From Heterotrichella gracilis (Eukaryota > Sar > Xanthophyceae > Tribonematales > Xanthonemataceae), in NCBI GenBank assembly GCA_032358255.1, contig JAULBX010003221.1, positions 62,001 through 126,000 on the forward strand: a DNA stretch of 64,000 nt, in the 5' to 3' direction. Below, piece after piece: positions 1 to 64,000 of the stretch; within the stretch, counting starts at the first letter, position 1, and each line of letters opens with the position of its first letter. The translations under genes were made by a program, and so were the position numbers. A model generated the notes under the pieces. It ran no database searches. It saw nothing but the letters and a program-made list of their open reading frames with translations, and was not told the origin of the DNA.

Positions 1-448
1 GCTTCTCCTCCACCTCCTGAACAGGGCAATACGACTAGATCAAGTAATTACTCCAAACTTATAGCCAAAATCATTAGTAGTACTGCGCAGCGTGTCTTTG
101 AACAGGCGCATCGGTCAGGTACTATGGGTACCCACAAGGTTGTTAGATGATAAGAGAGGGGTACCCGGTAACCGGTTTGCTAGCCCATGGCGCTGCTAGC
201 AAACCCTTCTCCTTTAACCAGAGTTGCTTTTCCATGATGCACTGCTGGGGCATGGCAGTGTCCCTGGTCACACAACAGTTCAAAGCTGACACCCACTGGC
301 ACAGTTCAAAGCTGGTATGTCCTCACCACTTACAAGCTGACATGTATAATTGCATTGGCTTATCCTTGTGTGCCTACATACCGTTCATACCTTCTACTCA
401 GGTGGCAAGATAGTGCTCCCATATACCTCCAGGGGACTACATGTACAT

Positions 449-485
449 ACCTTGGCCTGTTGCAGCACTGCTGTCCTTGTGCTCC
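449..485 (-). repeat. Decayed copy of a downstream exon edge
   Basis: The stretch reading (plus strand) ataccttggcctgttgcag and on to tgctcc nearly repeats 556-597, which is the 3' edge and splice donor of the minus-strand exon at 560-847. The copy lies about 110 bp beyond the real donor, inside the presumed intron. The intervening DNA is AT-rich with TATA-type dinucleotide runs. Confidence 0.7.
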
Positions 486-559
486 CGTACACCTTTAAGT
501 GACTACATATATGCCTGGTATATGACTATATATAGATGCATATATGATCACATATATAC

Positions 560-847
560 CTTGGCCTGTTGCAGCAGCCTGTCCTTGTGCTCCTGCTGCT
601 TGCGCTTGTTCTCGATCCACAGCTTCCTCTTGGCGATCTCGTCAGCTGTGGGCGCCGAGGGCACGTACCCCATCATCCTCTCACGCTGGGGGGACACAAC
701 TCGGGCAGGCACATTCCAGTCCCTCTGTGGGGCCTGGGCTGCATTTCCAGCTGGTGCTGGTGCTGCAGGTATTGGTACCACAGCTGGTGCTGCTGGGGAT
801 CCCGAGAGAGACATCGTGGAAGCTTGGAGGGGTACAACACGTGGATC
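560..847 (-). CDS. Internal exon of an unrecognised minus-strand gene
   Basis: One 288-nt (96-codon) exon is visible. On the minus strand it has a clean acceptor (ctctttccag) before 847 and a donor (AAG|gtatat) after 560, and it is open throughout. The encoded segment is Ala/Pro-rich at first, then reads RDWNVPARVVSP, then MMGYVPSAP, and ends in a charged helix with KRKLWIENKRKQQEHKDRL, likely coiled coil. I do not recognise the family. The remaining exons were not found: upstream ones would lie above 850 and downstream ones below 450 or before the window. The repeated exon edge at 449-485 supports this being a real exon, because such copies accompany real exons throughout this window. Confidence 0.5.
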
Positions 848-2064
848 CTGGAAAGAGACGAGTTCCAGTAAGGTGAACGACACGAAGCGAATTGATTGCC
901 TTGAAAACTGGTTGTATTATGCCAGGACTCGGATAGTTGCTCTATGGATGCTGTTTTCCTTGAGAACTGGGTTGAACAGATCAAGATGCGGGTCAAGTCA
1001 AGCCGTATACGAGGGCTAAGGGTTGATACCTGTGTCAATATGGGTTTGTTGTTTGATGGTCTTGTGGTGATACGGGTTTCTTGTTTCTACGTTCGATCAA
1101 GGCCCTTGAGAAGGGAAGGGCTGTATGAAGGTGACATTCATGCATGTGTATTCCACTGCAGAATGACAGCAATGCCCAATGCTCAGGTCGGTCCTTGGCG
1201 AGACCTAAAAAGCTGTAAACTCAGTTGGGCGCGTACAGTGGCACTGCTCTTGTAACCACCTCTCTTGGAAGTACCTTTGCGACCCTCGGCCACTCCACAG
1301 GCTGCCACATGGCGAAACCGCAGTCCCTGCAGGCGCGCGCCGCAGGGTCAGTATATCCCTTGAAGCTTTCAGCGGTTGCAACCCACACTGCACTGTACTG
1401 TCAGGTATTAGGCTTCACAACCCTCTTGCTTCTTGCACTCATATTGGGTCTGCCACCCCTGTAATAGCCCCGCAAGCCTGGTCCCTTGCTGCATATGCAT
1501 GCATGGCTGCTCGTTTGCAGACCTAGGCTGTTTACCATTGTTAACAAGGCACCATTACCTTCAACTGTGAAACTGTGACACAAAGCCCCACGTCACTTGA
1601 TCTTTTTTCTGTACTGTGGACAAGGGCCTACAGGGCAACGCATATCGTGCGGTACTATTGATGCTATCAGCTCGAAGCGGAGAACCAGAGTTAGACGGTG
1701 CCGTTGAACATGGAAGAAACCCCTTCTACCTCTACCCATGAACATGTCCCACTGGGGCCAAGGCCGCACAGATGCAACGACCGAGTCGAAGATGTGGTTC
1801 AGGTTGGCAACCCATATGCATGCATATAGCACTGCCACGTCACAGTCCTTGCCGTGCGTGCTGCTGAGCCCTATGACTACAAGCATGCAGTGGCTTATTT
1901 CATCGAGAATGCTGTAAAACCCACATTCTAAAGAACACTCTTGCTACGTATATGGTGGGATTGGACCCCGCTCTAGTCATGCTATTTACAGAATGAAATC
2001 ACGCCTGCAATTGATGTGGTAAATGTCACTGACACTTTGTACACGGCCACAGGCTGTTTTCACT

Positions 2065-2718
2065 ATGGACTTCTCAGGCAAGTTCTTGCCGGCGTGGAGG
2101 ATAATGCGGCGCTGCATGAAGTCGGAACCCGGGTGAGTGGGCAGGGCACCAAAGCCAGAAGAGCTAAACCCCAATATGCTGAACCCAATATGCTGTTGAA
2201 CCTACGCATCCTGGTCACCTGATGCAGCAGTACGTACCTGGGAAAGCTAATACATGTATGTGGCCCCATGTGGTGTGGTGCGGGATGGTTCGCAAGGGGC
2301 AGGGCGCGTGCCACATGGGGTACATTACCACTGATACTTGGGGCCAGCGCTGAAGCTGACCTGGCTCTCATTACCTATGTTGCAATGTCATCACTGGTGC
2401 CGGATGTCATCACTGCAACCAGCTACTTCGCCAGTGCCTCAAAACCTCTGCGCCCCAAATGCCGCAGTTTCATCCATGCACACATACCCACCTTGCCCTG
2501 AGGGCCCTCGCCATCGTTGGCCCCTGCGCTGGTCCTTTTTTCATGTATATTCATGTTTCCTGGCACCATTTTCACCCCTGCCCTGCACCCTCACTGCGGC
2601 TGGCCTGGTGTGCAGGCAGGAGCCCACCGACAAGCACCTAGTCGTGAAGGACCCGGAGCGCTACCTCAAGCCCATGCTGCGGAAGCCGCGCAACCCGCCG
2701 CCACCTGGCACTTTGTGA
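2065..2718 (+). CDS. Tentative two-exon gene for a 56-aa basic protein
   Basis: Exons 2065-2132 and 2616-2718 join in phase (GG|gtgagt ... gtgtgcag|G) to give 56 codons plus TGA. The protein starts MDFSGKFLPAWRIMRRCMKS, continues with QEPTDKHLVVKDPERYL, and ends with a Lys/Pro-rich tail (KPRNPPPPGTL). No signal peptide or TM segment is seen and I do not recognise the family; it has the size and charge of a small organellar accessory subunit, but that is a guess. Support comes from the phase match, codon-like base use and at least two decayed copies of the terminal exon downstream (2719-3065). The start may not be the true one, since further 5' exons could exist. Confidence 0.4.
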
Positions 2719-3065
2719 CCCGCACCGCCCTCCAATGCCACAGCCGCCCCGGAAAACTTCTTAAGGCCCACAGACGGCACCTTGTGACTCCTGATGCGCC
2801 CGCCACAAGATATATGCACCAGCAGGTCAGCAGAAAATCAACAGCAGGAACAGCGCCTGGATTGACACCAATGGCCACCTGTATCAGCAGACGCTTTACA
2901 AACCCCGGAGGCTGGTGTATCATGCCAGGCGGAGGGTACCTGAAGCCCCGGAAAGCATTGCAATCCACTGCCACCGGGCCCACAGCACTTTGTGACCCGC
3001 ACCGCCCGCCAAAGCCACCTACGCCACAGCCGCCCGGGAATTTGTGGCCCACAGGAGAAGTCCCA
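2719..3065 (+). repeat. Decayed copies of the terminal exon of the 56-aa gene
   Basis: At about 2746-2790 and again at about 2931-3060 the sequence repeats the end of the preceding exon: gagggtacctgaagccccgg echoes gagcgctacctcaagccc, and the stop region ctttgtgacccgcaccgccc recurs three times (about 2711, 2785 in weaker form, 2988). The last copy is followed by ccacagccgcccggg, also present after the first. Confidence 0.6.
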
Positions 3066-3882
3066 GAGGCGTTGCATTGACAAGTTCCTGTGGTCCCGGG
3101 TTGCATCAGGGTCGGCATTGGACATGGAATGGCAAAGCATGTAGCGCATGCATGGCGCCAGGGGTGGTATTTTTTGCATTCGCTATGGGGATATTGCAGC
3201 CAATAGAAAACAATCCGTGACCTTGTTGATGGGGACCAGTGCGTATTTTCCTATAATTTTGGTGCGCTGGTATGGTTTAGGGTTTAGGGTTTAGGGGTTT
3301 AGGGTTTTTTCTTATAATTTTGGTGCGCTGGTATGAGACTTTACAGCAAATTTACACTGTTATCTCAGAGCCTGCTTCCATGAACAGCTATTATTGGCTT
3401 TGAAACAATAGTCTTGGAGCTACTGAAGGGCGAGTGCGGGACGCCTTGTATGGTGTGTGGTCGCTCATGTCTGGCTGATTGACCAATGACATGCCGTGCC
3501 TTACAACGTAGATTTAATGTGTGTGGCACAAGATGAGGAGCTAGGTGTCAGCCATATTGCACTGCGTGTCTTGCCTGAAACCTGCCAAAAGGGCACTTTC
3601 GTGCCAACAGCCTTTGTATGGGGCAAAGGGACGTGGGGGAAAGTAGGCAACGGGGGGGACATTTTAGGCTGACTTGTCGAGGCTCGCGAGCTTTCAGCCG
3701 TTGCATATGTATCGGTTGGCCCAAATGCACAGCACATTCCCATAACAAAGCAGTTGTAAAGCCTGCAGATCACACACAAATAGATAGCTCTCACGTAGCT
3801 GTCGAACTCCCTCGCACGTTGACATCAGCTGACGGTGCATCGACCCTAGCCAAAAGCTTCCGCAACCTTGTTCCCGCTCAAG
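3066..3882. other. Intergenic; telomere-like tract; upstream region of the FabZ gene
   Basis: No gene is recognised. A run of TTTAGGG units lies at about 3277-3308, bounded by two copies of a short AT-rich sequence (cttataattttggtgcgctggtatg, about 3249 and 3310). The last few hundred bases are presumably the fabZ 5' region; no clear core promoter element could be assigned. Confidence 0.5.
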
Positions 3883-6800
3883 ATGGCGAGCATTGTAACC
3901 AGCAGCCAGTGCGCGAGGCCCTTCTGCCCTGTGGCAAAGCCAAATCACGGATCTGGGCACAGCCGTGGCGTTGCATCATCGTCCACGAGGCATCTGGCCA
4001 AGCCATGCCGGATGACAGTACGGGCTGCAGCAGCAGAGGAGGAGTCTGCCCCAGCAGCCCCCGACGTGGTCACCACAGGTCCCAACTTCAAGGCCGCCAA
4101 GGAAATTCAAGAGATCATGAAGATCTTGCCGCACAGGTGATGGCTGTTGGTAGCGGAACTGGGGGATGGGTCAGTCACTAGCCATGCACAATGCATGCAA
4201 CAGGAGCGCATATTGACATGTTTTCCTGAAGCAAGATCTTCTATAGACCATAAGCTTGTTCACCAGAGCTGATCTTTGATAAAAAGGAGTGGGTGGCACT
4301 GCCTGTGTGGTTTGGTGGGTGACAAGGAAGGATGTCATGTGGCAACCCCCAACCTTGTCAAGCACAAAACATACAGGCTCACCTCACAAGTACAACTTAT
4401 AATTAGCAGACCATGCGCATTCCTAAAGCGATGTACTTGCAACATATTCTGCCCACAGCTGCCCCACGGTGGTGGGCATCCATGCATGCATCCATCCCTG
4501 GCCTATTTTTCTGCCACATTAAGAGAAGGGCAGCCTGTGACTCTAGTGCAGACCACATTGCCTGCAATTAAATTTGTGCCCCCTGGATGTGCCAGCATCC
4601 TCATCCAGCTTCCAGATACCCGCCAATGTGCTTCGAGCCAATCCCAGTTACCCACCCCCTGCCTGCCTGGTGGACTCGAGCGATTGAGCTTGAAACTGGC
4701 AAATAGAGACCAACTTGGCTGCAAACTAATTTTGAGTACTGTCTTGGTATGCCGGCATCCTTATCAGAACAACCTTATCAGATACCGTGCATGAGACCTA
4801 TTTTTCAACCCATGCAGGTTCCCTTTCCTGCTGGTAACCGGGTGTTGAAAAAACTCTAAACCCTGAAGCATAAAACCATGTCTCTTTGACCCGCGCAGGT
4901 TCCCCTTCCTGCTGGTGGACCGTGTGATCGAGCTTGAAACCGGCAAGTACGCTGTCGGCTACAAGAACATCACAATCAACGACAACTTCTTCCCAGGGCA
5001 CTTCCCACAGCGCGCCATCATGCCAGGTGAAAAACCCTACACGCAAACCCTAACCCGTCGACCTACACCCTAAAGCGTGAAGGAAAACCTCTACCCAGGA
5101 TAGTAGTCCCGATAGGCCATCATGCCAGGTACAACCCTTGCTGTAGGGCTTGCTGGGAGGGTTTAGGGCATGGGGACATTTCCTCCCAGGTGGCTTGCGT
5201 AGGGGTATAGGGTTAAGGCTGCAGCATGACAGGCTGATAAATGGGTGCAGTGATGCAGACTCAGCTGAAGTCAGCAATAGGGTGATACGCTAGGGTATAC
5301 AAAAAGGATGGTCATTGGCAGCAGTGCAAAGGCACAGGGGCACTAGGAAAGGGCAGCAGCAGACTACAAGCTTCAATGCACCTCATTTTGAAGTACTTCA
5401 AAATGATATTGTTATCTTGTTTATTGTCGATTAAATCCAAGAGATGTAATTCATAGTTCTTTTAGTAAGCGAGGTGAATTCCTGTAGCAGCACCTCCAAC
5501 ATTTTAATGAGCCCGGGGTGGCTCCCTCTTGACTGTCTCAAAAGTTCCTGTAAACCTTCCTGGAAGAAAATCAGTGTTGCTAAAATTCAGCTCTTAAATA
5601 TTGAATGTTGAATACATTTAAATGGTTGGCAAAATGTATTCAATGTAAATTATTGCTAAATTAATCAGCTCTGCACCTCCAAGCTGATCTCCACCTTGTA
5701 TCCCAGGGACTTGTGATTAAATTTATATTTAATAAATCAATCAATACTATTATATAGTTCATATTAAAAAAACAAAGGTCTACTGCTCGCACCTCTCCAA
5801 GCTGGTTTTTGTGTCCTTCTGTGCCCCAGGGACCGGTTGCGGCACCTCAGGGATTTGCTGCTCGAACTCGGGGTGCTTGATGGACACCACATCCAGCTAG
5901 GAAAGGTGCAAGGTGCATTGTTACCTGATAGTACATGCAAGTAGTCGAACGGTTGACCATGCCTCCAGGTGTAGTCCAAGTGGCGGCACTTGCACAGCTG
6001 GGGGTGTTGTCGTGATCGATCTAGATGCCCAAACCCTAGATGCTGTGCCCTAAACCCGAAACCCTAAACCCTCAAGATGCTTTCAATTGTGCTCCAAGCA
6101 GGGGCCATTGCACAGCAGAGGGGGATCACCATGAATGAATCACATGCCTGAACTCTAAACCCTAAACCCTAATATGTGTCCTTAGGTGTTGTTCAAGTGG
6201 AGGCACTTGCGCAGCTGGGTGGCATCGTCATGATCGACCTGCTGGTCTGACCTCCAAACCCTGAACCCTAATACATGTCCCTAAACTCTAATGCGTGTCC
6301 TCAGGTGTTCTCCAAGTGGAGGCGCTTGCGCAACTGGGCGGCATCGTCATGATCGACCCAGCGGATGACGCATCGCAGAACAACTTTTTCTTCGGCGGGG
6401 TGGACAACTGCCGGTGGCGCAAGCCCGTGGTGCCCGGCGACACCCTGGTGAGGGTTAGGGTTCAGGGTTTAGGGTAATTTCTTGTGCTTCCGTGGGGTGG
6501 ACAACTGCCGGTGGCGCAAGCCCGTGATGCGCGGTGACACCCTGGTGAGGGTCTTACTGCCATGAACACCGTGGCAGGGTGCATCAGCATGGAGGATCAC
6601 TTTGTACTGGAGGGGGGGTTGGCGCTGTCCCGGGGGGGCCAGTGACGCAATGGTGAGGCTTGTCACGGTGCGGTGTAACCCTGCGCATGCGGCCACGCAA
6701 CCACCCGCCCACCCAGCCCCCCAGCCCCCCTACTTTGCCGCTCCCCCCGACAGATGATGCGCGTGGGATGTGACCAAGTTCAGCAAACCCTGTACCCTGA

Positions 6801-7266
6801 ACCCTAAACCCTAACGGCCGCCTCCCCCTTTGCCCCCCCATGCAGATGATGCGCGTGGACGTGACAAAGTTCAACAAACCCTAAACCCTAAGTAATAGCC
6901 CACTCAGCGCCCCCCTTTGGCCCCACCCCCCTGCAGACGAGACATGTGGACGTGACCAAGTACAACAAACCCTAAGCCCTGCACTGTCACCCACTCAGGG
7001 CCTCCCCTGTGCCCCCCCTTCCCCGCAGATGATGCGCATGGACATGACCAAGTTCAACAAACCCTAAACCGCAAAACCTCAACCCCAAACCCTAACCAGT
7101 CACCCACTCAGTGTCTCCCCCATGTGTCCCCCATCCCCTGCAGATGATGCGTGTGGACGTGACCAAGTTCAACAAGCGCTTTGGCATCTGCAAGATGGAT
7201 GCAAAGGCCTATGTGGGCACTGACCTGGTGTGCGAAGCGGAGCTGACCCTAGTGATGGGCAAGTGA
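3883..7266 (+). CDS. fabZ: 3-hydroxyacyl-ACP dehydratase FabZ, plastid-targeted
   Basis: This enzyme removes water from 3-hydroxyacyl-ACP in the type II (plastid) fatty-acid synthesis cycle. Four exons (3883-4136, 4899-5026, 6305-6447, 7144-7266) join in phase to give 215 aa. Residues 1-50 are Ser/Ala/Arg-rich with few acidic residues, which fits a chloroplast transit peptide; the mature part begins near VRAAAAEEE. The family core is clear: [35 protein letters not shown] with the catalytic His of the FFPGHFP motif, then [10 protein letters not shown] with the catalytic Glu, and [10 protein letters not shown]. The product ends soon after the last strand, as in bacterial FabZ. The start is the first ATG in frame. 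All three introns carry repeated fragments of flanking exons together with CCCTAAA tracts (listed separately), and another copy follows the stop. Neighbours are unrelated in function. Confidence 0.93.
4665..4851 (+). repeat. Two decayed copies of fabZ exon 2 inside intron 1
   Basis: At about 4665-4712 the text ctggtggactcgagcgattgag, then cttgaaactggcaaatag, follows exon 2 (gtggaccgtgtgatcgag, cttgaaaccggcaagtac) but with an in-frame stop. At 4812-4851 catgcaggttccctttcctgctggtaaccgg repeats the exon 2 acceptor and first codons at 4893-4920 and runs into a degenerate CTAAACC tract. Confidence 0.8.
5036..6300 (+). repeat. fabZ intron 2: telomere-like tracts and three partial copies of the exon 3 start
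   Basis: CCCTAAA-type units occur at about 5036-5075, 6034-6075, 6150-6177 and 6255-6285. Between them are decayed copies of the exon 3 acceptor and first codons (real exon at 6305): about 5967-6020, 6099-6135 (weak) and 6185-6245. The 6185 copy keeps the acceptor and matches almost base for base as far as gcatcgtcatgatcgacc. The 5280-5960 part is AT-rich with no recognisable gene; several short AT-rich stretches there look like old insertions. Confidence 0.8.
6448..7143 (+). repeat. fabZ intron 3: copy of the exon 3 end and four copies of the exon 4 start
   Basis: 6489-6556 repeats the last ~60 bp of exon 3 with its donor (ggtggacaactgccggtggc ... caccctggtgagggt). Then at about 6750, 6843, 6935 and 7027 come copies of the exon 4 acceptor and start (cagatgatgcgcgtggac, gtgaccaagttcaacaaa), each followed by ccctaaaccc-like units. 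The true exon begins at 7144. Spacing is about 90-115 bp. Each copy keeps the acceptor AG except the third, which is degenerate. Confidence 0.9.
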
Positions 7267-7354
7267 GGGCGTAATAATGCTCCCGGGGAGTTCGCCATGC
7301 GAGTCATGGCGGGAACAATGTGGAAGTCCAGGGGGTGTGCTGCTGCCTTGGGGA

Positions 7355-7457
7355 TGCGCTATTTCTACATTGGCATTTGCTACATGAGTGCCAAGGCCTA
7401 TGTGGGTACTGACATGGGGTGTGAAGTAGAGCTGACGCTGGTGATGGCCAAGTGCGG
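7355..7457 (+). repeat. Copy of the fabZ last-exon 3' half, after the stop
   Basis: About 100 bp here (caaggcctatgtgggtactg ... gctgacgctggtgatggcca) duplicate 7184-7270 with roughly 80-85 percent identity by eye. The copy lies 90 bp beyond the stop codon, so probably in the 3' UTR. The stop codon itself has changed (tgc in place of tga). Confidence 0.85.
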
Positions 7458-7591
7458 GTGCACAATGCTACCAGGCTGGCAAATTGAGGGCCTCGCCAGC
7501 ATAAAACATCCGGCATGTGGGTGTGCACGGCATGCCGGATGCCGATGCTGGTACAGCTGTGTCCCAGATGCACACCGGCTGTGTCCCAGAT

Positions 7592-7630
7592 GCACACAGC
7601 AATGCTGCATGATGCAGCATTGCTGTGTGC
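7592..7630. repeat. Perfect 39-bp palindrome
   Basis: Two 19-nt arms (gcacacagcaatgctgcat and its exact complement) are separated by a single G at 7611. It overlaps the second unit of the short direct repeat just upstream. It could form a cruciform or, if transcribed, a hairpin; no transcript is shown. Confidence 0.95.
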
Positions 7631-7943
7631 AAGCGTTGTGTGGTATCCATTTTCAAACCTTGCAGCGTTGCCAGTGTATTGGTGGATGTGCGTGTTGTTG
7701 TTTTTATCAAACTCTCCCAAGACAGATGTACTGCGCGTTGGATGAGTGCTTTCATACATTTTCTCAAAAGGATTCCTGCCATAAGTGATATAGAAGGAAT
7801 GTCACTTTGAGACATGACGGGGATTGTCTTGCAAGGCCAATACGTCATCTTCAACAACATGCATATTTAATGTCATTGACAATCATTGAGTACCTTGCGC
7901 CATCTTTGACAAAATTTTACTCGTATGCTCAGTGACACATAAC

Positions 7944-8008
7944 TTTGATGTCTCACTCGTTCACTAAATGTTGAACTTCAACATCTAGTGAACGAGTGAG
8001 ACATCAAA
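7944..8008. repeat. Near-perfect 65-bp palindrome (32-nt arms)
   Basis: Arms 7944-7975 and 7977-8008 are complementary over 32 nt with one mismatch (a G-U pair in one RNA orientation) and a 1-nt centre. The inner half reads ttcactaaatgttgaac. It resembles a fold-back element or very short MITE; a loop this small argues against a standard microRNA precursor. Confidence 0.95.
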
Positions 8009-8769
8009 ATAGGCCTTTTTCACAAAATGAAGCAGCCAATTTCCACACTGCGGATTTTGAAAATAAGTCAGCGATCACCGCGCTTGTTCAAGACAAGTGC
8101 TGACTGCAGACTGATATCACCGATGTGTCACACGGATGTGGCACAGCTCGAAGCACATCTCAATTAATAGTATACCATGCTGTCATGTGCACTTGATCTA
8201 CAAAACCAACCAACTCAACACAAGTTGAACTTGTACATGACAAGCGTCACACCTAAATTGGCGCAATGATAAAGAAAAGAAAAGAAAACAGACGCCAAAG
8301 GCGTAAATAGGTAAATAGGGCGGCATAGCAACTACGCATAGCCCCCAAGTCAAGTCAGTCAGGGAAGCCGTCCCTCGGAGGAAAAAGGTAGTGGTGGAGG
8401 GAGTGGTGGTACTGTGGGGAGCAGTGGAGGTGCCGGCAGGAAATAATGAAGGAGCACAAGCTCAACGCTCGCACCAGGGCACCACTGGCGACGGTTGAAC
8501 CAGCCAACAAGGCTGGTCAACAAAGGTATTAACCAATAATATTATTTAAGCAACTGATAATAGGCAATTGACAACAGGCAACTGTAATAAATCAACGTTC
8601 AACAGTGGGACGTCTGATCTATTTGGTTTGAATCCCCCAAATGCAGCGGCGTTCCAAACATAAATAGAAACCATCAAATTTACTTGCTGCCTCCACCGAT
8701 AATTTTAGTCAGAACTTCACTCCTAGGTGAATAAGCATGCAGGAAAAGAAAAAAAAGTATCAGGGGGTA

Positions 8770-11700
8770 TTATAGCGCCGCGGGTCGGCCAAACACAATA
8801 CCAACTCTCCGTTGAGTCAATAGCGACGCATGCTTGCGCAAAGTATCTTCCAGCATCCCCAACCCCGGCATCACAGTCTGAACAAACAGAATCACACCCT
8901 TGTTGAACATATTTCCAACGCCAGCCAGCGCATGAGTTTCCACGGGCACATCGAAGACTTTTGTTCAACAATTCGCTCGCTCCACCTGGCCTCATACACC
9001 TGGCTCAGTGACGCATAAATTGACGCTGGAGATGGTTGGCCAAGAAGACTGGCATGCAGCCAGAGTCCCATAGTAGGCAGGTAGCACATAACCTTCGGGA
9101 CCTACTTTACCTTTGTAAAGCTTGCGAAGTGCATCCGCAGTCAGGTCATGGACCTCGCCTGTGCATGCGGGCCGTGAAAACACCTTGAGCGTCATGTTTT
9201 TGCTGCCAAAGTCGTTGAACTCCACCACCAGCTGCAGCAGGGGAGGCACAGCAGGTTCACTAAATTTATAAAGTTCATAACAAGTTAACATACAAAAATG
9301 GTACAAGCTATGCCAGAACAGGGCTGGTGGCGCAAGCTTGTGCATGGCTGATTGCTGATCTGGCTTTGCTGCTAGTACGCTTGTAATAATAATAATATTA
9401 TACTAAGGTATAAAACTGTGCCAGGTTGGGGAAGCAACACAGGTCAGTGACGCGCGGTGGCGGGCGCATCCGGTGGCAGCACAAACGACAGCGAGGCTCG
9501 TCTAAGGCTCGCCAGCCTTCACGGCAAAGGCTTGCAGCTCAACTTGCATCAAGTGCCAAAACGCACCTGGTTGTCTTCACTGCCTGGCAGGTCGCGGCAC
9601 AAGCAGCGCTGAACGCCCTTCAAGCCATACCCAGCGTCAATGCGGTCCCCCAAGGGAGGCTGGCCAGGGAGGGCCTGGGGGGCGGCCTTGAATGCTTTGC
9701 AAGCGGCGGCGCTTTTGGCGATCCCAGCGGGGTAGACATCCAGCGAGGGGGGGTACAGTCCCGGGTCATTAGTATCCCGCTGCGGATGGGGTTGTGGTAC
9801 ACTTCAAGCGGTAAGTATGGCTATCTACAAAGTGGTTTGTTACCAGCACGCCTGTGCATGCATGGCTTAATAGGGTCCCACAAAATCGTTGCAGTGAGCC
9901 TGCATACACTTGAAAAGGCCATGCGGTGCATTAAATGCGAGCCCCAATGCAGCATATGTGGCACAAATATGCACAATCAACTTGTACTTGATTTGTGTGT
10001 ACATCACTCACGTGCCACCAGGTCTGATTAAAGACAAAGAACCCCAGCCACATAAGCATCAGCCATGCATGTGTACCATGGAATCCTATATATTTATGGG
10101 CTTCACCAAGATAACAGGAATTGGGTGGCAGACACTAAAATCCATGATCCTGCTACCTCCACTTTCATACACATATATATGACTCCTTAGCAGCCTGAAA
10201 TGTCACCACTCACATTAAGTAGGCATCGGGGCAAGACATCGCAAAGCCCCTCCGAGGGAAACTTCCCGTAGCGGGCATCTAAACAGTCCAGCGCATGTAA
10301 TTTCTCAAAATTCACATCCTGCGGCATGGTGCACACATTAGGGTCAAGCCCAGGGTGAATAAAAGTTGCAAGTTCCAAAGAAAGGCATTCCAAGCCGCCA
10401 TTGGCTTGTTGCCCTCTGCGCACCTCCTGGGCGCATATAGGGACACGAAGTCTACAACTTTGTTCACAACCAGACCAACAAGACTGAGTAAATAGGCCTC
10501 ACATACAGCAGGCAAATGCAGAGCAACACCACACCCAGGGTGAGTACTGAGTACAAAAAAAACAAAAAAATTTAGTGGCGCGTCGTAAACACATGGTATA
10601 CTGTAGTCCAAGGACGTGGAGTTAGCAAATAGGATAGCCATACCCTCCTGCCTATCCCTTGTCCTCTACCACACTTTGCTGGTATAATTACCAAGTTAAG
10701 TCCGGGGTATTCATGTGGCTTTGCACACCCCCGTCGCGCGACACAGGCGTGCACCCACTTGGCATGTGGTTGGGGGTGGCTAGGGTGGCATGCGGTGCAG
10801 TGTGTGCGTGGGGAGCTGTATGCGTTGGTCGGTAGTGGACACAAAGGCAAACAAGTAAACGCGCATAGGCAACAAAGAGAAACAAACAATTGCATAGGCA
10901 CAAATTGAATACATGGTTGCATTCACATTGAAATATATGCCCATGCCATGCATGGAGCGCTTGGAATGGAATCGTTGTGCGATTGAACACCAGCCCTGAT
11001 TGGCTGTCAACTGCCGAGCTCCTGAGCGGTGCACATTGCATTGCAGCCTTACCGTAGGGGCTGGGACATAATAGGGGCCTTGACTTAGGACTTCCCAGGA
11101 ATTCACGGCCAAGGGACGCTGACCCGGACAACTGCTGCAACAGTCCTCGAAAAAGGGGTCGCAATCTAACCCATCGGTAGGGTGGAAGGGACAGCAGCCG
11201 CGCTGATCCTCACAGGAGCTGCGAGAAAAGGCAGAAATGTCTGAATAAAGCAACCTTTTCATAATCCTGGAATGACAATAACCCATTATTCCTGAAGATC
11301 ACACGAGTTGCGGGCAGGGGTAAAAACAATGATGGGATCACAACAACCACTATTACAAAACGGCAAGTCTTGGGGTTAGGTCTTTTGCAGCCAAAACCTT
11401 GGACAACTTGGGGGTATATGAACCCATTGACTTTGTCATGCGTGTCAAGTGCCATGAGAACCGAAAACGGTTCGCGATTTTTTGGCTTCTTGTGACCGGT
11501 TCAGGTGACGTGGATCCCGTGGGACTGCCAGTGGAAAATAAAAACAAAAAAAGTAAAACTACCAGTGGATCACGTGGACTGTCAGAAGCAACACATGGCC
11601 CAGCATTGCAAGCAGTCCCGCGGTCTGCCCCAACAAACACGCGCAGCAGGTGTGCTTGTGGGTGCATGCTATGCATGCGCACGTACCCGCAGCGGCCAAC

Positions 11701-14451
11701 ATCAAAATACGTCGACGGGAGTCCCCATTTGGTGGGTACTGCATACAACCCCTCCTTGCAGCTGAGGCACCTGTTTAGCCTGAAGAAGCAAACCGCGGGT
11801 GATGGGGAGCGGGTTCATCCGTGCGTGGAACATCACAGATTCCACATCTCTGATGTCGTTGCGGCGACTCCCAATTTAAATTTGATGAAAAATTGTGAAG
11901 GAAATAGGCACGACCCCCGAACTACAGCAATTGCAAATTGTTTAAACAGGAAGTACTGGACAGCATAAAAAACGGTATCGTGCTGCAGGGGCATAGGGAC
12001 ATTGCAGGGGATGCTTACAGTGGGGTTGGCTACACGTGCAACAAGTGTGGGGCAGGTCCAGCATCGGGGTTTGGGGTTTGGGGTTTAGGGTTTGAGGTTT
12101 AGGGCATCACGCACGTGTCGCATTTTTTGCATCCCTGGGGGCAGGCCCAGCAAAAGGGGGTGCACTTCTCTAACCCCAAGCCAACAGCGACCAGGTACGT
12201 GCGGCCAAACGAGACCATTGTAGGAAAGTCAAAGGACCCCTCATATATTATACCGTCTTGGGGTTTGGCTATGACGGGCCTGTAGCAAGTCCACCGCACC
12301 TGCGGAAAGACAAGTAATGAAAAACGCTTGGTCATATACAAGCATTAAACACAATACTTATCAGAGGGCACCAGATGTATTGGGTTTAAGTGGAATAAGT
12401 ATAGGGGTTTAGGGGGGCCTCAAGCACGTGCATGCCACTTGACATACCAAAAGTTGTACAACACGAGTCTGGCTTAGGGCTCAGAAGTATGGGCACACTA
12501 CTTTGGATACGTGGTTCCTGCAGGACGACGCCGAGTTTAGGGTTTAGGGTTTTAGGGATACGGGCGCACCACTTGGTTCTTGCGGCACGTCAATGGATTC
12601 TTGTATTTGGCGTACAGCGTCACGCCTGCGTGAAGGTCTCACCGTTAATTGAGTATGGGATTAATCCTATGGAGTATTAGAATATCACAACATGGAAATA
12701 TTCCAAGACAAAGGCGCATGGGATGCTTGCAAACCTCGGCGTCTGCACCGTTTGGCAAAACAAGCTCTAGGCGCCACACAGATCCCGTTGGACACAGTGC
12801 AGTATACCAATCAATTTACGAACAATTGTTTTTTAACAAAACATTTAAATTGGCCATCTACACATCTAGTCACAACTACCAAATTTAAATGTTGTCAGGG
12901 CCCAGTGCTTTGCATGCATAGTCGCGTGTGTGCGTACAGGGCGCCCTGCATGCGTCGCTTGAATTGGCCGGCTGCTAACCCTAAACCCTACTGCCTAGTC
13001 AGGGACAGGTGCTCAGGGAGGTGCCCCTCAACCCCTCAACCCTTAAACTCTGATGCCTACTGAGGGACAGGGTCTCAGGTGGCACGGCTGCACAGCATGC
13101 TTTGGGCACCTTTCAAGGCCACGGCGCGTGTGACGGGTTTTGACCCAAGTATTTTCTTGGTTACCGCAGCGCCGTATCTTGCAATGTTGACAATCTCCTT
13201 CGCGTTGTACAGCCTCCCCTTGCGTGACACAAAGGTGAAGTGGGTGCACTTGGGGGTGGAGGCGCACAGGGCAGCTACCTACAGAGGGTGAACAGTGGGT
13301 TAACAGAGGTATAACAGAGGGGAACTAAGGGGAGATTTATGCAAAGGTGCTGTGCAAAAGGATCACGATGTTGGTGTTGCCGGTGACATTGATCAGCCGC
13401 TAGCTAGCAGTATTATTGATAGTGATAGTATTCAATAGCACTTTGCGGTGTTGCAAGCTAGGTGTGCAAGCACAGATACTGCCTGCGAGACGTCTTCACG
13501 CAGTTGCCTCCACAACAGTGACTAGACTAGACGCGTCATTGGGAGCCCTAGACACTGGACCCTACACCCTAAACCAGTCTAGCCACTCGAGTCTAATCAC
13601 ACCTCCTTCAGCGAGTCCTAGACCCTAAATTCTCAACCCTGGACCCTGAATATACATTCCTATACCCTACATTTCTAACGGGGCTAGGTACACGGGGCGC
13701 ACCTCCTTGAGCGAGCCAGTCAGCTTGCATGCTGGGGATTTCTTGCCGCACCCCCCATGGATGACGCACGTAGAGTTGCACTTGGTGTAGTCAATGGTGA
13801 CGTCAGCAAAGGATGCGAAACAGAAGCTTCCACTGCAGACCGTGAACCTGTCAGAGGCCTCCACATCTGCAACGCCAAAGGGGTTTAGGGTTTAGCGGTG
13901 AGGGTTTAACAAAGGTGACAAGGCACGCACGGTGTTGGTGGGGGCTGGTTGGTGGAACCTACAGGTACCACTAGCTGCAGGTCACCACGTATGAAACTGT
14001 GGTTGGAGGTAGAAAGTGGCTGGGAGTGCAACTAGGTAGAGTGCACATAGGCAGAGTTTGCCTTGGCGTAGTGTGTGTGTGCAATGCAAGAAAGGGGAAC
14101 TACGTGCACCGTTGTACTTGTATCATTTGCTAGCCTAGGCCTAAGGTATCACTGGACCTATAGCCTACCAGTTGGGCACAAGGCAAGCCTGCAGAGACGT
14201 GCAAACACAAGTGTATGCAAGTTCACGGGTGCTGCAAAGCTTCAACGCTTCGGAAGTGGATAGCGTTGAGTAAGTTGAGTCAGGAATACAACAACCAATC
14301 TGGGTAAAGAGGTGGGTGCACGACACGTACATCCCTCTCGGTTGTCGCTGCCGAAGGTATATGATTGGCACCACGCCTTATGCTGAGTGGTTAGAAGCAT
14401 AAGCCAGAGGGCCCACGTGAGGCGAAACCCTGTCCTTGCCCCTGAAGCCAT
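8770..14451 (-). CDS. Secreted Cys-rich protein, N-terminal PAN-like region, family unknown
   Basis: The first exon codes for a good signal peptide (MASGARTGFRLTWALWLMLL, cut near AWCQ). Phase-consistent exons on the minus strand: 14451-14331, 13866-13703, 13278-13165, 12299-12199, 11867-11771, 11738-11687, then 11218-11053, 10426-10214, 9779-9567, 9231-9111 and 8957-8770 (TAA). The exon or exons joining 11687 to 11218 are unresolved; a candidate is near 11440-11395. Exons 2-3 have paired Cys and the pattern LCASTPKCTHFTF, resembling a PAN/Apple fold. A later exon is strongly Cys-rich (CEDQRGCC, CDPFFEDCCSSCPG). No TM segment is seen near the end (last residues VFGRPAAL), so it is probably released or part of the cell wall. 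About 520 aa in all. Unlike the other long genes it carries few obvious exon-edge copies. No function can be assigned. Confidence 0.6.
12066..12105 (+). repeat. Degenerate telomere-like tract (TTTAGGG/TTTGGGG)
   Basis: Repeated ggggtttggggtttggggtttagggtttgaggtttaggg. It lies in an intron of the minus-strand secreted-protein gene, so it reads CCCTAAA/CCCCAAA on the sense strand. Similar short tracts lie at 12537-12556 and, in the opposite orientation, 12975-12990. Confidence 0.85.
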
Positions 14452-15127
14452 GGCGGGTCCCTGGTAGCCTGTCGCAAGCTAGGTGCAGCCCGGGGCTCGA
14501 CACTTGAACTGCAGAACACAGGCAGTGGTCCAGGTAGCGATGGCCGGCGACAGCAGCACAGGAGTGCACAGGGGGGTGTACAAACCCAACCGCAAGCCAG
14601 CTGTCACAGGCTGTGACTCACAGCCGCACCCTTTGTGGGCACAATCACAAAGGTGGGGAGGGAGAAGACGCGCGGGATATTATCAATTCGTCATAGTACT
14701 CCACGGTACTGTGAGAGACGTCACACCAACGAGGAGACGTCAACCGATGACAACTTACATCATGATATCACATGTTACATGGTCCGGGACAGAATATCGA
14801 CAAACATTGGGCCACCCAGTGGGGAACATTACCCTAAACCCTATGGGGCTTCACCAAGGGTAATAATTGTCTGGCGTTCCATTACCATCGTCTGCAGGCT
14901 ACAGATTCCTCAATTCTGCACATTTTGCTAGTCCCGCCTGCCATTGTGCAGACCTTCAAAGCATGCCCCGTGCCCCCCCATGCCCCATGCACGCTGCAAT
15001 GCAGAAGCTGTCCTGCCTGCTTCTTAGCCGTGTTCATTCACCCGTCTTCCTCCTGCTCCCTATTAATTGCTTCTCCTCCTAGCCATGTTCATTCTGCGCT
15101 GCTGCTAACCCCTACCCTTCCGGGTGG
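14452..15127. other. Spacer between two minus-strand genes
   Basis: No gene is recognised. It would hold the promoter of the secreted-protein gene and the 3' end of the large receptor-like gene. One CCCTAAACCCT unit lies near 14831. A C/T-rich stretch occupies 14930-15120. Confidence 0.4.
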
Positions 15128-18100
15128 TTAGCTGACAGCCACACTCGTGGGGGTTTCTTGCGTGCGCCCTCCCCTCCTTGCCGCCTGTGACAGCGTTAAC
15201 CCCCCTCCATTGCCGCCTGTGGGCCGCACCCCATTGGCTCCCACCTCCGCTGCATGGCTCTGCGCGCTGCTGGGGCTGGTTGGGGGCAGGGGGGCAACCT
15301 CCTCCTGCAGGGGTGAGGGCAGACGTTGGATTAGGGTTTGGAGGGCTGACGGGTTTGGTCTAAGGTTCCAGTTAGGGTTTGGGGGCAGGGGCGCAACCTC
15401 CTCCTGGAGGGATTGGGGCAGACGTTGGATTGAGGCTTGGGGTAGGGTCCAGTCAAGGCTTTGGAATGGGGGCCTTATGGGGCCACCCTCGCCCAGCACG
15501 GGATCCACATTGCAGACATATTGGCACGCACGCCCCGATGTTTCACCTCTGAAACCACCTGGCACTGGCCATTCCTCTCACCCACCTGCAGGTTGTGGTA
15601 CGCGCGCAGCCGCTGCCTCTTCCTGTGTATGCGCACCAGCGCCAACCCCACCAGCGCCACAGACACCGCAATGCCTGCTATGCCGGCATACACCAGCCAG
15701 TGCAGGTTGTGGTGGGAGGGAGGCGGGTATGCGGTGGCCACCTGCGCCTCGCCCACGGGCTGTGCGGTGATGTCTAGGGCCTGCGGTAGGAGGGTGGGGG
15801 TGAGGAGAGGTATGTAGGGTTTAGGGTCCAGAGTACAGGGTTTAGGGTTCAGAGTGGGGACTCGTGCCTCATCCACGGGCTGCGCAGTGATGTCCAGGGC
15901 CTGCGGGCAGGGGTGGGGGTGAGGATGTGGCATCGAGGGATGTAGTATTTAGGGTTTTAGGGTTTAGGGATGGGACTAACGGCTCACTCGCTGGCTGAGC
16001 GGTCATCAGATGCCATCCGCACTAAGAAAAACCCTAAACCCTAGTATTATCTGCATTCAGCTTCTTAATAATTCTTAGGATAGCAACCTACCCACTGGGC
16101 CACCTGCCCCTCCCCCAACACCAAATCAAGATACCTAAAAGGAATTCAGACAGATGCATCCCCAGCTCCTGCCCTCTCCCAGGGATGCACCCACCTTTGC
16201 CGTGCGCGTGAACGTCCTCGACCCCAGGCTGCGCACTTTCTCATCCGCGTTCAGCTTTTCCACCTCCATGGCGGCCTGGATCTCCTCGTCAGTGGCGTTA
16301 GCGGGCAGGGGCACCCCCAGGGTGGCGGTCACGTTGGCAGCCAGCTCCCTGCGCGCCACCTGGCGGATGCCCGTGACCGCCACGTCGCCCACGCTGATGT
16401 TGAACGCAGACGCGGTGTCGACCTGGGGGCAAAATGGTCTTAGTGAAAAGAATTGTGAAGTCTACATTATGCAGTTTGGTTTTGAAGTTTGTTGATTTCG
16501 TTTTATACCCCCTGGGGTTGGGTGTGTGTTGCGGTCATGTTGGCGGCCAGCTCCCTGCGCGCCACCTGGCGGATGCCCATGACTGCCACGTCGCCCACGC
16601 TGATGTTGAACGCGGAGGCGGTGTCGACCTGGGGGCAAAATGGCCTTAGTGAAAAGAATTATGAAGTCTACATTATGCAGTTTGGTTTTGAAGTTTGTTG
16701 ATTTCGTTTTATACCCCCTGGGGTTGGGTGTGTGTTGCNNNNNNNNNNNNNNNNNNNNNNNNNNNNNNNNNNNNNNNNNNNNNNNNNNNNNNNNNNNNNN
16801 NNNNNNNNNNNNNNNNNNNNNNNNNNNNNNNNNNNNNNGGTCATGTTGGCAGCAAGCTCCCTGCGCGTCACCTGGCGGATGCCCGCCACGTCGCCCACGC
16901 TGATGTTGAACGCGGAGGCGGTGTGAACCTGGGGTAGTGGCGTATCATTTTGAATATTGATACGAAAAAATTGTTACACCCATTATATATTGTATGCCTT
17001 GGACCTGGGCCCAGGGGATTTGCTGTACTCCTGAGCTTGGTCATGTTGTTACCGCTCAGCAGCACGCCAGAGGACACAGTGGCTGCTGGAAAGCATACCA
17101 GACTTTACATAGTGGATGATGAGGCGCCCGCCGCAATTCATGCAAGAAGCATCCCTTTTCTATAACACATACCCAAAAACATTCCACGCACCTTGATCAG
17201 GTTTTCCAGGATCGACTGCGCGCTTGCGTTCACCCCCGATCGCAGCTCCACCTCACTCAGGTCGGTGCCGTTGAGCAGCACCCCAAACGACACGATGACC
17301 GCATAGCCGCCGCTGGCGCCTGACACGCTGCCACCAAGGCTCACGCCCACGGTGCAGGCTGCAAGGGGGAAAAGGCAGATGCTAAGGTATACATGTACGC
17401 CGCCGCAGTGCGTAGGGCAGGGAGTCAGCAAAGGGAAGGGCATCACTTCCTTGTCCAGTATGTTCCTGCCAGTCCAGTGGGGCAGGCACAGGGGGTTGAG
17501 AGTCACATGGATCTTTTACTACTTTACTTTCATTTTACTTCAATTTTCAGCAAAAGTATTTTTGCTTTTATTCCCATTATTTTCCCTGCGCCCCTCACCT
17601 TGTGACCCATCCTCCAGAGTAGTGGTCCCCTGTCCGCACAGCGAGCACAGCTTGTTGCCCGTGCTTGCACTAAATGTCCCCACAATGCAGTGCTTGCATG
17701 AGGAGGACCCCCACACAAAGGTGTAGGTGCCGGCGGCGCAGGGCAGGCATTTTTCGGTTGCCGGCAGGGGTGCGAAGGATCCCGGGGAGCACAGGGAACA
17801 GGCTGAGGAGTTGACTGCGGGTGCTGCCCAGCCTGGGGGGCAGGTGGTGCAGAAGGGCTGCTGGGAAGGGGGGCGGGGCCAGCCTGCATGGGGGCAAGGA
17901 TGGGGTTGCTGGTTGATTGTGTGTCAGATGCACAGGTGGTGCACAAGGATTGTTGAGAAAGGCAGGCAGCAGAGCGGGAGGACGGCAAGGGACCATGCAC
18001 GTTTGCATGTGGAGCCCATATGAGCGCATGGCAGAGCAGCCAACAATGACACACTTCCGTCTCACCCTCGGCAAGGCGAATACTTTGCCATCAGAATGCA

Positions 18101-21100
18101 TTTTTTGGGTTTGCATGAACGTTGTGTACCAATGATGAAACCGGGGGCGGGGGGTAAAGAGTACACTACTTGGTCCCCAATCCCTGTGCACTTCTAATAC
18201 CCTTACCTTGCTCAGTGTCAGATGCCAGTGGCTGCCCCTCGTCAGCGCCCTTGGCCACTCCAGCCCCCACAGCAGCGCCTGCGGTGATAACCCTGCCTGC
18301 CAATGGGGGCGAGGGCCACTTGGCCGCAGGCGGGGGTGGCAGGGGCTGCGCTGCGCGTGTGAGGTACACGTGGTAGATGGCCGAGGTGATGTCATCCTCT
18401 GCAATCACCACGATCTGGAGGTCGATGGTTACGCCAGGTTGGAGGCCGATGATGTAAGCATCAGGGAGGGTGGTGGTGGCAGAGCTGCAGGGGTGCGGGG
18501 AAAGGAGGGGGTGAGGGCGGGGGGTAGGGTGGAGGTTTGGGGGTGAGGTACACGTGGTAGGTGGCCGAGGTGATGTCATCCTCTGCGATCACCACAATCT
18601 GGAGGTTGATGGTCACGCCAGGTTGGAGGCCGATGATGTAGGCGTCGGGCAGGCTGGAAGTGGCAGAGCTGTGGGGTTGGGAGCAAGGGGTGGAGTGAAG
18701 AGTGGGGTTCGGAGTGACGCTGGGGTTGGGGAAGGGGCTGGGCATGGGGTGTGGGTAAGAGACGCAAGTCACCCCGTATCCCACCTCAAGCACCACGCGT
18801 TGGGGTTGGAGGTTGGAGTGGGTTAAGAAATTGAGTGTGGGAAAGAAAACAGCAACAGGGTTCACTCACAGCGCATCACCATCAGAGCTGCACCCACCCC
18901 CATGAACCAGTTTCCCCCTTCCTCCACATACACTGGATCCCAATTTCACCCCCTTGCCACCCACCTGTCCGGCCGCTGTGCAGTTGTGTCCTCCAGCCTG
19001 TCCGCCATAACGTCCCCCCCCTGGGACAGCACCTGCCCGTTTATTTCCACTCGTATGCCCCCCACACCGCTGAATGCCAGCTGGCTCTGCAGGCTCACCC
19101 AGGCGGTGCCGTAGGATGCGTTCACATGGTACGCCACGCTGGAGTTGCAGGGGGAGTACTGCAAGGTAAAAAGAAAGAAGAATAAGGATTACATAATTGA
19201 ACCTTGCGGCGGGCTTTTCATAATTAATTCTGTTATTCTGCTATAAATGAAAAGGATGAGGAAGCCACGCAGGACTTACAAGGGGATACTGAAACAAAAA
19301 ACATGCCCCGTCGAAATAGCTGTGTTGTCAGTGATTGCATCTTGAAGATTTGACAAAAAGGCACCAAATTGATAGCATTAATACTTTGACTGTTTTTGGT
19401 GGCAGTAAATCAATGATGTCCCTCACATGCGTTCCAGTGAAATTCCAGCGATTGCACTGGAACGCATGCAACTAAGCACCTAAATTCACAGCGCTGCCAC
19501 CTTACCAGCAAGGGCAGGGGCTCGTCTCCCACAGTGAAGTACTGCGACTGGGGCGAGGCCACCGCGCCGCCCAGCGGGAATGGCACCCCCGCCGCCGCCT
19601 GTGTGCTTGACCCGCATATTGAATAGCTGTCTCCCGATGCAGTCATGTTGATCCATGCCAGGTGGGTGTGGTCCATGCGCGCGCGGCGCACCAACGACAA
19701 AACATAGCTTTGCCCACCTGGGTTCATGAATCCCTCTTTCTCCTGCACATTTGGGCCAGGTGGAGGTTACAACTTCGGATTGCTAATTGCCCTGGTCTCT
19801 AGTTGCACCTGTTGTCCTTTCGCAACCCCTGGTGACCAGGATTCGTTGAGGGTTTGGGGTTAGAATTTGTGGTGGTGTGGCCATGCAGATGGGTGTGGTC
19901 CATGCCCGCGCGGCGCACCAGTGGCACTGCGTAGATGTGCTCGCCTGAAGAATGGTGCTCTCCTTGCCCGAGCTGCAAGGGGAAAAAAGAGGGTGTATAA
20001 GCGGGGCAGTCACCCGCTGGGGTGCTACATTGCAAGCACAGTGGCACGCGCGCTGGTGGCGGGTAGGAACGCATCAAGAGAAACCAGGCCACAGCGCTCA
20101 TTGGGAACACGTAATTGTGCTGTGCAAACCCACGCCTCTCATCGTTTAAGTTTGTCCCCCCTTAAGCAATGCATGCAAATACAGCTTTCCACTCTTGCCA
20201 TTCCACTCCTGCCAACCCTCACCTGCAGACCCCCTCCCTGTGGCGGCGCCACGTGTATGGTGAACTGGTTCTGCCCCGGCACCAGGCCCTGCACCCGCCA
20301 GGTGGTGTTGCCACATGGCACCACCTCATCCGCGCTGCTGCTGCCAGCTGGCAGGGAGGCGCTGCTGCTGCAGCGGCAAGGGCAACTGCTTTAGGGTTTA
20401 GGGTTTAGGTACTAGGGAGGTGCTGCTGCTGTTGCAGGCACCAGAGTCACAGCGTGTTTCAAGCGCGTGCATGGAATGACGAGGAAATGGCGATATTGTG
20501 GATGGTGAGCTGATATGGTGGTGGTGGTGCAAGCTGTCACACCCTGTGCAAGCAATTGCTTTCGATTTAAAAACATACACAACCACAACCCCGGCACACA
20601 CACAATGGCATCCCAAGACACCCCACCCACACCCCACCCGCACCTGTTTGCGCCCTTGGGCGGCCAGCGCTCCAGGCGCGACACCACCGTCCGCCCCTCC
20701 TCCACCCCCTCGCACCCCTCGCACGCGATCGCGTACGCCCGCCCCGCCACCGCCTTCAGCGCCCTCCCCGTCCCCGTCTCGGTAACATTCACCACCCTGC
20801 GCCCGTCCTGAAGCTGGATGCACACCAGAAGGGACCCTACCCCCGACCCCACCACCGCGCCAAACTCGGTGGCGTTGTCCGCGGTGGGGACCGACACCAG
20901 GGTGGTGTTAAGGTCATCCAGGACCACGCGTATTGTGGAGTCCAGGAGCAGGGCCGAGGTGATGTGGGAGTCGGAGGGCGCATCCGCAACGCGCCCCGTG
21001 TACACAGTGCCTGGCGGGCAAAAACCCAGTACATGTATTAAAAATTCAGATAATTTGATTCGATTATACGAGGATACATAATGCAGGCCACGACATGCAC

Positions 21101-24100
21101 CCCCACCACACGGGTAAGACATGTCACCATTGAAATATAATAGAATAACCAATAACAATGCAAACAGTTCCAGAAGAGGGTTTGTACACCATACCTAGCA
21201 GGCAAAATTAGTTATAGACAATACAGAGCAATTGAAAGATGCGTAAGGACGCAGCCTGGACATGTGCCTTCTTCCTTAATAGGGGGTTAGTAAAGTGGAG
21301 GACTTCACCATCCTGTCCACTACCATACTTAGCGAGCAGTTGTAACCATCCACGCCCTGTGTGCTATTGACTCACAATATTTTAAGGGGTTTCCATTTTT
21401 AATTCACCCTACCATACCTGGTGGGCAAGAACTGCTTGGCGCAGCATGTGCAAGACTGCCTTGTAATCTGGCTGCATCGCTGGAACGCATGTAACTAACT
21501 AATACAACTAGGTAAACCTTATAAATGCTAGTATCCTGCTAAAAGACCAAAGCGAGTGTGGTCTAACTTACCTGGCGGGCAGGTGTGCCGGTCCACCCCA
21601 AATACATACAGCGCGGTGGTGTTGCCCGCCTTCTCTACACGCGCGTTCCAAAAGGGGTCAAGCTGCAGCCCCAAGCTGTATTCTGCTGTGAGGGGCACGC
21701 TGTCCCAATCCACCTCCACCTCCAGGGATGCGTTGTAGCTGTCGGGATCCCAGCGCACAAACCCGTTCTGCTGCGCCTGGGAGATGAAGGCCTGGTCGAT
21801 GGGCGTGGTGGGGAAGAGGCCGTACCTGGGGACCAAAGAATTGGGGTTGGGGTGTGCATATGAAAGGCACATAAAAAAGGCAGTTGGTCCAGCCACACGT
21901 GTGGATGTTTGCACAGCCCAGCAAATGCACTCGGGAGCAAGTGTGTGGCCTAATCACGACATTCCATCAATGCTTGGTGGGAATATGATACAAAAATATA
22001 TTACGAAAAAAAGAGATTGCGTACTTGAGCACAGAGAGCTCGGTGGGGTCCCCATCCACCACCTCTAGGGTAATGGTGGCAGGGTTGTCCCCCCTGTACA
22101 CCGCTGCCCTGGGCTGGAAGCCAAAGAGGGGCGCGTGCGTGAAGTTGGTGACTGTGATGAGGGTGGCGTTGCTGAGGGGGTCGATGTCTGCATGCGTGGC
22201 TGACGCAAGCTGGACCGAAATGGCGAACTCCATGCCAAAGGTGGGGAGATCCCACACGAGCTGCACCGTCACATGCTTGAGTCCAGTTTCCCCAGGTGCC
22301 CAGCGCAGCACATTGTCACGCAGCATCTGCGCAGCAATAATGTTGTGTTGCTGCAACCTGTGCAAGACTGCCTGCTGATCTGGCTGTATTGCTGGAATGC
22401 ATGTAACTGACTTACTAACCAGCTTATGAGACCTTGGTGTGGGTAGACACCAGGAGTATTTTACTCACCTGAATATGTAATGTGAATAAATCCCTCGTGT
22501 ACCTGGTGCATTCTAAGATATAACGGCTCCCCAGGTGGTAGAAGTACGCTTTATTAATATAAAGGTGTTTTGCTGGAGTGATATTTTATACAGGCTGACG
22601 TGGAATTTAAACCACGTCGCACATTTGCTTCCACGCTTCATTAATATAAAGGTTTTGTGTGTATTCAATTGAGATACTTCCAAAAGAAACAAAAAATGTT
22701 CATAATACAAATATGGCCCGCACCACTTTCAGCTCGTGATCCGGTGCGTAGTCCATTGCGCGCGCCACATGCAGGGCTGCGGTGACAGGCAGGCTGCTTG
22801 CCCCCTCCAGTGCCACCCCCACGCTGACGTTGGCGGCGCTGCTGGCCACAGTCATGAGCTCCTGACTCATGCTCAGCAGGGGGCCGCTCACAACGAGCAC
22901 CTGCGGGGAGGGAATGGGGGCATGAGGAGAGGGTGGGAGTGCATAAGGGGAGGGCGTGAGAGCGCGAGGGGTATGAAGGTTTGAGGGAGGCCCGAGAGCC
23001 TGATGGGAGGGGGCGGCATGAGGGCCTGATGGCCCCTGGTGATGCTCAGGGGAGGGAATGGCAGCATGAGGGTAGGGCGTGAGGGCCTGAGGGGAGGGCA
23101 ATGAGGGCCTGTTGGAAGGGGAGGGTATGAGGGGCTGCCAGGAGAGCATGGTGGGCATGAGCCAAGCATGGGCACCCCAGCATGGCAATGCCGCCATAGA
23201 GTCAGTGCGGTACGCGTTGGCGAGGTGACAGGGGCATGAAAACGGGATTTCCAAGTGCACAAGCACAGTGCGCATGGAAAGTGGTCACGGTGTAGCTGGG
23301 AACCACTGGTTGTAGGTGGCATGGCGCAACAGTGCATCACTCTTAGTTGCTCGTTATCAACGCACATGTCACCATCCATGCAATGTTCAGTGCAAGCAAG
23401 TGTTACCACTGATCAGCGGTGATCCCCTACAATCCCCCACGCCAGGCAGTCATCAGTGCAGCAGGTGGCCAGTGGTAATTGATGATCGCTGATCACCATG
23501 CACTTGCTCTTTCCTCCAAGCCATATGCAAATCAGCATGCATTCACCATGCATGCATCCCCTTCCCCCGAGGGCTGGCAGCCAGGCCTTACATTTGATGC
23601 ATTCCTGGCAGCGGTCTCAAACCCAAACTGCTGCCCGTTGAGCGACACCCCGACTGTGTATTCCCCTTGCGGCATGCTCATCCCCGACACAACAGCCGTG
23701 AGCCGACTGCTGTTGCCGCCACCTGAAAGCTGCGCGGGCAACACCAGCTGAAACGCGCTGTCATCCACACTGATCAGCTTGATGGCGGGGCGGCCCTGTG
23801 GCAGGCAATAAGGGCACAGCCTCGTCAGCAGTGGCGGGTCCATCCACAGCATGAATACTAAAAAATGTAGCGAGTGTCCCCACGGCAACCATGTGACACC
23901 TCTCTGGTATGCTTCAGAAGACACCCAGCTTGAACCAGGGTGTGAACCCGCTGCCTCAAGCTGGGTGGTATGGCATGTGTGGCGTGCACTGCGGCTCGGA
24001 AAAATCCAAACAGGGACAAAATGGTCAACAGCGGGGGGTCCTGAGTGCAGCACAATTTAGCACACCTGGGTCACACTGACAGGCTTGGACAGCGACACCG

Positions 24101-25120
24101 TCAGCACAGTTTGGCCGTAGCGGGGTGCGTTGCCTGGCGCAGTTGCAGTTATCCTCGGCTGGTCATAATAGTTGTACTGGAGGGAGTGCCGGCAGCCCTG
24201 TTGCCACTGGATTGTCAGGTTGGCTGTGTAGGCGGTTCGAGGCTTCCATGCAGGAGACTGGCAGGTGGCAGAGGTGGCGTTGGCCACCAGTGCTGTCACG
24301 GTGGAAAAAGAGCCATCCGCCGCTGTGAACATGCATTCAAGGCCTTTGGCAAACCCTGTCCCCAGGATGAAAAGAGTTGTGTTCCCTTGCGTGGGTCCTG
24401 ATAAGGGGGTGACCCGCGTGAGCCGCAGGGGCTGCACCACCCCTGACGCCAAGCTCGTGGGAAAGTAGGTAAGTTCACCTGCACGTGCCATGCACCACCA
24501 AGGGTTCAACTTTGCTGCCAACAACACGCCGGTGCCAAGCAGTAAGCAATACAACAAGGGGTTGCTAACACCATACCTGAGACAGTGACTACGGGTATGA
24601 AGGGTCCTTGCCCTGCTGGCAGCTGGCACTTCAAAGACAAGCTGGAGCTTGCAAGCGGGGTTCCCTGCGCAGCAGCTGTCTGTCAAGAACCGTTTTCTGG
24701 AGTCTAATGTGCTTTAGCCGTGCACCCAGAAGGTATGTGACACGTACAGACACTACACGTCCAGGCAGATGTGACAGTACCTGCACAACTTCTGCAGGCC
24801 ATGCCACCTCAGTGGCAGGTACCAAGGTGCAGGTGGCATTGGACGGTATCGGGGAGTTGGTTGATATGTTTATCAGCAGAGACGGCTGGTCATTAGCTAT
24901 GCAGAAAGTTTGCTGGGGCACTGTGAACGCCCTGACACTGCTCACTGCGCCTGTCAGCTGCACAGCAAGGGAGTTAGTGGAGTAAACAGCCGGTATCTGC
25001 CAGCTCATGTCAGATGCACAGAGGGAAAAACGCCTTGAGAGGCAAGGTGACGACAGGACCAACCTGGAGGTAGCACAGCGACAGAAAGACCAGCCCATAC
25101 TGTGTTGAAAGCCCTGTCAT
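15128..25120 (-). CDS. Large type I membrane protein with IPT/TIG, beta-sandwich and GCC2/GCC3-like Cys-rich domains
   Basis: Eighteen exons join without a phase conflict (about 1326 aa): 25120-25064, 24996-24781, 24664-24577, 24478-24066, 23795-23592, 22900-22727, 22326-22025, 21825-21572, 21010-20644, 20367-20223, 19742-19506, 19158-18965, 18484-18207, 17883-17599, 17358-17192, 16422-16195, 15780-15586, 15304-15128. Residues 1-19 are a signal peptide (MTGLSTQYGLVFLSLCYLQ). An IPT/TIG domain lies near 137-225 (VTPLSGPTQGNTTLFILGTG). Residues 330-480 look Calx-beta-like. Near 820-930 is a cadherin-like beta sandwich (YSPCNSSVAYHVNASYG ... LQPGVTIDLQIVVIAEDD, YHVYLTR). Residues 980-1071 are Cys-rich in the GCC2/GCC3 (ephrin-receptor-like) style (CSPGSFAPLPATEKCLPCAA). 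One TM helix spans 1231-1252, followed by RIHRKRQRLR and a 74-aa tail. N-x-S/T sites are plentiful. Probably a surface adhesion or receptor protein; the ligand is unknown and no kinase domain is present. Exon-edge copies occur in most introns. Confidence 0.8.
15385..15440 (-). repeat. Copy of the receptor gene last-exon start
   Basis: Plus-strand ggggcgcaacctcctcctgg, then agggattggggcagacgttgg, repeats 15288-15332 (ggggcaacctcctcctgcag, then gggtgagggcagacgttgg), which holds the true acceptor of the terminal exon at 15304. TTAGGGTTTGGGG units lie between the two copies. The copied acceptor has changed from CTGCAG to CTCCAG. Confidence 0.75.
15848..16015 (-). repeat. Two copies of the receptor TM-exon start, with telomere-like tracts
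   Basis: 15867-15907 (cacgggctgcgcagtgatgt, then ccagggcctgcgggcagg) repeats the true TM-exon acceptor and first codons at 15752-15787. A weaker copy is at about 15982-16015. TTTAGGG units lie at 15817-15845 and 15948-15968. Confidence 0.75.
16422..16930 (-). repeat. About 206-bp tandem repeat of exon 16 start plus intron, broken by the gap
   Basis: The unit contains the acceptor and first ~100 bp of the exon at 16422-16195 (sense protein VDTASAFNISVGDVAV) followed by about 110 bp of intron (gaagtctacattatgcagtttgg). It begins in the exon, is repeated at 16525-16640 almost perfectly, and appears again at 16839-16930 beyond the N run. Identity between the first two intron units is above 95 percent by eye, so these are recent copies. 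Confidence 0.9.
16739..16838. other. Assembly gap (100 N)
   Basis: Exactly 100 N, the usual fixed size for a gap of unknown length. It falls inside the ~206-bp tandem array, so the assembler probably failed on, or collapsed, further copies. Confidence 1.
17038..17090 (-). repeat. Decayed copy of part of the receptor exon at 17358-17192
   Basis: Plus-strand ttaccgctcagcagcacgcc, then agaggacacagtgg, follows 17267-17300 (tgccgttgagcagcacccc, then aaacgacacgatg). It lies in the next intron downstream on the sense strand, with no usable reading frame. Confidence 0.55.
17918..17970 (-). repeat. Copy of the start of the receptor Cys-rich exon
   Basis: The sense strand reads caatccttgtgcaccacctg, then tgcatctgac, echoing cagcccttctgcaccacctg in the exon at 17883-17599. 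It sits just upstream of that exon in the intron. Confidence 0.6.
18545..18680 (-). repeat. Partial second copy of the receptor beta-sandwich exon
   Basis: About 130 bp match 18484-18355 at roughly 90 percent. The sense protein would read LPDAYIIGLQPGVTINLQIV, with Asn for Asp and Thr for Ile compared with the real exon. It keeps an acceptor (ccccacag) and an open frame, but it has no donor before its sequence diverges into Pro-rich intron. It could act as a competing acceptor or alternative exon. Confidence 0.85.
19426..19468. repeat. Perfect 14-bp stem hairpin in a receptor intron
   Basis: catgcgttccagtg (19426-19439) pairs exactly with cactggaacgcatg (19455-19468) across a 15-nt loop. The right arm resembles ctggaacgcatgtaact in other introns of this gene (21480, 22390), so the motif is repeated within the gene. 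Confidence 0.9.
19868..19985 (-). repeat. Decayed copy of the receptor exon at 19742-19506
   Basis: The sense strand contains LVRRAGMDHTHLH, matching LVRRARMDHTHLA of the real exon, and an acceptor (ccccttgcag) at the expected side, but no donor. The copied block is followed by a degenerate ACCCTCAACG tract. Confidence 0.8.
20390..20455 (-). repeat. Telomere-like tract and copy of a receptor exon start
   Basis: (TTTAGGG)n at 20391-20408 is followed by ctagggaggtgctgctgctg and ttgcag, a copy of the exon acceptor region at 20353-20373 (gcagggaggcgctgctgctg, cag). This is a clean example of the copied edge and the CCCTAAA run (sense strand) being directly adjacent. Confidence 0.85.
21190..21450 (-). 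repeat. Two copies of the receptor exon 8 donor edge
   Basis: The real donor edge at 21568-21582 reads (plus) cttacctggcgggcaggtg. Similar sequence recurs at about 21411-21430 (accatacctggtgggcaag) and 21190-21207 (accatacctagcaggcaaa), both still compatible with a donor on the sense strand. The acceptor of exon 9 at 21011-21024 also contains ctggcgggcaaa. Confidence 0.6.
21440..21500. repeat. Intron segment shared with 22354-22413
   Basis: gtgcaagactgccttgtaat, then ctggctgcatcgctggaacgcatgtaact, matches gtgcaagactgcctgctgat, then ctggctgtattgctggaatgcatgtaact at 22354-22413. The two lie in different introns of the receptor gene, about 0.9 kb apart. Confidence 0.85.
22540..22690. repeat. 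AT-rich intron insert with a direct repeat
   Basis: cgctttattaatataaaggt at about 22550 recurs as cgcttcattaatataaaggt at about 22634. Between them is a short inverted repeat (gacgtgg ... ccacgtc). The base composition differs sharply from the GC-rich surroundings, so this may be a small non-autonomous insertion. Confidence 0.6.
22906..23150. repeat. Degenerate G-rich minisatellite in a receptor intron
   Basis: Units of about 18-25 bp built around gagggcctgaggggaggg and gcatgaggg recur some ten times with drift. On the sense strand this is a pyrimidine-rich CCCTC/CATGCC array. Confidence 0.7.
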
Positions 25121-25763
25121 GTCGTCACTTTTGCCAGATGCCAGTACAGGGCAGGTTCTGAAGCTGCCGGCAAGTTGAACTCCCACGTCCCATTTCACAC
25201 TTTACGTTGGCTTTGCCGCCAAAGTTCTCAGGGTGGACCAGCACTTGGCATGTGTATATGCATGCATGTCAAGTGGACCGCAAACGAAACTTGGTGCCAG
25301 CTGTGTGTATCAACGGGCCAACTTGCCCACTTGAACAGAAATTGGAGTGTGATCAAGTGTCCAAGTACACAAGCTTTGCGTCAAGAGGGTCCAGCTTTAT
25401 CCCTTTGTGACAGAATATGACTCATTCTCTCGCTCAAATATAAATGAAGCCCCTTTTTTTGTATTGTTGACATCACTCGTTACTCAACTACGGTAGAAGC
25501 CACTCGTTCACCACATATAGGCTTGTTTGTTCCCACACAAGCAGACCGAGAATAGCTGTTGGGAACGTGCACCACTATCGAGTGTTGTGTGGACGTTTTT
25601 CAATTTGTTGACTGTTGCAATGCGCGAAGTGAGGCGTGGCTGAGTGAACGCCTTACTGGTCGCTGCATGGTTTCTTTTGGATAAGACAGCTTCAAAGTTG
25701 CCCTGTTGCTCCTGGTACAATTGGCTCCCAGACACCTTGTGCTTGGGACCTAACCACACAACA
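25121..25763. other. Divergent promoter region between receptor and RNF4-like genes
   Basis: About 640 bp separate two divergent start codons. No telomere-like tract or exon copy is present. AT-rich stretches occur near 25435-25490 and could hold core promoter elements, but none is certain. Confidence 0.4.
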
Positions 25764-26653
25764 ATGGGAAGCCTGGACGAAGTAATAGTTCTGGACGACG
25801 CTTTACCGGTCCCACCATTAGCTACATCGAGGCAGGCAAGGCCCTTGGGTTGGCTATGATACTCGTGTTTCCTATCCAGAGCCACCCATGTAACGTTTCT
25901 TTCCTGTGCAGGGAACTACTACTCGGCGACGAGCTGAAGCCGGTCCATCGTCTGCCAGAGAAGCAGGTGAGGGCACTGCCAGCAGCACCTGTCTTTCACC
26001 TTGCCGCCTCTCTCAAGTTCCCTACCAGCTTTTGTTGTCAACTTTTACTATATGCATGCATTCCTTGCAGGGCTACGAAGTGGACCCACACCCACAAGTC
26101 GTAGGGCCAATCGCCAGGTAAGCTCACTCACTGTGGCTGTGCTTCCTGCTGTTCACTGCACCTGCTGTGCATTGAACACTAGTGTCTAGACGTCTCAGAT
26201 GTGCATGCACTTGACAGGGTGGTCCCCCAGTTGTGGACTTGACAGAGGATAGCCCTGAGGATAATGGAGTGGTGTTGCTATCTACCAGTCCTGCTGTGCA
26301 AGCCGGCACCAAAAGGAGGCGAAGCCAATCTAACAACAGGCCTGCGGTGTCACCACCAGCTAAGCCCGCGGAAGTGAAGTGCGCAATCTGTCTGGATACA
26401 GCAAAAGGGCTGGCCTGCCCTCCTTGCGGGTAAGTAGAGTGGCTCTCAGCTGGTGGGCTACCTTGCAGCTTGTGCCTTGTGACAAACTCGTGTGATAGTT
26501 TGCAGCTTGTTCCCAGCAAGCCTGTGTGTTGTGTTTTGCAGGCACGTGTTTTGTTGGGAGTGCCTGACGGCAGCAGTCAAGGAGCAGAAGAAGTGCCCAA
26601 CATGTAGAAGAGCAGTCCGAGCGAACCAAATCCACAGAATATTTCTCAATTGA
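25764..26653 (+). CDS. RNF4-like SUMO-targeted ubiquitin ligase (C3HC4 RING)
   Basis: Five exons (25764-25808, 25912-25966, 26071-26117, 26218-26429, 26542-26653) give 156 aa. The last four joins are well supported. The first donor (CCG|gtccca) is weak and was chosen because it keeps phase and leaves no stop; GAA|gtaata six codons in is another option. The N-terminal half has SUMO-interaction-type motifs, VIVLDD (about 7-12), VVDLTED (54-60) and VVLL (67-70), around a basic stretch (TRRRAEAG). A C3HC4 RING fills about 104-147 (CAICLD ... CPPCGHVFCWECL ... CPTCRRAV), and the protein stops about 10 residues later (HRIFLN). SIMs then a C-terminal RING is the layout of RNF4/STUbL enzymes, which ubiquitylate poly-SUMO proteins in the nucleus for genome maintenance. 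That role is inferred from layout. No exon-edge copies were noticed in its short introns. Confidence 0.82.
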
Positions 26654-29182
26654 ACCCGATTTTTCCTCCCTTCTACCCTGCAATGCTGCTGGGTGAAGTG
26701 TGAGACTTGGAGGCAGGCTATGTCACCCTCAGTGGACACTGTGAACTTTCTTGAAGTAATTATTGCTTGTACGTGTTCGTCTGGAATTTTGAATTCGTGT
26801 GCATTGTGGTACTATCAGCGCAAGTCATCTCAAATGCGTCCACTGCTACCCATATAGGGTGTTTGTGCCCGCAACTGTTTGAGAACAGAATTTATCTTTT
26901 ATTGCATCTGCTTGGACTGGTCAGGTCCATTCATGAGGCACTTTTCTAATTTGCCCATTCTTTTCAAGGACTAGCATTACCGCATAACCCGCCGTCACTT
27001 TGCCAGAGTGGACCAACCTCTGCCATCCAGGTTCCTGTTGATGCGTGAATGTCTTTCAGTACAAGTCAACTGGCCAGTGACTGAACCAGGCAAGGCAGCC
27101 CAGTGGGGTCGTTTTGAAACCTCAATTGCTGCACAGTTGTTCCCAAATAAATGTCGGGCTGGAGCAGGGGAATATCCCGGGATGCACTTGCGGTGTGGAG
27201 TTGAGGTGGTGGTGCCATCACAAGAATGGATCTCTAGTAGTTGGTATCATGCAAAGTCCGCACTATCCCCACTACCAGGTGAACTGGGCAGTGTTGAACG
27301 GGCACTGTTGACAGCCAAAATGCATACATGTAGCTGCAAAGGGCTGCTGCATGCCTGGTTGTCCCTGGAGAGCTCTGTCTGAGGGCTTTGCCAGGAGGAG
27401 CATAGTAAGAGCGATAGTAAGAGCGTTGACTACTCTGACAAAACGTTGACAAACGTTGGCGTTGCTTGGGCTTTTTCTGCCTGGGCCTTTCTGCCTGTGG
27501 GCCACGATACAGGGTCGTAATCATCGTGGCCATTCTGCGGCGGAAAATGCCTTGCATTGCAGCAACGTTAGCAGAGAGGTCGGGAGTTGATTTCACTGGA
27601 AAGGGAATTACGCCCGTGGAAGACGGCCTTTCAAATGTAGATTTGGTCGATCTCTGTGGGGTGCCGCGGGGACAGAAGGTCGCCGCTTGGTATCCTTGCA
27701 GGTTTTCGTTCCCCTCACAAAAGCCTTCAGCTTGCCATTTTGCCCAACAAACATCACAGAAGGACAAGGACTTCAATATAAGGTATGCCCTGTGCCTTGC
27801 CAGTCCTACCGAAGTGTCCTGTGCCGCGCTTCTCGTCACTAACCTACGAACGTTCCACCCGTAGGAATCCCCCGCCACCAACATTCCATCGCTACAGCCT
27901 GGTGCCCACAAGGTGCGTTCCGCAACCAAATTGAACCCTTCATGTGACAGGATCTGGAGATTGTGGGGTAGGATCGTAGTTGTATCCACTTGACCTCCCT
28001 CGGAAGCCACTAGCCGCTGCATTTCCTTGCTGGGCGTTGCCACACCGGGAGGAGGGTGGCCACATTCGGTTGACCCTTACACGCCCTGCTCTCACAGCAC
28101 TGGTCACGCGAAAGCGATACTTTGCAGCCGTTAAGGGCTTTCCGGCGTTTTATAGCTCGAAAGCTGTCCCCGTCTAGTGCTGCACCTAGGTATCCTGGGC
28201 GTGATGTGATGTCGGCGCTGGCAGGTGGTCCTCGCCGAGACGACACTGTCTGCCGTAGCTGTGGTTTGCAGTCGTTTAAGCCGAAACGGGGTGCGTTATC
28301 CACTGGATGCAGTGAAGCCGTGCTGCCCATTTGCAGCGATTCCGAGTTTGCACGAGGAAAACCTGAGTAACCGATGGCGGGTGCTATACCAGGGTGTTTC
28401 GGAAGGCACGGCGTGATGCCAAAATCTTCTTGTTCATGCCCGATACAGTGGATACACACGTTTCAAACCGAAAGCCCGAAAGCCTGACTGGTTAGTGAGG
28501 CCGAATGCAGAAGCCCGCCAAGGGCCCCCTAGTCGTGACCACACCCCACCGATAACGTTTTTTTCCACGTCGGGTGCATGACGTAAGGTGACTGCATGAG
28601 CGGCATAAGAACGACTTGTGTGCGCTAGCGCTGCTGGTACCTTCGCGACTGTCACAGATGATGGTGCTTGCATTGGTGACGCACTCTTGCTGGCTGAATG
28701 TCGTCACTGTCGCCGTCAACTGGTTTCTCGCATGCCACACTATCCGAATCCGAAGGGTAGCGATACTTTTCGAATTTCCCTGAACTTTGCGACGGGATAA
28801 AATGGGGAGCACGAAAGTGCGGTAAGCGGCACGACTGGTTGGCCACCATCTGCCACACTGGAAACAGTGTCAGTTAAGCCTTGGCGCTAGGACTGGGGTG
28901 AGGCATACCCAGACATGCTAACCTGGCTTCAAAGCTGGAAAGCAAATACTTACTTACACTATCCGAAGCAGATGCACGGCTACGTTGACGAAAACGACCA
29001 CACAAACTGTGGGCAGCTCCCCCCATCGCACACCTGCCTTGATATACTCTGTGCTGCACCGGTAGCAGAAGCCCTTTCTTCCTGCCTATTAGGGGTAAAC
29101 CCATGCCTACCAACTCCCTAACCACCTGATTTCCTCCTTCCTGTAGGCACCATTGCCCCCACCCCACCCAAACGCCCACACC
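26654..29182. other. 2.5-kb intergenic region, possible decayed mobile element
   Basis: No gene is supported. A minus-strand frame stays open for 269 codons (27234-28043) without any recognised domain and could be a transposon remnant; it includes CDVCWAKWQAEGFC, a Cys-containing stretch. A segment at 28837-28925 recurs in diverged form at 31611-31697, which fits an old repeat family. The last ~150 bp are the 5' region of the first aquaporin. Confidence 0.4.
28837..28925. repeat. Dispersed repeat, related to 31611-31697
   Basis: tggttggccaccatctgcca, then cactg, followed after an offset by ggtgaggca and ctaacctgg, matches tggttggctactatctgcca, then tactg, ggtgaggca and tcacctgg at 31611-31697. 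The two copies are diverged and lie in the intergenic regions on either side of the first aquaporin gene. Confidence 0.55.
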
Positions 29183-30844
29183 ATGGCGCTGAAAGACACC
29201 TCCATCAGCGTGAAGGCTGTACTGGCCGAGTTCATGGCCATGACGCTGTTCGTCTACATTGGCTGCGGGACTGCAACCTTTGAGTCTCACCCCAAGACGT
29301 GGAACTTTGCCAACGACGGCCAGAACCTGGGAAATAAAAATAATGCGGTCATTGACGGTGCGTACACCCTGCACTACAAGGACGAATCTTACAGCTCTGT
29401 ATTGCTCGAGCTGGGTTGTATGAAGGCGGTGTCAGCAGTGGCTGCCTTGCCAAGCTCGCTCATCCTAGTGTGCTTCTATAAGCAATGCACCCTTGCTGAC
29501 TGGAAGGCTGTGTTGCTGCAGCTGTCGAGAAAGTGAACGACAACCTCCTCACCTGGGGCTCATGGGCAGTCACAACCGCCCTGGCGTTTGGCATGGCCAT
29601 CATGGTACGCCATTTTGAGTTCGGTTGTAAGGGTTATTTAACCTGACCAAAAGTTGCTCTGGCCTTGCACCATGCATCCAGCAGACTATTTTCTCACACA
29701 ACGAACACAGCCCCTGGAATGCCCATGTTTGTTCTACAAGCTACAGCTTGCATACCCATCGTGCCACGCCTGCTCTCAGCAGTCCTTGTGTATGCCACAT
29801 CAACTTTTTAGGATGTTAGGGTATCATGCTTAGGGTTTTCACCACCACGCCCTGCTTATCCCGTGCAGGTCCTTGTGTACGCCACTGCCCACCACAGCGG
29901 CGGCCACATCAACTGCGCAGTGACCCTCACACTGGCCCTGGTGGGCGCATGCCCCCCGCTGCAAGCCATTGCTAACGTGCTGGCACAGCTGGCAGGGTCA
30001 GTGCTGGGCGCCGGGCTGCTGTACGCAACCACTCCAAATGCCTCTACCAGCTCGCTGGTGAGTGAACCCTTCCAAACCCGAGAGGAGGGTTTTGCTGCGT
30101 TGTTGCAATAACTGGAACTTGCCACGGCGTGCCATTTTTTTAGTGTTGCTAGCCAGGATCACAACTGGATTGCTGACCTGTTGCGGGTCCACTTTGTGTC
30201 CAACCTGTTCTCCTGGCTGCCCAATTGGCCGTGCCCGCCAAATGGTTGCTGCAGCTGAGCAAGCATCAATTATGCTGCACATGGCCTGCCTGCCAGGTGA
30301 ACTTATTGAAGCCCTTCACCCCGTACCCCGTGCTGCGCCCTTGAAACCTAAACATCACACCTGTGAGAACGCTGTGTCCTAGAACCCCACACCCTATACC
30401 CGTGCTGATTCGCCAGAACCCTAAACCCTTAACTCTAAACCCCACCCGGGTGCTGTGCAGGGCGCCAACTCCCTGGCTCCCAAGGTGTCTGTCGGCAACG
30501 CCTTCTGCGGCGAGATCGTGATGACCTTTGTGCTGTGCATCGTGGTGCTGGAGACAGCTGTCAACCCCAAGTCAATTGCAAAGAACCTGGCCCCTGTCCC
30601 CATCGGCTTTGCTGTCTTCTGCGCCCATGCAGTGCTGCTGCCCATCGACGGCTGCTCCATCAACCCCACCCGCTCCTTCGGCCCTGCACTGATCGCCGGC
30701 ATCTGGGAACACTTCTACATCTTTGCGTTTGCCCCCCTGATTGGCGCCATCCTGGCAGCAGGCGTGCACTACGTGTTCAAGACGGAGTTTGGAAAGAAGC
30801 CCGCTGCTCAGGCAGCAGTTGACGAGGAGCCCACCAAGGTGTAG
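29183..30844 (+). CDS. PIP-like aquaporin (MIP family), paralogue 1
   Basis: Channel of the major intrinsic protein family, predicted to move water or small neutral solutes across a membrane. Exons 29183-29357, 29522-29604, 29869-30057 and 30461-30844 give 276 aa with all phases matching. Six TM helices and both half-helix loops are recognisable (AVLAEFMAMTLFVYIGCGTA for helix 1; the last part follows plant PIPs, VPIGFAVFCAHAVLLPIDG). Both signature boxes differ from NPA: NCA at 101-103 (HINCAVTL) and NPT at 217-219 (INPTRSFGPA). The selectivity-filter Arg (220) and the helix 5 His (205) are kept. The C-terminus is charged (KKPAAQAAVDEEPTKV). Paralogue 2 lies 3.2 kb downstream with identical exon structure. 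Telomere-like tracts flank the exon 4 acceptor, an exon 3 copy lies in intron 2, and exon-end copies follow the stop. Confidence 0.92.
29772..29812 (+). repeat. Copy of the aquaporin 1 exon 3 start in intron 2
   Basis: cagcagtccttgtgtatgcc, then acatcaac, repeats the exon 3 acceptor and codons at 29866-29915 (gcaggtccttgtgtacgcc ... cacatcaac) with an internal deletion. It is followed by ttagggtatcatgcttaggg, a degenerate telomere-like sequence. Confidence 0.7.
30392..30446 (+). repeat. CCCTAAA-type tract before aquaporin 1 exon 4
   Basis: Degenerate accctaaacccttaactcta and aacccc units end 15 bp before the exon 4 acceptor at 30460. The same arrangement is present before exon 4 of paralogue 2 (35760-35818). 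Confidence 0.85.
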
Positions 30845-31050
30845 GGTACCCTAAACCCTAGCGAGGAGGAGGCCACCGGAGGTGTAGAGCCACCGCTGCA
30901 CAACTACAAGATGAGGCGCAGACCAGGTGAATGGTGCACAAGTCTGGGTTGAGGTGCCTGTCAAGGCGAAAAGGTGGTTGCAAGTACGTTTTTCAAGGAG
31001 CCGTTTCAAGGGTTCAGCCAATAGTACCACCGCTTGTAGCCCACCAAGGT
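30845..31050 (+). repeat. Two copies of the aquaporin 1 C-terminal codons after the stop
   Basis: After taccctaaaccctagc, the text gaggaggaggccaccgga, ggtgtag (30862-30884) and later gtagcccaccaaggtgtag (31017-31052) repeat gaggagcccaccaaggtgtag at 30826-30844. The copied stop codon is kept. Confidence 0.7.
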
Positions 31051-31052
31051 GT

Positions 31053-34051
31053 AGACGGGCTTTGGCGGTGACAGCTCTATACGAACGAGGAGCCTGTGAG
31101 AACGATGGATACCAGTGAGAGGAGCACAAGCGCAGCCTGTGAGTGGTGTTGCAGCGCTTCAACATTTGCAACATTTCTTTTACAGGGTTGGGGTGGGATG
31201 CAAGCAAGTACTGCAAAACTGCACTTGCATTTTGGTACCAGTTTGCTCGTGATATCTTGCATTCTTATATAAATATTTCACCAGAAACTGTGACCCTGTA
31301 GCGTCAGAATTCCCCTCCATGACAATGACAGTATTCCCTTCCATAACGGTGAACTGAACAGGACTGTCTGATTCCTCCCTGCACAATAACACTTTTCCCC
31401 ACCACCTCCTGACCAACAGGGTTTTCGTAGCGCCCCAGAGCTTTTACTGTGGCCACGTCGTATTTATTACCACCAATGCCATGGCATTGGCCACATAGTA
31501 TGGGTCATACTGTATGACCCACTGTATGCAGCACCAAGGCACACACACGGCAGCAGATGGCCACTGCTTATCGCCTTAGAATGTACTTTAAAACCGACTA
31601 GCACAACAACTGGTTGGCTACTATCTGCCATACTGTGACAGCTGGCAAGCATTGACTTAGTGCGGTGAGGCAGCCCAGCAATTCTCACCTGGCCAAGAGG
31701 GTGGGGGTGGGAAGGCCGCTAGTAGACGCATGATTGCCATGCAACACAGACCTGCAGAGGAGCTGCCTGTCACAACCATTGACGATTGCCCGGTGAACAA
31801 CACCTTGAAGGATCCGGCAAGCTTGTGGTGGATGGCCCAAGAGTGCTGCTAATACTGCTGGCTGCCAAGGTGTGCAGCAAAGCAGGCGCCTTGTCAGGCA
31901 GAAGGGTAGGGTTGCTGCAGACTTTGCCAAAAAGGTCCTGTGGACTCCACATCGAAGCCATGACTACCCAACAGCTTGGCAGTATTAACCAAAACAGAAC
32001 GGATCCCATGCTGTGGCGACAATGGCGTTCGCCACACCGTGGCACATTGCGACGGGAATATTCGACTGTAACACACAGGGGCTCAAACAAGTATGGCTGT
32101 TCGTATGCATGCACTCCCATGCATGCATCACCCTCTGTACTGCACCGGATGTGGAGTCTAAAGGCACGAAGGCACTACACCATCGGGTCGTCATGCCACA
32201 CCGTTGCCACATGAAACCACTGTGCAGCAAGCCCCGTGCTGTTGGGGGTATCCCCACATGTTACACACGTTACACAAGGAGGGGTGCCACGGCAGTGGTT
32301 GGGACTATTGGGTTGGGGGGTCTGTCGGTCTGTCCGAGTATTTGCCTCGCTTGCCTGTCGGCAGTCGGCAGTGGGCGCTATAAAAACTTGACTTGGTACA
32401 CTTTCTCGCAGCCACCTACGCAATCTGACACTGGATCTTGGAAAGGGCGTCGCCAGGTGGGTGTTGTAGGACCCTGACACAGATGCATGCATGCTTCCCA
32501 CTACCGTCAACAAACTGCCCCACGCCAAACCGTGAGGGAATCCTCAACATCCACTGTTCCTGCCTTCACCCTCCCTGCTCTAAGTTTGCGGGTTTGCCGA
32601 GTGTCTACGGTGCACGAATCGAGCTGTGTTTTTCAACTGGAAGGTCACTGTCGCACGCCACCTCAAGTTGCTGACCAATGCTTATGTGCACATGTAGGAC
32701 GGCAACCAACCTCCAGGCTGCAACTCGACCTTCCCCAGACAGGTGCGTGGTATTGCATCTTTTGGGCGCATTTTGCAGACCGCGTCGGGAAAATGCAGTG
32801 TTGGTGTGTAGTTCTGGTCGTACGCATCGCCCAACAGAAACCACATGTGTACAAGGTTCCGAAACCGCCGCCACGTCATTGTTACCAGCCTGCGACAGGC
32901 ACATCATCCACAGCTCATTCCTCCCGATGCCAATGCGTTTGGTTTGACGGGCAATAGCACGACCGTGCAGCCTGCTTTGCCTCCCGACCATGCTTCGGCC
33001 AACCATCGACGTCATCAGATACCTGCTGGCACCAGCAGCAGTTGCCAAGATAGGCGCTGAGCTCAAACCGTGGTGCAGCGTACTACGTTTCTGCACAGGT
33101 GGAACGTAACTACATATTTTTTCAGGCATTGTAAGCAGATGTTGTCGGCAAGCTCGTAGAACTGGTCTTTACTGGTTGCTCGGGCTGACGTCACTGGCAA
33201 TCGCAAAGGGCAGACGCATGTGGGCACATGGCCACCAATTGCAGGCCACCATTGCAACGGTGGCCTGCACGCTTTCTGCTATATTGTTTTCATTGTTGCG
33301 ATGTAGTCTTAAAAATGACAGAAATCTCCCAAGTCGTGAAAGTCACAAGTTGCTTGCCGGGGTCTGTTGTGTGTGTGTACCCTAGCTAGTGCCATGCCCT
33401 GCTGCAGCACAGTGCCTTGCACGTGCAGCCAATTCTGCCAAAGGGCGGTGTTAAAGTCAGGTGAAGGTTTTACCTGCCACTGGCACAAGCTTGTTAGTTA
33501 ACTGATTAGCAGGGCTGTGATTGGGCCGTTTCTAGCTGTGGTCAAGGTGGTATACGCTCTATACCCTCCACCCAGGTAGGCACATTTGCAATGCCTGACA
33601 GGGTAGACAAGCACGCGCGCAGTGGTTGGAGCCGCAGGGTATGCACACCTGTTGTATCCTTGTACCCTTACCTTGTCCCATTGTGCCATGTTAGGAAACA
33701 TCGCACACAAACGCGGTCTGTAAGCGTATACATCATCTTTGAACACATTGCCATGGTTTGCTAATGTTCAGGTGCGCCCATAGGCGCCATCAAATGCCAG
33801 CGTCAAGTCAGGGCCAGTGAGGGGCCAGTAAAGAACAATGCATCACTAGTTCTATCATAACTGCCTCATTTCCTGCTGTAAAGCCGGTGGTACTTCCTAC
33901 ACTAATCACCCACTATGCCCCTGCAGGCCATCCTACATACCACAAAGACAGCTTCCACCCGCTGCCGCGCACCTACTAACACCACCTACACAATCCGCAC
34001 CCGCCCCTCTCCGGAACCCCCCTGCCCCAGTCCCTGCCCCTGCCTTTCGCC
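31053..34051. other. 3-kb spacer between the two aquaporin genes
   Basis: No gene is supported. It holds the second copy of the dispersed repeat (31611-31697), a short palindrome (gggtcatactgtatgaccc, 31503-31521) and several open but featureless frames at 32.5-33.1 kb. These may be old mobile-element debris. The last 200 bp are C-rich and lead into paralogue 2. Confidence 0.4.
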
Positions 34052-36227
34052 ATGGCGCTCGACAAGTCCATCAGCTTCAAAGCGGTGTTGGCCGAATTCA
34101 TGGCCATGACCCTGTTTGTGTTCATCGGCTGCGGGACTGCGGTCACCGAGTCCGCACCCAAGACCTGGAACTTTGCGACCGGCACTGACTCTTCGCTTGG
34201 CACCGACAAGATCCTTGCAGGTATTGTACGCAACACCAGATTAGGGCTTAGGGTTTCATACTATGCACTGTGCATTGGTACTTGTTACATTGAAGATCCT
34301 TGACCACTAACCCTAAACCCTTGACCCCTGGCGTATGTCACCATACTACAATTTCACCAGCCTAAACAACCGCCAAAACCCTAAACCGTAAACTGATATT
34401 GCGCTGCGGATCAGCAGGCGCATTGCCGGTGATACCAGTGCAGGAACAGATTAGGGTTTTGGGTTCCACTGGTACTGATACATATTTTGACTTGCACGAG
34501 GCACATGTGCTTGGGATACTGGTACCGCATGCTTCACCTCGTGGGCGGGTTCCAGGCGGGCGACCCACGCCATCCTCTTCCCGCAGGTGTTACAAGCGTG
34601 AATGACAACCTGCTCACCTGGGGATCATGGGCAGTCACCACCGCTCTGGCATTCGGCATGGCCATCATGGTAAGCCCTTGGGATGCTGGAGTTTCCAAAT
34701 CAATTGGAAGCTGCTTTGGGCTTGCACCATGTATGTTAAGGACACACAGGGCACACAGGGCATTAAGCTGATGACAGCTTGGAACGCCTTTTGTTTGTTT
34801 GTTTGTATGTCAGGGACCCCCTGCAATCAATGCTGTGCCTGAGGTCACAGCCTTTGGGAGCCTGAGTTTGTCCTGATTTAGGGTTTACGGTCACAGATGT
34901 AGGGACCTGGCTGCCCCCCTCCCCCGCAGATGCACAGCCCACCACATTGGCGGCAGTGTCAACTTCTTAGGGTTTAGTGATTAAGATTGTCACCAGCTGT
35001 TTAGGGTATTTACCTCCAAACTGTGCTTACCCGCAGGTCCTTGTGTACGCCACTGCCCACCACAGCGGCGGCCACATCAACTGTGCCGTGACCCTCACCC
35101 TTGCCCTGGTGGGCGCATGCCCTCCAATCCAAGCCATTGCTAACGTGCTGGCGCAACTGGCAGGGTCAATTCTGGGCGCGGGCCTGCTGTACGCAACCAT
35201 CCCTGGGGCAACCAACAGCTCGTTGGTGAGTAAACCCTTCCAAACCCTTCCAAACCCTGGACAAGGGTTTTGCTGCTGTACGCAACCATCCCTGGGGAAC
35301 CAACAGCTCCCTGGTGAGTAAACCCTGCCAAACCCTAAAAAAGGGTTTTTGCTGCTGTACGCAACCATCCCTGGGGCAACCAGCAGCCAACTGCCAAGGA
35401 AACCTAATCAAATGCCCTGGCTAATGGGTACGGGCTGTGATAGTATGTACTCAATGCCTGCTGTGACTGGCAGCCAATGCTCTTTTCCCAGTTGGTGGAG
35501 TCTGTGGTTACACGGGTACTCCTTGCCAAATGCAGCTTGAGTTGGCAATGGTGTCCCTGGAGTTGTGACGGGAATACACAATACATATTTGAACATGCTG
35601 TGACACATGTTTGATCCTCCAGGCCGGGCCGTATGCACATGCCTGGTGAACCTAATGAAACCCTTCACCCCATGCCCGTGCTGTGGCCGGGAACCCTAAT
35701 CATCACACCAGTGAGCATGCTGTGCCTTAAAACCCTACACCCTACACCCGTGCTGGTTTACCAGAACCCTAAACCTTAAACGCTTGGACGCATGTAAGTA
35801 AACCCTAAAACCCTACTCGGGTGCTGTGCAGGGCGCTAACTCCATCGCACCGGGGGTGTCCATCGGCAATGCCTTCTGCGGCGAGATCGTGATGACCTTT
35901 GTGCTGTGCATCGTGGTGCTGGAGACAGCTGTCAACCCCAAGTCGATCGCAAAGAACAATGCGCCCATCCCTATCGGCTTTGCGGTCTTCTGCGCCCATG
36001 CAGTGCTGCTGCCCATCGACGGCTGCTCCATCAACCCCACCCGCTCCTTCGGCCCCGCGCTCATCTCCGGCACCTGGAGCGACTTCTACGTGTTTGCTTT
36101 TGCCCCCCTGATTGGCGCCATCTTGGCTGCGGCGGTGCATATCGCCCTCAAGGTGGAGATGGGCCCCAGGGAGCACGATGCTGCAAAGGATGTTGCTGTG
36201 CCTGAGGGGGAGACCACCAAGGTCTAG
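34052..36227 (+). CDS. PIP-like aquaporin (MIP family), paralogue 2
   Basis: Exons 34052-34220, 34587-34669, 35037-35225 and 35832-36227 give 278 aa, with the same number, order and phases as paralogue 1. The two proteins are very similar, apart from the N-terminus, the loop after helix 1 and the tail (EMGPREHDAAKDVAVPEGE). The same changed boxes are present: NCA (HINCAVTL) and NPT (INPTRSFGPA). The two copies use different codons for them (TGC GCA in one, TGT GCC in the other), so the shared residues are not a result of very recent duplication. Intron 3 begins with three head-to-tail copies of the exon 3 end and donor, and intron 2 carries a copy of the exon 3 start. Likely plasma-membrane or vacuolar; substrate unknown. 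Confidence 0.92.
34925..34978 (+). repeat. Copy of aquaporin 2 exon 3 start in intron 2
   Basis: cgcagatgcacagcccaccac, then attggcggcagtgtcaactt, follows the exon 3 text cgccactgcccaccacagcg, gcggccacatcaactg (35046-35081). It runs straight into cttagggtttag, a telomere-like unit. Confidence 0.7.
35184..35394 (+). repeat. Three tandem copies of the aquaporin 2 exon 3 end with its donor
   Basis: The unit ctgctgtacgcaaccatccc ... aacagctc ... ggtgagtaaaccc begins at 35184 (the real exon end), 35272 and 35351, a spacing of about 79-88 bp. The second copy keeps a donor (ctccctg|gtgagt) identical in core to the real one; the third has lost it. The linker is ccaaaccc...aagggtttt, a small fold-back. 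Confidence 0.95.
35740..35818 (+). repeat. CCCTAAA-type tract before aquaporin 2 exon 4
   Basis: Degenerate accctacaccctacacccg and aaccctaaaccttaaac units, matching the tract at 30392-30446 in paralogue 1, so the insertion predates the gene duplication or was copied with it. Confidence 0.85.
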
Positions 36228-37902
36228 GGTAAACTCTAAACCCTAAAGAGGAGCTGGCGAGGTGGGAAACGAGGACGCCAGGGGGCGCCAGGGCGCTAGG
36301 GTTTAGGGTTTCTGCTCATGCTGGCCGGACGTGTGACCTACCCGGGAGACTGGAGAAACCAGCAGCTACTCCACACACAGGTGTGCGCACTGCTGCTCCC
36401 AGATGTACAATCCGCATGGGTTGCCCACTTGTTGCTTGGAAGGCGTAGGCGATAACCATTAACCTGCAGCGTCTTAGACTGGTGACCTGTGGCCTGCTGG
36501 GTACCAGTGGGTCATGTGACCGCCATGCTGGCAGTGGCTGCAGTTGCGGCGCCATGCCTTGCTTGAGTTGCAAAATATTTGCTTGAGTTGCAAATCAATT
36601 ACGTGATGCTAGCACTGCTGACAAACTGCTGAGGCTGCCTCAGGCTGCAGCATGTCATCACAAAAAATGCCCGTGGAATTCTACCTTGACGATTTTGAGC
36701 ACAGCCACATGGTTATTGCGCCACCTGTCCTGGGATGTCCTGGACAAGTCTCTCATGGGTCCCTGTGGCGCTGCCTGGCTGACAGTTGCAACATTGAACA
36801 TTGTTAGCATATGCAGAATACTATGTACTATACCTAGGCCTGTGAACAGTGTAGTTGCCTAGACTTTGATGATCAGTTGCAACAGCGCTGTGGCACTAGT
36901 GGTGAAATGTCCATTTCAAGCGGCATGCCATAATGGTTTCAACTGGCATTAAAATTTGCTAGACAGGGTTGTGACCATGATCTGCAGATTACCATCAAGC
37001 TCAATTGTATATATCAATTAAGTCTTGAGATTATCATGATGATCGGCACCGACGACATCACATGTGAATGCCATGCCGTGCCAGTGATGGTATAATTGAA
37101 TTAATATATCCATGCGTGGTCCAGGGTTTTATCGATCATGCACCCGACTCGGGCCTCGAAACCACCGGTGGGGCGCAGCAGTGCAATGTGACATTATAAT
37201 TGAAACCTTCAAAGGCTTCAAAATTTGTAAGCTTCTAATACACGGTACAATGATTCAACAGTGTTCCAGACAGCCTGCAGTTTTTGAAATCGATCTGACA
37301 CATCCCAGACTGGCACGTGACATGAACATGTTACAGTACATGTAGTACAGGACCTGCAGCCTGAGGCACATTACCCGTTCTGAATTCCAGTGACTTTGCA
37401 AATTAACCCAGTGTACCCCCCCCACTGCCACCGAAGCTACCGGGTCCCAGCGGCGGCAGGGGCGGCGCTGGCCTGGTCGCCTCCTGTGGAGCGGGTGGAG
37501 GCAGGTCACCACGGTGGGAGCTCAGGGTGGTGAAACGCAGGAGCATGGGAACAAGGCAGGGTCCGAATTAAGTTTGGCCCTTGCCATAGATTATAATTCT
37601 GAGGTTCAGAAAAACCAATTTCACAAGAGCGGCCGCGCCACACGTGACCATGCCAAAACTCGATGTATTCCATGCCAGTTTGATTCCACTCAGAGTCTGC
37701 AATCCAGTCTACGAATATCGCTATGCCTCGCTATATTATATGCACAATGCTGATAGTACTCTTCCACAGCAGCCAAGTGATCACTATGATAGAGCACTGC
37801 TTTATGTCCATATGGGTCACTCAGTGTGTACCAATCCAAACCAGTGCCTGATGGTGAGACCTCTTCTGTCCTGTGTTATATCAAACCCCTATGGATTGTA
37901 AC
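36228..37902. other. Intergenic; no gene recognised
   Basis: A CCCTAAA unit lies directly after the aquaporin 2 stop (36232-36246) and a GGGTTTAGGGTTT run at 36297-36311. The rest is mixed sequence with AT-rich patches (36990-37110) and no convincing exon. It separates convergent genes, so both 3' ends lie here. Confidence 0.4.
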
Positions 37903-40900
37903 TCAAACCCCTCCCTTGAGCCCCACATACGCCACCCTGGCATGTGCCCCTGGCCGCATGTCCCCGCCCTTCCCCGCGTCTTTCACCACCACAGCATCGT
38001 CACTTGGCTTCATGATGTGCTCACGCGGAGTCCCCACCCCCGCCCCCTCCACGCGCACCCCTTCCAGCGCCCGCCCCCCTTGCGCGCCTTTCACTGGCCC
38101 AGACTTGACCTGCTTGGCCTGCACAGAGAAGCATGGTGGATGAAATCACATAACATGGGCGGACATGACAGGAGCCCATGTGTCTGTATCATGCCAGTAC
38201 CAGATCAAAGGTGGAAATTGTCTCCCGAATACTATTGCGGCACCTGTTCCAACATATTGGGTGCAGACTCTCCTGCGAGTCGGTACATGCACAGTCTAGA
38301 GGTTGCGGCGGCATGCAATGGGCATGAACCAATGTGTAAGGGAACGTTACCGATACCATTGCCGCCACCATCATTGTGCAAGTATTATTAGGGTTACAAT
38401 ACGCACCAATGTGTATGTGACTACCCCTGCAGCAGTGATGGTGTATCCCAATAGGCTGGTGAGTGTGGCAGGGTTGCGGAAGAACAAGAAGGAAACCACA
38501 ATGGCCACAATCCCCTTTGCATTGCCAAGCACCTGCAGTGGGGGATCCAAATTGCTCATCACCGCCTTGGTACCTGTTGGATGCATCGCCTTTGCAATAC
38601 AAAATGTGAATGCCTAGTACCATTGTGTGATGCGCAGGGTATAGATTGCCCCCTCACCTGCAGCGTGAGGGCGCTGGTGTAGCATGTGACCAGGAAGTTT
38701 CGGGTCTAAGGGTTTAGGGTTTCACGGTTTTAAGGTAAAGCCGGCCCCCTCACCTGCAGCGTGAGTGCGCTGGTGTAGCGCGTCACCAGGAAGTTGGTCA
38801 GGTTGACAAAATAAGCAACTGAGCAGTTGAGGAGGAGGAAGGGGAGGAAAACTGCACAAGCCAAGGAGAGGAAGTGGTTAGCTGGTTTACAGCATTGACA
38901 ACAGGCGCTCTTCATCATCTTCAGCGTTCCTCTGACATGATGTCACAACAATGCCGGAGGTGGTGATCGATGTGAGAGGCAGGCGCAATGAGCTGCAAGT
39001 GCCAGCTTACATTTGTCGCTCTTGATGAGTGCCCAGGTGTGCGAGATTGCCTTGTCTTCCACGATGAGCATGGCGGGCAGCAGCGCCACACTTGCCACTG
39101 GTGCCATGTACAGCAGCAGGTTCATGCTGCTCATCTTCTCACGTGGGTCTGACAAAAGGATTGCCTGCCGGGTCAAGAGGGGATGCATGAGTGGCTTCAA
39201 AGGAGTTGATATCTTATATGACCAACTTCTCACGTAAATAGACAAAACGATGGCCTTCGGGGCTAATAGGTAGCGTGTGGATTGTGCAGCGGTTTCAGGG
39301 CATTGTCATGTTATACATTTACTGGTCGGTGTTGAACATGGTTTATGCTGCGCATGGTCTCACGGGGATTAGACCAGGGGCTGCCAGCAGGGCAATGGGC
39401 ATGACTCATCCACTCATGCAGCAAGCGTGGATAAAAGCTACTGATGGGTGCCTTGAGTGCCGTACTGCGGGATGATCTTTCACTAACAGTCCAATGTGAA
39501 GATCTGAGTGAGCATTGAGAAGGGATGCCCAGGCGCTGAACTGACAATATGGTCCATGCTCAGTGGATGATGCAGTGGCATGACGACAAGGTTCAGTGCC
39601 GAGATGTCATATAACAGATTTGGGATCTACCTGGATGTCAGTAGATCTCATGTATGGAGGACACTAGTGCCATATGGGGCTCAAATGCTGTAATGGAGGC
39701 ACCTCACGGCGTTCATGCAGTGCAGAATTATTTCCATTTGTGGGGTCCTTGGGCATTGAGCCAGCAACACGGGCACCATGTTGACATGCGCCCATGCAGG
39801 TGGGTTCAGTGATGCTGAGGCACGCCAGCATGCTGGACTATCTGCATGCATAGGCTTGGATGCGCCGAGCCTCACCTGCAGGACGGATTTCAGTGCCCGA
39901 TTCACAGTGGCGGACAAGCTAGCCAGCGCTCCAATAATTTGGAACGACGGCTCAGCACCACTGGCGATGATCACGCCCAGTGTGACAGGTATTAGTGAGT
40001 AATACACCTCCTTGGTTTCTGTGCTCCGCAGCATGGTGTAGGCCAGTAGTGCTGTGAAGACTGGCGTCAAGGATCCAATAGCCTGGGAAAGGAAGCAAGG
40101 TATGGCTGTTACACAGTATGCACGCCCCTGATTCAGACTATATAGATAGCAAGCAGAATATGGAGGTGGATGGGCTACTGGAAGGCACCCTAAGTGGCGA
40201 GATTTTTCCCCTCCCGGGAAAAAGAATCCCTGAATAAAAACACTCCTATTTATCTGTGATATGACATGACAGGACTGTTGCCTGCATGACCTGTATGCAC
40301 GGCCTCTTACCTGGTTAAAAGACACCGGTATGTACCTCAGCGATACGTTGCCCGACACAACCGACACGCAGAAAACCAGCGCCAGGGTTGAAATCTTCAG
40401 AAACTGCTGCTTGCTCTGAATGCGCTGCCTTGGTATGGCGTTTGTTGCTGACACCAAATAGCTAAACAGGGTGCAAGTAAGCATGTGGCAGAGTGTAAGG
40501 AATACGGGGTACCTGCAGGGTTTGACACCCAGAGGTCACACAGTGAACCCAACACACACACTTGGACCCTAGAACCCTAGAGCAATGCACACACAGATGG
40601 CAGTCAGTCAGACTGTCACCACTGTGGCAACCTGTTCCATATCTGTGGATGTGTTGTCAGCAGAGTGTGTGTATCTCACGTTTCAGGCCTCACCTGAACC
40701 CATAGTTCCCCAGGAGGTATTTGTTCAAAAGTAAAACACCGATATTAGAGGTGTACCTGTGCCAGGACAGCTCTCTCAGTCAAAGCTTAAGCACAATAGC
40801 AGGTTGGATAAAAAAAAGAAGTTTTGTGTGTAAGTGCACTTACACGTTGGCAACCAGTGAAGGGCACTTGTCAAGGGCTGGACAACCTTGGGGTCAAAGT

Positions 40901-40979
40901 TGAGGTGGATGCATGACTCCCAATAACCAACTTACCACGAAGTGACCACAACAGCAGTAATCACTGTGTTCGGCACCAT
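37903..40979 (-). CDS. TPT-family sugar-phosphate / nucleotide-sugar transporter
   Basis: Eight exons with all phases matching (40979-40936, 40756-40694, 40512-40311, 40082-39876, 39164-39011, 38851-38754, 38532-38407, 38118-37903) give 369 aa. The protein is polytopic, with about ten hydrophobic helices. Family hallmarks: [20 protein letters not shown] and [12 protein letters not shown] at the start, [19 protein letters not shown] and [15 protein letters not shown] in the middle, and [36 protein letters not shown] near the end. This is the plant triose-phosphate-translocator/DMT superfamily group often annotated as probable sugar phosphate/phosphate translocators. No transit peptide is present, so Golgi or ER location is more likely than plastid. 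A hydrophilic Gly-rich tail of about 70 aa follows the last helix. The start ATG is the first that keeps the family N-terminus. The substrate cannot be told from sequence. Confidence 0.9.
38640..38740 (-). repeat. Copy of the transporter exon 6 end, with telomere-like tract
   Basis: Plus-strand ccctcacctgcagcgtgagg, then gcgctggtgtagcatgtgac, caggaagtt (38650-38699) nearly repeats the true exon end at 38748-38796. The linker is aagggtttagggtttcacgg. The copied donor (sense CAG|gtgagg) is intact. Confidence 0.9.
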
Positions 40980-41936
40980 TGCTAGGCCTTCTGTGCAAAG
41001 CAGCCCCACCAGACGCAAGAAGGCAAGCGAACGGTGCGTGTGGTACTAGGTGGCCACCATGCCTTTCGTGAGACCCAGTCTGACCAACTACCAAAATAGG
41101 TCAACACTGTACGCCAGCTTTGTGATATATAGCGCAGCACCCTGGTCAGCACTCATAGGTGACACGTTGGTGCGCTGTCACAGAGTAATACGCTTGAGTG
41201 GTAACCTTGTCACATGCAATTTTGGGCACCACTGGTGCCCGCAGATGGCCGCAGGTGGTGGGTAGGGTCCAGAGTTGGAGCAAATAAAAATATGCAACCC
41301 GAACAAATATAAAGTGAACACTGCTCTCTATTTTTGAGCAAGTTCTTTGCGTTCAAGAATGGTGTTTTGTTGAGAATGCATTTTTGTCTTGTGGGCACAA
41401 ACGTTAATCTCATCCCCGACCTCATCCCCGGAATTGAAGGGAACGTTCCCAGGGATTTCAACCCTATGTTGCAGACACGACACCCACTTCCTGGGTGATA
41501 GAAAGCTGGCGAAACTGCACTCTCGACCTCACAAGCGTGTGTAGTTGTGCCCTCTGGAAGTTATAACCGAGCACAACCTTTGGGCGCGTGGCTGAACTGA
41601 TGTTTACAGTCTACGGCATTGCCGCATTTTCTGGCCACAGGTTGTTTCGGCAAGTGGCTCTGTACTTCCTTGGCTTTTGTTCTATAGGTTGATACTTAGT
41701 ACAGTACATACTGCTGATAGCGCCGCGCCTTCCTTCGATACCACATCGCAGGCTCTTAAACGCTGGTAACTCGTGGTACCTCTGGTGCCATTCAAAGTGG
41801 GTGGCTGCAGGTTGACAGACCCTACCTTGCGGCACCAACGCCTGAAACCTCGTCTACACTTGGCGTTTGTGACCTATATCTGTGAGCAGCACACTTACAC
41901 AGCATGCAGATCGACAGGGCCCTGCCCACTGGTGGC
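40980..41936. other. Divergent promoter region between transporter and CCD genes
   Basis: About 960 bp with no gene recognised. A fairly AT-rich block lies at 41276-41380. Regulatory elements for both genes are expected here but none is identifiable by eye. Confidence 0.4.
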
Positions 41937-44900
41937 ATGCAAAGGCCATGCTGCAGTGGCCATGTTCCACGGGTGCTACCAAGGTACGATGGTACGGTTC
42001 CACCCACAACCACCACAGCCAGACGTAAGATATGCCTGATTGGGGCCTGCCCAACTGTCTTAAAGAGCAAAGCCGCTGTCTTTGAACCGCTTAAGCCTGC
42101 CCACAGTATTGTACTGGTGGCCACTCACCCCAACCTTGCCACCACTTCCCCTGCCACTCACCCCAACTTTGGCACCTCCTCCCTTGTCACTGACCTGAAA
42201 CCTTGGCAGCACCACAACGACCTCCTTTGCCTTGTGCAGGCCCTCAGTATCAGCAGCGCATCCCCATGCACTTCCACACAACAGCTCCAAGGTTTCCTCT
42301 ACAAGGCTGCAGGCCACTCCAACCAGCACTGCTCAGCTGACACTCACTGCAGAACCCACAGCCACCCCTGCCCCCTCTCTGCAAGCGCGCCAGACGGCCT
42401 TCAGCAGCGTGCAGCTGGAGCAGCAGAAAGAGTTCGAGGTGGCAGTGGAGGGCACCTTCCCAGACTGGATTAGCGGGTACTTCATCCGCAATGGCCCAGG
42501 AGTATTCACAGGCAAGCAATTGGGGAACTCCTCTTCTGATTCCAGCTGCCTGCTTGGCGATACATGGAATTCCAGCTGCATTCAAAAAATGTGTTGCACC
42601 CCTTGTAGTCCAGCCTTTACACTACATGCTCCTTTGGTCACTTTACACCTCCCACCCACCCACACACCATGCTCATCCCGCACGCAACTCTTGCAGAGGA
42701 TATGGTGCACTTGTTTGATGGCTTTGCCATGCTGGCCAAGTTCCGCATCCAAAAAGGCAAAGTGTATGCCTCCCACAAGATGATGGACAGCAATGCATTC
42801 ACTGCCTACAAGGACACGGGGAAGCTGCGGTGGTGAGTAGCTTTACTTCTTTTGTCTTTCATACGAGGCTTTGCTTCGCTCTTTTTTTGCTGGCGTGTCA
42901 ACCTAAAAAAAATCCACCATTACTGGCATAACTGTGTTATGCATATATGCTGGTTTTTAATAAAAAAGCTTTACGTGTACGTGATTTTAATATTGTTATT
43001 GTACCTTTTTTTAGGCGGGAGTTCGGCACGCCCAAGAAGCACGATAACCCTTTGGGGTTTGTGGCGGACATGGTTGAGATGACAACCGTGCTGCTGGGGC
43101 TGAATGGTGGCAGTGCGGTGACCGACAATGCATCGGTGAACGTCATCCCCATTACAAAAGGTGGGGAAAGCAATGAATGATTGAAGGGTGATTTGCAAAA
43201 GTGCATGTCGAGGGCGTGGACTGAGTCACATATGTGTACCACGTGCACCTCTAAATTAAGGCATCGTTGCTTTTGAAGGCCATGCTGATCGGCCGGGGCG
43301 CAAATGGAACTGTGGGTGTGCCCCGGCAGCATGCATTGTGAAACATGTCAGAAATGATACAAGCAGTGTCAAGATTGATCTGCCCGGCGATGGGTGTAAT
43401 GGGGTATCTGTTAATCCTGCTTCTGAGAGGGAATGCAGTAACAATTAGTTGGCAAATTTATTGACTTTGGATGGGTGGTCAGCAGGGAATGGCGAGGTGC
43501 TCGCCATGACTGAGGCAATTTCTGGCACATACAGGATGGATGGATCAAACCTGGACACCCTAGGGCAGGTACAGTGTGGTTTGGGTTGAATGGGATTGTG
43601 CGCCGCTGGGGGCACTTGTGGTTTGTCTGGATTGCAATCATGCGGGGCCCTAGTTTTGTGTGTGTCGCTGATTGTTCGGAGTACGCCACATGGCGGCGCC
43701 TGCATGTCCATCTTTCTGCTTCAACTTACTGCAATCAGTCCATTCGTTTTGATCCACGTTCAACTGCAATGACTGCAATAGGTATTGTTTCACCAACAAA
43801 AGCTTGTTATTGGCTGTTCCAGGTTCGGTATACTGACAAGGTCCCTGGTGACCTGACTACTGCCCACCCCACCCCCTTACCAAATGGAGACCTCATCAAC
43901 ATCACATCGCAGGTAATAGCACTCTCTGCCAGAAACATATGCGCGATGCTTGCTTGTATTCTCCATGAACATGTCCTGATGGTTGCAGGTCCCTCATGAC
44001 CTTGGTGCATGGGTGAGCCATGGGGGTGATAGAATGACGCCGTTGACCCGGGTGTAGGGACAGATTGTCATAGGGTTTACAGCCAGAATGGTTCCGGCAA
44101 AACCCTACCACGCTGGAGTGCACAGCCATTGCTGCACTGCCTGATCGCAACCCAGCCCCCCGGCATGCATGTGTTGATTCAGTCGCGGGGGCATGCACCC
44201 CATAGACAGAGCTCCTGGGCCCTTGTTTGTTGAACGGCCAAGCTGACACCCCTTGTGCTTGCTTCCAGATTGGGGTAGGGTTCACTGTGTTCCGGCAAAA
44301 CACCACCACCCTGGAACGCACCGCCATTGCCTCCCTACCCCACCGCAACCCGGTGGCGCCGGCATGGGTGCACGACTTCCCCTGCTCCCCCCACCACGCG
44401 GTGCTCCCCCAGTTCCCCCTCTACTTCAACCTACTGTCGCTCATGGGCGGCCCCGCCACTGATCACATCTTCATGGACTGGCGTCCACAGGACGGGTCCA
44501 CTTTCACGGTGGTGCCGCTGGATGGGTCCAAGGTGAGGCCCCCTTTTTAATATTTCAAATCAATATAACTGAATTCAATTCACTCCTACCTCCCCCCTCC
44601 CCAGACCACCACATTCACTGCACCCACCATGTTTGTGTTCCACGATGTGAATGCCTTTGAGAGCCAGGGTGAAAACTGCTCCTTGAGATCTCACCAGACT
44701 ATATACGTCCGACCCTCCTCCCCCCTTCCCCTCCCCTCTCCAAAAGGAAAGCTTGGGCCACGCACAATGCTAACAGCACTGCCTGCCTCATACCCAACTG
44801 ACACCCGCCTCCCCCCTCCCCAGACCACCACATTCACCGCGCCCACCATGTTTGTGTTCCACTATGTGAATGCATTTGAGAGCGAGGATGGCAAGCAGCT

Positions 44901-46371
44901 CCACGTGGACATGTGCGTGTACGAGGATCCCGAAATAGTCAGCGCGCTGTGCTTGGAGAGGGTGCGTGCGCACCCAGGGGGCCAGGTGCCCCACTCCCTC
45001 CTGCACCGCCTGACTATCCCCCTGGATGGGTCAGCCACCACGCTAGGTACGTGGGTGCAATGACATAGATGAACAAGGAAACAAATAGAATGTAAAGAAA
45101 GAAGGGTGGGCATTTAAAACAAATGCAATTGTTCCCTCCTGGATGGGTCGGTTTGGTGTGCAGGTGCAACAAGAATGGCAGAGCATGAGATTGCCTCTTT
45201 CACGTCAACAACGCCAATCAGCTTAAACAAATTCGTTTGAGGCCTGCCCTTGCGAGCTTTTAGGCGGGCATTTACCATATTCAGTACATACTACAAACTT
45301 ACTACTGCTGTCAGCACTTATGTTTAAATTTTGAACCTCAAATATGCCATGCAACAACATGTTCACAGCTGATAAGTGTTTTTTGCATGGCACATGTCGC
45401 TCACCATTCTCCACATGTCTGTCCCCCAGGCTCCCCCCAGGCCCTCATTTCCGACGACTCCTCCTACGGCCACCACATGGAGTTCCCATCTGTGAGCCCT
45501 CTGGTGCGGGGGCGAGCCTACCGCTACACCTATGGAGTCACCTGCGTGCGCCCCACCAACATCGCAAACGCGCTGCTCAAGGCGGACGTGGTGGATGGGA
45601 CGGTCAAGGTGGGACCCTAAACCTTAACCCCGTAACCCTAAACCCTAAAATTGACATTGCCAACAAGCTGCATAAGGCGGACGTGGTGGAGGGGACGGTG
45701 AAGGTGGGACCCTCAACCCTACGCCCTAAACCCTAGTCAGTGAAGGTGGTGGTCTGAACCCTCAACAGCCATGGTGGGGTGCAAGCGTGGATAGGGAGTT
45801 TAATGAGGTTGCATGCACGCAAGCAATGGGATTAGCTTGGCAGTCAGTCTAGCAACCTATGGAGTCACTTGTGTGCGCCCAACCTACATTGCCAACGCGC
45901 ATCTCAATGCGGACGTGGTGGATGGGACGGTCAAGGTGAGACCCTAAATCCTACACCCTCGACAGCAAGGAGGGCTGCAAGTGTGGATAGGGAGTTTGCC
46001 TTATTCAGCAGCATGCATACCAGCAAGTAGCCAGCTGACCACTCAGGTAATCTGCCAAATGGTGCTAAGCACTTGCGTATCATGCCAATAACTAGCTAGC
46101 CCTTTTACATCAGAAAATACTCACTGATGCCTTTCGCAACCTGGCGCAGGTGTGGCACGAGCCAGGGATGGTGGCAGGGGAGCCGGTGTTCATCCCCTCT
46201 CCGAACTCGCAAGGGGAGGATGATGGCGTGGTGGTCACAGCAGTGGTGGCTGCCTCGGGCCAAACCCACCTGGTGTGCCTGGATGCCGCCACGTGGCAGC
46301 TGGTGGGGAGGGCGGTGCTGCCATATGGCTTGCCCTATGCATTTCACGGCAGCTTTGTGGCGACTCCCTAA
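41937..46371 (+). CDS. Carotenoid cleavage dioxygenase, CCD8-like
   Basis: A non-haem iron enzyme that splits carotenoids or apocarotenoids with O2. Ten exons (41937-41983, 42240-42511, 42697-42832, 43015-43160, 43483-43568, 43823-43912, 44269-44532, 44824-45046, 45430-45608, 46150-46371) join in phase to give 554 aa; an in-frame ATG at 41904 would add 11. The N-terminus (SVSAAHPHALPHNSSKVSST) looks like a transit peptide. The four iron-ligand His are present in family context, near residues 244 (TTAHP), 294 (WVHDF), 360 (VFHYVNAFES) and 547 (FHGSF). Other landmarks: YFIRNGPGVF, HLFDGFAMLAKF, TDNASVNVIP and GEPVFIP...EDDG. The TDNA and FDG..ML blocks recall CCD8, the second cleavage step of strigolactone synthesis in land plants, but that function is unproven here. 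Intron 2 is GC-AG (ACAG|gcaagc). Exons 8 and 9 have partial copies in introns. Confidence 0.9.
44604..44680 (+). repeat. Partial copy of CCD exon 8, 215 bp upstream of the real one
   Basis: cccctccccagaccaccac, then attcactgcacccaccatgt, ttgtgttccacgatgtgaat repeats 44812-44880 at about 95 percent. It keeps a strong acceptor and an open frame including the iron-ligand His (VFHDVNAFES), then meets a possible donor (CAG G|gtgaaa). If spliced in as an extra exon it would shift the frame. Confidence 0.92.
45609..45945 (+). repeat. Two copies of the CCD exon 9 end, with CCCTAAA tracts
   Basis: 45655-45703 (aagctgcataaggcggacgt, ggtggaggggacggtgaag|gtggga) and 45855-45937 (acctatggagtcacttgtgt ... 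gatgggacggtcaag|gtgaga) repeat the exon end at 45526-45614. Both keep a donor. CCCTAAA units lie at 45616-45645, 45708-45735 and 45939-45955, that is, directly after each donor. Confidence 0.92.
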
Positions 46372-47766
46372 GCTAGGGTTGATAAACAAGGGTGTCATGG
46401 GATGCGGGAGATGTGCTCCGACAGGGTGTACAGGGTGCGATACGTCTTGGACCCAATGTCTGTACTAGTTGATGCCGACTGTCCACTGCATACTGCAATT
46501 GTTGCACTCCAATTTTGAATGCATTCATTCTTCTTATTCCAGTTGCAATTGTGTACCGCACCACTGGTATCCAGTGAGTAAGAGCATAAGCAAATGGGCG
46601 CGTGGTGCAGCCACTGTATTCTATCTACCATCTGCAGACGTAGTCTGCAGCGCGATGGTGGGAAACGACCTTCGACTCCAATTTGTATTGCTATGCTTGT
46701 TTGGGGGGTAATTATCTGTGTACTTTACAGCATTATGATTTAGGGTTGTCCGTGTCAGCATTTGGTGTTTGGTAGGCCTGCAATTCGAGTTCACAAATTG
46801 GGATCTTCTTGGTAGCCCCGGGCCTGTCCTGGTTCAGGAAGATCATCTCTGCTCAGTGACATTCTGACCCACAGGCAGTTCAACTGTTCACAATAGTAAG
46901 GGCGCATGTGCTGCGACTGCATGATCAAGTTGGTGAGACATGTTTTGCCACATCAGATTCTGAAGCGTCCATTGGACCATCATCAACTGCATGATGCAAG
47001 TTCCTTGAGAATCGTTCTCTTTAGCCATGCAACATTGCAACCAGGTCCTGTAGGTGCGTTTCGGGTTTGGTCCCCTACTTTTAGGGATCCTGTGGACACA
47101 ATTTCACTCGGGCATGGATTATCGTTAATACCTTGGCAATTGCGGCTGCAGCTGAGGGGAATGTACGCTACGATGATTTGAATTGAGACAATTGTGCATG
47201 CTAGGCTTAATCCAACTGTTTTTTAATGTGATGGAATTTGACCAGTGACACTGTGCTAATCGCACGACGCCACGTGACACTGCGTACCTTGCCTCACCAT
47301 GTCCATGCGTCATCCATGATGGTGATTAACAGGTTCAGGTCTTGGCCGTGTATACATTCTCGCTTGAGCGGTTGACCCTGTGTTTCACCTGGACTCTCAC
47401 AAGCAGATGCGGACGGTCCCAGTCTTTGTCTCCAAAAAACCTTGGACTAGAGTGGTAAAGAGGACTAGGGTTTTAGGGTTTCCATCTCGCCCTGGGCTGT
47501 ACTGCAACCTAGGCAGCAGCTGCTGACGGAATATATGTGACAGGCGCGTAGCTAGACCTGCATTAGCATTCGCCATGCACTCACTTGTAATAGACTATCC
47601 CGACACAATCCGACCCGTGCGTTGTACAAGCAGCCAAACACTCCACCTTCTGGACTGGTCACCACCATCCCGCCAAGCTTGTGGTCCCACGGTGCAGCGC
47701 CACAGAAGGCGACACATACCTTTACACGCGAATTATTGCCCAGTTCTCGTAGCAAATACCGCAACC
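46372..47766. other. Intergenic between two plus-strand genes; no gene recognised
   Basis: The first part is the CCD 3' region; the last part is the DUF486 gene promoter. A TTTAGGGTTT-like unit lies near 47470. Nothing else is identifiable. Confidence 0.4.
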
Positions 47767-50106
47767 ATGGCAGTGGGACGCTATCTGCTCACTTTTGGGC
47801 TCCTGACGGGGAGCTCCACGGCAATGACCTTTGCGTGGTACTATCACCTCAAGGTATGGACCTGCCTTGGACTCAGACAAGCGAATCGAGTGCCTTGTGC
47901 ACGCAACAGTTTTGTTGTTCAAGCACAAACGGTATGCGGTCTGCGTGCGATTGGAAGTGGGTACCTGGGGTACACGCATGCATATTGGCGTGGCCTTTTC
48001 AGCTACATGCGTGCATGCCACCGCAACAACGTGCGTGCAACCGGGTCGTGGCTACACGAAAGTTGGCAGATGTGCTACGTATTTTCTTTGCATACGACAT
48101 GAATATGGGCGCCGTTGCAAAATCTTGCATGTTTGCATGCATGCTCACCCGATACCCTAAACCCTAAACCACAGCTTTTAGCCAATGCTCCGGAGCCTCC
48201 TGCGCGACAAGGGCATGTATTGGCAAGGGGTATACAAGTTAAATTTACTTAATAATAGATAGACTTTACTTTATAATAGTCAATTTTTTATACCCCTCGG
48301 TATTGGCGCAGCGCGGCGCACTCTTTTGTCAGCAAAATTGCTCCACTATGAAAAGATGGTAACTTGCAGTTTGATTTGTTGCAGAAGGAGCACTGGCCGC
48401 TGTACGTGGCCATCCTTGCGTCGTGGGGCATGGCGTTCTTTGAGTACTGCTTGCAAGTGCCTGCCAACAAGTAAGCGGGTGCCAGGTGCTATGGGCCACA
48501 TTCCTGGGTGAAGCTGTGGAATTTCACAACCATCTGGACGCAATGTATACTTGCACACCCTGCAGTGCACACTGCACAATTGTATAATTTGACATCATCT
48601 TGTAATCAGGGCACTGACCTTGGGCCTTTCTTATCGCGATGGATACGTTCAATTCACTTAATTTTCAGTTCACGTAGGGATGACAGAACTTCTTGAACAA
48701 TTTTTAATTCAATGAATTTTCAATCAATTGCCTGCAAACTCCGCTGCCTGCAGGTATGGCTACGTTGGCAACGGGGGCCCCTTCACTGCTCCCCAGCTGA
48801 AAGTGATTGCCGAGCTGATGTCCTTTGCCGTGTTCAGCGTGTTTTCAACGGTGGTGCTGAAGAACAAGCTGCACTGGCCTGACATCGTGGCCTTCGCGAT
48901 GATCATACTAGGTAAGCCAAGAATCCACGCTCTACCTGTCAGTGACATGAGCACGAGTGCATTGGTTGTGAAGTAGAGTGAACTTCAAGGAGCCGGCTGG
49001 CCAATGCACAAGGTTATGGACAATTATTGGCTGCTCACTTTACCGAGTCGGACTACTGTAGCAGATTCTGCAACTAAATGTGCATCATTCAAAAGCCAAT
49101 TTGGTCCTTGCAGGTGTGGCGGTTTCCCTCATCGGCAAGGAGCTTTTTTTCAAGAATGAGGGCCAGCCTCCCATGGTCCCGTCCGCACACATGCTCGAGG
49201 TCATGAACACCACGGTCAACCAGCCCAGCCAAGCGCAGATGCATGCTCTAGAGGGCACGGTGCTGAGTGGCTTGACACCCCAGCCAGACGTCAACGGCAC
49301 CAGATTGCACCCGGAGGACCGTGTGTCACAGGCAAGGATGATGTCATGGGATTGCCACACCATTGGCCACAGTATTGGCCACACTGCGTTCTAGGATTAA
49401 AACCAAGTACTCAAAGTATCAAATACCAGATTGCACCCTGAGGAACGTGTTTCACAGGCAAGGATACATGAGGTCAGGGTGCAGGAAGTAGGGCATTGCC
49501 ACGCCATTGGGCACACTGCGTGCAAGCCTAGAATTGAGTACTCAAAAGAAAAATACATCAAATTGTAGCGCACCCATGAACGGTAAAGAATGCCAATGTA
49601 AGAATGTCAATAGTTTAGTGGCACAAGGAGGAGAAAGAACAGAAATGCCTTCCGCATGTGTCATTGTTCAGCCTCAACCAATAGTGCATTATATTGGCAC
49701 ATTCTACGCCATCCGTTCTGAATACTTCACCGCATTGCAACTGCAGGGAAACCCCAGCCATTCTGCTGACATTGAGCTGGCTGCGTTCGAGCAGAGGCGC
49801 CTACTTGGAAGGGATCAGTCTGTCGACATGGAAGTGAGGCTGCGCAACCACAACAGCAAGCCCGCTGAAGCCGAGGAGCAGCCGGTGGTGGTGTCAAACT
49901 CCAATTTGGAAGCCACCAGTTTGCGGAGGAGGGGAGGCGCATCAGAGCAAGGGCAGGAAATGGGGCATCGGATATCCATGGAAGGGAGGGAGTCACAGGG
50001 TAGTGGGTCAGTGTCTGAAGGGGTGGCCAGGGTGCTCGACGTGATCCTGGAGGAGGTGGAGAGGTCATCGTCAGTAGATGCTGGGAATCCATCAGCCAAT
50101 TCTTAA
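47767..50106 (+). CDS. DUF486 (DMT superfamily) membrane protein with long C-terminal tail
   Basis: Five exons (47767-47853, 48385-48470, 48754-48911, 49114-49331, 49747-50106) give 302 aa, all phases matching. Residues 1-125 are a DUF486/DMT small-transporter-like module: TAMTFAWYYHLK, ILASWGMAFFEYCLQVPANK, APQLKVIAELMSFAVFSVF, and a last helix ending in SLIGKELFFKNEG. In bacteria this family is a stand-alone four-helix protein of about 110-120 aa with unknown substrate. Here an extra ~175 aa hydrophilic tail follows, rich in Ser, Glu, Gln and Arg (MEVRLRNHNSKPAEAEEQPV, RSSSVDAGNPSANS), probably facing the cytosol and possibly regulatory. The last intron is GC-AG (CAG|gcaagg). The exon 4 end and the start of that intron are duplicated at about 49425-49560. 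Because the tail depends on the GC-AG intron, the alternative is a read-through that stops after 24 more codons at 49394. Confidence 0.83.
48155..48172 (+). repeat. Short CCCTAAACCCTAAACC tract in DUF486 intron 1
   Basis: Two perfect CCCTAAA units plus flank, sense orientation. No exon copy was seen directly beside it. Confidence 0.9.
49300..49560 (+). repeat. About 130-bp direct repeat of the DUF486 exon 4 end and intron start
   Basis: 49303-49425 (cagattgcacccggaggacc, gtgtgtcacaggcaaggatg ... tactcaaag) and 49428-49552 (cagattgcaccctgaggaac, gtgtttcacaggcaaggata ... tactcaaaag) are side by side. The copied GC donor (CACAG|GCAAGG) is intact, so two equivalent GC donors are available. Confidence 0.92.
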
Positions 50107-50589
50107 AAGCAAATTCTTTTCCATTTACTGACTTGCATGCAATCCAGCGATGACGCCAAATTAGCCGTGACAATATGTTAGGGAAGTGCAATATAGCTTG
50201 TAGATACGGTTACAGGAAAGGACTTCAAGCCCAGCACAGGCATGCGCCCTACCATTGTGCAGGAGTGACCATCAAATGCAATACCCTTGCCTCCTTGAAT
50301 GTTCAATTGAATACATGCATTGAGTGCGTTTTTGCACTGCGCATGATTGCTAACAACTCAGCCTTGCCCTTTTTGCAAGGAATTCAGTGTTGCATGCTTT
50401 TTGGATTGCAGTTACAGAGTTAACAAATTTACTTGCAACCTGGGACTGCATTTGAGACGATTGCACAAGCAGTAGGTGTGTTTTCCACATTCCCATTCTG
50501 CTACCTGGTATGTACCTTGCAACATGTTGCTTTCTAGGACCATCCGCCAGATCCCATGCTGCTGAGTGCCCCTGCAACCTCTCACAGCA

Positions 50590-53500
50590 TCAGCTCTGCT
50601 TCTGGTACACCACCCAACAGGCGTTGGTGGGGACTTTGAGTCCCACCATCTGCTCGATTTTGCACGGTGGAAGCAGGTGCTGGGGATCCCCAGAATGGCC
50701 TCCACAGGGATCGCTGGACATTGGCGTGCCATTGCTTGTGTGGCCTGGATCAAGCTCGAGAGCTTTGAAGGACGACAACAGCAATGCCACCACCAGTGCT
50801 ACCTCCACCTCAGCGAAGTATCGGCCAGGGCATCTGCACACAGAAATGCACCTTCAGGAAGCAGCTACAGCATTCATAGTTATAATCAGGGTGACAAGGT
50901 CCGGTAATGACTGTGGGGTTTGCCCCTTGCATCCTGTCATGATCCACCTCGGACACCTGCACTTAATGCTATCAGTGCCAATCTGCGACTCAGTGCTCTT
51001 GCCAGTTAAAGGAACGCTAGAAAGGGAGCGCGGTTGTAAAATGTGATGTCGAGTTTCTGGCCTTTGTAATACTTTCAGTCAGCTGGGTTAATGTACATTA
51101 CGCGAAGGAGCACTGCCTAGGGCAGCATCCTCACCTGTACTTCCCTCCTCCAAATGCCATCCCCGCGATACCCCCCACCCCAGGGATTGCAGCACTGTCC
51201 CCCACACCGAGCATGGTGGTCTGGCGTGAAGGGTTGAACAGGTGTGCATCAGTGCCAAACAATTGGCAGTCATGGTGTGTCTCAAATGGGGAGATGGCAA
51301 GGAGGGACCCCTGCAAAGTGACACATTGCTACATCAGAGTTGCGGGTGTGCAAACTGAGAAGTGTCAAACAACCGCAACTCAATTGCAGGCCATGTCAAA
51401 TGATACAGAAATAATACAGCATAAGCAGGTGCCCAGCTTAAGAAGTACTATTTGTGATTGTACAGGAATGTATGCCATTATGCATGGGCCACATTGAGGG
51501 AAACAATCCTTCAAGCAGTGCGATACACCTAATGATAAAGGTAATTGCATCCCGTGCGGATCTGTAAAGGCACAGAAACGCCGCCCAAAGCGCCTTACCT
51601 TCTTCACCATGACATCACCCTGTGGGGCAGGTATGCAGATATTGCCCATCGCCATGCGCACATCAATGCACAATGAGAAGAGTCAACTATGGAAGAAACG
51701 CAAATAATTGAAAGTTGTATTATATTCCAAATTCTTGTTTCAAAATACGAAAATTAAGTAATAGTGTGACTTTCACACTAGAAATGCAATGACAAGGTCC
51801 TCACCTTCGTCACCATCACATCACCCTGTGGGGCAGGTATGCGGATGTTGCCCATCGCCATGCGCACATCGATGCCTGGGCTGCGCAGCCGCAACGCCTC
51901 TGAAACGCACGCTGCCAACAAGCTTGACCGGTCTTGCGCCAGCTGGATGCAAGCTTCCTGGGTGGCTTCCGGACCCAAACCTGAACCCGCTGCCTTCTCC
52001 AGCTGGCTGAGTTGCTGCTGGATTTGCGCCCGAATGGGCTGGTTTTCAGGCAGCAGCAAGAAGGATGTGGTCCAGAAGGTGGCAGGCACTGCGTTTGCCT
52101 GCAGAATCGATTGCCCCAAGGTTACACCCTGTCAGATCATCCCTGCATCGAACCCATGTCAGCCCATGCACACACAACAAACCCTAAATCCCAAACCCTA
52201 AACCTTGTACAGACAGGAAACTTTACCTTGGACCATGCACATACAACAAAGTGTACACCACTGCAGCACACTTCACTGGCAGTGATGTAATGTTGAAGGT
52301 TTTGATGATCATGCAAGACGCAATCGTAAACTCGGCAAGTTGCATTGCATGCACGCCCCTTACCATGGTTGCCCACAGCACAGCCAGAAGGAGGTTGGGC
52401 ACTAATCTGTCAGGCAGGTCGCACGCCTGAATCACCTCACCAACCACAGTCCCCTCGAAATGGCCATGTACGAACCCTTTCCTGCAGCAATAAATGACAC
52501 CAATGGGTCACCTGAAATAAACTGAGGAACGGTAGCATGGGCAGGGCTGCAACAGGCAACTGAGGCAATTTGCACATGTAAGCAACTTATATATACCTTC
52601 ACGATGCAGCAAGATTAGCAGCCATCCACATGGGGGCAATATCCTGGTACCAAACAAATAGCAATATCTGTAACCATTACAGCAGCTGCAAAAGTTGACT
52701 TTTCATTTATAATCTTGTTTACATAAATGTAGTCCTGCTTGCTAGTTCTGTATTGCCCTTTGCTACCAGGCATACTCTTTAGCAAATTATCGCCTACAGG
52801 GTTGCAACATGTTGCGCCCTAAGGTCCTGCTGCATTGCAAGCACCCCATGCAAATCCACTCACCTCAATGCTGCCAGTATGATGGCCCTGGCTGCCGTGA
52901 AGGTAGGCTGGAACAGGTGCGGGATGGGGCTGGCCGCCAGCTCAAACGCATGGTCAAACTGGAAGAAGGCCCGTTGAAGCACGGGTACATCTGTGCTGTC
53001 TACAAAGCTTGTGCCAAACAGGGTTTGCAGTGCCGCTTGGAACACAAGGTCCTTGGCTGTTTGGTACAGCTCAACCTGCATCCCATGCAGCACACAAATC
53101 CATTGTTATTGTGTTTTAACACACAGAAGCTCGTGGCATTAGGTGTGCCAGGTGCTTCCAGATCCACCAACATGTCCAAACAGACCTTGTCTGAGTCATA
53201 ATAATTCAGGTAAATCATATTCACAACCTTATAAGCATGATGGAATGCCGTGCATTACAAAGTACCCACCTTCCCTGTTCTAGGCCATGGTGCTATACCG
53301 GTGGCCACTGCAGCAGCCACTTTCTGTGCATGGACATGGAGGTTGGAGGGCGCAAGCAGCGCCCGGATGGTTTGCAGCAGCTTGAAATGTTGCGGGAAGA
53401 ACAGTGCTGATGGCAGTCCTAAGATGCGCTGGGTGAACTGCTCTGCTGCCGGCCTGAAACAAATTGACCAGTATAATTGGGGGAAAAAAGCATTTCATAC

Positions 53501-54618
53501 GGTATGTAAAATGTGAAACTATTACAATGCGTGAGCTGCTCCGCAGCTGGCCTGAAACAAGGTGGACCAGTTGATTGTGCAAAAGAAAACCGCCAATTAC
53601 AAAGTGGATCATGCCCCAAGGCACTATGCACAGAAGAATGCCCCCAAGAAAAACAAGCGCCCACACCCCAGTAATTTCACAGAGTTTTGCCAAGTGGAAT
53701 CGACATGCAGCCACGCATATTCGCTTAAATTGCGGGATGCATCTACGAATTCTGGTGGTACCACCCAGAATAGCGACCACTTCTCCTACCTGAACGCAAT
53801 GTCTGTGTCAGCTGCAGTGAAGAACATCTTCAATGCTGGCGGGTGGAACAGGAACACCATTGGCACGCCCACCAGGGATAGCCGGAACACCTCACCCTGC
53901 TGGTGCCTGCACCGCTGGATGAAGCGGGAACCATGGCGCAGTGACAGCACGTTGCCCACAAGGGGTAAGCCGGGGACCAGTGGCGCTAGCGTCGCAGAGG
54001 TGGCCTTCTGCGCCTGGAGGGCTGCAGGGCACAGGCAATTTAGGGTTTAGGGTTTCGGTTCTGTCGTTTGGGCCTGCAGGGCTCAGGTGCGTTATGGGTA
54101 AGGGTTTAGGCCTGCAGAGCAGCAGGGCACAGCGTTTTAGGGTTTGTGGTTTGGGCCTGCAGAGGTTGCAGAGCCATTCAGTTTGCGGTGTGGGACTGCA
54201 GAGCTGCAGGGCACAGCGGTGCGGGTTTATGAGGGTGCAGCCCCGGCTGAGGTCCAGGGTTTAGGGTTTATCAGGGTGCAGCCCAGGCTGAGGTGCAAGG
54301 TGTAGGGTTTATGAGGGTGCAGCCCAGGTTAACATATATGTACAGGACAACGTCCTGCAGATTGACCTAGCTGACGCAAACCAAGTTATGTCGGTCTAGG
54401 TTGAGTGCACCCAATGGGGTTTGAGCCTATCGGAGTACGCAGTGGGTAATGGGCAGCGCCTAAAGGTCCAGATAAGCCCCGGAGGGCAACACTCGACGTG
54501 TTGCATGTACAGCATCACAACTATTCCAGCTTCACTCACCTGAGAACACTGCCCATACCAGACCAGCCAGGCACACTGACAACGCCACTCGCAGCCACAT
54601 GCTCAACATGGCATCCAT
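50590..54618 (-). CDS. Cytochrome P450, CYP7-clan-like (CYP7/CYP8/CYP39 type)
   Basis: A haem-thiolate monooxygenase. Eight exons (54618-54540, 54021-53790, 53453-53270, 53075-52864, 52481-52364, 52098-51805, 51310-51135, 50833-50590) join in phase to give 512 aa, a normal P450 length. The N-terminus is a signal anchor (MWLRVALSVCLAGLVWAVF), followed by a Pro-rich hinge (LAPLVPGLPLVGNVLSLRHG), typical of ER P450s. The ExxR motif is EALR near 342-345. The haem loop is FGGGKYRCPGR with the ligand Cys near 433. The I-helix reads ANAVPATFW instead of the usual A/G-G-x-D/E-T, matching the proton-relay change of the sterol/bile-acid CYP7, CYP8 and CYP39 families; LGLPSALFFPQHFKLLQTIR also has that flavour. 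A sterol or oxysterol substrate is therefore plausible but unproven. Exon-edge copies lie in introns 1 and 6. Confidence 0.9.
51595..51670 (-). repeat. Copy of the P450 exon 6 end
   Basis: Plus-strand caccatgacatcaccctgtg, gggcaggtatgcagatattg, cccatcgccatgcgcacatc repeats 51813-51872 with about 90 percent identity. The sense donor is kept (AAG|gtaagg), about 210 bp downstream of the true one. Confidence 0.92.
52176..52205 (+). repeat. CCCTAAA-type tract in P450 intron 5
   Basis: aaaccctaaatcccaaaccctaaacc. On the sense strand of this minus gene it reads TTTAGGG, against the usual bias in this window. Confidence 0.9.
54022..54330 (-). repeat. Tandem array of acceptor-edge copies and TTTAGGG units in P450 intron 1
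   Basis: The block gcctgcagagcagcaggg or its variants (around 54074, 54112, 54157, 54189) and ggtgcagcccaggctgaggt (54233, 54273, 54314) recur every 35-45 bp, interleaved with tttagggtttaggg, gttttagggttt and gggtttagggtttat. They resemble the exon 2 acceptor region at 54011-54036 (ctggagggctgcagggcaca). Confidence 0.8.
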
Positions 54619-55264
54619 CCGTCAGTGCAGTGCTGCGCGTCTCTTCAAGTTAGGGAGGCATTCAGACTTGAAAAGGGGGTGTCAACAGTGAACAGTACAA
54701 GGGGAGCAGCCCAAGAGGTCTTTGCGCCGAGTATGCATGCATATAGGGTGGGGGAACGGCGTCTAGGCGCAAGCGCTACAACTGCCAGGCAACAGTTTGA
54801 TAACTTTGCTGTTCAACACTTCGCATATAGCATACTGCTGGGGTTGATAGTATTGGCGAAGAAGCCTGGGTCAGCTAGTCTTTGGGCTGGAAATAAGCAG
54901 GCTTGCCACGTTGCCTGACATCATATCCAGTTATTATTACATATGTTTTCAAAGGCCGCTCACACAAAGGTGTGTATACTTGTGAGACTCCTTGCCAGCC
55001 ACTGTCACTGTGATAACTGTATCCCATAAAGCCCCGAAGCTCAGACCCGTGTGACACTGTTCACCATATTTAAGCCCTGAAGTTCGAGCTCTGCCCATCG
55101 TTTTCGTCTTGGTTTTTGTTCAAACTTGCGCAACTCCCCTGTAACTGTGCGGCAGGTTAATTGCTTGTATACATCACACCTACATCAGGTCATTGATCGT
55201 ACCTCAGGTTTGGCTGTGCACTTGCCTGTTCCACTCCGCCATCAGTTTGAAAAAGGAGTTGGAG
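54619..55264. other. Divergent promoter region, P450 and FHA-parvulin genes
   Basis: About 650 bp between divergent start codons. No telomere-like tract, exon copy or gene is seen. Core promoter elements were not identified. Confidence 0.4.
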
Positions 55265-57741
55265 ATGAGCTTTCAGCCTCCTGACTGGGCTTCTCAGCCG
55301 TCCAGAGTTGCAACCCTTGTGGTACGTGGCTATTGATTGGAACCTTTGCGTTTTGCACGAACAAGGCTGGAGGGTGTTGTCGCATCGAGTGGAGATACGA
55401 TGCATGCATGCATATGCTTGCACTCTTGTAGGGTTACGAGGGTTGGCTGAGTTGAACTGAAGAGAGTCGAGGAGCTTGCTTTAACTAACTCAGATTATTA
55501 GTATGCGGCGGGCTGTTGCACCTCGACACCATGCAAAACCCTGTCACCTGCCATGCCATTCATCCCAACTCACATACCCAATGCCCCCTCCTCCTTGCAA
55601 CCCAAACCCTGCACCTAAACGCCAAACCCCCTGCCAGGTGCAAGACGCTACAGGCGGCCAGGTTGAGACCATCCCAGTGGATAGCAAGGCCTGGTACCTG
55701 CTTGGGCGGGACGCCTCAAAGTGCGATGTCGTGACCACGGCCAGTGACAGCTCACGCATCCATGCGGCCCTGGTGCACCACAAGGACGACAAGATCTACC
55801 TCATTGACCTACAGTCGGTGCGCACCATATGCACCATTAGGGTTTAGGGTTTAGGGTTTGGGGCTGCACCACAAGGACGCCAACGGCTACCTCTTAGACC
55901 TCCAGTCGGTGCGCACAATAAGCAGCCTAAAGCACAACATGTAGGATGAATACCCTAAACCCTCAAACCTTAAACCCCGCATGTTGAGATAAGACCTACC
56001 GCATAGACCTCCAGTCGGTGCGGAACATGTGCACTATGCCACCATACTCGACCATACACCCATACAGCGACAGCTTCCGCACTGCTTAGCCTTGGGTAAT
56101 GTCTTGCCTCATGTATCCCCAGCTGACCATTCACATATCCCCAGGTGTCCATTCACAACATGTTTTGTCCCCGTGCAGACCCACGGCACCTTTGTCAACG
56201 ACACCCGCCTGGCGCCACACAAGCCCACCCAGGTGACCAAGGGGGATGTCATATACTGTGGGGCGCCCGACCGAACCTTCACACTCAACTGCGAGACCTC
56301 GGGTGGGTACTCCGGGCAGCAATGCCCTGGTCTGGCATAGGGGATGGATTGCCGATGGCGTGGTTGATGTGGCAAGCCTTTAAAAGCATCTCTGCACTAT
56401 GGCGATCTGCCTGTCTGATCACATCAATGATCACAAACACCACTGGATGTGGGCCTATGGCAAACAGTTGCTGCGGGGCAATGACCCATCATTTGTTGTG
56501 CTGTTCTGTAGTACGGCATGTCTTGGAGCGCATTCAAGCAGCAGACGTAGTCTGTTGCTGGGAGACGGATTACATGAGCTGACATTGGCATTTGCTGCAT
56601 GGATGTACATGCGTCTTTGCGTGGCTGCAAGAGAGTTGCAATTGCGCTCGTCAAATTCTTAAGTTTTAAGACGACCATGCGTGCACCGCAGGGGTGAAAC
56701 GGCGGTCAGACCACGAGGGCACGGCGCTGGATAAGTGGCCCAAGGGGACTGTAACAGCGTCACACCTACTGGTGAAACACAAGGGGTCGCGGCGGCCGTC
56801 TTCATGGAAGGAGAGTGTGGTGACGCGCACGCAGGTGAGCACGCCTTTGACAAAAAACTTTATAACCCTATAACCAGCAGTAGGCGCCACACTAGAAGTG
56901 ATACACCCACATGCAGGCAAAGTAATTTGTAACTTTTTTACCGTGCACATGCTAACACCCAGGGCATGTAGGTGTTCATGCTTAAAAGGAGCGGGCATAA
57001 CCAAAGCGCAAAACACCCATTTGTGTGTCTAATTATCAAATAAATGGAGTTCAATGTAGTTTGAACGTAATGACCGGGGATCAAATGCAGACCATATTTC
57101 TGTTATTAAGCAAGACTCTCCCCAACCCTCGTTGAATTATTGATCAAGGATGTTTTGATGCTCATAGTCCTCATCTCTACCCTGCGTGGCCCTCAGGAGG
57201 AGGCGCTTGAGATGATCGTGCGCTTCAGGGAGCAGATCGCGTCGGGCCAGGTGGACTTTGCAACCCTTGCGGCACAGGTTAGTGGGCGTGACTTGCATGC
57301 ATGCATATGGTGCTGCTGCATCAATGTCAAGCTGATACATGCATGCATCCTATTGTGCATGTGACCCTCTGTAGCAGTGATTGTCGTAGTGGGGAATTTA
57401 ACCCCGCGGGGAATTTAACCCCTGCAGGATGTAGCCAACATCTGCATCACGTGGGGTGGACAACCATGCGCATCAGGTGGCTTGGGCAACAATTTGCACC
57501 ATGTGGTCTGGCAAGCATTTGTCCAGGCCATGATTTGCCGAGAGGTTTTCTCACCTGTGTGTTATGCATTACGCAGGAAAGCCACTGCAGCAGCGCGCGA
57601 CGTGGTGGGGACCTCGGGGAATTTGGCCCCGGCAAGATGCAGCCGGTATTTGAGCAGGCTGCATTTGCGCTGGCAGTGGGGGAGATGAGCGGCCCCGTGT
57701 TTTCAGACTCAGGGGTGCATATTATATTGAGAACAGCCTAG
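55265..57741 (+). CDS. FHA domain fused to Pin1-type parvulin prolyl isomerase
   Basis: Six exons (55265-55321, 55638-55817, 56179-56302, 56692-56834, 57197-57277, 57577-57741) give 249 aa, all phases matching. Residues about 15-118 are an FHA phosphothreonine-binding domain: YLLGRD (Gly-Arg near 42), SSRIHA (57-62) and THGTFVND (80-87), with a typical last strand. Residues 138-249 are a parvulin isomerase close to Pin1: catalytic-site His145 (ASHLLVKH), Cys199 (SHCSSA), Ser241 and His243 (DSGVHII). The phosphate-binding basic residues are kept ([12 protein letters not shown]), so pSer/pThr-Pro bonds are the expected substrate. Human Pin1 uses a WW domain where this protein has FHA, and plant Pin1 has neither. 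The protein probably docks on pThr sites and isomerises nearby pSer/Thr-Pro. No targeting signal. Exon-edge copies are in introns 2 and 5. Confidence 0.92.
55833..56032 (+). repeat. Two copies of the FHA exon 2 end with TTTAGGG and CCCTAAA tracts
   Basis: Directly after attagggtttagggtttagggtttggg comes gctgcaccacaaggacgcc, aacggctacctcttagacct, ccagtcg|gtgcgc (55862-55917), a copy of 55768-55822. A shorter copy (taccgcatagacctccagtc, g|gtgcgg) is at 55995-56022, after accctaaaccctcaaacc. Both copied donors survive. Confidence 0.92.
57385..57445 (+). repeat. Decayed copies of part of parvulin last exon
   Basis: ggggaatttaaccccgcg, then ggggaatttaacccctgcag, gatgtagccaacatctg follows ggggaatttggccccggc, aagatgcagccggtatttg (57615-57652). 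The first half is repeated twice. Confidence 0.65.
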
Positions 57742-58847
57742 AGGCGCGATGCGGCGCATGGAGAGTAGGTAGAACCTATCTGATGCGATGCTCGTGCTGC
57801 ACTTAAACATGGCGTCCGTTCAGCCTTAGGAGATTTACAGATTGAAAGCACATCGAGCTGAAGCTGGCATCGTAGCTATATGACAGTGTGCACACACACC
57901 ATGAGGCAAGGACCACATTGCTTTCTTTCATTTCAGACTGATCATCAACCTGCCAGCATGCTGCACAATGTGGAAAACTGTGGCACAGCAGGTTGGAAGG
58001 TGCTAGGGCTCTGTTTGAACCATGCAGGTGTGCATTCTGGTGCCGTTTGTGGTCCTATGGGTGGAACTGCAGCAATGCAGGGGCATTTTTCAACTTTTAA
58101 CCTATCATAGTTTCACTGCTGTGCATCACGTCCTTTCTCCTTGAACATTTGCAATCCTAAGCCATTTGTAGCTGTCACACAGTATGGTATTACCTGCATA
58201 GAAGCATCATAGTGGCGGGACGCGTTAGGACTGGCCCATCCTAATACTGTAACACAACAGAAAGCATGCTTTGCAATCGGCACGTGTGGACCGCTGAAGT
58301 TGATATGTGATATTCAGAGGGCGGTACCCTGGGCTGAACCGCTCTGTGTGTATGTTGCTACCAAAGCTGCACTGAGGTCCTCCGTCCGACGCACTGCAGT
58401 ACATATAGTTAGTCTTAAGTACAATACGGTTTACAAGATAACGCCTACAGGGTCATGGCCGGTCACTAGGGTCCACACCAGGGTCCACACAGTGTGGACA
58501 ATACCAGTGCCACAATATCAGTGACTGGTCCACTTGATTGTTTTCGTGTTATTGTTTTTTAATATTCCTGCTGGCACCAAGAAATCCTGGGGAAAACGCC
58601 CCGCAGGGTGTCAACCAGCGATAGATACAATCTAACACGGCCTCGTCTGCCTCATAGAGTTTCTTTTCAAGCCTGTTGTTGTGCACGCTGTTGCTGGACG
58701 ACCTTCTGCTTTGCACTGCGTTGAACGCCAGCTGCAAACATCGTGCGTACCACTTCTTGGCTGTGGTACTAAGACGCTATCGATTAACCTTCAAACTAGA
58801 CTTCGCTACCAGGCTTTTTGGATTCTACGAGGTCAAGGGACTCACGG
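57742..58847. other. Intergenic between two plus-strand genes
   Basis: No gene is recognised. A short direct repeat (agggtccacacc, 58468 and 58480) is present. The 5' region of the next gene lies at the end. Confidence 0.4.
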
Positions 58848-61800
58848 ATGGTTGACAGAGCCTTGTGGCAAGAAAGAGCGTGGATGATGTGTATCAACAT
58901 CTGTATTTTACAGTGTCTGGTCATACTGGGACTCCTGTATGCAAACTTCGGGAGCACAAACCACGAGTACGATACTCCGCAGTTGACGTCTTGCGGTGAG
59001 TTCGCTTTGTCTTCGAGCCATGTGCATGCATTAGATAGTCGGATAGATTTTGTTGAAATGCATGCATGCGGGTCAACTTGCAAGTGTTCCTAGTGCTTAC
59101 TTGAACCACAGTGTACAAGGTGGTGGTAACAGGATAACTAAAAGGTATGCCGGACAACATTACATTTGCTTCCAGCTGATCTGTAGTTGTGCTTGGTCCA
59201 AAGTCAAGCTTGCAAGCTGTTCAAGGCAACACAGCTTTCAATTGAGTCCCTGGTGGCACCTGCTCTGTCACTATTCACAGTCCCTCCGACAACTTCTTTT
59301 TTGTGTTCTTCAATTGAAGGGATTGGGCCGAATGTTGTGAAGCATGTTTCACAGTCGTCCACCCTTGGCAAGAACTCTTCGGCTACACTTGCCATTGACG
59401 AGGCCTGCAGCACCTGCTCAAGCACCGAAACAGAAGACGGGCAGCTGTGGCACCTGGACTTTCTGGAAAGTCTACACTGCCATCAATTGTGTAGTTTTAG
59501 CAGTGCTAGCCCTGGGTTTCCGGAGTGTTCTTGCACGCAGTACTAGTGTGTCCAACTGGCTTTAGTTCACTGCAAAGCACGATGAGACTGAGACTTCAAT
59601 GCCCATTCTATCTTTCTATTCTTTCAGTTGCAGTCACAATGTCTGCCGCAATGGTGTAGCCTGGTGAACAAGTGTTTGTAGGGTGTAGGCCTGAGGTGTT
59701 GAATGTGTTTCTTTGTCACACACAGGAACCACGGAACATTCGAGGAGTGTCCATCATCAGCGGCGGTTTGACTGGAGCCACCATTCTGGTGCCCCGCTCA
59801 CCCACGCACCCAGACCTTACTAGTGTGCAGGCAAGTAGCAAGTACAGACTAGCCACTCTGGAGAGAGCAGCTACTCTGGAACCATGCTGGTTTAGGGTTT
59901 AGGGTTTTCTTACACTTAAAGTCTTGCAAGTCACAGTTTGGAGCGAGTGCTAAGACATACTTTGCTTGACCACACTGTACTAAGGTACCAACTTACTGTA
60001 CTGAGCACTAATCAAAGCCGCTTGCACCAGACTGTGCACGTTTTCCATCAATAACCCCAGGCAAATAATCCTGTGTCCCTCGACGTATATGTTTTGCTCC
60101 ACGCAGGGCGTGACCATCCCGCATGGCGCATCATCCTACGTGGGCCTGGAAGCCGAGGGCGCGCAGGGCATCACCATCCTGGCGCCCTCAGGGGGCGTCT
60201 CCATATGTGACTTGAGGCTGGACCTGGTTTCGCCAATTACCTGGGGGGGCCAGGTGTTGTCTGGGGCTGGCACTACGGAGGGACATGCCCTGCGGGCCCT
60301 GCGGCAGGTGTCGCCAGGTGGTTTTGGTGGTTTCAGAGTCACACACACTGAACACATGGGGAGCGCAGATGGCACCATGGGTGCTGGTGAAGCATGCCCA
60401 GCAGGCCATGCGTCGGCAGTTACAGGCAGAGTCTGCGTGGTGTCCGGAGTCAAACAATCTGACAGTATGGCAGCCGATGCTGCTGTAGCTTGGCCTGCAG
60501 GTTTCCGACTTGTCAAGGCTTTTTCAGGCAAGTGGAAATCCTGAATCGTGAACCCTGAACAGGTTGTGGACAGCATGACAAGCAATCTGGCAAACCCTAA
60601 ACCTGAACCCTAAAATGCCTGATGCCTTGCCCAGACAGGCCACATAGGCACAACCCCCAGTTGACCAATCCATGAACTGTCAAAAACCTAAACCCTCAAC
60701 CCTCAACTGCCTGGTCCCCTCCCACTGATGGGCCACACGTGCTACTCGTGCCCACTTTCTCCAGGCAGGGTCTCGGGAGCCAGGCGATCCCGGAGGCTGT
60801 TGTCAGAGCCCACCTTTGGACCCTACGGGGATGCAGGCGGCAATGCCAATCCCGGGGGATACTGGACCTGGCCCCCAGCAGGCAGCAACAGGTCCCCGCC
60901 ATCTGTCAGCGTACCACCAGCACCACCGGCACTAGCACCTGCCTTGCCAGTGTGGGTGCGCACGCGGTGCCGGTTGGAAGCAGGTGAGTCTCCCACTTAA
61001 TGGTGATTGCTGCATGCCATGCCATGCCATGGAAGTGAGTACTTCACGATTGAAGCATGCGCATGCGCTCCATAGGTGAAGCATATTTCTACCCAATATT
61101 GGGATCATAATTTCTATATCAATGATATTGATGACTTTATTTTTTGCAACAAATTTATGATTGAGACTCATTTTCTCTTCAATTATGCACGTGTTCCCGC
61201 AGATGACCCAGTAATCCTCTCGCACCTGACTACTGGCACGCTCAGCCGCAGTCTCGAGGAGCAGTTTGCAGAGGCGGCGCAGGTAGGAATTGGCACATGA
61301 GTTTGTGATACTTATGATTCTGCAAAATGGCTGAAAACAGCTGGGTTGCCAAAATAGGTTTGTGAAACTGTTCCAACCCCACTTATTTTATGTTACCAAA
61401 CCCAAGAAGGTATTCCTACCCTATCATCATCGGTGCATGCAATGGTAAGAGGATTCCAGGAGGGACAAGATTAAATGGAAGGATACTCAGTGGCAGATAA
61501 CAAAACCCTAATCAAGCCCTTAATTTCCATGGGTTTGGAGATACTCTATAACACATTGTCAATTAATGTTTGAGGACGGGTCATAACGGGTCAACTTTGA
61601 ACATTGCGAATGTTGGACGCAGGTGGACATTCACTCCGTCATGCTGGCGTACGTCTTTGACAACCGGCCGCGCGACGAGGCCCTGGCTGCGGCACAGCTC
61701 CTGGCCCTGGACCACAGCCACCTGCACACACGCCGCGTTCTGGGGCAGATACATGCGACCAGCGGCGCAGGCAACGTGACCATTGCTGTGGACATCCTGG

Positions 61801-63044
61801 CGCCTGACGGTGGTGCGGGGGCCAAGGCTGCGCTGCGCGGCGCTGTGCAGGGGGGTGACCTTCCTCTGGCCCTTTCACTGCTCATGAAGCTGAGACTGCT
61901 GGAGGACAGCTTCTTGGTGGATGGAGAGGTGTGTGCAAGCTGCAGCCTCTTGTGGCTGCAGCCAGCTGGATCCCAAAACCCTAAACTCTAAACCCTAATT
62001 TAAAACAGTAGAGACTGCCGGTGAATGATGGCAAGCTGAAATGCCATCGCAGCTGGCCATCAGGCTGAGCATGCAAATTGGATAAATATGGCAATGCGAG
62101 GATTGTCTCAGTCATGCAGTGCTGAAATAATACAAAAATGAGGCATGGGATGGCTCTGCTGGTATGCACATTTGCCGACATGATGTAACTTGTTCATTCC
62201 ATGGAGCGTTCAAGCTGCGCCATACTCAAGGCAACTTTAATTCTGATTTCAACCTGCGCGCAGCTCATCCCCTTCACCTTCCCCACCGATCTGTCCTCCC
62301 CAAAACCATTTGCACCGGCACAACCAGTGCCAGTGACTACCAGCCAGGCTCGCGGTGCCACCGACATCATCCCCCTGCCCCTGGTCCCGCCCGGCAACAT
62401 CATGGTCACCGCACATGGCCAGCACCACCAGGGCCAGCTGGCAGTCCTGCTGGGCACGGTGCTGGGGTCGGTGGGGGTGCTCATGGTTGGCGGGATTGTG
62501 TTCCTGGCGGTCCGAGGGAGGTCGTCTCCTTCTACAGGCGATGGGCCGGTGCGTGTGCTTGGTGTGCTGTTCCACCCATCACAGTGTGCATTTGCCCCTT
62601 CCAAACACCACCTGCATCAAGAAATTTTTCTACCGCAATGCACAACGATAGTTTGAGCAATTCACAACCTGAGGCTCGCGACAACTTGTACTAAACCCAA
62701 CATTATTTCTGCTCAATAAGGTACAGGCTCTTAACATACATGGCAGACACTGACTTAAATGGTATGCATCGCAGTACCAGCGATTTGCCTCACCATGGCC
62801 ATCGTGTCCTCCTTCCACTGACACCCGCCACCTACTAGACCCAGCAGCTACCCCTACTCACATTGCTGCGGCAGCAGCTGCGCATATGGTGGCTGGAGGC
62901 GCCTCGTCACAGTATGGCGCAGGTGGTAGGGGTATAAGCTTGCCCTCCACCCCCACTACCTCCCGCATCAGTATGTACATGGGACCCGGTTCATCAGGTG
63001 CCAGCGGCGTCCCAGATTATTCAGATGAGCTGAGCTACGCTTGA
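58848..63044 (+). CDS. Single-pass surface protein with short Gly/Ser-rich tail, family unknown
   Basis: A phase-consistent ten-exon model gives about 597 aa: 58848-58995, 59320-59469, 59628-59653, 59726-59830, 60107-60317, 60765-60983, 61203-61282, 61623-61928, 62264-62548, 62781-63044. Exon 2 end and the 26-nt exon 3 are the weak points; the others are supported by good sites. The N-terminus carries a hydrophobic helix (CINICILQCLVILGLLYANF), a signal peptide or anchor. The outer part has a Cys/Ser segment (EACSTCSSTETEDGQ), a Pro-rich stretch (PPAPPALAPALPVW) and a helical part (LSRSLEEQFAEAAQ). A second TM helix is near 474-498, then about 99 residues of tail with poly-Ala, Gly/Ser and an acidic end (PDYSDELSYA). 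Intron 4 is GC-AG (GTGCAG|gcaagt). I do not recognise the family. It has the same general plan as the receptor-like gene at 15-25 kb. Confidence 0.6.
59889..59908 (+). repeat. TTTAGGG tract directly after the GC-AG donor region of the surface-protein gene
   Basis: ggtttagggtttagggtttt, 60 bp into intron 4, in antisense orientation to the common pattern (TTTAGGG on the sense strand). Confidence 0.9.
60584..60715 (+). repeat. Degenerate CCCTAAA tracts in intron 5 of the surface-protein gene
   Basis: caaaccctaaacctgaaccct (60592) and cctaaaccctcaaccctcaac (60686) lie 75 bp apart in an intron, sense orientation. No clear exon copy between them. Confidence 0.8.
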
Positions 63045-64000
63045 GGCGAGTCAGCGTGATTACTCGAGTGTGGAGCTAAGCTTTGCAGAGTTTCCCAATT
63101 CATATTACAATTACCAAGATATTCATAGAACACAGCAGCTGGAGAATTTGACTCACAAAAACAACCCTTGTTGACTTGACATGACGTGCGGTTCAACAGT
63201 AATCTCATTCACATACAACATTTTTTGACTGGCCATGGCGTGCGCACCATCCGAATTGCGCGTCACCTGTGAAGTTCTTACCTACCGCTCAATGGAGGCT
63301 TTAGTGACTGTTGTCCTGCATTCAAGGGTGATTTTACAGCAGCATTGTGTTGAAGGAGGATGGTCTTGTGTAGGAAAACTTAGCACAGTTGAAGGTGATT
63401 TTGTTTTGTTATCCGCTTTCAGCATTACGAGTGGTTCCTCACTGGAACGCCAAGGCAGTATTGTACACCATACTTGTAAAAATGAAATGGAAAGTAATTT
63501 CCGACGGCTTCATCCTCTGCTAGAAAGATCTCAGGGTTTGCAATATGCTTCAATTAAATAACGATGCAGTTTGCCAGACGGCTGTTTTTACAAGCACACC
63601 AAGGGCGTATGCCTGGGTGTAGGGTGTAGGTAGGGTAGGGAGCTTTTACACAATGGCAATCAGTGGCAATCCCCCTACCACGTGTTGCGCGTCCTTCTCT
63701 GCGGCTGCCTATGTACCTTGGTGGCAAAACTGAGTGTTGTAAGACAGCCGAGTATCCATGTCCACTGGAAATGCTGGGCTGGTGCGGTGGCATCGTGCTG
63801 CAGAGCCCAAGCCCATCCAGTCAACCCTATGATAGGGCGGGCATAGGCCCTCCCGCCATTCCTGGATCGAGATGGCACTTTTGCTTGGCATACTTCACCG
63901 AGCAACACCAGGGGAGGTCGCACTCTGGTAAACGAGGTATCTACTACACTTTCCTCAGCGGTACATCACCAACACATCGCAGCGCAAACAGTCGAAATCC
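63045..64000. other. Window end; no gene supported
   Basis: The first part is the 3' region of the surface-protein gene. An open 108-codon plus frame (63235-63561) lies directly after it and is probably UTR or spacer. A minus-strand stretch (63820-63720) ends in a possible donor before ctacctagg-like sequence, but nothing identifies it as an exon. Confidence 0.4.

What the first reader, a model, noticed from the sequence alone, without database searches (positions are those of the whole stretch)
449..57445. Window-wide duplication of exon edges into neighbouring introns
Most multi-exon genes here (fabZ, receptor, both aquaporins, TPT transporter, CCD, DUF486, P450, FHA-parvulin, plus two unknown genes) carry one or more decayed copies of an exon boundary, with the splice site and about 30-130 bp of exon, in the adjoining intron or just past the stop. 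I count at least 25. They sit on the same strand as the source and usually within 0.1-1 kb. Many keep a usable donor or acceptor. This is not ordinary exon duplication (whole exons) nor a transposon (source differs each time). I infer a local, repeated copying process, such as template switching during break repair, that lengthens introns.
Basis: partly seen in the sequence, partly recalled or inferred. Interest (0 to 1): 0.9.

Follow-up and report, generated by a model that had tools for sequence, protein, structure and literature searches.

The report
Telomere-repeat insertions duplicating exon edges
In this alga-like genome many introns seem to have grown by small insertions in which a scrap of chromosome-end (telomere) repeat sits between two copies of the neighbouring 75 or so bases, often including an exon edge, as if breaks had been patched with the telomere-making machinery.

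Summary
Same-strand copies of exon edges lie in adjoining introns: 13.4% of exon ends and 11.3% of exon starts have a copy within 1 kb, against 1.1-2.4% of intron probes; inverted copies are nearly absent. A simulation of random duplication plus decay does not reproduce the excess.

Internal telomeric tracts (>=11 bp) number 82 in 264 kb (permuted motifs: mean 0.9), and 28 of 81 tested are flanked by direct duplications, versus 15 of 635 control sites. Typical anatomy: ~75-bp copy, ~25-30-bp telomeric filler, ~75-bp copy, in two sets of loci. A second class, spaced ~200 bp, shows no telomeric enrichment; few events lie between the sizes (2 of 75; less clean).

Best reading: staggered breaks near exon edges, extended by telomerase, filled in and joined, sometimes followed by tandem duplication, lengthen introns and duplicate splice sites. 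Each ingredient is known elsewhere; density, size and exon-edge placement look new. The enzymes and the order of steps are inferred.

The parts
444..593 (-). donor-edge copy pair 444-485 / 553-593, unknown gene, no telomeric filler, spacing 109
2654..3054 (+). weaker repeat 2654-2773 / 2930-3054, spacing 276, upstream exons of the FabZ model
3243..3335 (.). copy - telomeric tract (3274-3307) - copy in noncoding DNA; ~30-bp copies
4656..4949 (+). FabZ acceptor-edge copy 4656-4705 / 4902-4949, spacing 246, telomere-like motif in spacer
4976..5138 (+). FabZ donor-edge copy about 4976-5038 / 5078-5138 around telomeric tract 5045-5053 (coordinates worked out)
6160..6358 (+). FabZ acceptor-edge copy 6160-6239 / 6279-6358 with CCCTAAA tracts, spacing 119
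6384..6552 (+). FabZ donor-edge copy 6384-6455, telomeric filler 6456-6480, copy 6481-6552
6724..7175 (+). FabZ acceptor-edge array with telomeric tracts at 6800-6814, 6876-6891, 6967-6975, 7059-7070
7181..7475 (+). copy of the FabZ last-exon end past its stop (7181-7287 / 7370-7475), spacing 189
15278..15440 (-). receptor gene, copies 15280-15341 / 15379-15440 with telomere-like filler, spacing 99
15734..15969 (-). receptor gene, acceptor-edge copies 15746-15847 / 15866-15969 with telomeric tracts, spacing 120
16322..16934 (-). 206-bp repeat, 96% identical, beside a 100-N gap (16739-16838); possible assembly artefact
18329..18731 (-). receptor gene, ~185-bp duplication without telomeric filler
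19638..19947 (-). receptor gene, copies 19653-19693 / 19881-19920, spacing ~228
21436..22412 (-). receptor gene, copies 21441-21500 / 22353-22412, spacing 912
30821..30887 (+). AQP1: short weak copy of the coding end past the stop, telomeric tract 30848-30860 between
35184..35387 (+). AQP2 donor edge in three copies separated by AAACCCT-type filler
38648..38795 (-). TPT transporter donor-edge copies 38648-38699 / 38744-38795 around telomeric filler 38700-38743
44061..44370 (+). CCD, copies 44091-44167 / 44289-44366, spacing 198
44576..44902 (+). CCD, acceptor-edge copies 44576-44671 / 44795-44890, spacing 219, no telomeric filler
45528..45958 (+). CCD, donor edge in three copies with CCCTAAA filler (45559-45613, 45654-45708, 45855-45958)
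49299..49465 (+). DUF486 gene, GC-donor edge copies 49299-49339 / 49425-49465, spacing 126
51593..51875 (-). P450 donor-edge copies 51593-51669 / 51799-51875, spacing 206, spacer single-copy in genome
54112..54294 (.). noncoding telomeric tracts with flanking short copies (54136-54145, 54256-54270)
55774..56037 (+). FHA-parvulin donor edge in three copies with telomeric filler 55834-55864 and a CCCTAAA tract at 55952-55963
57352..57652 (+). FHA-parvulin, weak repeat 57352-57436 / 57568-57644 (67% identity), spacing 216

Best explanation
A recurrent break-repair scar. A staggered double-strand break (nicks on opposite strands some 75 bases apart) leaves overhanging ends near an exon edge. Telomerase adds about three TTTAGGG repeats, the ends are filled in (CST/Pol alpha-primase, the telomere fill-in machinery, is the natural candidate) and joined, leaving copy - telomeric filler - copy. 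If the filler falls in the intron, the outer splice site still works, the extra copy is spliced out, and the intron is about 100 bp longer. Some units later duplicate in tandem. A second class, ~200 bp apart and not enriched in telomeric filler, is taken as duplication by the same kind of break repair without telomerase. Shown: copies, telomeric filler, sizes, exon-edge bias, more tracts per kb in longer introns, neutral-looking decay of copies. Inferred: staggered breaks, telomerase, fill-in, order of steps.
For: Telomeric tracts: 82 of >=11 bp in 264 kb versus mean 0.9 (max 3) for 19 permuted motif classes; TTTAGGGx3 834 places genome-wide, reversed control 0. Flanks directly duplicated in 28/81 versus 15/635 control positions, inverted 1/81 (window 13/39, other loci 15/42); in 13/31 tracts of >=19 bp in selected loci, inverted 0/31. 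Both copies within 25 bp of the tract in 34 of 49 and 19 of 28 duplicated tracts, copy median 75 and 77 bp, filler 23.5 and 30 bp, spacing 100.5 and 103 bp. Telomeric tract in span of 20/33 events of the ~105-bp class versus 4.7 random. Eight-fold TTTAGGG is found in 11 contigs, always pointing outward, at the contig start in 6 (lengths of the other 5 not shown); a telomerase RNA-binding domain gene is present. Copies drift: mismatch 8.1, 6.2 and 16.4% at codon positions 1, 2, 3; 11 of 33 with frame-breaking indels. Precedents: mammalian telomeric insertions at breaks, some with target duplication ascribed to staggered breaks (passages); CST-Pol alpha fill-in makes tandem duplications at 3' overhangs (abstract and passages); tandem duplications common among 50-200 bp insertions in rice, declining above 125 bp (passages).
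Against: No empty allele or outgroup was available. Junctions show no clear telomerase register: two or more shared bases at 6 of 24 presumed priming junctions but 12 of 28 distal ones, which may instead mean annealing or tandem duplication of a unit that already held the tract. 53 of 81 tracts have no detected duplication. In a third of the events tested (13 of 37 spaced under 250 bp) similarity continues into the intron, as in plain tandem duplication. The ~200 class lacks telomeric enrichment (7/31 versus 7.6). The exon-edge preference is not explained by breaks alone.
Confidence: 0.5

Rival explanations
1. Tracts come first, by any route, and act as fragile sites; tandem duplications of ~100 bp units are then triggered beside them by unequal exchange or slippage.
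For: Some units carry a tract on the outer side too: shared stretches of 5 or more bases at 3 of 24 and 7 of 28 junctions; L015 has an acceptor-exon-tract unit in triplicate; AQP1 and AQP2 share filler while clear copies are only in AQP2; intron similarity in 13 of 37 events.
Against: Clean structures hold one tract between two flush copies (window 3243-3335, 6384-6552; L038), which tandem duplication of a tract-bearing unit does not give directly.
Confidence: 0.22
2. Replicative template switching: a nascent 3' end is extended by telomerase, then re-anneals some 75 bases back and copies the stretch again.
For: Gives copy-tract-copy without a staggered break; two or more shared bases at 12 of 28 distal junctions.
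Against: 10 of 28 distal junctions have no shared base; no reason for a fixed ~75-bp step.
Confidence: 0.12
3. Ordinary local tandem duplication plus selection: CCCTAAA tracts are kept near splice sites because they help splicing (for example as branch-point-like motifs), and exon copies look common only because source exons are conserved.
For: Tracts are enriched at +6..+20 of donors (24 versus 9.6) and 20-50 bp before acceptors (28 versus 15.4); CCCTAAA is the sense strand in 83 of 128.
Against: Simulated ascertainment gives an edge/intron ratio of 0.50-0.63, observed about 6; tracts directly separate the copies.
Confidence: 0.1
4. A transposon or introner family.
For: Recurrent insertions inside genes with flanking direct repeats.
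Against: The two ~125-bp fillers searched are single-copy; introner target duplications are 3-9 bp (passages), here ~75 bp; in cases worked through the duplicated splice site belongs to an intron already there.
Confidence: 0.02
5. Assembly artefact.
For: One repeat abuts an N gap (16322-16934).
Against: Copies differ (about 6-16% by codon position) and the pattern recurs in the loci sampled outside the window.
Confidence: 0.01

Closest known systems
Short interstitial telomeric sequences inserted at double-strand breaks in mammals (PMC2246262, PMC7215372; passages read)
   Same: Short telomeric tract at internal sites; sometimes with duplication of the target, ascribed to staggered breaks; not in exons.
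   Different: Duplication there in 6 of 130 rodent, 4 of 25 primate and 3 of 66 horse loci; here in 28 of 81, with ~75-bp copies, and favouring exon edges. Here no empty alleles were compared.
Tandem duplications from paired nicks and CST-Pol alpha-primase fill-in (PMC8355091 abstract and passages; PMC7971508 passages; Schiml 2016 and Vaughn and Bennetzen 2014 seen only as cited references)
   Same: Direct duplication of tens to ~125 bp at staggered breaks; uses telomere fill-in enzymes.
   Different: Telomeric filler between the copies and exon-edge placement were not described in the passages read.
[quoted passage not shown] abstract read)
   Same: Duplication crossing an intron-exon boundary copies splicing signals.
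   Different: No new intron is shown here; the cases worked through lengthen existing introns.
Introner elements (PMC9860276; passages read)
   Same: Mass intron change by insertion, known in algae.
   Different: Introners are repeated families with 3-9 bp target duplications; no family body found here in the two fillers searched.

Membership tests
Short interstitial telomeric insertions at breaks | Short tracts of the organism's own telomere repeat at internal sites | tested here: met
Short interstitial telomeric insertions at breaks | One-step insertion shown by an empty orthologous site | not testable with these tools
   no related genome held; flanking duplication is indirect evidence
Short interstitial telomeric insertions at breaks | Break-point bases in register with the telomeric repeat | tested here: inconclusive
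   6 of 24 priming versus 12 of 28 distal junctions with two or more shared bases
Staggered-break tandem duplication | Adjacent direct, not inverted, copies | tested here: met
   111 direct versus 1 inverted
Staggered-break tandem duplication | Dependence on CST, Pol alpha-primase and end joining | not testable with these tools
   needs mutants
Introner elements | Many similar copies across genes | tested here: not met
   two fillers searched, both single-copy; other fillers not searched
Introner elements | Short (3-9 bp) target duplication | tested here: not met
   median copy 75-77 bp
Whole-exon tandem duplication | Copy spans acceptor to donor | tested here: not met
   9 of 75 events whole
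Intron gain by tandem duplication | New intron where the ancestor had none | not testable with these tools
   no orthologous gene structures available

The most novel reading that the evidence does not exclude
In this lineage the telomere-replication machinery is a routine repair pathway for internal breaks at chromatin-defined positions: break geometry on nucleosomes (about one DNA turn, ~75-80 bp, or one nucleosome repeat, ~200 bp) sets the duplication size, and nucleosomes placed on exons put breaks at exon edges, so that telomerase-patched duplication is a main engine of intron growth and a standing supply of spare splice sites.
Probability: 0.25. Interest if true: 0.9.

Novelty: new variant of a known kind. 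Interest (0 to 1): 0.75.

Why it matters
How introns grow and where spare splice sites come from is usually answered with transposons. Here a process without a transposon body leaves a readable signature (telomeric filler between ~75-bp copies) at, by rough extrapolation, thousands of sites, so break repair and intron evolution could be read and dated in one genome. The two-sized spacing may tie a mutation class to chromatin geometry. The copied splice sites also mislead gene prediction, a practical warning for annotation.

Tried and rejected
Rejected: chance matches (inverted and position controls). Rejected: ascertainment as the sole cause (simulation; decay by codon position). Disfavoured: transposon or introner body (only two fillers searched). 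Not adopted: intron gain by the AGGT tandem model as a general explanation; in FabZ the copied donor at 6544 is not followed by the next exon. Weakened: a special copying limit just inside the splice site. Similarity runs a median of about 7 bp into the intron, but copies are short and the probes demand exon sequence, so this is partly ascertainment; tracts themselves are modestly enriched at +6..+20 of donors (24 versus 9.6; 12 versus 3.7 in cleaner introns). Not relied on: lower tract density in intergenic DNA (6 tracts), because the gene finder separates genes poorly. With a looser cut-off (score 14) control positions rise to 52/635 and tracts to 39/81. Telomeric 8-mers inside the span of all direct pairs: 48 of 111 versus 30 random, a weaker contrast than by size class.
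Full report
WHAT WAS CHECKED. The window is G000:C34:62001-126000 of a 68.5-Mb, 903-contig genome. Eight-fold TTTAGGG occurs in 11 contigs, pointing outward in each, at the contig start in 6 (the lengths of the other 5 were not shown), so it is taken as the telomere repeat. I compared the window with 20 loci of 10 kb (contigs 1-20, positions 20001-30000, not chosen by content) and 26 loci chosen at exact TTTAGGGx3 sites (sites from the first 100 places listed).

Exon ends (47/351) and exon starts (40/355) have same-strand copies within 1 kb far more often than intron probes (20/1021 in all), exon middles (6/167) or intergenic probes (2/107); inverted copies were 2 of 2001 probes. It replicates outside the window (65/521 edges versus 14/758 intron probes). 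A simulation with uniform duplications, filler in the intron and neutral decay gives an edge/intron ratio of 0.50-0.63; the observed ratio is about 6. Predicted decoy exons can be counted from both sides, which inflates the edge counts somewhat; distinct events number 75. Edge copies in noncoding DNA (n = 33) differ from their source by 8.1, 6.2 and 16.4% at codon positions 1, 2 and 3; 11 carry frame-breaking indels and 3 an in-frame stop, as expected if the copy drifts while the source is constrained.

THE MISSING CLUE. Reading the spacers showed telomeric repeat between copies again and again. Telomeric tracts of at least 11 bp number 82 in 264 kb, against a mean of 0.9 (max 3) for 19 permuted motif classes. 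Of the 81 with full flanks, 39 lie in the window and 42 outside; the outside density would mean very roughly 14,000-15,000 genome-wide, an extrapolation from 200 kb. Flanks match each other directly in 28 of 81 cases versus 15 of 635 control positions, inverted in 1 of 81, and directly in 13 of 31 tracts of at least 19 bp in the selected loci, inverted in none (no position control was run there; two of the 13 tracts share one duplication).

ANATOMY. In 53 structures both copies lie within 25 bp of the tract: 34 of 49 duplicated tracts in window plus 20 loci (16 and 18) and 19 of 28 in the selected loci. Median copy 75 and 77 bp (interquartile 62-93 and 61-87), filler 23.5 and 30 bp, spacing 100.5 and 103 bp; extremes run from 19 to 186 bp for copies. 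Clean examples: window 6384-6552 and 55774-55924; L038 2835-2857 with 84 bp each side at 90% identity. Some are wholly noncoding (window 3243-3335; L038 and L041). AQP2 has three donor-edge copies with AAACCCT-type filler; its paralogue AQP1 has similar filler after the same donor but no clear copy there. L015 shows an acceptor edge in triplicate with a unit of about 115 bp.

TWO SIZES. Spacing of the 75 exon-copy events: 33 at 85-135 bp, 2 at 136-182, 30 at 183-233, 10 elsewhere; window 10/0/8, other loci 23/2/22. A smooth gamma fit would put 20 in the trough, though events in one array are not independent. An annotation-free lag count of exact 13-mers shows the same two peaks (162 events). 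The valley is less clean elsewhere: 10 of 103 merged events between 140 and 180 bp and 7 of 68 lags between 140 and 184 in the selected loci. Telomeric tract in the span: 20/33 in the ~105 class versus 4.7 random, 7/31 in the ~200 class versus 7.6. The ~200 class includes pure tandem duplications and pairs with unmatched spacers.

EFFECT ON INTRONS. Tracts of at least 9 bp: 130 in introns, 1 in exons, 6 intergenic. Density is 0.13/kb in 180-250 bp introns and 0.74, 1.14 and 1.52/kb in 250-350, 350-500 and 500-800 bp ones, which fits insertions that add length; it is 2.46 and 0.79/kb in the shortest classes (below 120, 120-180 bp), partly gaps between an exon and its decoy copy, and 0.44/kb above 800 bp. 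CCCTAAA is the sense strand in 83 of 128 (p 0.001), perhaps because TTTAG in sense can act as an acceptor (inference). Duplicated flanks are found for 23/47 tracts within 25 bp of coding, 13/32 at 25-60, 7/23 at 60-120 and 8/34 beyond.

MECHANISM. The simplest reading is a staggered break, telomerase addition, fill-in and joining, with later tandem duplication of some units. Mammalian work gives the insertion step and the staggered-break reading of target duplications (PMC2246262, PMC7215372; passages). CST-Pol alpha-primase gives a fill-in route at 3' overhangs with telomere enzymes (PMC8355091; abstract and passages). In rice, tandem duplications are the commonest insertions, enriched at 50-200 bp and declining above 125 bp (PMC7971508; passages). 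A telomerase RNA-binding domain is encoded here. Against it: junctions show no clear telomerase register and more shared bases on the far side, 53 of 81 tracts have no detected duplication, and the ~200 class needs its own account. The likeness of ~75 and ~200 bp to nucleosome dimensions is my speculation; the ~80-bp turn is recalled, and PMC7896024 (passages) was used only for the principle that chromatin folding sets distances between correlated breaks.

NOVELTY. Searches of the open-access library listed no paper whose title or shown abstract start describes telomeric-filler duplications at exon edges or as a source of intron growth. Of ten papers opened I saw passages of nine (with the abstract of PMC8355091) and the abstract of PMC4974935; none whole. 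The Coccomyxa genome paper's passages on introns and repeats (PMC3446292) do not mention it, nor do those of the Auxenochlorella paper (PMC12636532) or the interstitial-telomere review (PMC6410037). Subscription literature is not covered. I file it as a new variant of known break-repair scars.

Noticed in passing
window and L005-L024: About 6% of predicted donors are GC rather than GT, for example the DUF486 gene at 49332.
   Followed up: no
window 16322-16934: A 206-bp tandem repeat at 96% identity runs into a 100-N gap at 16739-16838 and resumes after it; it may be a misassembled scaffold join.
   Followed up: no
predicted introns, 264 kb: Telomeric tracts in introns read CCCTAAA on the sense strand in 83 of 128 cases.
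   Followed up: partly
window 29147-30840 and 34031-36224: Two tandem aquaporin paralogues share telomere-like filler after the same donor, but AQP2 has extra exon-edge copies.
   Followed up: partly
predicted introns, 264 kb: Tracts are enriched 20-50 bp before acceptors (28 versus 15.4), where a branch point would lie; CTAA in CCCTAAA resembles a branch-point motif (recalled).
   Followed up: no
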